A stretch of DNA of 64,000 nucleotides, from the NCBI RefSeq assembly GCF_051622035.1, contig NC_135364.1:1817001-1881000 (forward strand). The letters are read 5' to 3'. This stretch comes from Arctopsyche grandis. Its lineage: Eukaryota; Arthropoda; Insecta; Trichoptera; Hydropsychidae. How positions within the stretch are numbered: position 1 is the stretch's first letter; each line of letters opens with the position of its first letter. A program made the translations under genes and the position numbers. This document shows positions 1 to 64,000 of the stretch, one piece after another. A model generated the notes under the pieces. It was not told the DNA's origin and searched no databases. It saw nothing but the letters and a program-made list of their open reading frames with translations.

Positions 1-749
1 GTCCAAAAAATTTATTATGTTTCCCTCAATTAACCAATAATATTGTCAAGGAATTATTATATTTGTATTATATTGTCAAGGAATTATATTTATGCTCGGT
101 TTCTTTTAATTACAATAATTATGTGCAACTGAAAATTTTAAAGTTCTTTCATTTCTTCTTTTGTTAAGTAATATCAATTTTACCAGAGCGTACATTTCTT
201 TAAAAGAAGAAAATGAAACAGGATAAAATTAAAATTTAATTTTAAAAAATAACTATGATAAAAATAATAGCGCAAAGCGATATATTTTCAAAAACATGTA
301 AAAAGATTAATATTTGTTACATATTTGAATTTCACATTAAAATGAATATATTGTGTGTAAATGTATAATATATGAGCCGCTATATTATAAAGTGGCGGAA
401 GTCCAATTTTCAATTACAAAAATACTATTTCTGTTTGACTTGACTTCTATTGAGTTGATACGTCCAGAATCTTGGAAAAGCAGAATAAATGTATTGCAGG
501 CCACCAGTATTTTTAAATATTGTTAAACGTAAATCAATATATGTATTTAATGTTTTGCGAGATATATCTCGCAATGAATAAAAGTGAAGTAATGCCATTT
601 TCAATTATAACGGCTCATATAATAATATTTGTTTTTGGGAAACAAATTGTAATTGCAGACGACTTGATTTGAAAACAAATTAAAAATGTCGAAAATTAGG
701 AATATTAATCTTTATTAGCTTAAAATAATTCTTTGGTAATGAAATAAAG

Positions 750-1735
750 AGTATATTTAAATATTAATATCATTACTATGTTAAGAACACTTCTTCAGCG
801 TATATAGTATATATGGGTGTATTATAAATTATTTTTAGGGATTTATTTTGTATTACTTGGAGCTTGGAAAGGTTAGTATTCGAGGCGTTATTCCATACAG
901 GTGAAGCATAGGTTAATAATGGTTATATGAGCGCGCGATATAATTTTATTTTATTTAGCGTTGATAAAGAACTATGGCGATTAAATATTGGATATATTGA
1001 GGATATACCCCGCATCGCCTTGCATTTCGCTGCCTCAATGTGAGGTGCCCATCTCATTCTTTTATCAAACGTTACTCCTAAATATTTTATTACTGACTGC
1101 CATTTCAGACTTTCTCCAGAGGGGATTTTCAGATCTGAACTTGGCTTATGCTTTCTAACACTAAAGAATATGGCGTCTGTTTTGGTTTGATTAATTTGAA
1201 TTTTCCACTTAGTGAAGTGTTCAGTCATTGTTTTAATTGCAAATTCAAGATTTTTAAGAATAGTGTCTGGTTTTTTGCTACTTGTGAAGCAAGCTGTATC
1301 ATCTGCATATAGGGCTATGTGACAGTTTTTTGGAATAGGTATGTCATTTATAGATATGGAGAACAAGAGTGGGCCAAGCAAGCTCCCCTGCGGAACGCCA
1401 GCTGCGATTATTTTTGGAGACGATAATTCATTATTTACGCTAACCACTAGCTTTCTACGAGTTAAGTACGATTTGATGATGAGAATTAGGTAGTTTGGTA
1501 TTTTTTTGTCGAGACATACCATTCCGGTACTTCTCTTCATATTAAAGTTCTTCGTCACGTGTTCAGTTAGTCTTGTTAGTTGTTGGGTCGTGGAATGTCC
1601 AGTGCGAAATCCAAATTGTTCATTTATTAATTTCTTATTTACGACTTTAAGTAAACGAGTGTAGATTATTTTTTCCAGAATTTTTGAAAGCGTGCAAAAC
1701 AATTGTAATAATTTATCATATATATTCATCACATC
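750..1735 (-). mobile_element. Jockey-like non-LTR retrotransposon fragment, 5'-truncated (copy 1)
   Basis: On the minus strand this encodes part of a reverse transcriptase and the region after it. Visible motifs are FGFRTGHSTTQQL, AGVPQGSLLGPLLF, the catalytic ALYADDTACF and YLGVTFDKRMRW. Translation runs 1732 to 923 and stops at a nonsense codon (RALI then stop) where copy 2 reads on (RALILPLLTYASPVW). About 19 codons around EKAFDTVWHDG are deleted compared with copy 2. The upstream endonuclease and ORF1 are missing, which is the usual result of incomplete reverse transcription. It lies in the 5' flank of gene A and is dead. Gene C lacks it in the matching flank, so it inserted before the A/B duplication but after the split from C. 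The borders are approximate. Confidence 0.85.
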
Positions 1736-1992
1736 AAAAACAGGATCATAAGACTTTCGGTGCAGGTATGAAGAATCGTTATGTTTATAGATCGATTTCT
1801 CATTAATGGTTTGTTATCAATGTTGTTTGAAGCAGTGTGGTTCGATAGCAATTTCTTACAACTTCAATTGGCGGCTAGTTCTTGACTCGGTGACACGTTT
1901 TTGTGATAATTTATTATCATCGACAATTTCTTTTCTATTCCTATATCGTTTTAGTACCGCATTAAATTTATTATACAAAATTCTACACAAAA

Positions 1993-4900
1993 ATGTCCGA
2001 ATTCAATGATGTTAACGATCGACATGCAAAAACTATTTTAAAGCGAATGTTTGGCATTTACAAAGAAAAGATGTTGTATAATATCGATTTGGTAGTCGGC
2101 AATAACAAGTTGGTACATTTTATTTACATATATGGTAATTGTCTATATAATATAATAGTACATATTTGAATCAAACGACTTTTTCAGATTCCCAGTGCAC
2201 AAGTTGATACTCGTTACGAATGGCGATTTTTTCGAAAGTAGAATAAATAATACAACCACTGAAATCATTTTGGAAGACACTGATGATATAACCGCGGAGT
2301 CTGTCAAAAAGACAATTAAGTTCTTCTACTTCGGTGAAATTGGTAATTACATATGTAGATCAAAAGAAACCGTGTGTTTTTAAAACATTTAAATACATTG
2401 ATATCCATGGCTTGTATATAGGATTGTAATATAGGTTGTAATATAGGATTGTAAATAGGTTTTTGAGCTCTTTTTCCTATTATGCTTTAGATTGACATTA
2501 GAATAATATAATACTGTGATTACTAACCAAATTAAATTAAATTGTAAAATAGAAAATGATCAGTAGATCAGTAGCTATTAAAATAGATATAAGATGTATT
2601 GTGAATATAATTTCGTAAGAATAAAAAGCATTTAAAAATCAAAAAAATATCCTTGGCTAAATGTTCATTTCAGACTTGCAACTACATCAAGCTGTGAACA
2701 TAATCAAATTCTCCAAAATGATTCAGGTGCGTGAACTCGAAGAATACTGTTTGGCGTACCTCGAAAAAATAAGACACAATAAGAATGCCATTTTCATTGA
2801 AGATTTCGCCAAACAACATGGATATTTACGATTACTCGAGCAAACAAAAGCTTATATTGCGAAGAACTATTTAAAGGTACGCCTTTATGTTATTGATTTA
2901 TATGACATATGATTTGGCATATTGTATTTTGTATCATGGATATCATGGATATAACCACAAAAGCTTTTTCGACTATGTTTGTCATAATATTATCCAAAAA
3001 TCCGATTGGTATGCAGATAATCCAAGAAGATGAATTCCTCAATATGAGTTGTGAACGACTGGGTGAACTTTTACAGTCGGATGATTTAAATGTAGCAAGA
3101 GAAGAGCGCGTGTTTCAAGGATTGAAGATTTGGGTGCAAAATAACTACGAGCCTCGGAAAAAGCATTTAGATACCCTGTTAAAATATATCAGATTACCTT
3201 TGTTACCCGTCCAGGTATTTCCTGCTTCGTGACAAATTTCATAGATAATTCAAATTCGTCTATATTTATTTATAATTTTCCAATGTGAATTTCTAATTTT
3301 TCAGTTTATATTAAACGAAGTGAAGCCACTCTGTTACGATTCATTAATCTGCTGTCAAATGCTGTTGGATACATTCGAATACCGACATAATCCAGAAAAA
3401 AGACCTCTATTACCTTTGCTAAATTCAAAACCTCGAAAATGCTGCCAACAAACTGTATTAATTGTAGGAGGAGAAGATAAAAGTGTATTTATCATATTTA
3501 TTTTCATTTCTTAAAATTACAAGTTAAAGTTTCATTAATAAAGTCCATTTTCAATTTAAGACTTCAGGTGAAATTGAAATATGCGATGCTAACACTGACA
3601 AATGGTCTACATATCATGATTTGGACAATAAAACTACTAATTTTGGGGCTGTCGTGTTAAATAACAAACTAATTACTATGGGTGGTGAATTTGGCGGCAA
3701 AACCACGAACAAGGTACCATTACATAGTTCGATTAATATGTAGCTTTGTGCTTTATTTTAAAATCTAAATCATATGTACGTATACAACGTGATCTATCAC
3801 GCAGATTCCACACATGTTCGTTGGCACAAAAATCAAGTAAATAGATATTTGTCTATTTTGATTAATGTGTGTGTTAAGGTTTAATGGTTAAATCTTGGTA
3901 ATGAATACATTGATTCGTTATTGTATACACTAACTTTTCGTCAAAGTATAAATGGTTTTCTGCGAGATATAATTTAACAATAAATTTCAGGGACAGGCGT
4001 GTTTGACAACTACTCTTGTCATGAGAAAGTTTGACAGTTACCTTCCAAACATAAATTATAAGCTCGATTCAAATTCAACTAATCAATTAAAGTACATGCA
4101 GGCCTTTTTACCTTCCGATGAGGAACCTCTTTTCACGCTTTTTTAATGTTTCACAACAATTACACGAGTAGATATTCGTGCGCATATAATCACAATCCAT
4201 ATTTAGCCATATTTACAATCTATATTTATATATTTGGCCAAAATGGGAAAATATTGTGTCCTTCTGAATGAAATAAAATATTCGAAAAAGGATTAGAAAG
4301 TATAATAACGAGAAGTGCGTTCCAGCATTTTCTTTTTTCAAAAATAGCCCTGACTGTATTTATCTAAATTTATGTAGATCTATAAGTGTAAAAAAATTAG
4401 AAAATACAAGAGTGTGAGTAATAATCAATATAACCATAATCATAAAGAGAATACTAGTTATAATTGAAGCAACTTATTATGCTAGACCAAAATAAGTTTC
4501 CGACCAAACTAGAGGGCCGATGATTACAAAATGATCTCGAAATTCGTAATATCCGAATAGGGTTTCATACAATTGAGGATTTTAAACGTTGATTGCCCAG
4601 ATCTAAATGAAACATTGTTTTAATATTTTGCCAATTTAAAGGTGTCTTGCTTTGATCTCGTCACAAAGGAAACAACAGAATTTCCGGCGATGCAACAAGA
4701 AAGGCGGTTATTTGCAGCCACCGTCAATGATGACCAAGTTTTCGTCATCGGAGGAAGGAATAATAAACAAATTTCGATGAATTCTGTGGAAAGGTTATTC
4801 TCTTGAGTCCAAAATCAATTTTTCTTTTCTTCTGTGTTTAACGACATAATCTACTTTTTGTTTCATTTTTTTTATCGGGTTGATTTTCTAACGGAAAATT

Positions 4901-7048
4901 AATATTTAATAATTCAAAAAAATACATTTTATTAGTTTAACTAATTTATTAACGTGATTTTCGTGACCTCATCTCATCTTTCAACCAGTGGCGAATCAAG
5001 TAAATGGGGGGCCCCAGGCGCATTTGAAAATTGAGGCCCCCCACTTCAGTAAAAATCGGAGTTTTCGTCATCGGAGGACAGAATAATGAAAAAGAATCGA
5101 TAAATTCCGTGGAAAGGTTATTTTTTTCAGTCAAAAATTAATTTTTCGTTCCTTTGGTATTTGACGGGATAATCTATTATTTGTTTAATTTTTTATTGGG
5201 TTGATTTTAAAACGGAAAATAAATATTAACACTTGCTTGCGGGCCAAATCGTAAATGCCCCATGAATGAAATGAAAACATGAATGTGGAAAGGTTATTTA
5301 CTTGATACCAATTTTTTTCCTTCAGTATTAAACGTGATAATCTATTGTTTGTTTCATTTTTTCATCGTGTCAATTTTCTAACGGAAAATTAATATTAATA
5401 ATCTAAAAAGAATAATTTAAAAATCAGAGGACGGAATAATAAAAATTAAACGATAAATTTCGTGGAAATGTTATTTTCTTAAGTCAAAATTTAATTTTTC
5501 TTTCCGTCGGTATTTAACGAGATAATCTATGTATTATTTGTTTCAATTTTTAACCTGGTTGATTTTCTAACGGAAAATTAGTATTAATAGTTAAAAAAAA
5601 TAATAATAAATAAATTTAACTAATTTACTAACGGGATTTTCGTGATCTGATTTTTCTTGACCTCGTCTTATCTTACAACCCGTTTCGATATCCTGCATTA
5701 CTGCTAGCACCCTCCCAAGTGAGGTTTAATTAAGATTTAGTTTAAGACCGTCAATTTATTTAAAATTCAATACTTCACCATTCACCTTCAAAAACATCTA
5801 AAAGACAATTGAGACAACCACGTGGAAATTCTAATTTTATCACTATATAAATGTTAATATTATATTCACAACAATAAAAGTTTCGAAAACAATTACACTA
5901 TTACGTGAAATAACGAGCTTTTTCGTTAATCATTTTGATTTCGATAGAATTTTGCACTCAGGATTCAGAATTATCTACGGTCCATTGTTTGCCAATCACT
6001 AAACTCAGTGTACAAATATTAATAAGAAAAATATTTATTTCAAAATCTAATAAGGGTAGTGCAATCCCTATCGTTCACATAAATATACTATACATTTGCA
6101 CAAATATTAAGAATATAAATAAATAATAAATTTGAACGAATACTCAATATTAATTTACATAAAATGCAAATAATGATGAAGTCGCAATGAAATTTTCCGG
6201 TTTTCATTTCAGGTATGATTTAGTTACGAATACGTGGACTAATGTGGCTCATATGTTGACGCCACGTTGTCATCCTGCAATAGCAGTCGTAGGCAAAGAA
6301 ATGTATGCCATCGGAGGTTTAGACGTTAGTGGTAATACATTAAACACAATGGAAATCTATGATACACAACAAGACAAATGGGCAGCAGCCCCACCAATGA
6401 AAGAAAAAAGAAGTAGTTGTGCAGTAAGAATTCATTGTTATATTTACGTATCCTATGTACAACAGATCGATTTGTATCAATCAGCTTTAAAGACAAACAC
6501 ATCATAATAAAGTCATCTTCGCTGAATACCATTTGTTTCAACTTACAGGCTGTCGCAATGGGAGACCACATTTACGCTATTGGAGGTTGTAACAATACAT
6601 CATCAGTTCTTAAATCAGTGGAGCGATTTGACATCAAGTCTAAAACCTGGACATCGGTGGCCAGTCTTCCTGAACCGAAGTATGGGCACAAAGCGATTGC
6701 TATCGACGAGAAAATCATTTGCGTCGGTGAGTTTCTCATTCATTTAAATACAGTACAAATTTATTTCATTACGTGTGATCGCTCTGAAAATTGTATCGTT
6801 TTATAAATAAGAATTGTTTCTTAATTTAATGTTAATATTAATCAATGTGTCTTTCAGGAGGTCAAAATTCAAAATCAGTGCTGAAATACGATCCAGGCAC
6901 AGACAAATGGACAGAACATGGATCAATTTCAGAACCGCGTTTCCGTTTTAATTTATTACTTACACATGTGCAGATAATGAAGAATGAAAAAATTATGAAA
7001 TGGATATTCGAAAAATACGTATCTTATTTCAATTTTACACAATTATAA
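1993..7048 (+). CDS. KLHL gene A: BTB-BACK-Kelch protein, 10 exons, 578 aa
   Basis: Exons: 1993-2108, 2188-2342, 2674-2876, 3017-3214, 3305-3484, 3561-3713, 4642-4793, 6213-6423, 6549-6726, 6858-7048. They join in frame with GT..AG introns and match the other copies exon by exon. The start is the conserved MSEFN. BTB is about residues 20-125 (KRMFGIY, NIDLVVGNNKFPVHKL), BACK about 130-240 (NIIKFSKMIQ, EEYCLAYLEK, LLKYIRLPLLP), then six Kelch repeats about 275-560 with double glycines in LIVGG, LITMGG, VFVIGG, MYAIGG, IYAIGG and IICVGG. By family knowledge it would be a Cullin-3 substrate adaptor; the target is unknown. Oddities: the stop used by its sisters (AATGAATAA) is changed to AATGAAAAA, adding about 20 residues; the exon 5 donor is weak (AGT|GTATTT), and an alternative pair using CTTCAG|GTG would also keep frame. 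Intron 7 holds copies of part of exon 7. Confidence 0.85.
2413..2646 (+). mobile_element. Short retroposon with poly-A tail in intron 2 of gene A
   Basis: This insert has the body shared with the elements at 12887, 39545 and 41112: it contains TTTGAGCTCTTTTTCCTATT and GATCAGTAGATCAGTAGCTA and ends AATAAAAAGCATTTAAAAATC plus A residues. It is flanked by a 12-base target duplication, ATATCCATGGCT (2401-2412) and ATATCCTTGGCT (2647-2658), with one mismatch. Gene B has the uninterrupted site (10614-10626). This copy has extra 5' sequence made of a repeated TAATATAGGATTG-like motif. I see no clear Pol III boxes, so it may be a SINE or a 5'-truncated LINE tail. Confidence 0.8.
5050..5480 (+). pseudogene. 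Partial duplicates of Kelch exon 7 inside intron 7 of gene A
   Basis: Downstream of the true exon 7 (4642-4793) its second half recurs at about 5058-5116 (GTTTTCGTCATCGGAGGACA through CCGTGGAAAG), then a fragment at about 5285-5300 (TGTGGAAAGGTTATTTACTT), then a more decayed copy at about 5430-5475. The block 5058-5250 matches gene F 54688-54900 far better than it matches gene A's own exon, including the shared phrase CTTGCTTGCGGGCCAAATCG, so it was copied from F or its ancestor. Without an acceptor and first half, none can act as a full exon. Confidence 0.7.
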
Positions 7049-8179
7049 ATAATTACACTGTTCGACACGAAAAATGGTTCAGAGACGAGATATGACTTTT
7101 TTATAGATCTATGCCCAATTAACACGAATCTGGTAATAAAAAATGTTGATTGGCTCGAGATTCGGAGATATATGTCAATTTCTCGTTTAAAATGAATATT
7201 GGAATCTATAGTCGGGTATTTTATCTTTCATTTGTAGTACTTTTGAGTTTTCAAATCCCTCTACGTAGACGTCCAGTTCAAATCAAAAGTCAAAGGTACG
7301 TATTTTCACTTAGGATTTTTTCCCACTGTTAATACTATTTTATATTGAGTATTTTTTAATCAAACATGTTTATTGGGATAGTGTTCTGGCCACACTATTT
7401 TTTGTTTTCGTTTAAAAGGATTAATTGAAAGTGTGCTGAATTTTAAATCGGTAAAATTGCGAGCTAAAAGCTCGTACTAGTATTAACTCGTATTTACACG
7501 AATCTGAATCTAATTAATAGGGATAATATATTAAATTGTCTTGATATGAGAATTAAATAAAATTCCAAATCATATTACGACTATTCATGTGGATTAATAA
7601 CAAAAATTCGTTTATTTTATCGAGGTAAGCCAGTTATCAATAGTGGAAATATGATTTTTCTAAGTATAATTTTATTTAATTGTCATATAAAGACAATTTA
7701 ATATATTATCCTCTGAAGCACGGGTTGGCAACCCGCGGCTAATCGAACAAGAGTAAACTGCCACTTCTGGTTGACAAATGTATACCAAATTTTATACATA
7801 ACTTTTTATTGAGCTAAAACTCTTAGATATGACATTTCAGTTCAATAAACTAAAAGGTTTCTGAGAAAAATATTTAAAAACCTCAATTCTCTAGCGTAAA
7901 AGTACTATTTCCGCATAAATAATGAAAATATGTGGTTTGCCAATTTTTCAAAGTTATTCATACGATCAGAATTCAACTCCATCACAACGTGTACTTTTAC
8001 AATTAAATACATGTACATATGTATGTAAATATACATGATAACATTATCATAATTTATTATCCCACATATCGCAACATATACGAATATTCATACAGCGGTT
8101 GTTGAAAAACAGTACATATTTATTCAATTGAATCATCGATAACATCGAATATAAGGTATACTATATTTACCAGTCGCAC
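7049..8179. other. Intergenic region between genes A and B
   Basis: No gene found. It contains the 3' flank shared with gene B, a CCACTTCTGGTTGACAAATG copy of the dispersed CTTCCGGTTTA repeat family near 7758, and TACATACATATG microsatellites near 8010. The last ~250 bases are the 5' flank of the next unit, also visible upstream of gene C (23120-23380). Confidence 0.5.
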
Positions 8180-8939
8180 GTCCAAAAAATTTATTATGTT
8201 TCCCTCAATTAGCCAATAATATTGTCAAGGAATTATTATATTTGTATTATATTGTCAAGGAATTATATTTATGCTCGGTTTCTTTTAATTACAATAATTA
8301 TGTGCAACTGAAAATTTTAAAGTTCTTTCATTTCTTCTTTTGTTAAGTAATATAAATTTTACCAGAGCGTACATTTCTTTAAAAGAAGAAAATGAAACAG
8401 GATACAATTTAAATTTAATTAAAAAAAAACTATGATAAAAATAATAGCGCAAAGCGATATATTTTCAAAAACATGTAAAATGATTAATATTTGTTACATA
8501 TTTGAATTTCACATTAAAATGAATATATTGTGTGTAAATGTATAATATATGAGCCGCTATATTATAAAGTGGCGGAAGCCCAATTTTCAATTACAAAAAT
8601 ACTATTTCTGTTTGACTTCTATTGAGTTGATACGTCCAGAATCTTGGAAAAGCAGAATAAATGTATTACAGGCCACCAGTATTTTTAAATATTGTTAAAC
8701 GTAAATCAATATATGTATTTAATGTTTTGCGAGATATTTCTCGCAATGAATAAGAGTGAAGTAATGCCACTTTCAATTATAACGGCTAATATAACGGCAA
8801 ATATAATAATATTTGTTTTTGGGAAACAAATTGTAATTGCAGACGACTTGATTTGAAAACAAACTAAAAATGTCGAAAATTAGGAATATTAATCTTTATT
8901 AGCTTAAAATAATTCTTTGGTAAATAAATAAATAGTATA

Positions 8940-9960
8940 TTTAAATATTAATATTATTACTATGTTAAGAACACTTCTTCAGCGTATATAGTATATATGG
9001 GTGTATTATAAATTATTTTTAGGGATTTATTTTGTATTACTTGGAGCTTGGAAAGGTTAGTATTCGAGGCGTTATTCCATACAGGTGAAGCATAGGTTAA
9101 TAATGGTAATATGAGCGCGCGATATAATTTTATATTATTTAGCGTTGATAAAGAACTATGGCGATTAAATATTGGATATATTGAGGATATACCCCGCATC
9201 GCCTTGCATTTCGCTGTCTCAATGTGAGGTGCCCATCTCATTCTTTTATCAAACGTTACTCCTAAATATTTTATTACTGACTGCCATTTCAGACTTTCTC
9301 CAGAGGGGATTTTCAGACCTGAACTTGGCTTATGCTTTCTAACACTAAAGAATATGGCGTCTGTTTTGGTTTGATTAATTTGAATTTTCCACTTAGTGAA
9401 GTGTTCAGTCATTGTTTTAATTTAAAATTCAATTTCAAGTGTCTGGTTTTTTGCTACTTTTGAAGCAAGCTGTATCATCTGCATATAGGGCTATGTGACA
9501 GTTTTTTGGAATAGGTATGTCATTTATATATATGGAGAACAAGAGTGGGCCAAGCAAGCTCCCCTGCGGAACGCCAGCTGCGATTATTTTTGGAGACGAT
9601 AATTCATTATTTACGCTAACCACTAGCTTTCTACGAGTTAAGTACGATTTGATGATGAGAATTAGGTAGTTTGGTATTTTGTTAATAAGGAGCTTATAAA
9701 TGAGTCCATCATGCCAAACCGTGTCAAAGGCCTTTTCTATGTCGAGACATACCATTCCGGTACTTCTCTTCATATTAAAGTTCTTCGTCACGTGTTCAGT
9801 TAGTCTTGTTAGTTGTTGGGTCGTGGAATGTCCAGTGCGAAATCCAAATTGTTCATTTATTAATTTCTTATTTACGACTTTAAGTAAACGAGTGTAGATT
9901 ATTTTTTCCAGAATTTTTGAAAGCGTGCAAAGTAATTGTCATAATTTATCATATATATTC
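8940..9960 (-). mobile_element. Jockey-like non-LTR retrotransposon fragment, 5'-truncated (copy 2)
   Basis: Same insertion as 750-1735, carried along by the duplication. On the minus strand, 9791-9435 encodes the reverse transcriptase part with IEKAFDTVWHDG, AGVPQGSLLGPLLF and LYADDTACF. After a ~20-base deletion the frame changes, and 9412-8960 encodes the rest through KWKIQINQTKTDAIFFS and YLGVTFDKRMRW to PLLTYASPVWNNAS and the C terminus. It keeps the block deleted in copy 1 but is itself frameshifted, so both are inactive. Confidence 0.85.
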
Positions 9961-10206
9961 ATCACATCAAAAACAGGATCATAAGACTTTCGTTATGTTA
10001 ATAGATCGATTTCTCATTAATGGTTTGTTATCAATGTTGTTTGAAGCAGTGTAGTTCGATAGCAATTTCTTAAAACTTCAATTGGCGGCTAGTTCTTGAC
10101 TCGGTGACACGTTTTTATGATAATTTATTATCATCGGCAGTTGCTTTTTTATTCCTATATCGTTTTAGTACCGCATTAAATTTATTATACAAAATTCTAC
10201 ACAAAA

Positions 10207-13200
10207 ATGTCCGAATTCAATGATGTTAACGATCGACATGCAAAAACTATTTTAAAGCGAATGTTTGGCATTTACAAAGAAAAGATGTTGTGTAATATCG
10301 ATTTGGTAGTTGGCAATAACAAGTTGGTACATTTTATTTACATATATGGTAATTGTCTATATAATATAATAGTACATAATTGAATCAAATGACTTTTTCA
10401 GATTCCCAGTGCACAAGTTGATACTCGTTACGAATGGCGATTTTTTCGAAAGTAGAATAAATGATACAACCACTGAAATCATTTTGGAAGACACTGACGA
10501 TATAACCGCGGAGTCTGTCAAAAAGACAATTAAGTTCTTCTACTTCGGTGAAATTGGTAATTACATATATAGATCAAAAGAAACCGTGTGTTTTTAAAAC
10601 ATTTAAATACATCAATATCCATGGCTAAATGTTCATTTCAGACTTCCAACTACATCAAGCTGTGAACATAATCAAATTCTCCAAAATGATTCAGGTGCGT
10701 GAACTCGAAGAATACTGTTTGGCGTACCTCGAAAAAATAAGACACAATAAGAATGCCATTTTCATTGAAGATTTCGCCAAACAACATGGATATTTACGAT
10801 TACTCGAGCAAACAAAAGCTTATATTGCGAAGAACTATTTAAAGGTACGCTTTTATGTTATTGATTTATATGACATATGATTTGGCATATTGTATTTTGT
10901 ATCATGGATATCATGGATATAACCACAAAAGCTTTTTCGACTATGTTTGTCATAATATTATCCAAAAATCCGATTGGTATGCAGATAATCCAAGAAGATG
11001 AATTCCTCAATATGAGTTGTGAACGACTGGGTGAACTTTTACAGTCGGATGATTTAAATGTAGCAAGAGAAGAGCGCGTGTTTCAAGGATTGAAGATTTG
11101 GGTGCAAAATAACTACGAGTCTCGGAAAAAGCATTTAGATACCCTGTTAAAATATATCAGATTACCTTTGTTACCCGTCCAGGTATTTCCTGCTTCGTGA
11201 CAAATTTCATAGATAATTCAAATTCGTCTATATTTATTTATTCCAAGGTGAATTTCTAAATTTTCAGTTTATATTAAATGAAGTGAAGCCACTCTGTTAC
11301 GATTCATTAATCTGCTGTCAAATGCTGTTGGATACATTCGAATACCAACATAATCCAGAAAAAAGACCTCTATTACCTTTGTTAAATTCAAAACCTCGAA
11401 AATGCTGCCAACAAACTGTATTAATTGTTGGAGGAGAAGATGAAAGTGTATTTATCATATTTATTTTCATTTCTTAAAATTATAAGTTAAAGTTTCATTA
11501 ATAAAGTCCATTTTCAATTTAAGACTTCAGGTGAAATTGAAATATGCTATGCTAACACTGACAAATGGTCTACATATCATAATTTGAACAATAAAACTGC
11601 TGGATTTGGGGCTGTCGTCTTGAATAACAAACTGATTACTATGGGTGGTGAAATTGACGGTCAAACCACGAACAAGGTACCATTCGTTCCATTAATAGTT
11701 TTTAGTTCCATTTAAAATCTAAATCACATGTATGTATGTACCTATTATACTGTATTTTCATTGTGGTGATTTATTCGGCTAGGGTCTACCGACCAATTCG
11801 AAAAGTGGACATTCGTGATATGTGATTTAAGTTTCATACGATTGAGTATTTAAACGTTTACCCAGATCCAATGAAATGCTATTTTTACATTTGCTAATTT
11901 CACAGGTGTCTTGCTTTGATCTCGTCGCTAAGGAAACAGCAGAATTGCAAGGGATGCAACAAGAAAGGCGATATTTTGCAGCCACCGTCATCGATGACCA
12001 AGTGTTCGTCATCGGAGGACGGAATAATAAAAATGAAACGATAAATTCCGTGGAAAGGTTATTTTCTTGAGTCAAAAATATTTTTTCCTTTCCTTCGGTA
12101 TTTAACGAGATAAACTATTATTTGTTTAATTACTCTATCTATGTACATACATAGTAGCAATAGAAGTTTTGTGATCATGCGAAAATTCAAACTCGAGATT
12201 TTGACTGATTGGAACTCGGAATCGATCACTGATCACGTTTTAATAATATAGAAAAATATGTGGGTGGGAAAAATATTTTTTTTGTTGCTCAGTGTAATTT
12301 AAAAAATATATATTTATTTAACTAATTTTTTAACGTGACTTTCGTGACCTCATCTCAAACTTACACCCCTTTCCGATATTCTGCACTTTGGATACTGCTC
12401 GCACCCTCCCAAGTAAGCTTTAATTAAGATTTATTTTAAGACCGTCATTTTATTTTAAATTCAATACTTCATCTTCAAAAACATCTAACAGACAAACCTC
12501 GTGAAAATTCTACTTTTATCACTAACTGATAATATGTATTATATTCATAGCAATAAATGTTTTGAAAACAATTCCACTATTGCACTATTGCGTTTATGTT
12601 TCAATTCCACTTTTGCGTTTATGATTCACTTCGATATCGATTCAGTATCTATTCCTATAGTCTTCCGATCGTTTTGATACTTTGCCATTTTGTGCGCTTT
12701 GGTCAACGATGGAAATTTAAATCGTTTCTGATAGTTCCACCGGGAAAAATAATTCCTAAATCAAATAGATTTCGATAAAATTTTTCACTCGGGATTCCAA
12801 ACGATCTACGGTCCATAGGTTGCCAACCATAAAAATATTTATTTCATATACTATGTATTGAGGGTGGTGCAATTCCCATCGTTCATTGTAAATAGGCTGT
12901 TGAGCTCTTTTTCCTATTATGCTGTACAATAACATTAGAATAATATAATACTATGATTACTAACAAAATTAAATTAAAATAGTAAAATAGAAAATGATCA
13001 GTAGATCAGTAGCTATTAAAATAGATATAAGATGTATTGTGAACATAATTTCGTAATAATAAAAAGCATTTAAAAATCAAAATTAAATTCCCATCGTTCA
13101 TATAAAAATACTATACATACTAAATTCGCAATTACATTTCATTTCAGGTATGATTTAATTACGAATACGTGGATTAATGTAACTCGTATGTTGACAGCAC

Positions 13201-13939
13201 GTTCTTATCATGAAAGTGCAGTAGTGGGGAAAGAAATTTATGCCATTGGGGGATTGGACAATATTGGTAATAGATTAAACACAATGGAAATCGTTCATAC
13301 GCAACAAGATAAAATAACAACAGCCCCAGCAATGAAAGAAAAAAGAAGTAGTTTTGCAGTAAGAATTCATTGTTATATTCTTGAATCCTACAACTGGTCG
13401 ATTTGTATCCATCAGCTTTATAAACAAACATATTACAGTAAAGTGTTTTCGCTGAATACGATTTGTTGCAACTTGCAGGCTGTCGCAATGGGAGACCACA
13501 TTTACGCTATTGGAGGTTGTAATCCATCATCGATTCTTAAATCAGTAGAGCGATTTGACATCAAGTCTCAAACGTGGACATCATTGGCCAGTCTTCCTGA
13601 AATAAGGCATGGGCACAAGGCGATTGCTTTCGACGAGAAAATCATTTGCGTCGGTGAGTATCGCAGTCATTTAAATACAGTTCAAATTTATCTTATTTGC
13701 TGGGCGTTGTGTGATCGTTCTGAAAACTGGAACATTTTATAAACACAAATCGTTTGCTTTTTTTTTAATTTATATATTTATAAATATGTCTTGTTATAAT
13801 TTCAGGAGGTAAAAATTCAAAATCAGTAATGGAGTACGATCCAGATACAGACAAATGGACAGATCATGGATCAATTTCAGAAGCACGTTCCTATTTTAAT
13901 TTATTAGTAGCATCTATGCAAATTATGAAAAATGAATAA
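10207..13939 (+). CDS. KLHL gene B: BTB-BACK-Kelch protein, 10 exons, 558 aa
   Basis: Exons: 10207-10322, 10402-10556, 10642-10844, 10985-11182, 11268-11447, 11524-11676, 11906-12057, 13148-13358, 13479-13653, 13806-13939. All lengths equal those of gene A except exon 9 (one codon shorter) and exon 10, which ends at the normal MKNE stop. BTB about 20-125, BACK about 130-240, six Kelch repeats about 275-555. Exons 1-5 are nearly identical to gene A, while Kelch exons 8-9 differ more (GGLDNIGNR against GGLDVSGNT; GGCNPSS against GGCNNTSS). In Kelch 4 the usual DKW tryptophan is isoleucine (DKITTAP), which may weaken that blade. The stop is followed 16 bases later by AATAAA. Probable role: Cul3 adaptor, target unknown. 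Confidence 0.87.
12887..13086 (+). mobile_element. 200-bp retroposon in intron 7 of gene B, perfect 15-bp target duplication
   Basis: Same family as 2413-2646. It lies between two exact copies of ATTCCCATCGTTCAT (12872-12886 and 13087-13101) and ends in AAAAATCAAAATTAA. Gene A has the matching unoccupied site near 6061 (GCAATCCCTATCGTTCACAT). Perfect duplication and low divergence from 39545-39740 suggest recent insertion after the A/B split. Confidence 0.88.
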
Positions 13940-14029
13940 TTTGTTGAATAAATATTCGAAAAAGTCGTAGTTTATTTTAATTCAACCCAATTAGACACAC
14001 CCAAGTGCGCTCTTGACAATGTGGCATAC

Positions 14030-14480
14030 CATGTAAGTGTGCATTACCGGTTTTCAGTAACCCGGTTGACCGTTAATTATGTTCAAATTCCATTACCGAA
14101 TTACCGGTAAATGATTCCGGTAATTTCGGTAAATAAAAAAAAATATTTCTAATTTAAAAATATTTTTGAACTATGGTATTATTATACATATATCATGATA
14201 TTTGCAATGAACAGGTTCGATGCATTTTTATAACCCTCTTATTAGCTTGTAATTAAATTCATTCGTCAAACAATCACTAAATATTCGATTGAAGACAAGG
14301 ACGAAAATGAAGACAGAGAAGATTGCGGCAATAATGAAGTTTTTTGATTTTTAACTGAACCATTTGAAGTTTCTTCGAAAGATATTATAAATAATGGGTG
14401 GCAGTCAGGTTGCTCGACGGCTAAAAAACCAGTGTTTATTTTTATTATCAACCATTTTTTTTTGCTCCTGCTTTCTCAGA
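14030..14480. other. Possible decayed hAT fragment with ACCGGTAA motifs
   Basis: The stretch has repeated ATTACCGGT / ACCGGTAATTTCGGT motifs (14040-14130), a phrase common in ends of some hAT elements, then an AT-rich tract with only short translatable pieces. No complete reading frame and no matching second end were found. Confidence 0.25.
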
Positions 14481-15499
14481 CAACGGAGAGGTCTATTATT
14501 ATTTTTTGGCAGAAACTTGACCGCCGCTCGTTAGTTATAAACATTTAACTCATAATAAAATACGAAAGATTATGTATATATAAAAAATGTTGATTGGCTC
14601 GAGATTCGTATGTATATGTGTTTTTTTATTCGCGCGATTTTTCTATATCTTGGTGTTGTTCGGTCGATGTCTCAAAATCTGGCAATTCCTGTTCAAAATG
14701 AATATTGGAATCTAGTCGGGTATTTTATCTTTCGTTTGTAGTACTTTTGAGTTTTCAAATCCCTCTAAGTAGTCGTCCAATTCAAATCAAAAGTAAAAAG
14801 TACGTATTTTCACTTAGAATTTTATCCCACTGTTAATATTATTTTATATTGAGTATTTTCCATTGAAACATGTTTATTGGGATAGTGCTCTGGCCACACT
14901 ATTTTTTGTTTTTGTTTAAAAGGGTTAATTAGAGTGTGTTGGTAAAATTTTAAAATTGGTTTTTTAAATTGGTAAAATTCGAGCTAAAAATTCGTATTAG
15001 TTGAGCACGGCTTTGCTTTGTGTATACTGTACGCTCGACTTGCGCTGAACGCGCGAGCTAATCAACATTAGTGAGTAGAGTGACTCAAATGTTGATCTCG
15101 TGCATTCAGATCATATCGCATCATATATGTAACAGCGGTTTTTGACACTCTTTCGAATTTCTTTAGAATATTTCAAAAATATCGAATGCTGGGTCTATTT
15201 GCTTGGTAGTTGTAAACAAACACTACCCACTGTAACTATGTACGTACACATTTTTTTTTTGTAATTTACAATATTTACAACATTTTTATAATCGGATTGC
15301 AGATAGGCATTAAGGAAATATGATTTTTTGCATATGATTTTGAAATATGATTATGGCTATTGTTAACTTCGAAGAAAATCTTTTTTTTTATTTTATATTA
15401 TTGTGAAACGCATATTTTTATATGGGCTTGCCCTATGAGTATCCGTCTCTTAATTATAATTGTACCAAAAATAATGTTAATAAAGCATTTGAACTATCT

Positions 15500-15640
15500 A
15501 AGCTAACATATTTATTTATTTATTTAAGTTTAAGTTTGTGGCCATTGTGGAATTACAGGAGTCCGTAATGCGCCACAATGGTCAAAAAAATACAGAGAGA
15601 TGAGAAAAATAAAAATATATACATATATTTTTACCTGTCC
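15500..15640 (-). mobile_element. 3' tail of a non-LTR element (minus strand)
   Basis: On the minus strand this reads CCATTGTGGCGCATTACGG, a short stem partner TCCACAATGG, then AAACTTAAACTTAAATAAATAAATAAAT. A stem-loop followed by a TAAA-type simple tail is typical of 3' ends of several LINE clades. It is absent from the duplicated segment near 30660, so it inserted after that duplication or replaced sequence there. Confidence 0.45.
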
Positions 15641-16032
15641 AGACAGGTAGCCTATTATACATATAATTGGGGCTTTTAGATAAAGAAAAATTTATTTGAA
15701 ATAAACATAAAAATTTAAAAAAAAAGTTATACTACATACATATGTAAACGTATGTATGTACATATAAACGACAAAAAAATAAAAACCACGAAATTTTAAT
15801 TGTGTTAAATTTTAATTGTGATATTTATTGCGAAATTGTCAATATGGGACATTTATAATATAAAAAATAATCCTGCTTTTTTGTAATTTTATTTTTTAAA
15901 TGGTTAATTTATCAATTTCAATTAATATGTAATTTTTAAATTAAATAAATTATTTTATTTAATTTAAAAAACAATAAAGGGGTGACAAATTTGATATTTG
16001 CCAAGGGCGACATAAACATCGCTACGGCTCTG
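15640..16032 (+). mobile_element. 3' part of a hAT relic (second copy of 30690-31108)
   Basis: Almost identical to the right part of the element in intron 8 of gene C: it shares CCAGACAGGTAGCCTATTAT, the AT-rich body and the right end GGGCGACATAAACATCGCTA through CGGCTCTG. It has no coding capacity. It was copied together with the Kelch exon remnants that follow. Confidence 0.7.
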
Positions 16033-16090
16033 CCTATAACTGATCAATTTGTATTAATCATCGCTGAATACCATTTGTTATAACTTGCAG

Positions 16091-16311
16091 GCTGTAACAA
16101 TGGGAAACCACGAATAAACAAGAATATTTTCTTAATTTAATTTTAATATTAATCAACGTGTCTTTAAATATTTTCAGGAGGTCAGAATTCAAAATCAGTG
16201 CTGAAATATGATCCAGGCACAGACAAATGGACAGATCATGGATCAATTTCAGAACCACGTTCCTATTTTAATATATTAGTAGCACCTACGCACATAATGA
16301 AGAATGAATAA
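16091..16311 (+). pseudogene. Orphan KLHL exons 9 (stub) and 10
   Basis: After an intact acceptor (TTGCAG) the first ~20 bases of exon 9 are present (GCTGTAACAATGGGAAACCA), then the rest of exon 9 and its donor are deleted. Exon 10 follows at 16178-16311 with acceptor TTTTCAG and an open frame from GGQNSKSVLKYDPG to MKNE and stop. Sequence matches gene C exon 10 except Leu to Ile and Met to Thr changes. No upstream BTB or BACK exons exist here, so it is a fragment carried by a segmental duplication of the end of gene C. Confidence 0.85.
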
Positions 16312-16928
16312 AGTGTGAAATAAATATTCGTAAAATACGTATCTTATTTCAATTCTACACAATTACAGACATCTATGAGACTATAAGTACTCGATAATGT
16401 GCTAAACATGTACATATATACGTTCTTATTATTTTCATCGATGGAAAACTTTCGTCGTATTAAAAGAACGTTAAATTTAAAAAATCATTGAAAGAATCTT
16501 CTGTGCCTCCGACCAATCGATTTATATCAACAAAAATTTCCAAAACTGGGTTTTTTCATATATATCGTTTTTGAGAATAGTTTCGATTTTAATTTTAAGT
16601 ATTATTGAATTAAACAAACTCTCGATATTCATCTAAGTCACCGTTTCGCTCGAATGTCTTCATAAAAAGCGCGCCACGCTCGATATGGGATGAAGAATTA
16701 GTCTAAGAAGAAGAATTAGATAACCTATAGAAGAATTAGTTAACCTTTGTCTGAATTGTGTTAATAAACAAGATTTGTCGGATTTATTAAATCAATAAGA
16801 TTTTCTACGAGATTTTCCATCATAAGGATTTTATATGATTTTGAAGTAATTTTAAAAATAATTAAAGAAAAATTTCGTGAAACTACTGCTCGAGACTACT
16901 GCTAAAAATATCAATTATTTCATTAATA

Positions 16929-17027
16929 ATGGTTTGTATGATTCTTCATCATGTATCTGGGGAACTAGCAGCGTTCAACAAAAATTTACAGAAAACACTC
17001 CACTCCAATTTGCAAGAGTTTTTTCAG
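16929..17027 (+). CDS. Unrecognised possible first exon, duplicated at 32177
   Basis: An ATG opens 33 codons beginning MVCMILHHVSGELAAFNK and ending ...LQEFFQ at a possible donor (CAG|GTAATT). The same exon-like segment occurs at 32177-32275 with one residue changed (S to F). The reading frame is kept in both copies, but they are recent duplicates, so this is weak evidence of function. No partner exon was identified and I do not recognise the protein. Confidence 0.2.
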
Positions 17028-17300
17028 GTAATTTTTGAAATAAAAATTTCCATACATTGGTTGTTTGGCCTGTTCAGCTGTTTGGTTTTTCACATAGCGA
17101 CCCTGTGGTCTAGAAGAAACATTGGTTGTGGTCAGTTTTTATTAATTTAAAATAGGAGACAATTTGGAACTAATTGATCATGCATGCAAGGCGACAATCC
17201 GAAGCCCAATCATTTAGAGAATCGCTCTGTAATAAATGGGCATCACATAGGCCATTAATTATTAAATCAAAACAATAAAAAAAAACAGGAGAACATTTTT

Positions 17301-18207
17301 GCCTTCTAGGGCTTCGCCCTCGGCGCCCCCATGAGCAATTGCCGTTTAGGACTTCGCCCCCCTTAGCTGACGGATTTTAGGGCTTCGCCCCTCCGCGCCC
17401 CCGTGATTAAATGCCGTCTAGGGCTTCGCCCCCATGATCAGTTGCCTTTTAGGGCTTCGCCCCTCCGCGCTCCCATGATAAATTGCCGTCTAGGGCTTCG
17501 CCCCCCTTAGTTAATGCCTTTTAGGGCTTCGCCCCTCCGCGCCCCCATGATTAAATGCCGTCTAGGGCTTCGCCCCCATGATCAGTTGCCGTTTAGGGCT
17601 TCGCCCCATAAGGCTGCGCCCCATGAGGCTGCGCCCCTTTCGGGGCCCCATGCGGCTGAGCTCCATAAGGCGGCGCCCCATAAGGCTGCGCCCCATAAGG
17701 CAGCGCCCCATAAGGCTGCGCCCGATAAGGCTGCGCCCCATAAAGCTGCGCCCCCCTGCGCCCCATGAGGCTGCGCCCCCTTCGGGGCCACATGCGGCTG
17801 AGCTCCATAAGGCGGCGCCCCATAAGGCTGCGCCCCATAAGGCTGCGCCCCATAAGGCAGCGCCCCATAAGGCTGCGCCCCATAAGACTGCGCCCCATAA
17901 GGCTGCGCCCGATAAGGCTGCGCACCATAAAGCTGCGCACCATAAAGCTGCGCCCCCCTGCGCCCCATGAGGCTGCGTCCCCTTCGGGGCCACATGCGGC
18001 TGAGCTCCATAAGGCGGCGCCCCATAAGGCTGCGCCCCATAAGGCAGCGCCCCATAAGGCTGCGCCCCATAAGACTGCGCCCCATAAGGCTGCGCCCCAT
18101 AAAGCTGCGCCCCATAAAGCTGCGCCCCCCTGCGCCCCCTTCGTGGCCCCATGAGGCTGCGCCCTCTTCGGGTCCCCATAAGGCTGTAGCGCCCCTGGCA
18201 GGGCCCC
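17301..18207. repeat. GC-rich minisatellite block (~0.9 kb) in AT-rich DNA
   Basis: Two related repeat types. At 17301-17600, units of about 60-110 bases contain TAGGGCTTCGCCCC and CCGCGCCCCCATGAT. At 17600-18200, a 15-base unit CCCCATAAGGCTGCG is repeated tens of times in three larger blocks of about 200 bases, each headed by CCATGCGGCTGAGCTCCATA. Because 15 is a multiple of 3, long overlapping reading frames appear on both strands; these are repeat artefacts. The matching duplicated segment (32330-32690) lacks the block, so it arrived or expanded there after the duplication. GGGCGAAGCCC-type palindromes, a Helitron-like 5' end at 18383 and a similar GC-rich repeat at 25815 suggest that Helitron-like elements carry it. 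Confidence 0.85.
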
Positions 18208-18383
18208 ATGAAACTACTCGCCTTGCGCCTCCGCGGGGGTGAATCCATTGAATCGAAAAAAACAAATCGGCACCCATGGATCGAAAAAAAAAAATCGAAT
18301 CACGTGTTCGATGACGTCACTGATCTACGGACGATGACGAAGGATACTTACATACAAAGTCTCTTTCCAAATTATATATTAGA
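18208..18383 (-). mobile_element. Helitron-like 5' end (minus strand) beside the minisatellite
   Basis: Read on the minus strand from 18383 it starts TCTAATATATAATTTGGAAA then GAGACTTTG, preceded by A. The same start occurs at 37341 (plus) and, variant, at 21404 (plus), where a complete TC...CTAG unit can be seen. A 5' TC placed after A fits Helitron insertion between A and T. The 3' end of this copy was not found, so its extent is uncertain. Confidence 0.4.
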
Positions 18384-18936
18384 TATGAGAGTTAAAACTA
18401 TAAATATTTATATATTATAGATAAGGAGAACCAATAGAGCAAATTTCATAAAATATAGAGTGAATTATAGGCGTTTAAACAATTAAAATTGATAAGGCCG
18501 TGTTATGGCGAACAGTTTACGCCTTGTTAAACAACGCTTGTTAAACGTCAGGAAGATTTACTTTCCCTGTTTTTAAAACGCGTTGTATACGATATTTTAT
18601 CTCCAACGTAATGGCAGACGATACATTAACGTGTATTGATGACCAAAATGAGCAATATGGCAAAGTATGAAAACGATCGGATAAGAGATAAAAATGAGCA
18701 CTAACACGAAAGCCATGTGAAACGTAAAGGAGGTAAGTAAAAAGAGGAATTCTTTCGGATTAAGTATGACTCATCGTTATAAAATCTATATATGTTTATA
18801 GATCGACTTGTCAATGCAAATTTATTTTATTAACTGGGCGTTATGTGATCTTTCTTAAAATTGGAACGTTTTTTGAACACGATTCGATTGCTACTTTAAT
18901 GTAAATATCAAGCAATTTAAATAATAATTCTTTTAG
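18384..18936. other. Intergenic stretch, no gene seen
   Basis: AT-rich sequence. From about 18740 (GAGGAATTCTTTCGG) it resumes collinearity with 32705 onward. A palindrome-like phrase TTGTTAAACAACGCTTGTTAAAC occurs near 18525. No coding signal. Confidence 0.4.
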
Positions 18937-19070
18937 GGGGCTTAAATTCAAAATCGATGTTGGAGTACGATCCAGGTAGAAATGAATGGACAGATCGTGG
19001 AGTAATTTCAGAACAAAGTTTCAACTTTAATTTATTACTTGTACCTATGCACATAATGAAGAATGAATAA
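18937..19070 (+). pseudogene. Orphan KLHL exon 10, open and with a good acceptor
   Basis: Exactly 134 bases, like exon 10 of genes B, C, E and F, after acceptor TTTTAG. It encodes GLNSKSMLEYDPGRNEWTD and ends MKNE, stop. The first double glycine of this blade has become Gly-Leu context. It belongs to a more diverged paralogue (RNEWTDRGVIS) than the surrounding copies, so it is the surviving last exon of a lost array member. No exon 9 lies upstream. It could act only as an alternative terminal exon for an upstream gene. Confidence 0.75.
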
Positions 19071-19489
19071 ATTGTGGAATAAATATTCGAAAGATACGTA
19101 TTTTATTTCAATTTAACACAATTACAGACATCTACCAAGATTAGCACTCGACATGTGCTAACCATGTACATATGTACATACATACATATGTAAGTCGTTA
19201 TTATTTTCATCGATGGATGTAGTGGAAAACTTTCGTTATATCAAGAGAACGTTAAATTAAACAAATAATTCACCTGTGCCTCCAACCAATGGATTTATCT
19301 CAATAACAATTTCGTAAAGTGGGTTTTTTCATATATCTCATTTTTGAGAATAGTTTCGATTTTAATTTCAAGTATTATTAAATGAAACAAACTCTCAATA
19401 TTCATCTATTACATTATTTAAATGAGTCGATTATGACAAATTTTTACTGATCAGTGAGTATTCAAAGTCACCGTTTCGCTCGAATGTCC

Positions 19490-20012
19490 CCTTCAATTAC
19501 CTTAACTGGTAGTGGCCAAGATTTAGAAAAAATGCAAAATATACAGAATAAAGCTATGAGAGGTATTTTGAATGTGAGTAGATTTGAGAGTATTGGAAGT
19601 ATGTATGTTAGATTAATTGGGATGGATGAGTATTATAATTAGTCTAAATATTGGTACATTGTCTTTTGTTTGTAAGTTAGATCATAAGTTATTGCCTAAG
19701 TACTTTAATGATTATATAATAAGGAATAGAGATAAACATAGTTTTTATATTAGAAATAAGGACAAACTAGTTGTAAGTAGAGTAAGAAAAAATGATACAA
19801 CTGGGGGTGTTTTTCACAGGGGTGTATAATGCCCTCCCTGAGTGCATCAGGTCTGCTAAGACCATGGATGCATTCTTGCGAGGTGCGAAGAGACACCTCT
19901 GTGAGGGACAGTATATAAATAAATTAATTATAAATTTTAGAGTTAAGTAATTAAGATGTATTTTTAAATTAGCTTGATAGCTAACATAGTATATAAATAA
20001 ACTGAACACAAA
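19490..20012 (+). mobile_element. 3' end of a non-LTR retrotransposon (copy 1)
   Basis: Translation in shifting frames gives LEKMQNIQNKAMRGILNVSR, then LSFVCKLDHKLLPKYF, RNRDKHSFYIRNKDKL and TTGGVFHRGV...YNALPECIRSAK, a typical C terminus downstream of a LINE reverse transcriptase. It ends ATAAATAAACTGAACACAAA. Several frameshifts make it dead. The copy at 33440-33955 is better preserved; both belong to the same segmental duplication. Confidence 0.7.
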
Positions 20013-20665
20013 AAACTACGAATTTTATGAAATCAAAGGAAGCCAAAATTACCTGTTTTTTATCATTTCATTTTGACGTGACGTTTTGATGAAAACATGA
20101 TGTAAAAGAATTTGAGAACCGCGTTCTTATTTGAATTTCACAGTAGCAGCTATGCACATAATGAAGAATGAATAAATTGTTAGATCAAAATTGAACAAAA
20201 AATTTAAAAACAACTACTACTTCCGGTTTACAGAAACTTTTCAACTCTGGAAAAGTGCATTGTTTGTAAAAATACTATTATAAATTTCCAACTGTGTGGA
20301 AAAAATCGCATCACATCCGATATATTTAATTATCTGATTTTTATTGGATACCATTTATCGGCCCGGCAAAATAGGTATTTATCACTAAACTACATATGTA
20401 TATGCGAATGCTCATCTCTAGAACATTTCGCCCCGCAAATTTAAAGAGTGCCCCTCTCTAAAATAGCTCGTACGACGGATTCGGTGTTCGCCTGGAAAAT
20501 CAAACGTCAAATGGGTTGCCAGTAACAAAAATAAATACCGACCCTAACAACCTAATCTTAAATGAAAAGTTCCAACCCTTACATTGATAATATATATTTT
20601 TTAATTAATGTTACGTAAAAATTATATATACTTACGTACGTACATATTTATATACATATATATAT
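20013..20665. other. Intergenic stretch with decayed repeats
   Basis: No gene. Near 20105-20175 a decayed copy of the end of KLHL exon 10 can be recognised (AGAACCGCGTTCTTATTTGA ... ATGAAGAATGAATAA). Near 20220 lies one unit of the dispersed CTACTTCCGGTTTACAG repeat. Confidence 0.4.
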
Positions 20666-20834
20666 CAGTGGCATGCCGTGGAAATATCCCTATTTTAACT
20701 GCACGGCCTTACCTACTTACGTGTGCAAGGGGACTAGGTGACGTCATACCGAGTCTCCTTGTATCCTGCTTGTAACCGCACATGTTAGTAAAGCTGTGTG
20801 GTAAAAACAGAGAGATTTTCACGGCACACCACTG
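20666..20834. mobile_element. hAT-type MITE, 169 bp, with terminal inverted repeats
   Basis: Begins CAGTGGCATGCCGTGGAAAT and ends ATTTTCACGGCACACCACTG, which are inverted repeats of each other over 20 bases with three mismatches. CAGTGG-type ends fit hAT elements. The same family occurs at 45073-45191. The flanks are TA-rich microsatellite, so an 8-bp target duplication cannot be confirmed. No coding capacity. Confidence 0.75.
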
Positions 20835-21264
20835 GTATGTACATACATATGTATATACAAATACCGAGGCAAAACGTATGTACTACTTTCAAGTTAAGAA
20901 AAACATATCAAAATTATGATTTTCTAAAATATGTACCTATGTATATTATATATAATATATTATATAGGAGAAGACCTGCATACATACATACATATGTAGG
21001 TCTTCAGCAGACAACATATTATAGAAATAATTGATCGTGATCGAAAGGCGACTATCAATAGCCAATCATTTAGAGAATCTATTTTATATCGCTCTATAAT
21101 AGATTGACGACGGATAGGCAATTCATTCTTAAATTTAAATAAAAAACAGAAGACGTGAAGTAAACAAAAATTGACATTGAATGAATTTTAACATAAGAAA
21201 TGACACACGTGTGCACATTTGTATTATAAAAAAAAAATTTGACCATAATTACAATCGACTAAAT
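20835..21264. other. Repeat-rich intergenic stretch
   Basis: No gene. Contains a near-palindrome GAAGACCTGCATACATACAT ... ATGTAGGTCTTC (20969-21006) and a repeat (about 21025-21150, phrase CAATCATTTAGAGAATC) that also occurs at 17170-17260. Confidence 0.4.
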
Positions 21265-23097
21265 CAGCGTTTCCCAACCTGTGGTACCCTACGTTTCCCA
21301 ACCATGAACCGCGTACCACTTGGTGGTACGCGAAAAAAATCAGTACTGGCGGACATGCAGGAATGAATGATTTACAATTATAAAAATATAAATATTTTTT
21401 ATATCTATGTAATATATAATTTCTAAAGAGACTTTGTAAGTTTGTATCTTTGTTTGGGAACTTCGAAAACAAACTAAAATTTCCATGACGACAATACAAT
21501 TGGTTGTATTACAAATACTATTAGATTTGCCATGTTTAAGCTGTTTATATTACAAATACTGATCGAAGCCTGGTAAAACAACTAGTAATTAATAAACATT
21601 ATCTTAATTTGTCATCGTTGACGTCAATATGTACAGTCGATGATCGAAAATCAGGCAATCGATACGTTTTCCTCAGATCCGGCATGGATTTTGGAGTGCA
21701 TTTTTAAATTTACCGCGTTCACGCTCCAATAAATAAATAACTTGAATTTGACACTTGAGAACAGTTCGATAATAATATTTAATGATGCAGATAAAATTGA
21801 AAGTACAAACATATGATAAGAAAATTAGATTTTTGGAATTTATGTATCGAAAATGATCAAACTGAAGTATTCGAAACTTTAAATAATTTCTTATCTGAAA
21901 ACAAGAGTCGTATGTCTCGGGATATACGTGAAAAAATAATTGAATATTTAATAGGGCTGATATCGTCTTTTACGCAGTGCTTCACTAAACCTTTTAGAAG
22001 CAAACAATTTGATTTCAAACCCCTTTGATAATGAACATTTTCGGACAGCTACCAAAGAAAAGGAGAACTTGATTGAACTTTCAAATTATAGCATTTAAAT
22101 ACTGAATTCGAAATTAATAAGGTTATTAATTTTTGGTTATTAGTGAAGAATGTAAACAGCTTTATGACATAGCGTTTAAATTTCTTTCGCTGTTTACTAT
22201 CACTGAACTGGTTGAGAGAGCTTTCTCTTCATATATTTTAATAAGACAAATATAGATATTGATTGAATCCAGCTCCAGAACTAGGGGAAATCTCGCACCA
22301 TTTGAACCAACTTAAAAAAAACTAAGCACAACGATCTCAATAAATTTATTTTATGAGATTTAATGAAAAGAAAACATATTATGTGTACTTTGTAATTTTG
22401 TGTTTTTATTAAAATAATATATTTATTATGAATAATAGAAGTATGACAAGATAGTAGATAAATATATTAAACTTTGAGCATATTACATATAATTGTGACT
22501 CCGCAAAAAAAAATTTTCCATAAAATTTCTTACCAAAACAGACCTACATATTGCGTGTATTCTGTCTTCACATTCCTTGCCATGCAAATATTATATATAA
22601 TAATTGCTTGTATAATAAACAAATACTATATATAATAAACACTTGCAAAAACAAATTTCATGAAATACAATCATTTTTATATGGTGGTACAATTTATTGT
22701 TATTTTTATTTTATTTTATTTTATTTAAAAAAAAATCAATACCACAGAGACTTGACAGGTTGCCCCAAAGCGTCAATGTGATTATAATACAAATAATAAA
22801 AATCATAAAAATTATAAAAAAAAACATCATAAAAAAATAATAAAAATCATAAATAAAAAAAACATAAAAAAATAATAAAAATCATAAATAAAAAAAACAT
22901 AAAAAAATAATAAAAATCACGTAAAAAATATGTACACAAAATAAAAACAAAGAAATAAGATTGAAAAATTTATATCGTGCTATTTAGGATGTGTTCCACC
23001 AACTCAACATAACTGGCATCGAAGAGGTCCAAGTAATGTGCCAGTAAGTTATGTACTACCAAGTGGTACTCGAGTCAAAAAAGGTTGGGAAACGCTG
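21265..23097 (+). mobile_element. Decayed 1.83-kb hAT (ZBED/Charlie-like) transposon with perfect 8-bp TSD
   Basis: The ends CAGCGTTTCCCAACCT and AGGTTGGGAAACGCTG are exact 16-base inverted repeats, flanked by identical 8-base target duplications GACTAAAT (21257-21264, 23098-23105). Inside, 21813-22028 encodes a piece resembling the middle of ZBED5/ZBED8-type hAT transposases (IRKLDFWNLCIEN, LNNFLSENKSRM). Downstream, in broken frames, parts of the C-terminal dimerisation region can be read near 22060-22320 (for example NPAPELGEISHHLNQL). Internal stops show it is inactive. A 182-bp Helitron-like element and an AAAAATCATAAATAAAAA tandem repeat (22784-22930) sit inside it. Confidence 0.88.
21404..21585 (+). 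mobile_element. 182-bp non-autonomous Helitron-like element nested in the hAT relic
   Basis: Starts TCTATGTAATATATAATTTC right after A and ends ACAACTAG right before T, matching the Helitron rule of 5' TC, 3' CTRR, insertion between A and T and no target duplication. The sequence before the 3' end (ATTACAAATACTGATCGAAG) matches the ends at 26970-27000 and 34053-34089 (ATACCGAGCAAAGCCGGCTA). It has no coding capacity. Confidence 0.55.
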
Positions 23098-23105
23098 GAC
23101 TAAAT

Positions 23106-24041
23106 GATGAAAATATATAAAAAATATATTTGCCAATTTTTCAATGTTAGTATTACGATCTAAATTCAACATGTACTTTACAATCACATATATGTATCTA
23201 TGTGTACATACATATATGATAAGATTATGATATTACATTTTCCCACATATCGCATCATATGACAAATATTCATAGTGTTTGTTGACAAACAGTACCAATT
23301 TTTTCAACTGAATCATCGATAATATCGAGTATACGGTAGACATATGTATTTACCAGTCGCCGGTCCAAAACATTTAAAAATTTTCCCTCAATTAACCAAA
23401 AATATTGTCAAGGAATTATAGTTTTTTTCAGATTGTTCAATTCTTGTATAAACAAGATGAAAAAAATAGTATAAACATTATATTTTATGTTTTGCAAGAT
23501 ATTTCTCGAAATCAAGAAAAGTGGACTAATGCCATTTCAATTATAACGAGCCATACAATAATATTTGTTTTTGGGAAATAAAATTGATCTGGAAAAATAT
23601 AGTAATAAAATCAATGTCGAAAATTAGATATATTTATCTCTTTATTAACTTAAAATAATTCTGTAGTAAATAAATGAAGAGGTGAAATATATTTAACTAT
23701 AAAGAATATTTCCCTAAAGAAGTTTGAAATTTGATGTTTTTAGCACCACATCACAGAATAATTATCATTTAATATCAAGGCTTTGTCTCCAAATTTATCA
23801 AAATAGCCCTCATTGCTTGAACACTATATTTTAATATATATAACGGTATGACATATTGTTTATAGATTGATTTCTCAGTAAAAGTTGGCGATCAATGTTG
23901 ATTGAATCAGTGATGTGCGATAACAATTTGTTACAACTTCAATTGGCATCTAGATCTTGACTTGGTGATACGTTTTTGCGATAGTTCATAATCATCGGTC
24001 GTTCTGCAATTAAAATTTACTATACAAAATTCTACACGAAA
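23106..24041. other. 5' flank of gene C
   Basis: Recognisable as the diverged partner of the flanks of genes A and B: 23120-23390 matches 7920-8240 and 23390-23710 matches 1-750, without the antisense LINE. From 23860 (TTTATAGATTGATTTCTCAG) it parallels 1787-1992 to the start codon. The proximal 150 bases before the ATG are conserved in all five full genes, so they probably include the promoter and 5' UTR; I cannot point to a definite TATA box or initiator. Confidence 0.5.
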
Positions 24042-27000
24042 ATGTCCGAATTCAATGGAGAGGTTTACGATCGACATGCAAAAACTATTTTAAAGCGAAT
24101 GTTTGGCATTTACGAAGAAAGTTCATTGTGTAATATCGATTTGGTAGTCGGCAATAACAGGTTGGTACATTTCATGCACATATGTATAGCCTATAAATAA
24201 AATAGTACTTAATTCAATCAAACGACTTGCATTTTTCCAGATTTCCAGTGCACAAATTAATCCTTGTTACGAATAGCGATTTCTTCAAAAGTAGAATAAA
24301 TGATACAACCAGTGAAATCATTTTGGAAGACAGTGACGACATACTCGCCGAGTCTGTCCAGAAGACGATTACGTTCTTTTACCTAGGTGAAATAGGTAAG
24401 AACACAGGTGAATAGAAACCGTGTGTTTTTAAAAACATATCCATGGCCAAATTTTCATTTCAGACTTGCAGCTACATCAAGTTGTGAACATTATCAAATT
24501 TTCCAAAATTATTCAGGCGCTTGAACTCGAATATTGCTGTTTAGCGTACCTCGAAAAAATAATAGACATTGAAAATGTCATTTTCATTGACGATTTTGCC
24601 AAACAACATGGATATTTGCAATTACTCGAGCAAACAAAAGTATATATTGCAAAGAATTATTTAGAGGTACGAATTTGATATATTTAGCGTGTTCTGTTTT
24701 ATACCATGACTTTTAATATAACCACAAAAGCGTTTTCGACTATAACCAATTTCCAAAAGTTCATTTTCCAATTTTATTGCATTTTTACCCCTCTTATTGG
24801 GCATCTATTAATGTACGTATCGCAACTTATCTTATGTTCTTTTCATATCTTATTTTAACCTGGACATTGCAAACGCGTCAATCTTTAGAAATATAAATAA
24901 TTCTTTGAATGCGTTGAATACTATATACCTATAGTTACTTTTGACCTGACTTATTTTCTATAACTATTTATTTTTATTACTCTACCCGGCCGGTGAAGGT
25001 TTCTTTGCTTTGGAGATTATAGAAACCTCTCCGTTAAGAAAAAATAAGACATGGAAGTAGGCAGAATGCAAAAAGATTTAAGGATATTTTTCATTTTTGG
25101 TAAACCAAAAAGGTTTACTTTTCATGCTGTTTTTGTAAAATAGCAACGGTTATTAAGAGGGCTGTACACCCGAAACCTTAATTTTGTTTCCGTTCTTTTC
25201 TTCGATATATGTATATATATATATTGAGTGAATGTATATATATATTAAGTGAATGCGACAATATATATCAATATATACATATATATTGAGTGAATGCGAC
25301 AGTTGCGCTTCGACCAGATAATATGTATTTAAAATCGACAAAATCGAGGTTTCGTATTCTCCAATTTTCTCCTCCAAAACTAGACCAATTTAAAAAAAAA
25401 ATGTCATTCATCATCGGTATGAGAAAGATATTTTTTATGCAAGTGTGCGCGTATTTTTTTTTAAATCGACCGGTAAATAAGCACGCTGGACTCTTTTCGT
25501 AGGTGTAAAAAAGGTGCGATTTTATAGATGTTTGGCGGCTCCTACCTCTTATAAAAAATAACTAATCAAAAAAATAAAACCACAGATGCATGCCAATGGT
25601 GAACATCCATCGCATATTAAAACATAAATTCTAGTGTCATAATTGAGGAAGGGAGAAGTGTAATACGTTTGTATGGACAAGGCGCTGATGTCCGGCCCTC
25701 TTAATGGAGCAATAATTTAGTATATTTGAAGATATGGGCAATAGAACAGATGATGTACAGTGCTTATTTGAAGCCTTGTTGTCAATTAAACCAACGTCAA
25801 CACAAAATGAGAGCTTTCCCGGGGGGGGAAGGCCCGGAACGCGCCGAGGGTGAAGGCCCGGGGGGCGCCGGGGGCGAAGGCCCGGGGGGCGCCGGGGGCG
25901 AAGGCCCGAAATGAATATTCAAATAAATTTGAATGAAACAAAACTATTAAAATAAAGGATGTGGCTATTTGTACATACAGTATCGACGAATTATTAGCTA
26001 TTTGTACATACAGTACATAGTACATAGAAAGATTATTAGATCTTCAATTATTGAGCCGACTATCATTGCGTTAGCTTAATAGAACGACCAGATGTAATGA
26101 GCTCCTTTACGTGCGTAATATATTTTCTAATTATGGAAGAAGCTCATTCATCTGGCGTGCAAGCTCCACAATCAATACACTCATTTCTACCAATTGGGAT
26201 TTTGATTTATTTAATATTAATTCAAACCAAGCTATAGTGATTGTTGTGAATTTGTTTTTTGATGCTTAACATTGTTGTAAATTAGTAATTGTGATTGTGA
26301 ATTTTTATTATATTATTGATTTTATAATATTGTTATTTTTATTATTATTTTTATTTTTATATTTTTTCTAATTATCTTACTGTATTGTTATTTTTATTTT
26401 TTATCTTTTAATGTTTAAATTTTCTTTTTCTTTTACTTATATGCGAAAATTTTAAAATATTTTTTTTGTTATTAATTTGGTATTTAACAAAAACTGCAAA
26501 TTTTCCTAACAAAATAAGATAAAAAAAAGAATAATTTCACTGTAATATCACTGCAAAGAAGCATCAAATAAGTGAGATTGAATCGAATCTTAGTCTTGAA
26601 TATGGTTTTTGAACAATTTTGTTGACTTTTAAAAAGTTTATACCAAGCGTCACTTTCGCTGTCAAATGTTGCGCTTTTAGGTTATGTGCAACGGCCGAAG
26701 GAAAAGTTTCTTAATCGACTTCAAATTTCTAATCTTATAATTTATTGATCTTAAATCCTAATTCTTATAATCTTCTTATGTACATACTATGTACTGTCTG
26801 TATAAATAACCAATAATTCATCGATACTGTATGTATAAATAGTCAATAATTCGCCGATACTGTATTTACAAATAGCCAAAAATTCTACGATGCTGTATGT
26901 ACAAATAACCACATCCTAAAATAAATTATTTACTATGAGATTGGCCATTTTTAAGCGGTTTACATTACAAATACCGAGCAAAGCCGGCTAAAGCCACTAG

Positions 27001-30000
27001 TAATAAAATAAAATCAACGTTGTAAGAGATAAAGTTATGTAAATTAACGATATAATTAATAAAATAAAATTGAAATGTTTTACTATTTTTCTAGTTTTAT
27101 TATTATAATTATGTGTACACTGAGATAATATATACAAAAATTACCAATAATGCCAAAACATACATTTGTATTCTTGAATCCAATTATGTCGAATAAAAGA
27201 TACTTTTTTCATTTTTCATTTATCAAAATTTTTCGAGACTTCTCGAGAATTTTAAGAAGTTAAATTGAGAATTCTCATTTCTCAAGAAATTAAAATCATT
27301 GAGAAATCAGAATCACTAATGATGATTACTTAAAATACATATCGTGCAAACGGGAATATAACTTTGTCATAATATTATCCAAAAATATTTCAGATAATCC
27401 AAGAAGATGAATTCCTCAATATAAGTTATGAACGACTGGGTGAATTTTTACAGTCGGATGATTTAAATGTAGTAAGAGAAGAGGAAGCATTTCATGGATT
27501 GAAGATTTGGGTGCAAAAGAACTACGAGTCTCGGAAAAAGCATTTAGATACCCTGTTGAAATATATCAGATTGCCTTTGTTACCTGTCCAGGTATTTCTA
27601 CGTGACCAATTTCATAGATAATTCAAATTCATCTATATTTATTTATAATTTTCCAATGTCAATTTCTAAATTTTTAGTTTATATTAAATGAAGTGACACC
27701 ACTCTGTTACGATTCATTGCGCTGCTGTCAAATGATATTGGATACATTCAAATACCATCATAATCCTGAAAAAAGACATGTATTGCCTTCGCTAAATTCA
27801 AACCCACGAAAGTGCTGCAAACAAACTTTATTAATCGTAGGTGGACAAAATGCTACCGTATGTATTATATTTACATTCATTTATAAAAATTACAAGTAAA
27901 ATTAAAACTACATTTACATAAAATTTTTGATTTCAATCTTAGATTTCAAGTGAAATTGCAATTTACAACGCGGACGATGATAAATGGTCTACTTATTATA
28001 ATTTAAGCAATGAAACCGCGTATTTTGGTGCTGTTGTGTTGAATAACAAACTGATTACTATGGGTGGTGTGATTGACGATAAAGCCACAAACAAGGTAAC
28101 ATTAGTTCCATTAATAGTTTCTAGTTCTATTTAAAGATTTAAATTGACAATAGTTTTAGTTCTATATCAGGATTTATATTACGTTCATATCTAACGAGAT
28201 CTATCACACATGGATCGTTGGCTTAAAAATATTGATTTTGCAAACTGCCACCTAAATATTGTAACGTGGGAGCACGGGAGAACAGGATCCGCTAAGTGCA
28301 CTTGGGGATAAACAATGGAGACCCCCGAATCGGCCTAGCGGGACTCAGTAAGTACACCCTAGAATTCTCAGAACCCGAGAGCATGATAGCGCGAGAGCGT
28401 GAGACTCACTTAAAACAGTACGTGCCTAGACAATGGATAAATAAATAGATTGGGGATGCTGTGGTGAGTGACTTGTCTTTTATAAGGAGGTTCACACGCC
28501 ATATCAAAGAACATTCTGGAACGAGCACTAGCTGCGTGTGAACCTCCTGAATCATTCAATAAATGCTGTGAAGCGACTTTGGCCTTTCAATTGGATCCTC
28601 AACCCACCCCTACGCAACAATATGTGCATAATTATGGGGTCTACGTGACTTGACAGAATGTTAAATGACAGAAAACGCAAATATCGGAAGGCAAAGATCG
28701 AAAATCGAAAGATCTTAAGTCGAAAGATCAAAAAAAAAATGGTGCATGGTAAACGGTACGTACTCACTTAATTTGCGCGAGCAGGATACAACAGGAACAA
28801 GAGGAACATGCTTTTCCTCCCGTATTCTGCGTGCGCACATTAATACGGGAGGAAAAGCTTGTTCCTCTTGTTCCTGTTGTATCCTGCTCGCGCAAATTAA
28901 GTGAGTATGTACCGTTTACCATGCACCATTTTTTTTTTTATCTTTCGATTTTCGATCTTTGCCTTCCGATATTTGCGTTTTCTGTCATTTAACATTCTGT
29001 CAACTCACGGAGACCGATAATTATGACATGACGAGTGCAAACGCTGCTACGAAATACTCCTCACACACATTCGTGATATCCGATTTGGGTTTCATACAAT
29101 TGGGTATTTAAATGTCTATTGCCCAAACCCAATAAAATACTATTTTTACTTTTTGGTAATTTCACAGGTGTGTTGCTTTGATCTAATCACAAAGGAAAAA
29201 ACAGAATTGCAAGCGATGCAACAAGAAAGGAAGTTTTTTGCAGTCACCGTCATCGATGACCAAGTTTTCGTAATGGGTGGACGGAATAATAAAAATGAAT
29301 TGATAAATTCCGTGGAAAGGTTAATTTCTTGAGTCAAGCATTAATTTTTTTTCCTTCCGTATTTAACGAGATAATCTATTATTTGCTTCATTTCTTATAT
29401 CGTGTTAATTTTCTAACGGAAAATTAATATTAATAATTAACTAATTTATTAACTTAATTTTCGTGTTCTGCTTTATCGTGACCTCATCTTATCTTACAAC
29501 CCATTTCGATATCCTGTATTTTGGATACTGCTCGCACCTTCCCAAGTAAGATTTAATTAAGATACATATATTTCATAAGATATAAACCGTCAATTTATTT
29601 TAAATTCAATACTTCATCTTCAAAAACATCTGAAATTGATTTCAATATTATTTTTCATTCAGTATTGCGAATAAACTACGGTTCATTGGTAATAACCACT
29701 ATACTCGGTTTGCAAATATTGATAAGAAAAATATTTATTTCATATTCTAATGAGAATAGTGTACTCACTATCGTTCATATTAATATGCTATACATTTTTA
29801 CAAATATTATATTTAATGAGAAAATAAATTAAAATGAATACTAAATATTAACTTTACAGTACTCATTTACATAAAATGCAAATAATGATAAAGTCGCAAT
29901 TAAACTTTCAGGTATGATATTGTCACGAATACTTGGACTAATGTGGATCATATGTTGACAACACGTAATGGTCACGAAATAGCAGTAGTAGGGAAAAAAA

Positions 30001-31624
30001 TTTATGCCATCGAAGGTTGGAGCAGTGATGGCTTAAACACAATGGAAATGTATGATACACAACAAGATAAATGGACAGCAGCCCCACCAATGAAAGAAAA
30101 ACGAAATAGTTTTGCTGTAAGAATTATTTTTTTATTAATGAATCCTACATAACAAGTGCCGTAGCGAGGCCATGGCAAATGGGCAAATGGGCCTTTCTCG
30201 AACACTTTCTTGAAAATACTTGGAATAGATTATGATCAATTTTTAAATGAACTTAAATGTTTAAAACATCAATATCAAACTTTTTGCAAAGATAAAAATC
30301 CGAGGAGAAAATATCACATTGATATTTTAAATATTCTGGGTAGATGGGATTTAAAAGAATCCTATCACAATATGGAATAAGCGATATCTACATATGTACA
30401 TACATATATGTATATGTATATTTATCACAATGCCTGCGACAGTGGCTTCGACAGATAGGAGTTTTAGTTCATTAAAAATTATTTGAGATCGACCATCGGT
30501 CAATAGCGATTATCAAATCTAAGTACATATATTATCAATACAAAGTAAATTAGCAAGTAATATAAATATTGATAATATAATAACAAACTTTGCTAACGCC
30601 AAATGCACGGAAAATTCGTTTTTCGTTTTTTCTATTTTTGATAACTAATAGTTATGTAAGTTGTTAATTATATGTATAATAGGCTACCTGTCCAGACAGG
30701 TAGCCTATTATACATATAATTGGGGCTTTTAGATAAAGAAAAAATTATTTGAAATAAACATATAAAAATTTAAAAAAAAAGTTATACTACATACATACAT
30801 ATAAAAACGTATGTATGTACATATAAACGACAAAAAAATAAAATCCACGAAATTTTAATTGTGTTTTAACGGCACTGATTCCTTTAATTATAAGATGACA
30901 TTTATTGCGAAATTGTCAATATGGGACATTTATAATATAAAAAATAATCCTGCTTTTTTTAATTTTATTTTTTAAATGGTTAATTTATAAATTTCAATTA
31001 ATGTGTAATTTTTAAATTAAATAAATAATTTTATTTTAATTAAAAAACAATAAAGGGGTGACAAATTTGATATTTGCCAAGGGCGACATAAACATCGCAA
31101 CGGCTCTGCCTATAACTGATCAATTTGTATTAATCATCGCTGAATACCATTTGTTATAACTTGCAGGCTGTAACAATGGGAAACCACATTTACGCCATTG
31201 GAGGTCAAGATGGATCATCAATTCTTAAATCGGTGGAGCGATTTGACATCAAGTCTCAAACTTGGACATCGGTGGCCTGTCTTCCTGAACCAAATTACGG
31301 TCACAAAGCGATTGCTTTCGACGATAAAATCATTTGCGTTGGTGAGTTTCGTATTCATTTAAATACAGTACAAATTTACCTCATTTAATGGGTGTTGTGT
31401 GATAGTTCTGAAAATTGTTAAGTTTTATAAACAAGAATATTTTCTTAATTTAATTTTAATATTAATCAACGTGTCTTTAAATATTTTCAGGAGGTCAGAA
31501 TTCAAAATCAGTGCTGAAATATGATCCAGGCACAGACAAATGGACAGATCATGGATCAATTTCAGAACCACGTTCCTATTTTAATTTATTAGTAGCACCT
31601 ATGCACATAATGAAGAATGAATAA
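24042..31624 (+). CDS. KLHL gene C: BTB-BACK-Kelch protein, 10 exons, 557 aa
   Basis: Exons: 24042-24160, 24241-24395, 24464-24666, 27394-27591, 27678-27857, 27943-28095, 29168-29319, 29912-30116, 31167-31341, 31491-31624. Total 1674 bases, open throughout. Start MSEFNGEVYDRHAK; BTB about 20-125 (NIDLVVGNNRFPVHKL), BACK about 130-240, Kelch about 275-555. Introns 3, 6 and 8 are enlarged to 2.7, 1.1 and 1.05 kb by transposons, yet all splice sites and frames survive, which argues for continued selection. Oddities: the double glycine of Kelch 4 is Glu-Gly (YAIEGW), and exon 8 is two codons shorter than in sisters. The stop TAA lies inside an AATAAAG hexamer. Exons 4-6 are duplicated nearly exactly in pseudogene D. 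Likely Cul3 adaptor; target unknown. Confidence 0.85.
25207..25305. repeat. Tandem repeat ATATATATTGAGTGAATG in intron 3 of gene C
   Basis: Three to four units of TATATATATTGAGTGAATGC-like sequence mixed with TA runs. Simple repeat, no coding meaning. Confidence 0.7.
25815..25912. repeat. GC-rich 27-bp minisatellite in intron 3 of gene C
   Basis: About three and a half units of GAAGGCCCGGGGGGCGCCGG plus GGGC. Extremely GC-rich in AT-rich surroundings. The GGGCGAAGGCCC phrase resembles the GGGCGAAGCCC palindromes of 17301-17600 on the opposite strand. Confidence 0.8.
25945..26925. mobile_element. ~1-kb element with long inverted repeats built of ~40-bp subunits
   Basis: The left side (25955-26040) has AGGATGTGGCTATTTGTACA then two units of GCTATTTGTACATACAGT...GAATTATTA. 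The right side (26780-26925) holds the inverse with four units (TATTTGTACATACAG read on the minus strand, ending CCACATCCT). Between them is AT-rich DNA without reading frames. Inverted termini that themselves consist of tandem subunits suggest a non-autonomous DNA transposon. Superfamily not recognised. Confidence 0.55.
26970..27000 (+). mobile_element. Helitron-like 3' terminus in intron 3 of gene C
   Basis: ATACCGAGCAAAGCCGGCTA followed by AAGCCACTAG and then T. CTAG before T is a canonical Helitron 3' end. The 5' end of this copy was not located; the GC-rich minisatellite and inverted-repeat element upstream may lie inside it. An identical end precedes exon 4 of pseudogene D (34053-34089). 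Confidence 0.5.
28260..28619 (+). mobile_element. Solo LTR, gypsy-like, 360 bp, ATAT target duplication (intron 6 of gene C)
   Basis: Starts TGTAACGTGGGAGC and ends CCCCTACGCAACA, flanked on both sides by ATAT (28256-28259, 28620-28623). It contains TTTTATAAGG, a plausible promoter, and AATAAATGCTGTGAAG, a plausible poly-A signal, near its 3' end. Related LTRs are at 46895-47423 (minus) and 60600-60984 (plus). A 4-base ATAT target is known for some insect gypsy-group elements. No internal region remains, so it arose by LTR-LTR recombination. Confidence 0.8.
28638..29015. mobile_element. Foldback element, arms of ~180 bp, in intron 6 of gene C
   Basis: The left arm (28638-28826) starts GGTCTACGTGACTTGACAG and the right arm (28842-29015) ends CTGTCAACTCACGGAGACC. 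The arms are inverted copies over nearly their full length, with the shared phrase TTGCGCGAGCAGGATACAAC and inner ends CCTCCCGTATT / AATACGGGAGG around a 15-base loop. The left arm has a short extra segment (AGATCTTAAGTCGAAAG). No coding capacity. The right half of another copy lies in pseudogene D (35209-35429). Confidence 0.88.
30155..31108 (+). mobile_element. Decayed hAT element in intron 8 of gene C
   Basis: Left end AAGTGCCGTAGCGAGGC and right end CGCAACGGCTCTG form imperfect inverted repeats of the CAGNGNCG hAT type. The flanking TACATAAC and CCTATAAC are similar but not identical, as expected of an old insertion. Around 30435-30500 the phrase PATVASTDRSFSSLKII can be read, the hallmark of the hAT C-terminal dimerisation domain, followed by broken frames. 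Other KLHL copies have the intron without it. Confidence 0.65.
30670..30711. repeat. Long perfect palindrome inside the hAT relic
   Basis: TATAATAGGCTACCTG and CAGGTAGCCTATTATA flank the six bases TCCAGA. The duplicate at 15630-15665 has only the right arm intact, so this copy gained or kept the second arm. Confidence 0.7.
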
Positions 31625-31998
31625 AGTGTGAAAGAAATATTCGAAAAATACGTATCTTATTTCAATTCTACACAATTACAGACATCTATGAGACTATAAG
31701 TACTCGATAATGTGCTCATGTACATACATATATTTCTTATTATTCTTATTATTTTCATCGATGGAAAACTTTCGTCGTATTAAACAAACTCTCGATATTA
31801 ATCGAAAGACATTCGAGCGAAAGTCACCGTTTCGCTCGAATGTCTTCATAAAAAGCGCGCCACGCTCGATATAGGATGAAGGATTAGTCTAAGAAGAAGA
31901 ATTAGTTAACCTTTGTCTGAATTGTGTTAATAAACAAGATTTGTCGGATTTATTAAATCAATAAGATGTGATAGTCTTTTTATAATAACAGAGATAAA

Positions 31999-32073
31999 AT
32001 GTCGAAAATCACATTAAAAATGTTGGGACACACAAATGAAGTAGCTGCTCATCTACGAGATTTTCCATCATAA
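31999..32073 (+). CDS. Short unrecognised ORF, 24 aa
   Basis: ATG opens MSKITLKMLGHTNEVAAHLR plus DFPS and stop, soon after TTTTTATAATAA. The matching duplicated segment near 16795 lacks its first two thirds. Nothing supports expression; listed because it lies in a duplicated, otherwise empty stretch with the exon-like segment at 32177. Confidence 0.1.
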   Translation: MSKITLKMLGHTNEVAAHLRDFPS

Positions 32074-32176
32074 GAATTTTATATGATTTTGAAGTAATTT
32101 TAAAAATATTTAAAGAAAAATTGCGTGAAACTACTGCTCGAGACTACTGCTAAAAATATCAATAATATCATGAATA

Positions 32177-32275
32177 ATGGTTTGTATGATTCTTCATCAT
32201 GTGTTTGGGGAACTAGCAGCGTTCAACAAAAATTTACAGAAAACACTCCACTCCAATTTGCAAGAGTTTTTTCAG
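32177..32275 (+). CDS. Unrecognised possible first exon, duplicate of 16929-17027
   Basis: Same 33 codons as at 16929, with F for S in HHVFGELAAFNK, ending at CAG|GTAATT. Part of the segmental duplication 30690-34040. Function and partner exons unknown. Confidence 0.2.
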
Positions 32276-32899
32276 GTAATTTTTAAAATAAAAATTTCCA
32301 TACATTGGTTGTTTGGCCTGCTCACTTTTTTGGTTTTAATTAATCATAAGATGGGAATTCAAATGTTCTTCTATTACAACGTTTACTTTTCAATCACATA
32401 TGAACATACATACATATGTATGTATGTATCGCATATCGGATCATATGACAAATATTCATATAGCGTTTGATGTCAAACCGAACATAATGTTTCAACCGTA
32501 AATGCACCAAAAATAATAATATGACGATTGTCACAATCATATTTCGAATTAAACGAAGTTACTTACATACATATTTTTGTAATTCTAGTTTTAATCATCA
32601 AAAATTTTATTTGAATTATTAAACACACAAACATACATATATGACTTTTTACTATTGGCAAAGTATATGGATACATACATATGTATGTACATTATATTAA
32701 AAAGAGGAATTCTTTCGGTTTAAGTGTGACTCATCGTTATAAATTCTATATATGTATGTTTATAGATCGACTTGTCAATGCAAATGTATCTTATTAACTG
32801 GGCGTTATGTGATCTTTCTTAAAATTGGAACGTTTATTAACACGATTCGATTACCACTTTAGTGTAAATATCAAGCAATTTAAATAATAATTCTTTTAA

Positions 32900-33033
32900 G
32901 AGACTTAAATTCAAAATCGATGTTGGAGTACGATCCAGGTAGAAACGAATGGACAGATCGTGGAGTAATTCCAGAACAGCGTTTCAATTTTAATTTATTA
33001 CTTGCACCTATGCACATAATGACGAATGAATAA
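32900..33033 (+). pseudogene. Orphan KLHL exon 10 with mutated acceptor
   Basis: Duplicate of 18937-19070. The acceptor TTTTAG has become TTTTAA, with only a shifted AG one base later, which would break frame. The frame itself stays open (LNSKSMLEYDPGRNEWTDRG) to the stop at 33031-33033. Non-functional fragment. Confidence 0.75.
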
Positions 33034-33439
33034 ATTTTGGAATAAATATTCGGAAGATAAGTATTTTATTTCAATTCATCACAATTACAGACATCTACCA
33101 AGATTAGCACTCGTCAATGTGCTAACCATATGCATACATATTATGTAACTCGTTATTATTTTCATAGAGTGGAAAACTTTCGAAATATCAAGAGAACGTA
33201 AAATTTAAAAATTCATTCACCTGTGCCTCCAACCAATCGATTTAGTTCGATAATAATTTCGAAAAGTGGGTTTTTTTCATATATCTAATTTTTGAGAATA
33301 GTTTCGATTTTAATTTCAAGTATTATTAAATGAAACAAACTCTCAATATTCATCGATTACAATTTAAATGAGTCGATTATGACAAATTTTTACTGATCAG
33401 CGAGTATTCAAAGTCACCGTTTCGCTCGAATGTCCCCTT

Positions 33440-33955
33440 CAATTATTTTAACTGGTAGTGGCCAAGATTTTAGAAAACATGCAAAAAATACAGAATAAAG
33501 CTATGAGAGGTATTTTGAATGTGAGTAGATTTAAGAATATTGGAAGCATGTTAGATTAATTGGGATGGATGAGTATTAGAATTAGTCTAAATATTGGTAC
33601 ATTGTCTTTTGTTTGTAAGTTAGATCATAAGTTATTGCCTAAGTACTTTGATGATTATATAATATGGAATAGAGATAAACATAGTTTTTATGCTAGAAAT
33701 AAGGACAAACTAGTTGTAAGTAGAGTAAGAAAAAATAAGACAACTGGGGGTGTTTTTCACAGGGGTGTGCTCATGTATAATGCCCTCCCTGAGTGCATCA
33801 GGTCTGCTAAGATCATGGATGCATTCTTGCGAGGTGCGAAGAGACACCTCTGGGACAGTACATATAAATTAATTATAAATTTTAGAGTTAAGTAATTAAG
33901 ATGTATTTTTAAATTAGCTTGATAGCTAACATAGTATATAAATAAACTGAACACA
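33440..33955 (+). mobile_element. 3' end of a non-LTR retrotransposon (copy 2)
   Basis: Partner of 19490-20012. Positions 33560-33895 encode an open 111-residue C-terminal piece (ISLNIGTLSFVCKLDHKLLP, RNRDKHSFYARNKDKLVV, GVFHRGVLMYNALPECIRSA, KRHLWDSTYKLIINFRVK). It ends ATATAAATAAACTGAACAC plus A-rich sequence. The reverse transcriptase core is missing. The motif style (RNRD.HSF..RN...L) fits the jockey/CR1-type C terminus; clade not certain. Confidence 0.7.
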
Positions 33956-34052
33956 AAAAACTACGAATTTTATGAAATCAAAGGAAGCCAAAATGACCTG
34001 TTTTTTTATCATTTCATTTTGACGTGACGTGTTGATGAAAACATGATGTAAA

Positions 34053-34089
34053 ATTACAAATACCGAGCAAAGCCGGCTAAAACCACTAG
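34053..34089 (+). mobile_element. Helitron-like 3' terminus upstream of pseudogene D
   Basis: ATTACAAATACCGAGCAAAG CCGGCTAAAACCACTAG before T; nearly the same as 26963-27000. It marks the left part of the copied block 26970-28170 that gave rise to the first half of D, joined abruptly to the LINE fragment flank at about 34050. Confidence 0.5.
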
Positions 34090-35208
34090 TAATAAAATAA
34101 AATCAACGTTGTAAGAAATAAAGTTACGTAAATTAACGTTATAATTAATAAAATAATATTGAAATGTTTTACTATTTTTCTAGTTTAATTATCTAGTTTT
34201 ATTCTTAAATTTCTCGAGACTTCTCGAGAAATTTAAGAAGTTAAATTGAGAATTCTTATTTCTCGAAAAATGAAAATCATTGAGAAATCAGAATCACTAA
34301 TGATGATTACTTAAAATACATATCGTGCAAACGGGAATATAACTTTGTCATAATATTATCCAAAAATATTTCAGATAATCCAAGAAGATGAATTCCTCAA
34401 TATAAGTTGTGAACGACTGGGCGAATTTTTACAGTCGGATGATTTAAATGTAGTAAGAGAAGAGGAAGCATTTCATGGATTGAAGATTTGGGTGCAAAAG
34501 AACTACGAGTCTCGGAAAAAGCATTTAGATACCCTGTTGAAATATATCAGATTGCCTTTGTTACCTGTCCAGGTATTTCTACGTGACCAATTTCATAGAT
34601 AATTCAAATTCATCTATATTTATTTATAATTTTCCAATGTCAATTTCTAAATTTTTAGTTTATATTAAATGAAGTGACACCACTCTGTTACGATTCATTG
34701 CGCTGCTATCAAATGATATTGGATACATTCAAATACCATCATAATCCTGAAAAAAGACATGTATTGCCTTCGCTAAATTCAAACCCTCGAAAGTGCTGCA
34801 AACAAACTTTATTAATCGTGGGTGGACAAAATGCTAGAGTATGTATTATATTTATATTCATTTCTAAAAATTACAAGTAAAATTAAAACTACATTTACAT
34901 AAAATGTTTGATTTCAATCTTAGATTTCAAGTGAAATTGCAATTTACAACGCGGACGATGAAAAATGGTCTACTTATTATAATTTAAGCAATGAAACCGC
35001 GTATTTTAGTGCTGTTGTGTTGAATAACAAACTGATTACTATGGGTGGAAGTGTTAACGCTAAAATCACGAACAAGGTAACTTTAGTTTCATTAATAGTT
35101 TCTAGTTCTATTTAAAGATTTAAATTGTGTACATATTTGTGTGGTCTAGTTGACAATAGTTTTAGTACAGGGTGTCTGGTAGGTCGATGCAAAGCCTTGA
35201 TGCAAAGC

Positions 35209-35429
35209 CTTTTCCTCCCGTATTCTGCGCGCGCACATTAATACGGGAGGAAAAGCTTGTTCCTCTTGTTCCTGTTGTATCCTACTCGCGCAAATTAAGT
35301 GAGTATGTACCGTTTACCATGCACCATTTTTTTTTTTGATTTTTCGACTTAAGATCTTTCGATTTTCGATCTTTGCCTTCCGATATTTGCGTTTTCTGTA
35401 ATTTAACATTCTGTCTCGTCACGGAGACC
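35209..35429. mobile_element. Right half of a foldback element in pseudogene D
   Basis: Matches the centre and right arm of 28638-29015, from CCTCCCGTATTCTGCGCGCG through TTGCGTTTTCTGTAATTTAA to CGGAGACC. The left arm is missing; only the small inner hairpin remains. Confidence 0.8.
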
Positions 35430-36230
35430 GAAATATACTATACATTATACACATTTATGATTTGCATAAATATTATATGTAATGAGAATATAAATAAATA
35501 TTAAAATTAAATTGAATACTTAATATTAATTTACATAAAGTCGCAATGAAATTTTCCAGTTTTCATTTCAGGTATGATTTAGTTAGGAATACGTGGACTA
35601 ATGTGGCTCATATGTTAACACGACGTAGTCATCACGCAATAGAAGTAGTAGGGAAAGAAATTTATTCCATCGGAGGCTTAGACGTTAGTGGTAATAATTT
35701 AAACACAATGGAAATCTATGATACCCAACAAGATAAATGGACAGCAGCCCCACCAATGAAAGAAACAACAAATAGTTTTGCAGTAAGAATTCATTGTTAT
35801 ATTCAGGAATTCTACAACTGATCGGTTTTTGTCAATCAGCTATAAAGACAAACACACCACAGTAAAGTCTTCTTCGCTGAATACCATTTGTTGCAACTTA
35901 CAGGCTGTCGCAATGGGAGACCACATCTACGCTATTGGAGGTTATGATGGATCATCAGCTGTTAAATCAGTGAAGCGATTTGACATCAAGTCTCAAACCT
36001 GGACATCGGTGGCCAGTCTTCCTGTATCAATCTGGAGGCAAAAGGCGATTGCTTTCGACGAGAAAATCATTTGCATCGGTGAGTTTCGCAGTCATTTAAA
36101 TACAGTACGAATTTATCTTATTTAATGGACATTCTGTAATCTTAAAATTGGAACGTTTTATAAACACGACTCATTTGCTTTTTTTTAATTTATATATTAA
36201 AAAAGCAAATATGTCTTATAATAATTTCAG

Positions 36231-36396
36231 GAGGTAAACAATCAAATTCTGTGGTGGAGTTTAAATATGTACAGTACAAATTTATCTCATTCACTAGTCT
36301 TTCTGCGATCGTTCTTAAAATTGGCACGTTTTATAAACACACATCGTTTATTAATTTAATGTAAATATTAATCAATATGTCTTTAAATATTTTCAG
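36231..36396 (+). pseudogene. Internal duplication: exon 10 stub plus second intron 9 in D
   Basis: After acceptor TAATTTCAG the first 30 bases of exon 10 appear (GAGGTAAACAATCAAATTCT), then run directly into exon 9-proximal intron sequence (AAATATGTACAGTACAAATT), and the real exon 10 follows at 36397. Two alternative acceptors therefore exist 166 bases apart. Confidence 0.7.
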
Positions 36397-36530
36397 GAGG
36401 TGAAAATTCAAAATCAGTGCTGAAATACGATCCAGGCACAGACAAATGGACAGATCATGGATCAATTCCAGAAACACGTTCCATTTTTAATTTATTAGTA
36501 GCACCTATGCACATAATGAAGAATGAATAA

Positions 36531-38429
36531 ATTGTGAAATGAATATTCGAAAAATACGTATTTTATTTCAATTCAACATAATTACAGCAATCCTTATGAG
36601 CAATTGACAATGTGCTAACCATGTACTCGAGTCGTTAATATTTTCATCGATGAATGTAGTGGAAAACTTTCATCGTATCAAGGGAACGTTAAATTTTAAA
36701 AATTACAGACATCCGAACGCACTATCGTCAATTTGGCATACTAAGTATGTACATATGTATATTTATTAGGCTGGAATGAAATATGCGCAATTTACTGTTA
36801 CTTCAAAAGAATATCAAAAATATGAAAAAAAATTTAAAACGTCAAAATAAAAAGTAATTATTACCTCCGGTTTACAAATACTTATTAACTTTGAGATACA
36901 TATGCATGTAGTACAAAAATAAGACAAATATAAATTTTAGCTTGATACGTTCAATGTTGTGGAAAATATCTTGTGGTCACAAATGTTTTTCTTTAATAAG
37001 GGAAAAATATCGCACTTCCTGTTTTTCAAACTTTTTTCAAGATTTTTTTATTTGTTTGAAATTTATTGGATATTTTACGTGAAGAGCATATTTAAAAAAA
37101 ATATTGGATATTTTTCGTGAAGAGCACATTAAAAGAGTAGAAAAAAATAACAGAAGAAAAGTTGAATATTTGCATACTGCCACTTCCGGTAAATTTTATG
37201 TCTAACACGGCTTTTAAATTCTTTAAATATGAAATTTCAGTTCAATTCGCTGATAGTTTTGGGAGAAAATATCAAAAAATCTCGAATATGTACTTCTTCC
37301 GGTTGAAGTAAAGTATTTAAAATAATACTTGTTTATGTAATCTAATATATAATTTGGAAAGAGACTTTGGATATATGTATGTATCCTTCGTTCGTAGAAA
37401 CCCGTGACGTCATCGAACAAATTATTCGCTTTTTTCCGATTCAAAGGAATCGAAGTTCGAAAACGTGACCAGTGATGGTTTCTCAATTCAAATCAGTCAA
37501 AATCTCAAAATCGAATTTTCGCATGATCACAAAACTTCATACATTGTAATGTAATAATTAAAAATTACCATTAAATGACCATAAAAATTACCATTGAATA
37601 ACAATGTAACGTCAAAAACGACAAACATCATCAAAAATTTAAGGATATCGATCATAATTACATTAGAATAAATAATGAAAATACGTGGTATGCCAATTTT
37701 TCAATAATATAAGTTTTTCATTCCAAATTGACCTTTTTGTCATTTCAAATTGACCCTTTTTCATTTCAAATTGACCCTTTTTCATTTCAAATTGACCCTT
37801 TTTCATTTAAAATCGATCATTTTTTAATTTTTTGATTTTGACAGACAGCGTTTGTTGACAAAAAAAACTTATTTCGGTGGAATCCTCGAAAATATCGAAT
37901 ATTATAAAATTAATTTAATTTTTAATTTTTAATAAATTATTAATTTCGTTGATCCAAATAGCGATTTTTCACCGAATGCACAATTATGTGCACACAGGCG
38001 ACTAGTCACATATAATATTTATAGCATTTAATATTCTCACATGTTGCATTGTGTATGTACATATATTACATGTTTTATTGACAAACAGCAAATACTGTTC
38101 AAGTCGAATCATTGAAAAAATCGAATATTATGTCTATTTACTTGGTAGTCATGAACATACACTACCTACTAAACTACATGTTATTATGCAACAAAACTTA
38201 CAATATTATTATAATTGTAACAAAAATAATGAGAACCATTTCGTAAATGAAGTATTTTGGCAAGTTATCGAACAAATTTATGAAAAAGTGTTTTTATTAT
38301 TTCATTTTAGTAAAACCAAAATTGTAATTATAATTATTAAACATATGTATTTTATCCAAATAGTCACTTTATACTAACACACTTGTGTACATACATATAC
38401 ATAAATGGTTGAAAATATTTTTAAAAAAT
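36531..38429. other. Intergenic region with diverged CCGGTTTA repeats and a Helitron-like 5' end
   Basis: No gene. Units with TTACCTCCGGTTTACAAATA, CACTTCCGGTAAATTTTATG and CTTCTTCCGGTTGAAG (36860, 37185, 37300) resemble those at 43000-43440 and 45905. At 37341 TCTAATATATAATTTGGAAA then GAGACTTTGG is a Helitron-like 5' end after A. 37680-38150 matches the 5' flanks of other units (GACAGCGTTTGTTGACAAA). A short open frame at 38051-38377 looks random. Confidence 0.45.
37724..37828. repeat. 21-bp minisatellite, about 5 copies
   Basis: Units of TTTTTCATTTCAAATTGACC; outer copies are diverged. Confidence 0.85.
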
Positions 38430-38510
38430 CTTCATTATCTTAAGCATATAATGCTTTGAACAAAGTGGTCACGGGTTCAAATCCCAATGGTTTCTGCTGG
38501 CCATAAATAT
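38430..38510 (+). mobile_element. Partial tRNA-derived SINE head
   Basis: Contains GTGGTCACGGGTTCAAATCC, a good Pol III B-box, followed by TTTCTGCTGGCCA as in the fuller copy at 38751. The A-box region is degraded. Confidence 0.5.
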
Positions 38511-38750
38511 AAATACTATTCATTTATACGCATTAACTTTATTTCGAATACTTTTAACATTAAAATAAACACTATTCACTTGGTACACCTTTATTTCCAA
38601 TACTGTTACGTCAAATGTCATGCACTTAAATTTAGAAAATTTCGACATATGTATGTATATAATATCATGAACTTTTAATTGAATAGTTTTCAGTTGGCAA
38701 TTGAATGTTTGAGATATTTTTGAAGAAAATTGATATAATAAATATGATTC

Positions 38751-39035
38751 AACCAGCAGCGTAAACTAGTGGTTAGTATATATGCTTTCGAACATAGTGA
38801 TCACGAATTCAAGTCCCACTAGTTACTGCTGGCCAGACCTTAGATTTGTGACTCCAGGTCGATCGTATTCTATCAGAGTATGCCAATTTGTCTGATTTTC
38901 ATTAAAAAGGTTCCAACAAATTGGCAACCTTACCTATTTTCGCGCAAATCTCGAGTTTTCAGTAAATATCGAATTTTGCTGAATTGTATAAAATGCTGCA
39001 AATATAAAAAATTACAGATTTAACCAAAGATGTCT
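38751..39035 (+). mobile_element. tRNA-derived SINE
   Basis: The head has an A-box-like TAGTGGTTAGTATA (about 38767-38780) and a B-box-like GAATTCAAGTCCC (about 38805-38817) with tRNA-like spacing, then ACTGCTGGCCAGACC. The body carries GCCAATTTGTCTGATTTTCA and CCAACAAATTGGCAACC, also found in the minus-strand copies at 45565-45830 and 46020-46400. Retroposed by LINE machinery; no protein. Confidence 0.65.
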
Positions 39036-39390
39036 CTGTGGATGTTAATTTATATATGTTTTCTTTGTATAATACTAATAATACTTGATTCGAATGTACA
39101 ATTTTTCTGGCCAGGAAGGCGCATTGGGTTTGCCTGTTGGGCTTCCTCGTATATACATACATATTAGTATGGTTACATATGCATTCATATGGTTACATAA
39201 GGCATACATATGGTTAGTTTCTTGAGATTCAACAAGAGATTATTTGAATGAGATGAATGATTGGAATTTTGATTGTTTTTTTTTTTTGTTTTTTTCTTTC
39301 TTTTGTTTTGTAAAACTGGTGTGACGCTTTGGGGCAACCTATCAGGTCACACTGGTCATTTTATTGTTATTATTATTATAAATAATAAAT

Positions 39391-39392
<2 letters not shown>

Positions 39393-39477
<85 letters not shown>

Positions 39478-39490
39478 ATATATATATATT
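39393..39490. repeat. TA/TG dinucleotide microsatellite
   Basis: About 67 bases of TA, 17 bases of TG, then TA again. Long and likely variable in length between individuals. Confidence 0.95.
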
Positions 39491-39544
39491 AGTAAAGTAT
39501 AATTATTTACAAATTACATATGTACATGATTGATCAAATTAAGA

Positions 39545-39740
39545 TGATAGGTTTTTGAGCTCTTTTTCCTATTATACTGTACATTAACATTAGAATAATA
39601 TAATACTATGATAACTAACAAAATTAAATTAAAATTGTAAAATAGAAAATGATCTGTAGATCAGTAGCTATTCAAATAGATATAAGATGTATTGTGAACA
39701 TAATTTCGTAATAATAAAAAGCATTTAAAAATCAAAATAA
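39545..39740 (+). mobile_element. ~196-bp retroposon upstream of gene E, 12-bp TSD
   Basis: Same family as 2413 and 12887. Flanked by exact ATCAAATTAAGA repeats (39533-39544, 39741-39752). It starts TGATAGGTTTTTGAGCTC and ends AAAAATCAAAATAA. It lies about 280 bases upstream of the start codon of gene E, so it may affect its promoter region. Confidence 0.88.
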
Positions 39741-40013
39741 ATCAAATTAAGAAGAGGATTTTATCTTTCGGCTCAGGAATAATACATCAATTATATAATA
39801 TATGTATGTAGATCCATTCATCAATAAAAGTTGACGATCAATGATGCTTGAACCAGTACAGTGCGAAATCAATTTCTTATAACTTCAGTTGCCTTTAAGT
39901 TATAGTCTCGCTGAAGCGTTTTTGTGATAATTATCACAGGTCTTTTCTGATACAGATTTCAATATCGTTTCGGTGGTTTATTTATAATATAATATAGAAA
40001 ATTCTTCTCAAAA

Positions 40014-43000
40014 ATGTCAGAGTTCAATACAGAATATCAAGATCAACATACAAAAATTGTTTTGAAACGAATGTTTGATTTTTACGAAGAAGGTTTGTTG
40101 TGTAATATCGATTTGGTAGTCGGCAATAACAGGTTCGTGCATTTTGTGTGTATGGTATTTTTAAATAGAATTGTAATTAATTAACACAAACGATTTGCCT
40201 TTTCCAGATATCCAGTGCATAAACTGATCCTTGTTACAAATAGCGATTTCTTCAAAAGCAGAATTAATGATACAATCGATGAAATCATTATAGACGACAG
40301 TGATGAAATACTCGCCGATTCTGTCAAAAATACGATTCATTTTTTTTACCTCGGTGAAATTGGTAAGAATATATACATATATGTATAATGTGAATAGAAA
40401 CCGTGTGTTTATAAAAACATTTATATACATATCTTATGACTTCAATTTTATTTCAGACTTAGAACTAAATCTAGCTGTGAACATGATCAAATTCTCCAAA
40501 ATGATTCAGGCGTGTGAACTCGAAGAATATTGTTTGGCGTACCTTAGGAAGAATTATTTAGAAGTACGTTAATTAATGTATGACTTAATCATGCCGACTT
40601 CTATTTGATTTTACATGTATATAGATATTTTATATGGTGGATATTAACATATTATACATATAAATGCATTACTATATCCAGATTCCGATGTTTATATTAT
40701 ATCATTTAAATTTTACACAGAATACTTTCACCGTGACAAAACAAATAGATATTGCAATGGCAATTCTAGTTAAAAGACAAAACAGACAAGTCTGAATTTT
40801 GACCATATGTACATATGTATTCCTTTTCTTGAGAAAGCAAAAACAAAAAAAAAAACAGGGTTTAAAAATCAAGTGTTACATATGTAGATTTTTTTTTTAT
40901 TTAGTCACTCTCAATAGGCTTCCTACTCAATATTAAACCTTTGTTCCGTAATAGATTTTTCTTAATAGTTCTCTAAATTATTCTTGAACCCTTCAACTTC
41001 CTTTTGTTCAAAATTGTTTGCGTTAAGTTATATTTTAATTCGAGGAAAAAAGTATACATAAATTTACAGATCAGGTCATTAGAGCGGGAGGGTAAGACAC
41101 GAAGGCACTTTGTGTCAAATCATGTTCACAATACATCTTATATCTATTTTAATAGCTACTGATCTACTGATCATTTTCTATTTTAAAATTTTAATTTAAT
41201 TTTGTTAGTAATCATAGTATTATATTATTCTAATGTTAATGTACAGCATACTAGGAAAAAGAGCTCAAAAACCTATTTACAATTCCTATGACTGCTCATA
41301 ATATATCTAATACATAATATTAATTAAAGACTCTCCAAAGTCGATGACCTAAAGCAGATTGTGTTAAGGTAATCTGTGGTTTCAAAATATAATTTTATCT
41401 TGTATGGTATATATGTACATACTTATAACAGCTCGATAAAAAGAACTAAAACCTTGGTTTGTTACGAAATTTAATGATTCTCAATAACTAGGCCTCTAAT
41501 TCGACATAAAACTGTTGTTTCGTATATAGTTTTTCTAGAATCCTTCAACCTCCTTTTATTCAATATGGTTTTCGTTCATTTATCTTTTCATTCGAGGTAA
41601 AAAGTCACATGTTAATAAGAAGGGTGAAAAATAAAGCTCTATGTTTTCAAAACAAACGGTTACATAACGATGTTTTTCATATGGTAATCTAAAAAACCGA
41701 TTTATATTACAGATAATCCAAGAAGATGAATTCCTCAACATTAGCTGTGAACTCCTGGGTGATATTTTACAGTCGGATTATTTAAATATATCAAGTGAAG
41801 AGCAAGCATTTCAAGGATTGAAGATTTGGGTGCAAGGAAACTACGAGTACCGGAAAATGCATTTAGATACCCTGTTGAAATATATCAGATTACCTTTCTT
41901 ACCTATACAGGTATTTCCTGTTTCATTGTTGGTATATTCGAGGCGTTGAAAAATTACGTAGATAATTAAAATTCATTTATTTTTCAATATCTAATGGGAC
42001 TAACTAAATTTATAGTATATTATAAATGAAGTGAAACCACCCTGTGACGATTTACCATTCTGCTGTAAAATGCTGTTGGATACATTCACATACCAACATA
42101 ATCCTGAAAAGAGACTTGAAATCACTTCGATAAATTCAACACCTAGAAAGTGCTGCAAACAAACTATGTTAATTGTTGGAGGATACAGTAGTGATGTATG
42201 TATGAAATTTATTTTTAACTCAATTAATTCCAAGTTATGGCTATAGTTTATACAGTCCAATTTGATTTTTAGACTTCAGGTAATATTGAAGTATACGATG
42301 CTGACGATGATAAATGGTTTATATATCATAATTTGGACAGTCAAACTTGCCAGTTTGCGGCTGTCATCTTGAATAACAAACTGATTATTATGGGTGGTAA
42401 AGTTGGCAATATAACGACGAATAAGGTACCATTAGTTCCATTAGTAAATTTTAAGACTTTAATTTATATTTTACGGCATTCCACATATGAGTAATTGGCT
42501 CTCGTTTAGGAGATATGAGCGTTAAAAAAAAATGAGGAAATTTTTAACAGATTTTTGCAGTCTGTAAAAGTGAGTATTGGAATCAATAGTCAGATGTTTT
42601 TTCTAAGGATTGTGATTTTTTTTGTTTTGAAATACTTATAATTAATTATCTGGCGAAATTTTGAAGTCAAAAATATAGTTTTTATTTACATATTTTTTGC
42701 CCATAATATTATAAGCTATCATGTTTATAGGGATTGATTTTTTTTTCGATGATGTGAATTTTATTTTTATTTTTTCGAAACGTACTAATTCAAGCGGAAA
42801 ATGATTTTAAATCCAGTTAAAAAAATTCGGATGTGACCAACCCATGACTTTATCTATGTATTTGATTATTATTAGAAGTATAAAAAACGAAATTCGATAA
42901 TGAAATATGTGTATAAACATACATACACGTTCACACATACCGGCCATGAGACTAATTTCGATACAAATTGCAATGTAGGGAAACTTACATAGACAAAAGT

Positions 43001-46000
43001 TCCATTTCCGGTTGTCGGATTTTGTTTATATGTTTTTTATTACTTAACATTATTATAAATATATAATATCAAGAAGATGGAAAGAATTTAAAAGGTCAAA
43101 ATAAAATAATGAAATAGTGTTTTAAAAAAAATTACTACTTCCGGTTTATGAATTCTAGCCAAAACCTTATCAACCATAAGTTGGTACATAATACAAATAT
43201 AAATGTTCAGCTTTACAGGCTCAGTAGTGTGGAAAAAATCGTGAATTAAAAAAAAATTTGACTTTTTTAAGAGAAAAAAATCCCATTTCCGGTTTATTAA
43301 ATTTTATGATTTTTTTTATTTTCATCACATTGATACAAGGATTGTAGGTGAAATTTCTTCTGAAGAGCACACATATACAAAGGGTCGAAAAAAATAGTGG
43401 AAGAAAAATCGAACAAGAGTAAACTGCCACTTTCTTACTCACCGCCTGGAGTAATTCATATTGTAATTCAAATTATTTACCGCTCGAATTAATACGTTCA
43501 GATAAAATAAAATAAATATTGAGATTTGAAACCAACCCTTATAAACGTGGTAAAGTGAAAAATTAGAGAAATTAGCTGTTATTATTACAAAAAAAAAATA
43601 TGTAAAAAAGTATATATATTTTTTGACATTTAAAACTCGATAGATACTTAAATATACGTATTTTAAAGCAATAAAAAAATCAAAATCAATAGCAAAAACA
43701 TCTACCTATTGATTTAAATATTCACTTTCAGCACAGCAACACCACATTTTGAATTAAAGACCGTAAAAGCCAATAATTTGTAAAAACCGCACATTTTTTA
43801 TTTAAACGATCATATCCCTTAAACGAAAGCTAACCAACAAAAATTATTGCCATATTCGAATTTAATAAATCAGACATTGATTACAAAAATTGATTAGTTT
43901 TCGCTCTGAAAAGTAAAAAACATGATTTTTTGTTGCTCAGTGATATGGACAATCTGTTTTGACCAAATTAATTAAAGATTTATCTTTTTTGACCAATATG
44001 TATGCAATCTTTCGATCATATGTACATATGTACTTAATTACTTTTTAATACTTCAATCACCACTACTAAATGGGATCACTCTCCACTATTAAAATGTGTG
44101 TACATTCATAAGTTTGAAAGCATTACAGCATGAGTAAAAATAGTGATATACTTAACCACTTCATCGCCATAAGCGCACCGGTACGCGCGCCTTCATATTT
44201 AAGGCTATGACTCGAAATTAATTTTGGTTTTTTCACAGCGAAATCTAAAAATATCCTGTGATACTAATGAAAATGAAAAAAGTCAATATTTTTCGTTAGT
44301 TTGTTATATATTCAAGAGGTAGTATCAAGGGTTGGTACTGAACACATAATAAAACAATCGAATCGGTTTATAAAAACGCGTGGCGATTAAGTGGTTAATC
44401 AGAGAGAGGGATCTACATAGTTTTAGTGGTGGCTATTTATTCTGATTGATAAAAATATCATTAAAATTCATTAGTCGATGACTGCAAAATAATCCCAACA
44501 TTCGTGGTATGCGAATTGAATTGTATGCCTTTGAGGATTCATACAATCATTCTACCATTCATTTAATTTTTTGCTTTTTTCACAGGTATCTTGTTTTGAT
44601 CTTGTCACGAAGGAAACAACAGAATTACAAGTGATGAAAGAAAATAGGCGACTATTTACAGCCACCGTCATCGATGACCAAGTTTTCGTCCTCGGAGGAC
44701 GAAATGATTATAGCGAAACGACGAATTCCGTGGAAAGGTTATGTTCCCTTATGTTCCCTTTAATTTAAACTCACAAATTTTCTTACCCACGATATTTAAC
44801 GAGCTAGTCTATTATTTTTATCGTGTCGATTTTGATGAAACCTACTTATCTTGCATTTTGCATACTCCTTGCAAGATTTTTAAACAGGATACAAGCTGTG
44901 TTCCTTACTAGTGTGTGTGCCAGCAGGATTCAAGTCATACCCACTCTAACACGAGACCCCGAGCTGTTAAGTCTATGAAATTCGATCATAGGGCTTTAGA
45001 CCACATATATACATATGCTTCTAATAAATAATCAACTCCCTAATTATCACTTTAGGTGCATATATACAGGTCCAGTGGCGTGCCGTGAAAATCACCCTGT
45101 TTTTGTCTCACAGCCTTACTTACGTGTGCGCGAGCAGGATAGAAGGGGACTTGGTATGACGTCATCTAGTAATTTTCATGGCACGCTACTGTATATGTAT
45201 TTTATTTCACGAAGTCTTATCTATTAATAACTATTAAATAAATAAATCTATTAAGAAAGTGTCTTCCTGCAGCGAACCAACTATGCCAGGAGATTTAAAT
45301 ATTTCAAAATAATTAATTTGAACGGTGTTACATATATTAAATGATAATAATAAACAACAATAATAAATCTTTTGAAAAATATCCATAATTGCGTAAAAAA
45401 CGCGCCTTTCCATTATACGAAATGATTTTGTGAAAATGATACACACATTTATCGAATGATCTACGGTTCATATGTTGCTAGCTACTGCCTTTTTGTGCAA
45501 ATATTAATAAGAAAAATATTTATTCTAAATTACGATGAGGGTAGTGCAATCCTTACTGTTAATATTTATTTATTTTATTTTATACAGGTATACACCCGTT
45601 TTTATTAACACAACGTATATGTATGTACATATGTATTGTCAACATTGTATATAATTATGATTCAAGGCCAATTTACAAACAACGATCATCAAACATTAAA
45701 ATCATCATAGAGACATGTATGGACAAATTTTTGCAGCATTTTTAAATATCAAATTTTGCAAGAAATAGGACAGGATTGCCAATTTGTTGGAACGGTTTCC
45801 AATAAACTTTCAGAACTACTAGTTTACAGATTCTTTTCAAAACCTTATCAATTTTAAGATTGTACGCAAACGTTACATTTTTTCCTTTTTTCAGAAGAAA
45901 AAACCCCACTTCCGGTTTATCGGATATTTTTTACTTTATCTGTTTTTATATTTACATGATTGAAAGTAGAATTCCGAATATATAATACATATTGTAATTT

Positions 46001-47874
46001 TTTCCTAAAGAGCACACATATGCATTTATTTATACAGGCATATACTCATTTTTACTAACACGACGTCTATTGTCAACATTGTACATAAGTATTATGCAAG
46101 ACCAATTACAAATATCGATCATCAAACATTACAACCATCAAAGACACATCTATGGACAATTTTTTGTAGCATTTTTTAGCATCAACAAATTATGATATGC
46201 TGTGAACTCTCATAATTTTACGAGATATAGGACAGGACTGCCAATTTTTTGGAAATGTTTCCGATGAAATCAGATAAATTCGCAAACTCTGAAAGGAAAT
46301 AATCGACCATTATGTCACAAATCCAAGGTTTGGCCAGCAACAAAGCCAGGGATAGACCCCGTGACCACTCAATCGAATGTATCACACGCTAACACACACG
46401 TTAATCATATAAATAAATAATGCATATGTAGATTGTGCTTCGTAAAAATTAAATGAGAAGATGTTACATAAATAATAAAATTAAAATAAATAGTAAATAT
46501 TAATCCCGAAACTCTAATTTAACATAAAACGAAAATATGTAATGATGTAGTATTAATTTATTTTTCTGTTTTTCATTTCAGATATAATTTTGTTACGAAC
46601 ACGTGGACTAATGTGGCTCATATGTTGACAGCTAGATCTTGTCACGAAATAACAGTAGTGGGGAAAGAAATTTATGCCATCGGAGGTGTGGACAATGGTG
46701 GTAATAGATTAAACACAATGGAAATATATAATATGCAACAAGATAAATGGACAGAAGCCCCATCATTGTCAGAAAAGAGATATTATTTTGCAGTAAGAAT
46801 TATTTTTTTTATTTAAACATTGCTTAACTGATCGGTTTGTATCAATCAGATGTAAAGACAAACATATTACAGCAAAATCGTCTTGGCTGAATACTGTTGC
46901 GTAGTGGTAGGTTGAGGATCCAAATGAAAGGCCAAAGTCGCTTCACAGCATTTATTGAATGATTCAGGAGGTCCACACGCAGCTAGCGCTCGTTCCAGAA
47001 TAAATCTGATGTGGCCTAAGTACCTCATTATAAAGGACAAAGTTGCTCACCACAGCTTCCCAGATCCGTTTATGTATCTATTGTTTAGGCACGTACAGTT
47101 TTGAGTGAGTCTCACGCTCTCATGCTCTTGAGGTCCACACGCAGCCAGCGCTCCCTCCAGAATGATCTCTGATATAGAATGTGAACCTCCTTATAAAAGA
47201 CAAGTCACTCACCACAGCTTCCCCAATATATTAATTTATCCATTGTCTAGGCACGTACAGTTTTAAGTGAGTCTCGCGCTCTCGTGCTCTCTTGCTCTCG
47301 GGTTCTGAGAATTCTAGCGGGTATTTACTGAGTCTCGTCGGGTTGATTCGGGGGGGTCTCCATTGTTCACCCTCGAATTCATTTAGACAGTGGATAATCC
47401 CTCTATTGTGTTGCCACATTACAATAACATATTTGGAACTTGCAGGCTGTCGCACAGGGAAACCACATTTACGCACTCGGTGGTCATGATGGATCATCGA
47501 CTCTTAAATCAGTGGAACTATATGACTTCAGGACTGAAACCTGGACAATGTCGATCAGTCTTGCTGAACCAAGATGGGGACACAAGGTGATTGCTTTCGA
47601 CGACGAACTCATTTGGATCGGTAAGTTTCGCAGGCATTTAAATACAATACGTTGTGTTATCATTCTGAAAAGTCGAACGCTTTATAAAAACGAATCTTTG
47701 GCTAATTTAATTTAAAAATTTCTCGTAATAATAATTTCAGGGGGTGATCAATCCATTACAGTGCTGGAGTACGATCCAGGCACCTGCAGATGGACAGATC
47801 TTGAATCGATTTCAGAACCACGGTTCTATTTTAATTTATTAGCAGCACCTGCGCATCTATTTAAAAATGAATAA
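40014..47874 (+). CDS. KLHL gene E: BTB-BACK-Kelch protein with shortened BACK, 10 exons, 527 aa
   Basis: Exons: 40014-40132, 40208-40362, 40457-40563, 41713-41910, 42016-42195, 42273-42425, 44586-44737, 46582-46792, 47446-47620, 47741-47874. All frames and splice sites hold. Start MSEFNTEYQDQH. This is the most diverged full copy (YPVHKLILV, LLGDILQSDYLN, GGHDGSS, LIWIGG). Exon 3 is 96 bases shorter than in sisters: LAYLRKNYLE replaces about 42 residues, removing the helices that link BTB to BACK, where Cul3 contacts (the 3-box) normally lie. The frame is kept, so a protein is still made in principle, but Cul3 binding could be altered. Kelch blades 1-6 keep their double glycines. It ends LFKNE and stop. 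Introns carry a retroposon, SINEs, a MITE and a solo LTR. Confidence 0.85.
41112..41285 (-). mobile_element. Minus-strand copy of the ~200-bp retroposon, 3'-truncated (intron 3 of gene E)
   Basis: Reads on the minus strand TAAATAGGTTTTTGAGCTCT through GATCAGTAGATCAGTAGCTA to GATGTATTGTGAACATGATT, then stops before the AATAAAAAGC tail found in the other copies. Loss of the 3' end is unusual for an element inserted by target-primed reverse transcription and suggests a later deletion or internal priming. Confidence 0.8.
42480..44560. other. Intron 6 of gene E: diverged repeats, no gene
   Basis: Contains several units of the CCGGTTTA family (TTCCATTTCCGGTTGTCGGA near 43010, ACTACTTCCGGTTTATGAAT near 43135, CCCATTTCCGGTTTATTAAA near 43285, TGCCACTTTC near 43425), spaced about 130-150 bases. 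The rest is AT-rich without coding signal. Confidence 0.5.
45073..45191. mobile_element. hAT-type MITE, 119 bp, in intron 7 of gene E
   Basis: Begins CAGTGGCGTGCCGTGAAAAT and ends ATTTTCATGGCACGCTACTG, inverted repeats over 20 bases with two mismatches. Interior phrases (ACTTACGTGTGCGCGAGCAG, TGACGTCAT) match the MITE at 20666-20834. Flanks do not show a clear 8-bp duplication. Confidence 0.78.
45565..45830 (-). mobile_element. 5'-truncated SINE, minus strand
   Basis: Matches the body and tail of 46020-46400: GGATTGCCAATTTGTTGGAA, ATGGACAAATTTTTGCAGCA, then TATTTATTTTATTTTATACA, a simple AAAT-type tail in minus orientation. The tRNA-like head is missing. Confidence 0.55.
46020..46400 (-). 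mobile_element. tRNA-derived SINE, minus strand, in intron 7 of gene E
   Basis: On the minus strand the head includes GAGTGGTCACGGGGTCTATC and TTGCTGGCCAAACC, then the same body as 38751 (GATTTGTGAC, TCTGATTTCATCGG, CCAAAAAATTGGCAGTCCTG) and a long tail ending CCTGTATAAATAAATG. It gives the full length of the family, about 380 bases. Confidence 0.6.
46895..47423 (-). mobile_element. Solo LTR, gypsy-like, minus strand, in intron 8 of gene E
   Basis: Inverse of the family at 28260: starts TGTTGCGTAGTGG and ends TTGCCACATTACA, flanked by ATAC (46891-46894) and ATAA (47424-47427), a mutated 4-base target. It is longer (529 bases) because an internal segment around GAGGTCCACACGCAGC is present twice. 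It ends 22 bases before the acceptor of exon 9, replacing most of the former branch and pyrimidine region, so splicing of exon 9 may depend on the LTR border. Confidence 0.75.
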
Positions 47875-48920
47875 ATATTATAATAAATTTTTGGAAAATG
47901 CGTGTTTTATTTTAATTCAACACAATCAATTAATTGAACACATCTAAATGCACTAAATGGCAAAGACGAGATATTCATGGGATTGCGCAGATGACATTTC
48001 GATGTACATTGATGATTGGCAATTCGTAAAATTGAGTTGGATCTTTCTGGCAAGTTTAAAATGGCAAAAGCCGAGACAAAAGTATGAAATGAGGTTTGCA
48101 ACCATTTGTAGCGGAACGACATGGAATATGTATACATATATAAATTTGAATGTAAATGAAAATGTTATTTATTGAGAAGTGAAACAATAGTGAACCATTT
48201 TTTGTGGGCAAAAGAAACTTGTCCGCCGATCTCTGCTAATAAGTACCGATATTTTTAATGTAGATTATTAATTATTATTATTAACTGAGTATTTCTTGTA
48301 AATAAATGTTAACGATTTATTAATTAAAGTTCGTAGTAAATTAAAAAAAAAACAATGTTATATTGCGGGTTTCTAACAGCAGAGGCGTCATTTCATAATT
48401 TCCCATATGGGAGCAAAATTTTTAACCAGTAAGAAATGGCATTCTAAAGGGGGGGTGTATTATATTAAAAAAAATAGTGTATATGAATTTTTACTATTTC
48501 TTTTAATCGTTTTTTTTTATTTGTATATTTTTACTAATAAAATTAATAGTAAAATAATTTTAAAAAAATCTATTAAGAGATTTGGGGATAAACGCATATT
48601 TATAAATAGTCTCCTGAAAATCTTTCAAAGCAAGACAAAATATATTTGGGACTTTTTTTCTAGGAATTCGACGTTTTTATACCTGACAGTGTGCTAAAGA
48701 ATTTCGATATTCTATTTTTGTTGGTTTAGTATTTTAATTCAAATTCATAATATAATAAATTAAACAATATAGATAGTCCCTGAAGTGAAGCCCCTGTCTA
48801 ACAGGTCTTTTTTAATGAAAGCATGTCCTCTTTTTTGAAAAAAATCTTTTTTTTCTGCCCCACATTGAACGAATATAGTCATGAACGAACAATATGTGGA
48901 TCAATGAAAAAACCCAATTA
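47875..48920. other. Intergenic region downstream of gene E
   Basis: No gene found. AATAAA overlaps the stop of gene E, likely its poly-A signal. Near 48379 CAGAGGCGTCATTTC resembles a hAT-type end; a similar phrase is at 59844. Open frames near 48407-48697 are AT-rich and show no recognisable domain. Confidence 0.4.
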
Positions 48921-49801
48921 AGGTCTGTTCATACCTAGTCGGCACGAACCGACTTCAGCAGGTATCCGGCCGTACGAAAAGTATTTTGTATGGGTATGTT
49001 CATTTCAACCGTCACGTTTACGCCACGGCAGGCTTACAGCAGTACCCGACATTTCCTGTTCATACCTTACAACAACATCCGTCAACGTATCGTATCCGTC
49101 TTTTTGGCCATCGTGGAGATATACACGCGAATTACGTGCCATGAGTCTGCCGCTTTGCTGTTTTGGACCAATCATCGATAGTGACAGTTGACAGCTGTTC
49201 AATCTTTCGACATGGTTTTGGCGCTGACAATGACTTTTTGACAATGCTTCCTTAAATTTTGTAGATTTTTTGGTGATTTGTGTTTTTATTTTATCCAATA
49301 TTGTTTCAAATTGGTATCGGTTCATACGGAAATATTTAAAAAAAAATTGTCCATCATCCACAAGCTCCTTATACAGTTTCCAAAACTCTCCTTTGGTTTT
49401 TCTATTTTTTAACATGGGATGCACATCAAAACGCCTCCGTGCTTTTTTAATGCCTTCTTGAGCTTCTTCTTCCAACAACAACGCGATTATACATAATTTT
49501 TCGTTCGATAAACGCCGAAACATTTTTGTTGACTTGTATTCTGACGCGTAGCTACGAATGCACGTGTATGCATTCATATTGTAAGTACTCGACAATACGA
49601 CGTAAGCAATATTGCGCCGTATCGTTATGGCCTGTAATGTATAAGTAAGCCGATTTTGCCTTGCACTCGGCCAAAGTGCTGTAAACGTGAAGTGACCGCG
49701 ACATGTAGCTAGATATGAATATAAATGTAATAAAATGACATATTTGAAACGGAGTCGTGCAGTGCTGAAGCCGTGCAGTGCTGTTAAGTATGAACAGACC
49801 T
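48921..49801 (-). mobile_element. PIF/Harbinger derivative, 881 bp, TTA target duplication
   Basis: Ends AGGTCTGTTCATACCTAG and CTTAAGTATGAACAGACCT-type inverted repeats, flanked by TTA on both sides (48918-48920, 49802-49804), as in PIF/Harbinger. The minus strand from 49523 encodes about 100 residues like the N terminus of Harbinger nucleases (MFRRLSNEKLCIIALLLEEE, FWKLYKELVDDGQFFFKYFR, MNRYQFETIL). It then runs into terminal sequence, so the catalytic domain has been deleted. Non-autonomous, but its ends are well preserved. Confidence 0.82.
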
Positions 49802-49804
49802 TTA

Positions 49805-50310
49805 AAAGTAGCCAAATTACTGTAGAGGTAGGATAGTCACAGTGCTATCCATTGTCCGGCAAATCTTTAGCAATGCATTAACAACCTTTGAACAATACAC
49901 GGCCCCCTCAGGCTCCGGTGACTACACATTAGGAGCATGCATTTATACCAAATGCAACTCTGAAATGAGCTATATTTTTTTGATTTTTTAAAGCACGAAC
50001 CCGCGTTATCAAAAAAGGTCATTCTTGTTAAATAAATCAAAATTAATGTAATTTAAATTTTAAATGATTGTTTAATAGTCTTGTGGCGGCTCGCTTATAC
50101 GACATGGTCGAGTTTGGTTGCCTTCCTGCGAGTGGGAACCAACTCGGCTGGGTTCGGAGAGCCACTACTCACTCTGCCTTTAGCTGTCATATAATAAACA
50201 CGTGCATTAACATGCCAGTCGTCTCATTCGTTCGTCCCCCATAGTCTAAATTAATATACTAACATTTTATAATAAATGTTATAAACATATTGTCAAATTG
50301 TAAAATTAAA
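49805..50310. other. Intergenic stretch, no gene seen
   Basis: AT-rich with an unassigned moderately GC-rich patch at 50075-50240 (CTTGTGGCGGCTCGCTTATA). This patch resembles LTR-type sequence (AATAAACACGTGCATTAACA) but ends were not identified. Confidence 0.3.
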
Positions 50311-51435
50311 TCAAACATATAGTACACCACTTACACGTATATTTGGCATTCCTCAAGGCACGGTCCTCGGACCATTACTTTTTCTAATATATGTAAATGA
50401 CATTTTCCAACAGAAAATAAAGGGTGATTTAATCTCTTATGCAGATGATACTGTATTATTAGTAAAAGGCCAAACTTGGGAAATAATTAACAAACTTGCA
50501 AATGAAGATATTAATACTTTGAAATCATGGTTTGATAATAACCTACTTACACTTAATGCAAAAAAAACAACATATATATATATTATTCTCATTACAAAAA
50601 ATACCTATAGAAAAAGTTAATATTATAATCCATGATGAAAAATGTGACTATGTAAACTGTAAACTACATGATCCTGTTTGTACTGTAATCAACTCTTCTT
50701 CTGAAATTAAATATCTCGGTGTTATCATTGATCAAAACATGAAATGGACAAGCCATATTACAGAGCCAGTAAAGAGAATAAGGAAATGTATATATATATA
50801 TTTGTTAGGTTAAGAAATATTTTAAATGTGAAAATAATAAAAAATGTGTATTATGCCCTTGTCCACTCTCTGCTTATCTATGGAATTATAGGTTGGGGAG
50901 GATCCTACAAAAGCAATCTAAATTCAGTAAAAGTTTCGCAAAAAATTATTATAAAAGTAATACTTAAAAAAAACTCTACTTTCTCGACAAAATCGCTTTT
51001 TAAACTATTTCCAGTACCAAATATCGATGACATATTTAAGCAAGCTTCCATTATAAAAATGTGTAAAGAAAAAAATAACAAAGAATATCAAGAATTTTAT
51101 AAACTAATGAGAAATGGAAACCAATTTATCACACCAAATTTTAAAACAACACAAATGCAAAACCATTATATTTTCCAAGCCATAAATAACTATAATAATC
51201 TCCCTTCTGAATTGCGCTGTATTGTTAACCAAACAGAACAAGTAAAACAAATTAAATACTTTTTCAAAAAAAACTTTATAATAGATTTTAAGAATTTATA
51301 ATAGAATCGTAGCTCCCTTATCAGGCACAAGAGCTACTCTTATCTGATAAGGAATACATGTCCAACTTTGTAATAAACATTATATCCTGTAAATATATGT
51401 ATATGAATAAATAAAAAAAAATAAAAAAAATATAA
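50310..51435 (+). mobile_element. 5'-truncated non-LTR retrotransposon with poly-A-like tail
   Basis: Reading begins within the reverse transcriptase: GIPQGTVLGPLLFLIYVNDI and the catalytic ISYADDTVLLV near 50430-50460. After a frameshift near 50560 it continues with SSEIKYLGVIIDQNMKWTSH, and after another near 50800 with LVHSLLIYGIIGWGGSYKSN and NNYNNLPSELRCIVNQ, stopping at 51301. The 3' UTR ends in AATAAATAAAAAAAAATAAA. Clearly a LINE of the CR1/jockey type; dead. Confidence 0.8.
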
Positions 51436-51944
51436 AGAATTTATTTAAGTAACAAAACGATTATTTATCCATATATACATATGTATATCCTTTCTTTTCT
51501 CCAAAAAAATGTGTTCGTATAACGGCACCTACCGGTCGGTGAGGAAAGTTCACTTGGCCATAAGACGTTGATAGATGAGCTGCGCATTTCAACATTTTTA
51601 CTTTATTTAGACATGTTGCAGAATAAAGTCACTTCAAAATGCGTTCATATATGGCTTTTTCATATTTGCGTAACACGTTAATAATGATCATCAATTTTAG
51701 TAGAGGATTTCAAGCCTTTCGGCTCAATATGTAATACTATGAAGATCGATTCGTCAACAAAGTTTGTCGATCAATGATGCTCGAAGCAGTGCAGTGCGGA
51801 AACTTTTTACTAACGACCTGTTGACAGTTGAATTCGACTTCTCGACTTGTCAGTTGCACGTGCTCTTGTTATTATAATATTATTGTCGTTTCGGTGCTCA
51901 AATTCAAATTAGAATATATATTTCATACATCATACTAAACTAAA
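51436..51944. other. 5' flank of gene F
   Basis: From about 51700 (GAGGATTTCAAGCCTTTCGG, GATCGATTCGTCAACAAAG) it parallels the proximal flanks of genes E (39755-40013) and A. Upstream is AT-rich with a CGGCACCTACCGGTCGGTGA phrase related to one at 24985. Confidence 0.45.
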
Positions 51945-53645
51945 ATGTCGAAATTCAATGGAAAAGTTCCCGAACAACGTGCTAAAATAATTTTAAGCCG
52001 AATGTTTGACATTTACGAACAAAGTTTGCTGTGTAATATCGATTTGGTAGTCGGAAATAACAGGTTGGTGCATTTCTTCTGTATATACCATTTGCCTATA
52101 TAGTTGCACTTATTTATATCAAACGAATTGCATTTTTCCAGATTTCAAGTACACAAGTTGATCCTTGTTACAAATAGTGATTTTTTCTTAAGTAGAATAA
52201 ATGATACAACCAGTGAAATCATTTTAGAAGACAGTGACGAGATACTCGCGGAGTCTGTCAAGAAGACGATTAAGTTCTTGTATTTCGGTGAAATTGGTAA
52301 GAATATATGTAGGTGAATAGAAACCGTGTGTTTTGAAAACATATATAAACATATCTATGGTCAAAATTTAATTTCAGACTTGCAACTACATCTAGCTGTG
52401 AACATAATCAAATTCTCCAAAATGATTCAGGTGTGTGAACTCGAAGAGTACTGTTTGGCGTACCTCGAAAAAATAAGAGACAACAAAAATTACATTTTTA
52501 TTGAAGATTTTGCCAAACATCATGGATATTTGCAATTACTTGAGCGAACAAAAGTTTATATTGCGAAGAATTATTTAAAGGTACGTCTTAAGTATGCCTT
52601 TATGTTATTGATTTATATGATGTTGTATTTGGTATCATGGATTTTAATATAAACACAAACTTAGCTATAAGCTATAGTTATAACATGACCCAAACCAGTC
52701 CTAATTTTGTCCATTTTATAATCTTAATGCGTTTTTTCCCCTCTTTTCAGGCACCTATTAATGTACACATCGCAACTGCGCATTTTACATACATATTTCT
52801 ACCCTTTTGAAACAATTCAATTTCGATCTTCAAGTGCTTTTTTTTTTCAAAACAACTACATAGAGCTTAAAAGATTTATATAATGATACCACATAAAAAC
52901 TGTGAAATAACTGTGTTTATCATAATATTATCTAAAAATCTGATTGGTATTGCAGATAATCCAAGAAGATGAATTCCTCGATATGAGTTGTGAACGACTG
53001 GGGGAACTTTTACATTCGGATGATTTAAAAATAGCAAGAGAAGAGCAAGCATTTCAAGGATTGAAGATTTGGGTGCAGAAGAATTATGAGTCTCGGAAAA
53101 AGCATTTGGACACCCTGTTGAAATATATCAGATTACCTTTGTTACCCGTCCAGGTATTTCCTGCTTCATGACAAATTTCATAGATAATTCAAATTCGTCT
53201 ATATTTGTTTATAATTTTCTAATGTGGATTTCTAAATTTTCAGTTTATATTAAATGAAGTGAAACCCCTCTGTTACGATTCATTAAGTTGTTGCCAAATG
53301 CTGTTGGATACATTCGAATACCATCATAATCCTGAAAAAATACCTCGATTTACTTTGTTGAATTCAAAACCTCGAAAGTGCTGCCAACAAACTGTATTAA
53401 TTGTAGGAGGAGACGATGATACAGTATTTGTCATATTTATTTTCATTTCTTAAAATTACAAGCTAAAGTTTCATTAATAACGTCCGTTTTGAATTTAAGA
53501 CTTCAGGTAAAATTGAAATTTACGATGCTAACAATGACAAATGTTATACATATCATGATTTGAACAATAAAACTACTGAATTTGAGGCTGTGGTGTTGAA
53601 TAACAAACTGATTACTATGGGTGGTATTACTGATGGTAAAACCAC

Positions 53646-53881
53646 TGGACAATCTTCATGTTGTTATGGTCGCTCCCCACCTAATATTTAATATAAATGT
53701 ATAAACAGAGGGCTACCGACGGGGCACTGCGTTCATTCAATAATGAGTATCAGTTAAACATTCAATAGGTGATGTGCCAATCACCATACACCAGCCGGCA
53801 GTCCCTCTTCTATTTCTTGTAATAAAGGAAAGTAAAACCGACAAGAAAGGAGTCATTATTACTCAATTACAAAGTTTTCCA
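53646..53881 (+). mobile_element. 236-bp solo LTR inside coding exon 6 of copy F, 5-bp TSD ACCAC
   Basis: Starts TGGACAATCTTC and ends AAGTTTTCCA, flanked by ACCAC on both sides (53641-53645, 53882-53886). Sister genes have the empty site AAAACCACGAACAAG. It contains AATAAAGGAAAG near the 3' part, a likely poly-A signal. The 5-base duplication and TG..CA ends fit a Copia or BEL/Pao LTR. It is not related to the gypsy-like LTRs elsewhere in the window. Confidence 0.88.
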
Positions 53882-54879
53882 ACCACAAACAAGGTACCAT
53901 TCGTTCCATTAATAAGCTTTTACTTCTATTTTAAGATCTAAATCATATGAATATAACGCGATCTATTAGGCAGATTCCACATGGTCGTTGACACTAAAAT
54001 AGTGAGTTTGTGTTTTGATCAAATAAATTGAGATTTTTCTTTTTTTGACTGATGTTAATGTTAAAGGGTTAAATCTAACATCAAGTTTTCGTCAAAGTAA
54101 ACATCGCTTCATACGAAAGTGTACATTGACGAGTCAGTGTACGATCGAGCGGAGGATGCCCTCGCTAAACCATCAACGAATAAATTTCAGAGTGTGTTTG
54201 ACAACTAACCTGAGCATAAGAGAGTTTGACAGTTACCTTCCAAAAATCCAAATCTCAAACTCGATTCAAATTCAATTATTAAATATAACAACATATATAC
54301 AGGCTATTTTTAATATTTCAAAAGCAATCAGACTAATCATATTTAGCCATATTGATAAAATAATTTGTATGTACATTTACAAGTCAAGAGTAAAAATTGA
54401 TATTGCCCTAATCAGAAAGAGGATACTATTTTTCATTGTAGCTATTTATTCTGTTAGACCAAAATGAATTTCTGACTAAACTCGAAAGTCAATGATTACA
54501 AAATGATATAAAAATTCGTGAAATCCGAATTGAGGATTAAACGTCAATTGCCCAGGTCAAAATAAAAATATATTTTTACGTTTCGCTAATTTCACAGGTG
54601 TCTTGTTTTGATCTCGTCACAAAGGAAACAACAGAATTGAAAGCGATGCAACAAGAAAGGCACTTATTTGCAGCCACGGTCATCGATGACCAAGTTTTCG
54701 TCATCGGAGGACAGAATAATGAAGAAGAATCGATAAATTCCGTGGAAAGGTTATTTTTTTGAGTCAAAAATTAATTTTTCGTTCCTTCGGTATTTGACGG
54801 GATAATCTATTATTTGTTTAATTTTTTATTGGGTTGATTTTAAAACGGAAAATTAATATTAACACTTGCTTGCGGGCCA

Positions 54880-55408
54880 AATCGTAAATGCCCCTTGCCG
54901 TGTAGCAGGCACAAATCACAGAAATTTTCAAAAATTCCCTTCAAATTATAGAAAATTTCAAAAAAATTATAAAATCTTTTATAAATGACTGTAAATTGAA
55001 CAAAACATTTAAACCTAAAGACTGACAAAAAGAATTAAAATGGAAGTTCTAATGATTATTTTAAGGCTTCTAATTAACCGATTAGTATGAAAAAGGGGTT
55101 ATCTACCCCATTCTTATACAACAAAATTTTTCAACTGAGAAAAAAATCTAAAAAAATTCCCATCATCTTTATGATATAAATTACTTCAAAATTTATAAGA
55201 TAAAATTTTTTTGTACTGGGATAATTACCCTTTTTTTTAAGTAATAAAATTTTTGAATTGAGTTGAAATTTAAAAATATTACTATCATATTTATTATATA
55301 ATTGATTGCAAAATTTAAAATATAATAATTTTTAGGACTAGGGTAACCATTTTTTTTTATCGAAAAAAAAGTTTGAAATTTTTTTTTAAAATATTCCATC
55401 GTCTTTAA
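54880..55408. repeat. Diverged AT-rich tandem repeat in intron 7 of copy F (left part)
   Basis: Units of about 110-130 bases share phrases like GACTAGGGTAACCA, AAAATTTTTGAATTGAG and AAAATATTCCCATCATCTTT. They continue on the far side of the inserted element at 58893-59150, showing that the element landed inside the array. Confidence 0.6.
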
Positions 55409-58400
55409 GGGGGTATTCTAGTCTAAAGGCATACATTTTAGGTATTTTTTCAGGTGCAATAAAAAAAATATTTTTACCATCCATTATTTTACCAAATATT
55501 TATTAATGTTTGAAGAATACATAGAAAATAAAATCAAAGGAAAAAATTCAAAATTCAAAAAGTTACAGGCTGATGAAGTGAGGGGTCTCAAAAAAATGGT
55601 GCGCCCTGGTTGACACGATTCCAACCCTCCTAGTATTCCAAAATCAAAAAAGTAAATTAATTCTTAATCCAAACAAATGCTGCTATGGCATGAACGGTTA
55701 TCGGTGAACAGACGGTCTGTGAAAGAGATGGCTGCGTACGTAATGGCAGAGTAAACGAGATCATGGTGAACAGACGGGGTGAGAAAGAGATGGCCGTATA
55801 TGTAATGCCTGGAGCGCATCCTCGGTTTACGGAAAATCTGTGAACGAGTTGTCGTGTCACCGGCATGAACTACGGAAAAGTCAAACAAAAATTTTTTCGC
55901 AAAATAGCGGCTGTTTGAAATAAAAAGTCTAGTCTTTTACCAGTTTTTTTGACTTTTCCGAATTTTTTAAAAATATTGAAAATTGGAATTTTGTCATAGT
56001 TCTAGTTCATGCGATAGAGGAATGTATAGAGAAGGCTCACACCAAATTTCAAGTAAATTGGTCCGATCAGCGATCATCTATACATCAAATTTACAATAAA
56101 AAATTGCCAAAAGAAGACAAAAAATAAAGCACTCGAAGGGTGGGCAGTCAGGAAATTGGACGCACCAGCACTCGAAGGGGCCATAGCGCTCAAGAGAGAG
56201 ACTGTTTTCAATGGTGTATCTGGGAGAGGGGCTGAAGAAGTTACTCAATCGCTCAACGACCTTTTCCGCTTTGCTTGCAACGCCTCAATGCCCAAGCTTG
56301 GCAGCGGCGTGCGTCGACCCCCAGTGTACTGGTGGAATGACGGGATAGCAGAACTCCGACGGAAATGCACAGCTTGTCATCGCAGGATGCAACGACATCC
56401 CGACTGCGACGAGCGACGTCAAGCGTATAAAAAGGCTAGAAAGGCTTTGCGCAACGCAATCAAGAGAAGCAAATCGCAGTGCTGGGAAGAGATGTGCAAC
56501 TCTGTCAACGCCGATCCATGGGGTACACCTTATAAGATTGTGAGGAGGAAACTTCGGCGATCGATAGATGATCCTTACCTCAACAACCAATCAAATCTGG
56601 AGATGGTAGTTGATGGACTCTTCTCGACCCGGGAAAATTCTGACGTCATCGTCAGGAGAAATATGGACAATGATGTAACCGAACAAATACCCATCTTTAC
56701 TGACGAGGAACTAAACATGGCTGCCAGACGACTACAGACGAACAAAGCCCCAGGACCGGACTGCGTCCCAAACGCAATCATCAGACGGGTCGCTGACTCA
56801 GATCCTGCACTACTACTTGCAGTATACAACTCTTGTCTGACAGAAGGGACGTTTCCTTCTTCTTGGAAGAGACAAAGATTGGTACTTATTCCGAAGGGAA
56901 ACAAGGTCCAGAATAGCCCATCTGCATACAGGCCGCTTTGCATGCTGGACGGACTCGGCAAGCTTTTGGAGAGACTGATTCTCCAGCGGCTACAGAAGTA
57001 CCTTGAGGATCCTACGAAGGGACTTTCGCCACACCAGTTTGGCTTCCGCCCGGGGCGCTCGACAATTGAGGCAATACAACAGGTCATTGACACTGTTAAG
57101 AAAGCATGGGAGGGAAGTGTCAAAGCAAGCGGGCATGTCGTGATGATTGCACTTGATATTAAGAATGCATTCAACTCAGCAAAATGGAACCTGATCCTTG
57201 AAGCGCTCCAAAGAATTGAGACACCAGCATACTTGGAGCGGATAATCAAAAGTTATCTTTCGGACAGACAGCTGGAATACAACTGTAATGGCATTCAACG
57301 ACAGCGAACGATCACGGCAGGCGTTCCACAGGGCTCGGTACTTGGACCTGCACTGTGGAATGTCATGTATGATGGTCTTATACGTGTTCCATTTCGCCCA
57401 GAGGCGAAGATAGTTGCCTTCGCCGATGATGTAGCATTGCTAGTTGCGGCGAAATCTGTAGAACTCTTGCGAGCTATTTGTGAAGACTCGATCGGAAAGA
57501 TACGGAGATGGCTGTCGAACGCTGGATTGGAATTAGCAGTTCAAAAGACTGAGGCCGTGTTCTTCACCAGACGAAGGAAGTTAATACCGCCGCAACTCTT
57601 CATCGACGGGCACGAGGTGAAATATAATAGATCGATCCGATACCTGGGAGTATGGATCGATGACAAACTTCGCTTCACTGTACATACAGAAAAGGCGGCG
57701 GCAAAAGCAGCAGGAGTTGCCGAAGACTTGGCCAGGTTGATGCCCAACATAGGAGGACCCAAAACAAACAGAAGAAAACTTTATAATGAAGTAGTCCACT
57801 CGGTTCTGTTGTACGGCGCTCCGATATGGGCGGATGCAATGACAACGGAAAAGGCGAGACTCAACATAGCAAGAGTTCAGCGAAGAAGTGCGCTAAGAGT
57901 TGCTGCTGCATATCGCACGGTATCCGAAGCAGCCATCCTTGCAATAACAGCCATACCACCCATCGATCTGCTCGCAGAAGAGCGGAAAGCGGTCTACAGA
58001 GGGGAGCAAAAAAATGACTCAAAAGAAAGAACTATGTCTTTGTGGCAGACTCGATGGGATGCGTCAACTAAGGGTCGGTGGACCCATCGACTCATCAGAG
58101 ACCTGAGGGTTTGGAGCCGGATAAAACATGGTGAACTGTGCTTTCACCTAACTCAAATTATAACAGGACATGGCTGCTTCGGAAGCTATCTGCACAAGAT
58201 AGGAAAAAGAGCAACACCAGGATGTCATCACTGCAGTGCAGAAAACGACGATGGTGAACACACTGCATTCGATTGTCCAGCATGGAACGTACATAGAACC
58301 AATCTAAAAATGAACTCGGTGTTAACTCATTAACGATGACTAACATGATTCCTGCTATGCTTGAGAGTGCAGAGGCGTGGACAGCGTGCACTACGTTTGC

Positions 58401-58888
58401 AGTATGCATCATGCGGGAGAAAGAAGAGGCAGAACGCGATCGAGAGAAAAGAAGTCGGACTTTGTAAAATGACGAGAGCCTATATGGCTATCCTGGCTGC
58501 CACCCTTGAGCAATACTTAATTAGTAGCCGGGTGGTAGCTGAAGAGGAGGGGGGTTTTAGTGGGTAAAAATCCCACACTACCACCGGAATTAAACACGTC
58601 GGTGGTGTCTTCTAGAAGATTTCCCCCCGCCGGAAAAAAAAAAAAGTAAATTGGTCCAGTATAACTTGAGATATCATGTCAACCGTCTCGAAAAAAGTAG
58701 TTTCGAGAAAAACGCGTTTAAAGTTTCGGGTTAGCTTACGTGCCGGTCAGATGCCACGTCACTAAAGCAGCTATATCTCCGAAAATAATTGGAATTTTAA
58801 AAAATCCTCTTTAGGACATACATATTCTAAAAGGTTTAAGCTTTAAAAAAAAATTGATTTCTTCAAATTTCTAGACTTGAATACCCCC
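55409..58888. mobile_element. piggyBac-like MITE with TTAA target, split by a LINE
   Basis: Begins GGGGGTATTCTAGTCTAAAG and ends CTAGACTTGAATACCCCC, inverted repeats of about 17 bases, flanked by TTAA on both sides (55405-55408, 58889-58892). TTAA duplication is the mark of piggyBac-type elements. Without the LINE (56065-58643) the element is about 0.9 kb and has no transposase. Confidence 0.75.
56065..58643 (+). mobile_element. 5'-truncated R1/I-group LINE with long open ORF2 part (725 aa from 56156)
   Basis: Flanked by an exact 14-base target duplication AAGTAAATTGGTCC (56051-56064, 58644-58657). From 56156 one frame runs to 58333. It includes a pre-RT segment (WWNDGIAELRRKC), reverse transcriptase with NKAPGPDCVPNAII, FGFRPGRSTIEAI, ITAGVPQGSVLGPA and catalytic AFADDVALLV (about residue 420), a C-terminal region, and a zinc-knuckle-like CHHCSAENDDGEHTAFDCPAW split over about residues 690-711. 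A single frameshift near 58315 cuts off the last ~50 residues, which continue in another frame to 58467. The endonuclease is missing. The 3' end carries AGTGGGTAAAAATCCCACAC, TAGAAGATTTCC and poly-A. GC content and codon use are much higher than in the host, which marks a recent arrival. Confidence 0.9.
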
Positions 58889-59404
58889 TTAAGCTATAAA
58901 TAATTGTAAAATTTAAAATAAAATAAACTTTTGGACTGGGGTAACCAAACTTTTTTTATACAACAAAATCAGATATGTCTTTGGGCTATAAATGATTGCA
59001 AAATTTGATAATATTTTGACTAGGGTTTTTTTATACAAAAAAAATTTTCAAGTTGGAAATAAAATTTAAAAATATTCCCTTTGTTTTTATGCAATAAATG
59101 ATGACAAAATTTAAAATAAAATATTTTTTTGGACTAGGATAACCAACCATTTTATTTGCAAGTTGCAATTAAATTTTCCGGTTTTCATTTCAGGTATGAT
59201 TTAGTTACGAATACGTGGACTAATGTGGCTCATATGTTGACACCACGTTCTTATCATGCAATAGCAGTAGTAGGGAAAGACATTTATGCCATTGGAGGTG
59301 GGGAAGACTCTAATAGTCATTTAAACACAATGGAAATCTATAATACAGAACAAAATAAATGGACAGCAGCCCCACCAATGAAAGTAAAAAGTGATGAAAT
59401 TGCA

Positions 59405-61455
59405 GTAAGAATTCATTTTTACTTTATCTATGTACGTACTAACTATATATGAGGTTATGTGGTCATGCGAAAATTCAAACTCGGGATTTTGACTGATTCG
59501 AACTCAGAATCGATCACTGATCACGTTTTCATGATCTAGAAAAGATATGTATGTGTGTGTGTCTGTGTATTATGGAGACTTAAACACACGAAGTAAAACT
59601 AAATTGGTAAATCGGTAACTGAAGTTCTTATCGATACGACGAAAAGTTTACGATAATATATATTTCCGGTCTTTAAAAAAAGACCGGAAATGGTACCTCT
59701 CTGGTCAGTTTTTGATCCTGGTAGATTCATCTCGAATTCTCTTTTTTAAATTTGCAAGAAAGATCCAACTCAATTTTAACAATTGTCTATCATAAATGTA
59801 AATCGGTATGTCACCTATGACCAAATTAATATCTGGCAGGGACGTCATTTCAGCTTTTTCTTAGGGGGGGCAGGCAAAAATTGGTCAAATTGATTTTGAT
59901 TTTTTTTTATATCGGAATAAAAATGGAAAATATTCTTTGCATACATCTCATTGAGTTTTAAAATATAAAAAAATAATCTTATTTTTGAAAAAAGAATTAT
60001 AAAAATATTATGTAAAAAGACAATAAAGAAGGTTCGTAAAAATGCGAAATATTTTTTCCAAAAATCTTCACATGGTCAACAAAAATCATCCGTCAAACTG
60101 TGTCACTAAAAAACTATAAATTAACTTAATTTCTACCCATTGTCTTTTTACTTTTTCTATATACATACATGTGTACGTAATGACAATAGATGAAGTTTTG
60201 AGATCATGCAAAAATTCAAACTCAGAATCGATAACTGATCACGTTTTCATAATCTAGAAAATTGTGTGTCTGAGTGTGTGTTTCTGATTGTCTGTTTTTT
60301 TATTTTTATAATTTTATATACGTATGTACATATGTATGTATATATAAAATTATTTTTATCTCAACTGGAAGTAGTACTTTTACCCTATAAGATCGAGGTG
60401 TTTTTATGTTTTTCTTGGAAGCTTTTTGGCGTATTGAACTGATATTTCATATCTAGAATTATAAACTTAATGCCAAGTTATATATAAAATTTCGTGAACA
60501 CCCGTTAACCGACAGTGGCAGTTTACCGGATTTTTCTTTACCACACCCCTGAACGTATCAAGCTGAAAATTTATATTTGTATTCTTTGTGTATTAATATT
60601 GTTACGTACGCCGTGGATTGAGCGAATTGTACTTAGACCAACGGATATCTGTTATCGGATTAACTAAATGCATGCACTTACTTCCAAAGATTATATCTGG
60701 ACTCTAAGTGCATTTAGGCTAAACAATGACCGTTATTAGTTATTTCTCTGAATCGGTACGGGAAGACCCAATGTCTTGGAAATACATATCCGAATACGTG
60801 ACTATACAACAGGTAAACAGATTAGGCGTCCTGAGAGATCTACCCTTTATAAGGCGGTACGTAGGCGATATAATTCATTCTGGACTTAGCAGTGACACTG
60901 CGTGTATCTCCTTAATCATCAATAAATGCTGTGAAACGACTGTTGGCCTGTTACTTGGATCCTCCACCCACCCCTACGCAACAATATTGATAAGGTTTTA
61001 GTCAGAAAGCAATTTTATTAAATAACTAAATCTTCTTGCAATTGTATTTTCGGTTCCGTTAATTCTACGAAGGGAAGTCATAAATAAACGACCTTTCAGT
61101 TGTAAATAAAATGAGGTGGACCTTTCTAACAATTCGCTCCACAGGTCGAACTGCAAATCGGTATGGCACCTGTGACCAAATTAATATCTGGTCTTTGACA
61201 CATGATTGCATACAACCGGCCGCGAAACCTACTGCTGGAAATGCTCGCGCTCTAAAATGGCGTAATGTTTCATTCTCGAATTTTGTTTTTTATCGTTCTT
61301 ATATTTCTCAAATACATAGATAGAGTCGTGAGTTGGTCACATCCGAATATTTTTACTAATGAATCCTATAACACCGATTTGTATTAATGAGCTTTAAAGA
61401 CAAACACACCACAGTAAAGTCATCTATGCTGAATACCATTTGTTGCAACTTGCAG
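59405..61455. other. Intron 8 of copy F: repeats and a solo LTR, no gene
   Basis: Contains two related segments (59455-59560 and 60190-60300, phrase AACTCAGAATCGATCACTGA) that also occur at 12165-12260, a perfect short hairpin TTTCCGGTCTTT/AAAGACCGGAAA (59666-59691), and CTGGAAGTAGTACTTTTACC units of the CCGGTTTA family. The solo LTR at 60600-60984 is listed separately. Confidence 0.45.
60600..60984 (+). mobile_element. Solo LTR, gypsy-like, 385 bp, ATAT target (intron 8 of copy F)
   Basis: Starts TGTTACGTACGCC and ends CCCCTACGCAACA, flanked by ATAT (60596-60599, 60985-60988). Shares the 3' part AATAAATGCTGTGAAACGAC and CTTTATAAGGCGG with the LTR at 28260 but differs in the 5' part, so it is another subfamily. 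A short open frame inside it (60726-61001) is not a gene. Confidence 0.8.
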
Positions 61456-61917
61456 GCTGTAGCAATGGGAAACCACATTTACGTTATTGGAGGTTGTAAT
61501 TGGACATCGGCCATTAGATCAGTGGAGCGATTTGACATAAATTCTCAAACCTGGACATCTGTGGCCTGTCTTCCTGAACCAAAGCAGAGGCACAAGGCGT
61601 TTGCTTTCGACGAAAAAATCATTTGTGTCGGTGAGTATTGCAGTCATTTAAATATGTACAGTACAAATTTATCTCATTTACTGAGTGTTGTGTGATCGTT
61701 CTAAAAATTGTATCGTTTTATAAACACGAATCGTTTATTAATTTAATGTTAATATTAATCAATGTGTTTTTAAATATTTTCAGGAGGTGCTGATTCAAGA
61801 TCAGTGCTGAAATACGATCCTGTCACAGACAAATGGACAAATCATGGATCAATTTCAGAACCGCGTTCCTTTTTTAATTTATTAGTACCACCTACATACA
61901 TTATAAAGAATGAATAA

Positions 61918-62572
61918 ATTTTGAAATAAATTATCTGAAAAATACGTATTTTATTTCAATTCTACATAGTGCCGGCCCGAGGCCATTTTAGCGCCCCTGG
62001 AAAAAATGGCCCCTAAATTTGCGCCCCCCTTATACACATTTATTATATACAGTACCGGTAATTGAAATCGAATCACCCCTATATATCTTGAATTGTCACA
62101 ATTTCTTGCTAGAAGGTCTCCTTCTTTCTAAAATACTTATTTTTTTTTATCAATAGGGTAGTATTCGGAATATTTTGAGGTATACTATTAAGTTCTCGTG
62201 CGGATTTTGAGTTCATGAACATGGCGAATTTTGCTTGGTGAAAAATTGACAAATACATAATTTCGCTGTCTTCAATGGGATTGTCCACACGAAAAATTAC
62301 GTTGCAGTTGACATGTCAACAGACAAGTTTAGCACATTTCCTCAAAAATAATCGAGAAACGGAATCCGTAAATCGCAAGCCAGGTAGTCGTAGCGTAAAA
62401 AAAACAGACCCCCAAGAAAATCGGATGATAAAACGTTCGTATTAAAGGGATCGCTTGAAAACTGCCCAGGATATTAGAGAAGAATTCATACAAACGACTG
62501 GAAAGACATCATCGTCGAAACTATACGAAGACGACTTCGACAAACAGAACTTGTATTTATGTATGTGTATAT
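61918..62572. other. Intergenic end of the KLHL array
   Basis: After the stop of copy F (AATAAATT overlapping it). Near 61968 TAGTGCCGGCCCGAGGCCAT resembles the CAGTGCCG..CGAGGC end of the hAT relic at 30155; no second end was found. The rest shows no gene. Confidence 0.4.
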
Positions 62573-62592
62573 CAGTGGCGTATATTGGGTGT
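62573..62592 (+). mobile_element. Putative 5' terminus of a hAT element
   Basis: CAGTGGCGTATATTGGGTGT has the CAGTGGCG start seen in hAT elements and in the MITEs at 20666 and 45073, and it lies 443 bases before the transposase ATG, a normal hAT leader distance. Its partner end is outside the window, so this is a proposal. Confidence 0.45.
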
Positions 62593-63015
62593 GTGCTAGG
62601 TGTGCGGCGCACACCCGTGAAAACCAAAGACCACATAAAGTAGTATTTTAATACAAAATAATGTGTTGTTGTATAAACAGGCATTGATGTGTATGGTGTA
62701 TTTACCGCGTGCGCTTGGTCGTGTATGGTGTGGTGTGCAGTCTGCAGCGTGTTGTGTGTATGTAGTTTGTGCGCCGCGACGAGAGAATACCTATGCCGTG
62801 CAGCAAATTGGTGGGTTTGGTTGGAGTGTGCAGGCGGATATTCGCTTGTATAGGTTTGTTCGCGATATTAAGACGCACGGTGTGCTACGACTTCAGAGCA
62901 CCGCGCACCGCACCGCACCACTCGGCAATTGACCGAATGCGATGCGACACGTGGTCTCGTACTTTTTCGCACATTCGTATTTTTATGGTCATATTATTAC
63001 CTCTAATAACTAATA

Positions 63016-64000
63016 ATGGCTAACAGTGTTCAAGACATTTTAACTATTCCGTTTTCAAATAGAAGTTTTGAGATAAAATTAAAAATAATTAAATATGGGA
63101 AACCGTGTCCGTCTCTTCCAAATTTATCCAGTTTGCATAAAGAAAAAACAAAAGTTTACACTAGACATTTTTGCGTTTCAAATTATAAAAAATTCGAATG
63201 GATTACAGGCTGTGAAATTCGATCCAAACTTTTCTGCTGGCCATGTTTATTGTTCTCCAAAGATATTAATGTGTGGAACAAAGAAGGATTTGCTGATCTC
63301 AACCATTTGACAGCAGCACTGAAGAAACACGAAGGATCGCAGGCACACGTTCAATCATTTCTTTCCATACAAATGTTTGGCAAACAACGAATCGACGTAT
63401 TAATTGACAGTCAACGTAAAGCCGAAATAAGTCGACATAATGAACAAGTAAATAAAAATAGAGATGTTTTAAAACGAATTATTAACGCAATAATCTATCT
63501 AGGAAAACAAGAACTGTCCCTGCGAGGTCACGACGAGTCATGTAATTCCGTAAACAAAGGCAATTACATTGAATATCTAAATGCTCTTCGAGAATATGAT
63601 TCTGTTTTAGATACTCATTTAAATACTGCTACTACCTTTCGTGGTACTTCTCCAAGTATACAAAATGACATAATCGAAGCAATCGCTCATGTTATTAAAG
63701 TTCATATAAAAAATGAAGTAGAGTCAGCAAGTTTTGTTGCTATTATTCTCGATGAAACTTCAGATATAATGACAAAATCACAGCTCTCAACAGTTTTACG
63801 TTTTGTATGTAAAGGCAATGTACATGAACGGTTTATTAGTTTTACAGACGTTAGTGCTGATAAAACATCTAATGGTCTATTCCGTCACGTGGTGAACATA
63901 GTTGAAGAATTTAAAATTCAAGACAAATTGGTTGGACAGACTTATGATGGAGCAAGTGTAATGAGTGGACACGTAAATGGTTTGCAATCCAAAGTCCTCA
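63016..64000 (+). CDS. hAT transposase (ZMYM/TTF-finger, DUF4371 type), N-terminal 328 aa, runs off window
   Basis: From ATG at 63016 the frame is open to the last base. The start MANSVQDILTIPFSN is followed by a TTF/MYM-type zinc-finger region (HFCVSNYKKFEWITGC, LFCWPCLLFSKD, HLTAALKKHEGSQAHVQ), typical of the family annotated as zinc finger MYM-type protein 1-like, then a DUF4371 region. The first catalytic carboxylate is likely the Asp of IILDETSDI (residue 246) and the second that of QTYDGASVMSG (residue 311). These proteins cut and paste hAT DNA transposons; the C-terminal catalytic Glu and dimerisation domain lie beyond the window. No stop or frameshift in 985 bases, in contrast to the other elements here, so it is young and possibly active. 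The leader 62573-63015 is less AT-rich than its surroundings. Confidence 0.85.
   Translation, partial: MANSVQDILTIPFSNRSFEIKLKIIKYGKPCPSLPNLSSLHKEKTKVYTRHFCVSNYKKFEWITGCEIRSKLFCWPCLLFSKDINVWNKEGFADLNHLTAALKKHEGSQAHVQSFLSIQMFGKQRIDVLIDSQRKAEISRHNEQVNKNRDVLKRIINAIIYLGKQELSLRGHDESCNSVNKGNYIEYLNALREYDSVLDTHLNTATTFRGTSPSIQNDIIEAIAHVIKVHIKNEVESASFVAIILDETSDIMTKSQLSTVLRFVCKGNVHERFISFTDVSADKTSNGLFRHVVNIVEEFKIQDKLVGQTYDGASVMSGHVNGLQSKVL

Follow-up and report, generated by a model that had tools for sequence, protein, structure and literature searches.

A tandem KLHL array of Arctopsyche grandis with probable positive selection at the loops of the Kelch pocket

The 64-kb stretch of DNA analyzed here (the window) contains six tandem BTB-BACK-Kelch (KLHL) units, all on the + strand, with collinear exons A–J in a common 10-exon plan. 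The array spans from the ATG of the first unit at 1993 to the end of the last unit at 61917. This mostly open array was very probably shaped by copying through unequal crossing-over, positive selection at a pocket built from the BC and DA loops, constraint elsewhere and swapping of exon modules. Unequal crossing-over would generate the copies, after which positive selection would replace residues, chiefly those of the BC and DA loops, which together form the propeller's degron pocket. Constraint would persist on BTB/BACK, on the cores of the blades and on the opposite face, and recombination between paralogues would exchange pocket segments as in-frame modules, creating new pockets. The evidence consists of the gene structure, the open frames, the site-specific dN/dS ratios, the placement at KEAP1-contact positions by alignment, and the exon mosaicism.

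Array layout and family identity

The exons are bounded by GT-AG sites, and their phases are constant across the copies. The units and the isolated exon pieces are as follows.

1993..7048, + strand: KLHL unit W1, 10 exons A–J, open, 578 aa
1993-2108, 2188-2342, 2674-2876, 3017-3214, 3305-3484, 3561-3713, 4642-4793, 6213-6423, 6549-6726, 6858-7048, + strand: exons A–J of W1
5060..5121, + strand: incomplete copy of exon G, corresponding to the end of blade 3, inside the W1 G–H intron
5424-5474: second exon G piece, 51 bases, inside the W1 G–H intron
10207..13939, + strand: KLHL unit W2, 10 exons, open
16177..16296, + strand: orphan last exon (J), downstream of W2
18936..19040, + strand: orphan last exon (J)
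20109..20163, + strand: last exon (J) piece, 55 bases
24042..31624, + strand: KLHL unit W3, 10 exons, open, with EG in place of the blade-4 GG
32908..33003, + strand: orphan last exon (J), downstream of W3
34375..36530, + strand: KLHL unit W4, truncated to exons D, E, F, H, I and J (A, B, C and G missing), frame lost after F
40014..47874, + strand: KLHL unit W5, 10 exons, in frame
40457-40563, + strand: exon C of W5 (end set by hand), 32-codon in-frame deletion within the BACK domain
51945..61917, + strand: KLHL unit W6, 10 exons; exon F (53500-53652) has TC instead of the GT donor

A sequence-only reading had described six collinear copies on a single strand. Its coordinates, strand and collinearity agree with the exon map, and six units are present, but not all are complete. 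W1, W2 and W3 are complete, W5 is open with the BACK deletion, W4 is truncated and W6 lacks a splice donor. W4 is a probable pseudogene. W6, whose G–H intron contains a reverse-transcriptase ORF, is probably damaged. The residues that had been quoted after each double glycine match the sequence, except that the blade-4 GG of W3 is actually EG.

Pfam was run on W1 and W5, and the other copies were placed by alignment along their full length. W1 scored 41 bits for BTB (cut-off 20.5), 93.4 for BACK (20.9) and 211.3 for Kelch_1 (20.1). The values for W5 were 38.5, 79.4 and 184.8 bits, all over the cut-off. The order BTB, BACK, Kelch is that of KLHL proteins. Pfam resolved the Kelch part into five separate Kelch_1 stretches for W1 and four for W5; the alignment gave W1 six post-GG BC loops and a C-terminal DA/strand segment, in line with six blades, with the last strand of KEAP1 falling outside the alignment. 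Among solved structures, KEAP1 (chain 6wcq_C, aligned over W1 residues 39-540) is the closest relative of W1.

Including the window units, the subfamily comprises 25 copies, a large expansion of the kind found in adaptively evolving ubiquitin-adaptor families; splice sites and frame are clean in 19 of them. The BACK profile returned at least 151 matches at E≤0.001, which is a lower bound because only 150 of the 340 candidates were scored; one gene may match through several exons, and a Kelch part was not required.

The window genes probably work in the cytosol, as substrate adaptors for CUL3 ubiquitin ligases. We infer this role, which the sequence-only reading had called Cul3 substrate receptor, from the domain architecture. 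The phi-x-E motif, which we take to be the CUL3-binding motif, is half kept: the E is present in 21/21 genes and a hydrophobic phi in 1/21. The BACK deletion of W5 presumably removes part of the 3-box region. The genes are presumably expressed and would act in CUL3 ligases to degrade their targets, with a changing target set as the likely selective agent.

Inspection of the 21 proteins by eye revealed no apparent signal peptide or hydrophobic N-terminus. This observation, together with the constraint kept on BTB-BACK, makes it very improbable that the proteins are secreted effectors acting in another organism, even though, in plant feeders, families that are both expanded and under positive selection are often salivary.

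Variable loops and selection

Two sets of loops vary: the residues following GG (BC) and the three positions that follow the arginine of the blade (DA). The sequence-only reading had limited the variability to the post-GG residues; the BC loops do vary, but the DA loops vary as much. The opposite-face loops (AB and CD) are conserved. Mean column entropy was 1.98 for BC and DA together vs 0.72 for AB and CD (p = 5e-5, the lowest value attainable with 20,000 permutations). The dN of each of the 12 face loops (0.45-0.83) exceeded that of all 11 opposite-face loops (0.03-0.25). We take the BC and DA loops to be the two halves of a KEAP1-type pocket.

Columns aligned with KEAP1 contacts, a list based in part on a small-molecule complex of KEAP1 (PMC4506958), formed the most variable column group. 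Sixteen of these 17 columns lie within BC or DA. Their entropy was 2.51 as compared with 0.81 in the other 260 columns (p = 8e-11), with a dN of 1.03 and a dS of 0.49. The residues at these columns differed in 21/21 genes, the closest pair being one residue apart. As had been proposed earlier, the variable positions thus appear to map to the substrate face, coinciding in the alignment with the ligand contacts of KEAP1. The relationship to KEAP1 and the partial origin of the contact list in a small-molecule complex would also suit KEAP1-like sensing, with the pockets diversifying toward different small molecules or stress signals. KEAP1, however, senses electrophiles mainly via cysteines outside the propeller, and we regard this explanation as improbable.

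Selection was analyzed on 21 of the 25 subfamily copies. NG86 estimates over 210 pairs yielded dN/dS values of 1.61 (1.22-2.13) for BC and 1.47 (0.74-3.08) for DA, the interval for DA alone including 1. Elsewhere, the ratios were 0.35 (AB), 0.42 (CD), 0.59 (blade), 0.37 (BTB) and 0.38 (BACK). Maximum likelihood (ML) with a separate tree and rate scale per exon gave 2.31 for the face, 0.50 for the opposite face, 0.49 for the blade, 0.44 for BTB and 0.47 for BACK. Face omega=1 was rejected with 2dlnL = 141.3 (BC alone 110.5, DA alone 64.2). In a shorter ML fit, the real data reached 138.5 vs a maximum of 3.85 in 40 null simulations. A single global rate scale resulted in 1.96 for the face and 0.42 for the opposite face; the per-exon scales were preferred because the global scale confounded exon rate with omega. 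Both codon-based methods bear out the expectation that the loops have dN/dS above 1 and above the blade cores.

Site models were compared as well (M8 vs M8a, 2dlnL = 310.5). At posterior >0.95, 32 of 552 sites were selected: 24/54 on the face and 4/223 in the other Kelch positions. Eight of the 32 lay off the face (2 BTB, 2 BACK, 3 blade and 1 CD), and 6 of the 17 KEAP1-contact columns did not exceed 0.95, including two with posteriors of 0.18 and 0.00.

Under relaxed constraint, the loops would vary simply for lack of any function depending on them. Loops generally tolerate change, and 3/6 window units are damaged or altered. Nevertheless, the face dN (0.61) is higher than both the divergence of short introns (d = 0.270, six types pooled) and the similar Kelch dS (0.276), face omega=1 at the exon's own rate was rejected, and the AB and CD loops remain conserved. 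Relaxed constraint was rejected by the omega=1 test, the intron divergence and the null simulations, and we give it hardly any weight.

Local hypermutation or conversion would instead raise all substitutions in the loop codons. When the synonymous rate of the face was left free, omega=1 with a 2.19-fold local rate was only marginally worse (2dlnL = 3.5, p = 0.031), and the NG86 dS of the face (0.39) was somewhat higher than that of the blades (0.23). The ML local synonymous rate, however, was 1.01 of the exon's. Four-fold sites differed in 0.236 of the face pairs vs 0.202 in the rest of Kelch, with overlapping intervals, a comparison that leans low because it is conditioned on shared amino acids. 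No mechanism known to us would act only on twelve short loops lying apart from one another on a single face. Local hypermutation is disfavored and very unlikely.

Selection appears to have altered the loops expected to grip the targets at a pace above that of neutral DNA, in an arms-race-like manner. The earlier term "diversifying family" is supported by the dN/dS values, a local rise in mutation rate being excluded only at p = 0.031. Under the same caveat, the face ratio set against those of BTB and BACK follows the pattern of F-box/MATH-BTB-type families.

A second array, on contig C8, showed the same variable-loop pattern less decisively in the one exon analyzed: ML gave 3.05 for the face and 0.40 for the rest, and the local NG86 ratio was 0.89 (0.51 in an initial six-sequence sample).

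Recombination between paralogues

The exons recombine between paralogues (PHI p = 0.002, the minimum that 500 permutations can give). In W1, exons A–E are closest to W2 and exons F–J to the upstream neighbor, the switch falling between 3407 and 3671. W1 resembles a hybrid of its two neighbors formed by unequal crossing-over, a structure that an assembly error may also have produced. Every exon from E through J contains between one and three BC/DA loops, and the exon boundaries and phases are fixed; in-frame swaps of pocket modules are therefore possible.

Contig C2 carries two copies, at 393 kb and at 499 kb, whose exons are each 95-100% alike; they may represent a haplotype duplication. As a source of the 21 copies, haplotype duplication is ruled out by their median amino-acid identity of 0.71.

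Possible drivers and comparison with known systems

Intracellular immunity is a plausible driver, although we hold it somewhat short of probable. The adaptors would mark viral, intracellular bacterial or mobile-element proteins for destruction; the targets would escape and the pockets follow. The concentration of positive selection at pocket residues, the distinct pocket of every gene, the variable loops of the C8 array and the N-termini without an apparent signal peptide are consistent with this, but other fast-changing targets would leave the same trace. Nematode F-box adaptors are interpreted likewise in PMC8665587.

Genomic or reproductive conflict, or quick specialization of paralogues onto the insect's own rapidly evolving proteins, would need no pathogen. 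The exon-level mosaics fit this explanation, but nothing specific in the data set points there, and we consider it rather unlikely. Tandem clusters with quick turnover are typical of conflict families, which counts in its favor. In one genome, an arms race and paralogue specialization fit alike and are inseparable.

As a tentative broader picture, the KLHL fold may have been turned into an intracellular repertoire: several arrays holding probably more than 100 CUL3 adaptors, every adaptor with a degron pocket of its own, under selection at the KEAP1-contact positions and with exons reshuffled between paralogues, capturing foreign proteins as these change and directing them to degradation. The structure of the KLHL degron pocket is well understood, so the array can serve as a natural mutational series of such pockets. 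It lets one ask which proteins each pocket binds, and whether a ubiquitin adaptor can serve as a fast-evolving intracellular receptor. A narrow literature search, with most subscription journals outside it, found no report of adaptive diversification of BTB-BACK-Kelch genes, which is weak evidence of absence.

Plant NLRs and similar genes are repertoires with modular recombination of recognition segments. The present array resembles them in its tandem arrangement, positive selection at contact residues and hybrid genes, and differs in its ubiquitin-adaptor fold, any defense role being hypothetical. Adaptive diversification is also known for MATH-BTB families; a study in Genome Research (Thomas 2006) reportedly described adaptive evolution of nematode and plant F-box and MATH-BTB adaptors. 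With KEAP1 and other KLHL proteins, the window genes share the domain order and BC/DA loops that align with the ligand-contact positions of KEAP1, but here the pocket is the evolving part. According to PMC4033408, silkworm, fly, bee, beetle and monarch have 6, 7, 7, 10 and 6 BTB-BACK-Kelch genes, whereas the present subfamily by itself comprises 25 copies. Among ubiquitin adaptors, F-box families are already known to diversify adaptively; in them, the cullin-binding part is constrained and the substrate part has dN/dS peaks above 1.5 (PMC8665587). The array shares with the F-box and MATH-BTB families a lineage-specific expansion, a constrained cullin-binding part and a selected substrate part; it differs in its adaptor fold and in the resolution of the selection signal, which is narrowed down to twelve short loops on a single propeller face.

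Structure of the window units and size of the family

The sequence-only reading had described six collinear BTB-BACK-Kelch copies, interpreted as Cul3 receptors undergoing diversification, and the loop residues that it quoted match those we found. Splice-aware annotation resolved each gene into ten exons (A–J) with GT-AG introns of constant phase. The description held in full for three units (W1–W3), which are complete and open, and had to be amended for the truncated W4, for W5 with its BACK deletion and for W6.

1993-7048: W1, complete and open; exon A begins at the ATG at 1993
10207-13939: W2, complete and open
24042-31624: W3, complete and open, with EG in place of the blade-4 GG
34375-36530: W4, lacking exons A, B, C and G; frame lost after F
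40014-47874: W5, frame open, minus 32 codons within the BACK domain
51945-61917: W6, GT donor missing at exon F; exon J ends at 61917
56057-58333, plus strand: 758-codon open reverse-transcriptase ORF (RVT_1, Pfam) in intron G–H of W6, non-LTR in appearance
17630-18220: tandem array (spacing 15 bases, step 97 bases) within GC-richer sequence; both strands carry open frames, several in all
63010-63999, plus strand: open frame with DUF4371 (Pfam), extending past the window end

The codons missing from W5 lie in the region that harbours the 3-box in KLHL proteins. DUF4371 occurs in hAT-like transposase relatives.

A search with exon D found at least 25 places at ≥77% identity (150 of 301 candidates scored), all on the contig of the window (C10) and contig C2. 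All 25 copies are located in the window or in other stretches of these contigs that the analysis covered, and 19 have ten exons, correct splice sites and a reading frame without internal stops (W5 counted, with the end of one exon placed manually). Across the genome, we found at least 151 BACK matches at E ≤ 0.001, the listed ones above the curated cut-off (150 of 340 candidates scored), and at least 150 Kelch_1 matches (150 of 1,288 scored); these are exon matches, not genes. A survey of five insects gives 6, 7, 7, 10 and 6 BTB-BACK-Kelch genes (PMC4033408).

Variation and probable selection on the propeller face

For 21 genes (of the 25, those at 1792, 1851 (W4), 1937 and 1577 kb were excluded for missing exons or a lost frame), the Kelch columns were sorted into loop classes, BC following GG and DA comprising the three residues after the blade arginine. 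In KEAP1, the BC and DA loops make the NRF2-binding face, and AB and CD lie on the opposite face. Mean entropy was 2.02 for BC, 1.91 for DA, 0.81 for CD, 0.58 for AB, 0.61 for BTB and 0.57 for BACK; the blade value of 0.64 against that of BC bears out the claim of near-constant blades with hypervariable residues after the double glycine. Every one of the 12 face loops exceeded every one of the 11 opposite loops in dN (chance 7e-7 under exchangeable loops).

Since the class limits, based on knowledge of KEAP1, were drawn with the alignment in view, we used a second column set, aligned to 17 KEAP1 contact residues; 16 of these columns lie inside BC or DA. Ten of the residues are named in PMC4506958. 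The other seven are presumed contacts. Mean entropy was 2.51 in the contact columns versus 0.81 in the other 260 Kelch columns. The contact fingerprints of the 21 genes are all distinct, that of W1 being one residue apart from its upstream neighbour's.

Pooled over 210 pairs, NG86 dN/dS was 1.56 for BC+DA, 0.38 for AB+CD, 0.59 for the blades, 0.37 for BTB and 0.38 for BACK. Gap-free columns yielded 1.52 for BC and 1.32 for DA (gaps assessed without W5 and the C2 copies); gaps are therefore not the cause of the raised ratio. A purpose-written maximum-likelihood codon model was given a separate tree and rate scale for each exon to reduce the effect of recombination, the trees being approximations from nucleotide models that include selected sites. 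It returned ω values of 2.31 (face), 0.50 (opposite face), 0.49 (blade), 0.44 (BTB) and 0.47 (BACK), and ω = 1 at the face was rejected (2ΔlnL = 141.3). A shorter fit gave 138.5 for the real data; 40 simulations under face ω = 1 reached at most 3.85, with estimates of 0.89–1.13. In a site mixture, approximated by holding rates from the class model, M8 versus M8a gave 2ΔlnL = 310.5, with 11% of sites at ω = 3.27. Posteriors exceeded 0.95 (naive empirical Bayes) at 32 of 552 sites: 24 of 54 face sites, 4 of 223 other Kelch sites and 4 in BTB and BACK. Eleven of the 17 contact columns reached this level. With a face ratio above 1 and far above that of the blades, the proposal of a diversifying family stands, subject to a caveat on local rates.

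Face codons might instead have ω = 1 and a raised local synonymous rate. When they were allowed their own rate, ω = 1 with a 2.19-fold higher rate was rejected only marginally (p = 0.031). The free estimate of this rate was, however, 1.01, four-fold sites showed no clear excess (0.236 at the face versus 0.202 in the rest of Kelch, intervals overlapping), and short-intron divergence (0.270) was close to Kelch dS (0.276), against a face dN of 0.61. On these grounds, we prefer selection at the face loops.

Exchange between paralogues and further arrays

The nearest paralogue shifts along the gene length. Exons A–E of W1 are nearest to W2 (97–100%) and F–J to the gene at 1810 kb (99–100%), with the switch within 3407-3671, around the E–F boundary. 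W1 lies between these two genes, where the product of an unequal crossover would be expected. The 1965-kb gene is nearest to the 1914-kb gene for A–C and G, to W6 for D–F and to the 2187-kb gene for H–I. The PHI test on 261 third positions gave p = 0.002, the floor of 500 permutations. As each of exons E–J encodes between one and three loops of the BC or DA class, whole or in part, exchange at introns could transfer pocket segments between paralogues with the frame kept. Other duplicated segments of the window:

923-1813, minus strand: reverse-transcriptase fragment (Pfam applied to this copy) in the 5′ flank of W1
8960-9938, minus strand: its copy in the 5′ flank of W2; the two flanks are 96.5% alike
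16114-16403, matching 31427-31716: an orphan exon J plus flank that shares 99% identity with exon J of W3, 15.3 kb off; probably a remnant of segmental duplication

A second large KLHL array on contig C8 (1.98–3.71 Mb) repeats the variable-loop pattern. Among 19 blade-4 exons sampled (one partial locus excluded), the 14 that fit a fixed pattern were analysed and five were dropped. The same loops vary and the strands between them are constant; the site of the variation is repeated. Maximum likelihood gave 3.05 for the face and 0.40 for the rest, face ω = 1 being rejected by the likelihood ratio alone (2ΔlnL = 34.75). NG86 with local dS gave 0.89 (0.51 in an initial sample of six), and face dN was 0.835, double the value of 0.416 obtained for dS outside the face. 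Positive selection is less certain here.

A different BACK exon (53% to the query) occurs at 13 places on contig C188 (3.9–111 kb), all with an identical score, and also at four on C41 and at six on C2 (31–117 kb); this set may reflect either the very recent amplification of another KLHL-like gene or an artefact of the assembly. Nine fairly evenly spaced BACK matches with near-identical scores at 26.04–26.23 Mb on C2 form a further young tandem array.

Predicted function and known adaptor families

By their Pfam and PDB matches, the array proteins are KLHL proteins. CUL3 binding is likely, though the φ-x-E motif, the CUL3-binding motif of KLHL proteins, is only half conserved, with its glutamate in 21 of 21 genes and its hydrophobic residue in one of 21. 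No N-terminal signal was apparent by eye in the 21 proteins. Cytosolic adaptors with ever-changing targets are the most likely reading. For these targets, we rank foreign proteins first, at somewhat less than even odds; conflict, or the animal's own fast-evolving proteins, ranks second and is a little less likely.

A narrow literature search, with few subscription papers, found no report of adaptive diversification of BTB-BACK-Kelch genes. Adaptively diversifying ubiquitin adaptors are already known (F-box and, reportedly, MATH-BTB), and the BTB-BACK-Kelch case may be new. Among Caenorhabditis F-box adaptors, 73 of 95 paralogue pairs from C. elegans have dN/dS peaks above 1.5 near their substrate end, and the F-box itself is constrained (PMC8665587). 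MATH-BTB adaptors reportedly (Thomas, in 2006) likewise show selection in the substrate part and a constrained adaptor part. The F-box adaptors and the present array have in common a dN/dS above 1 in the substrate part and a constrained adaptor part.
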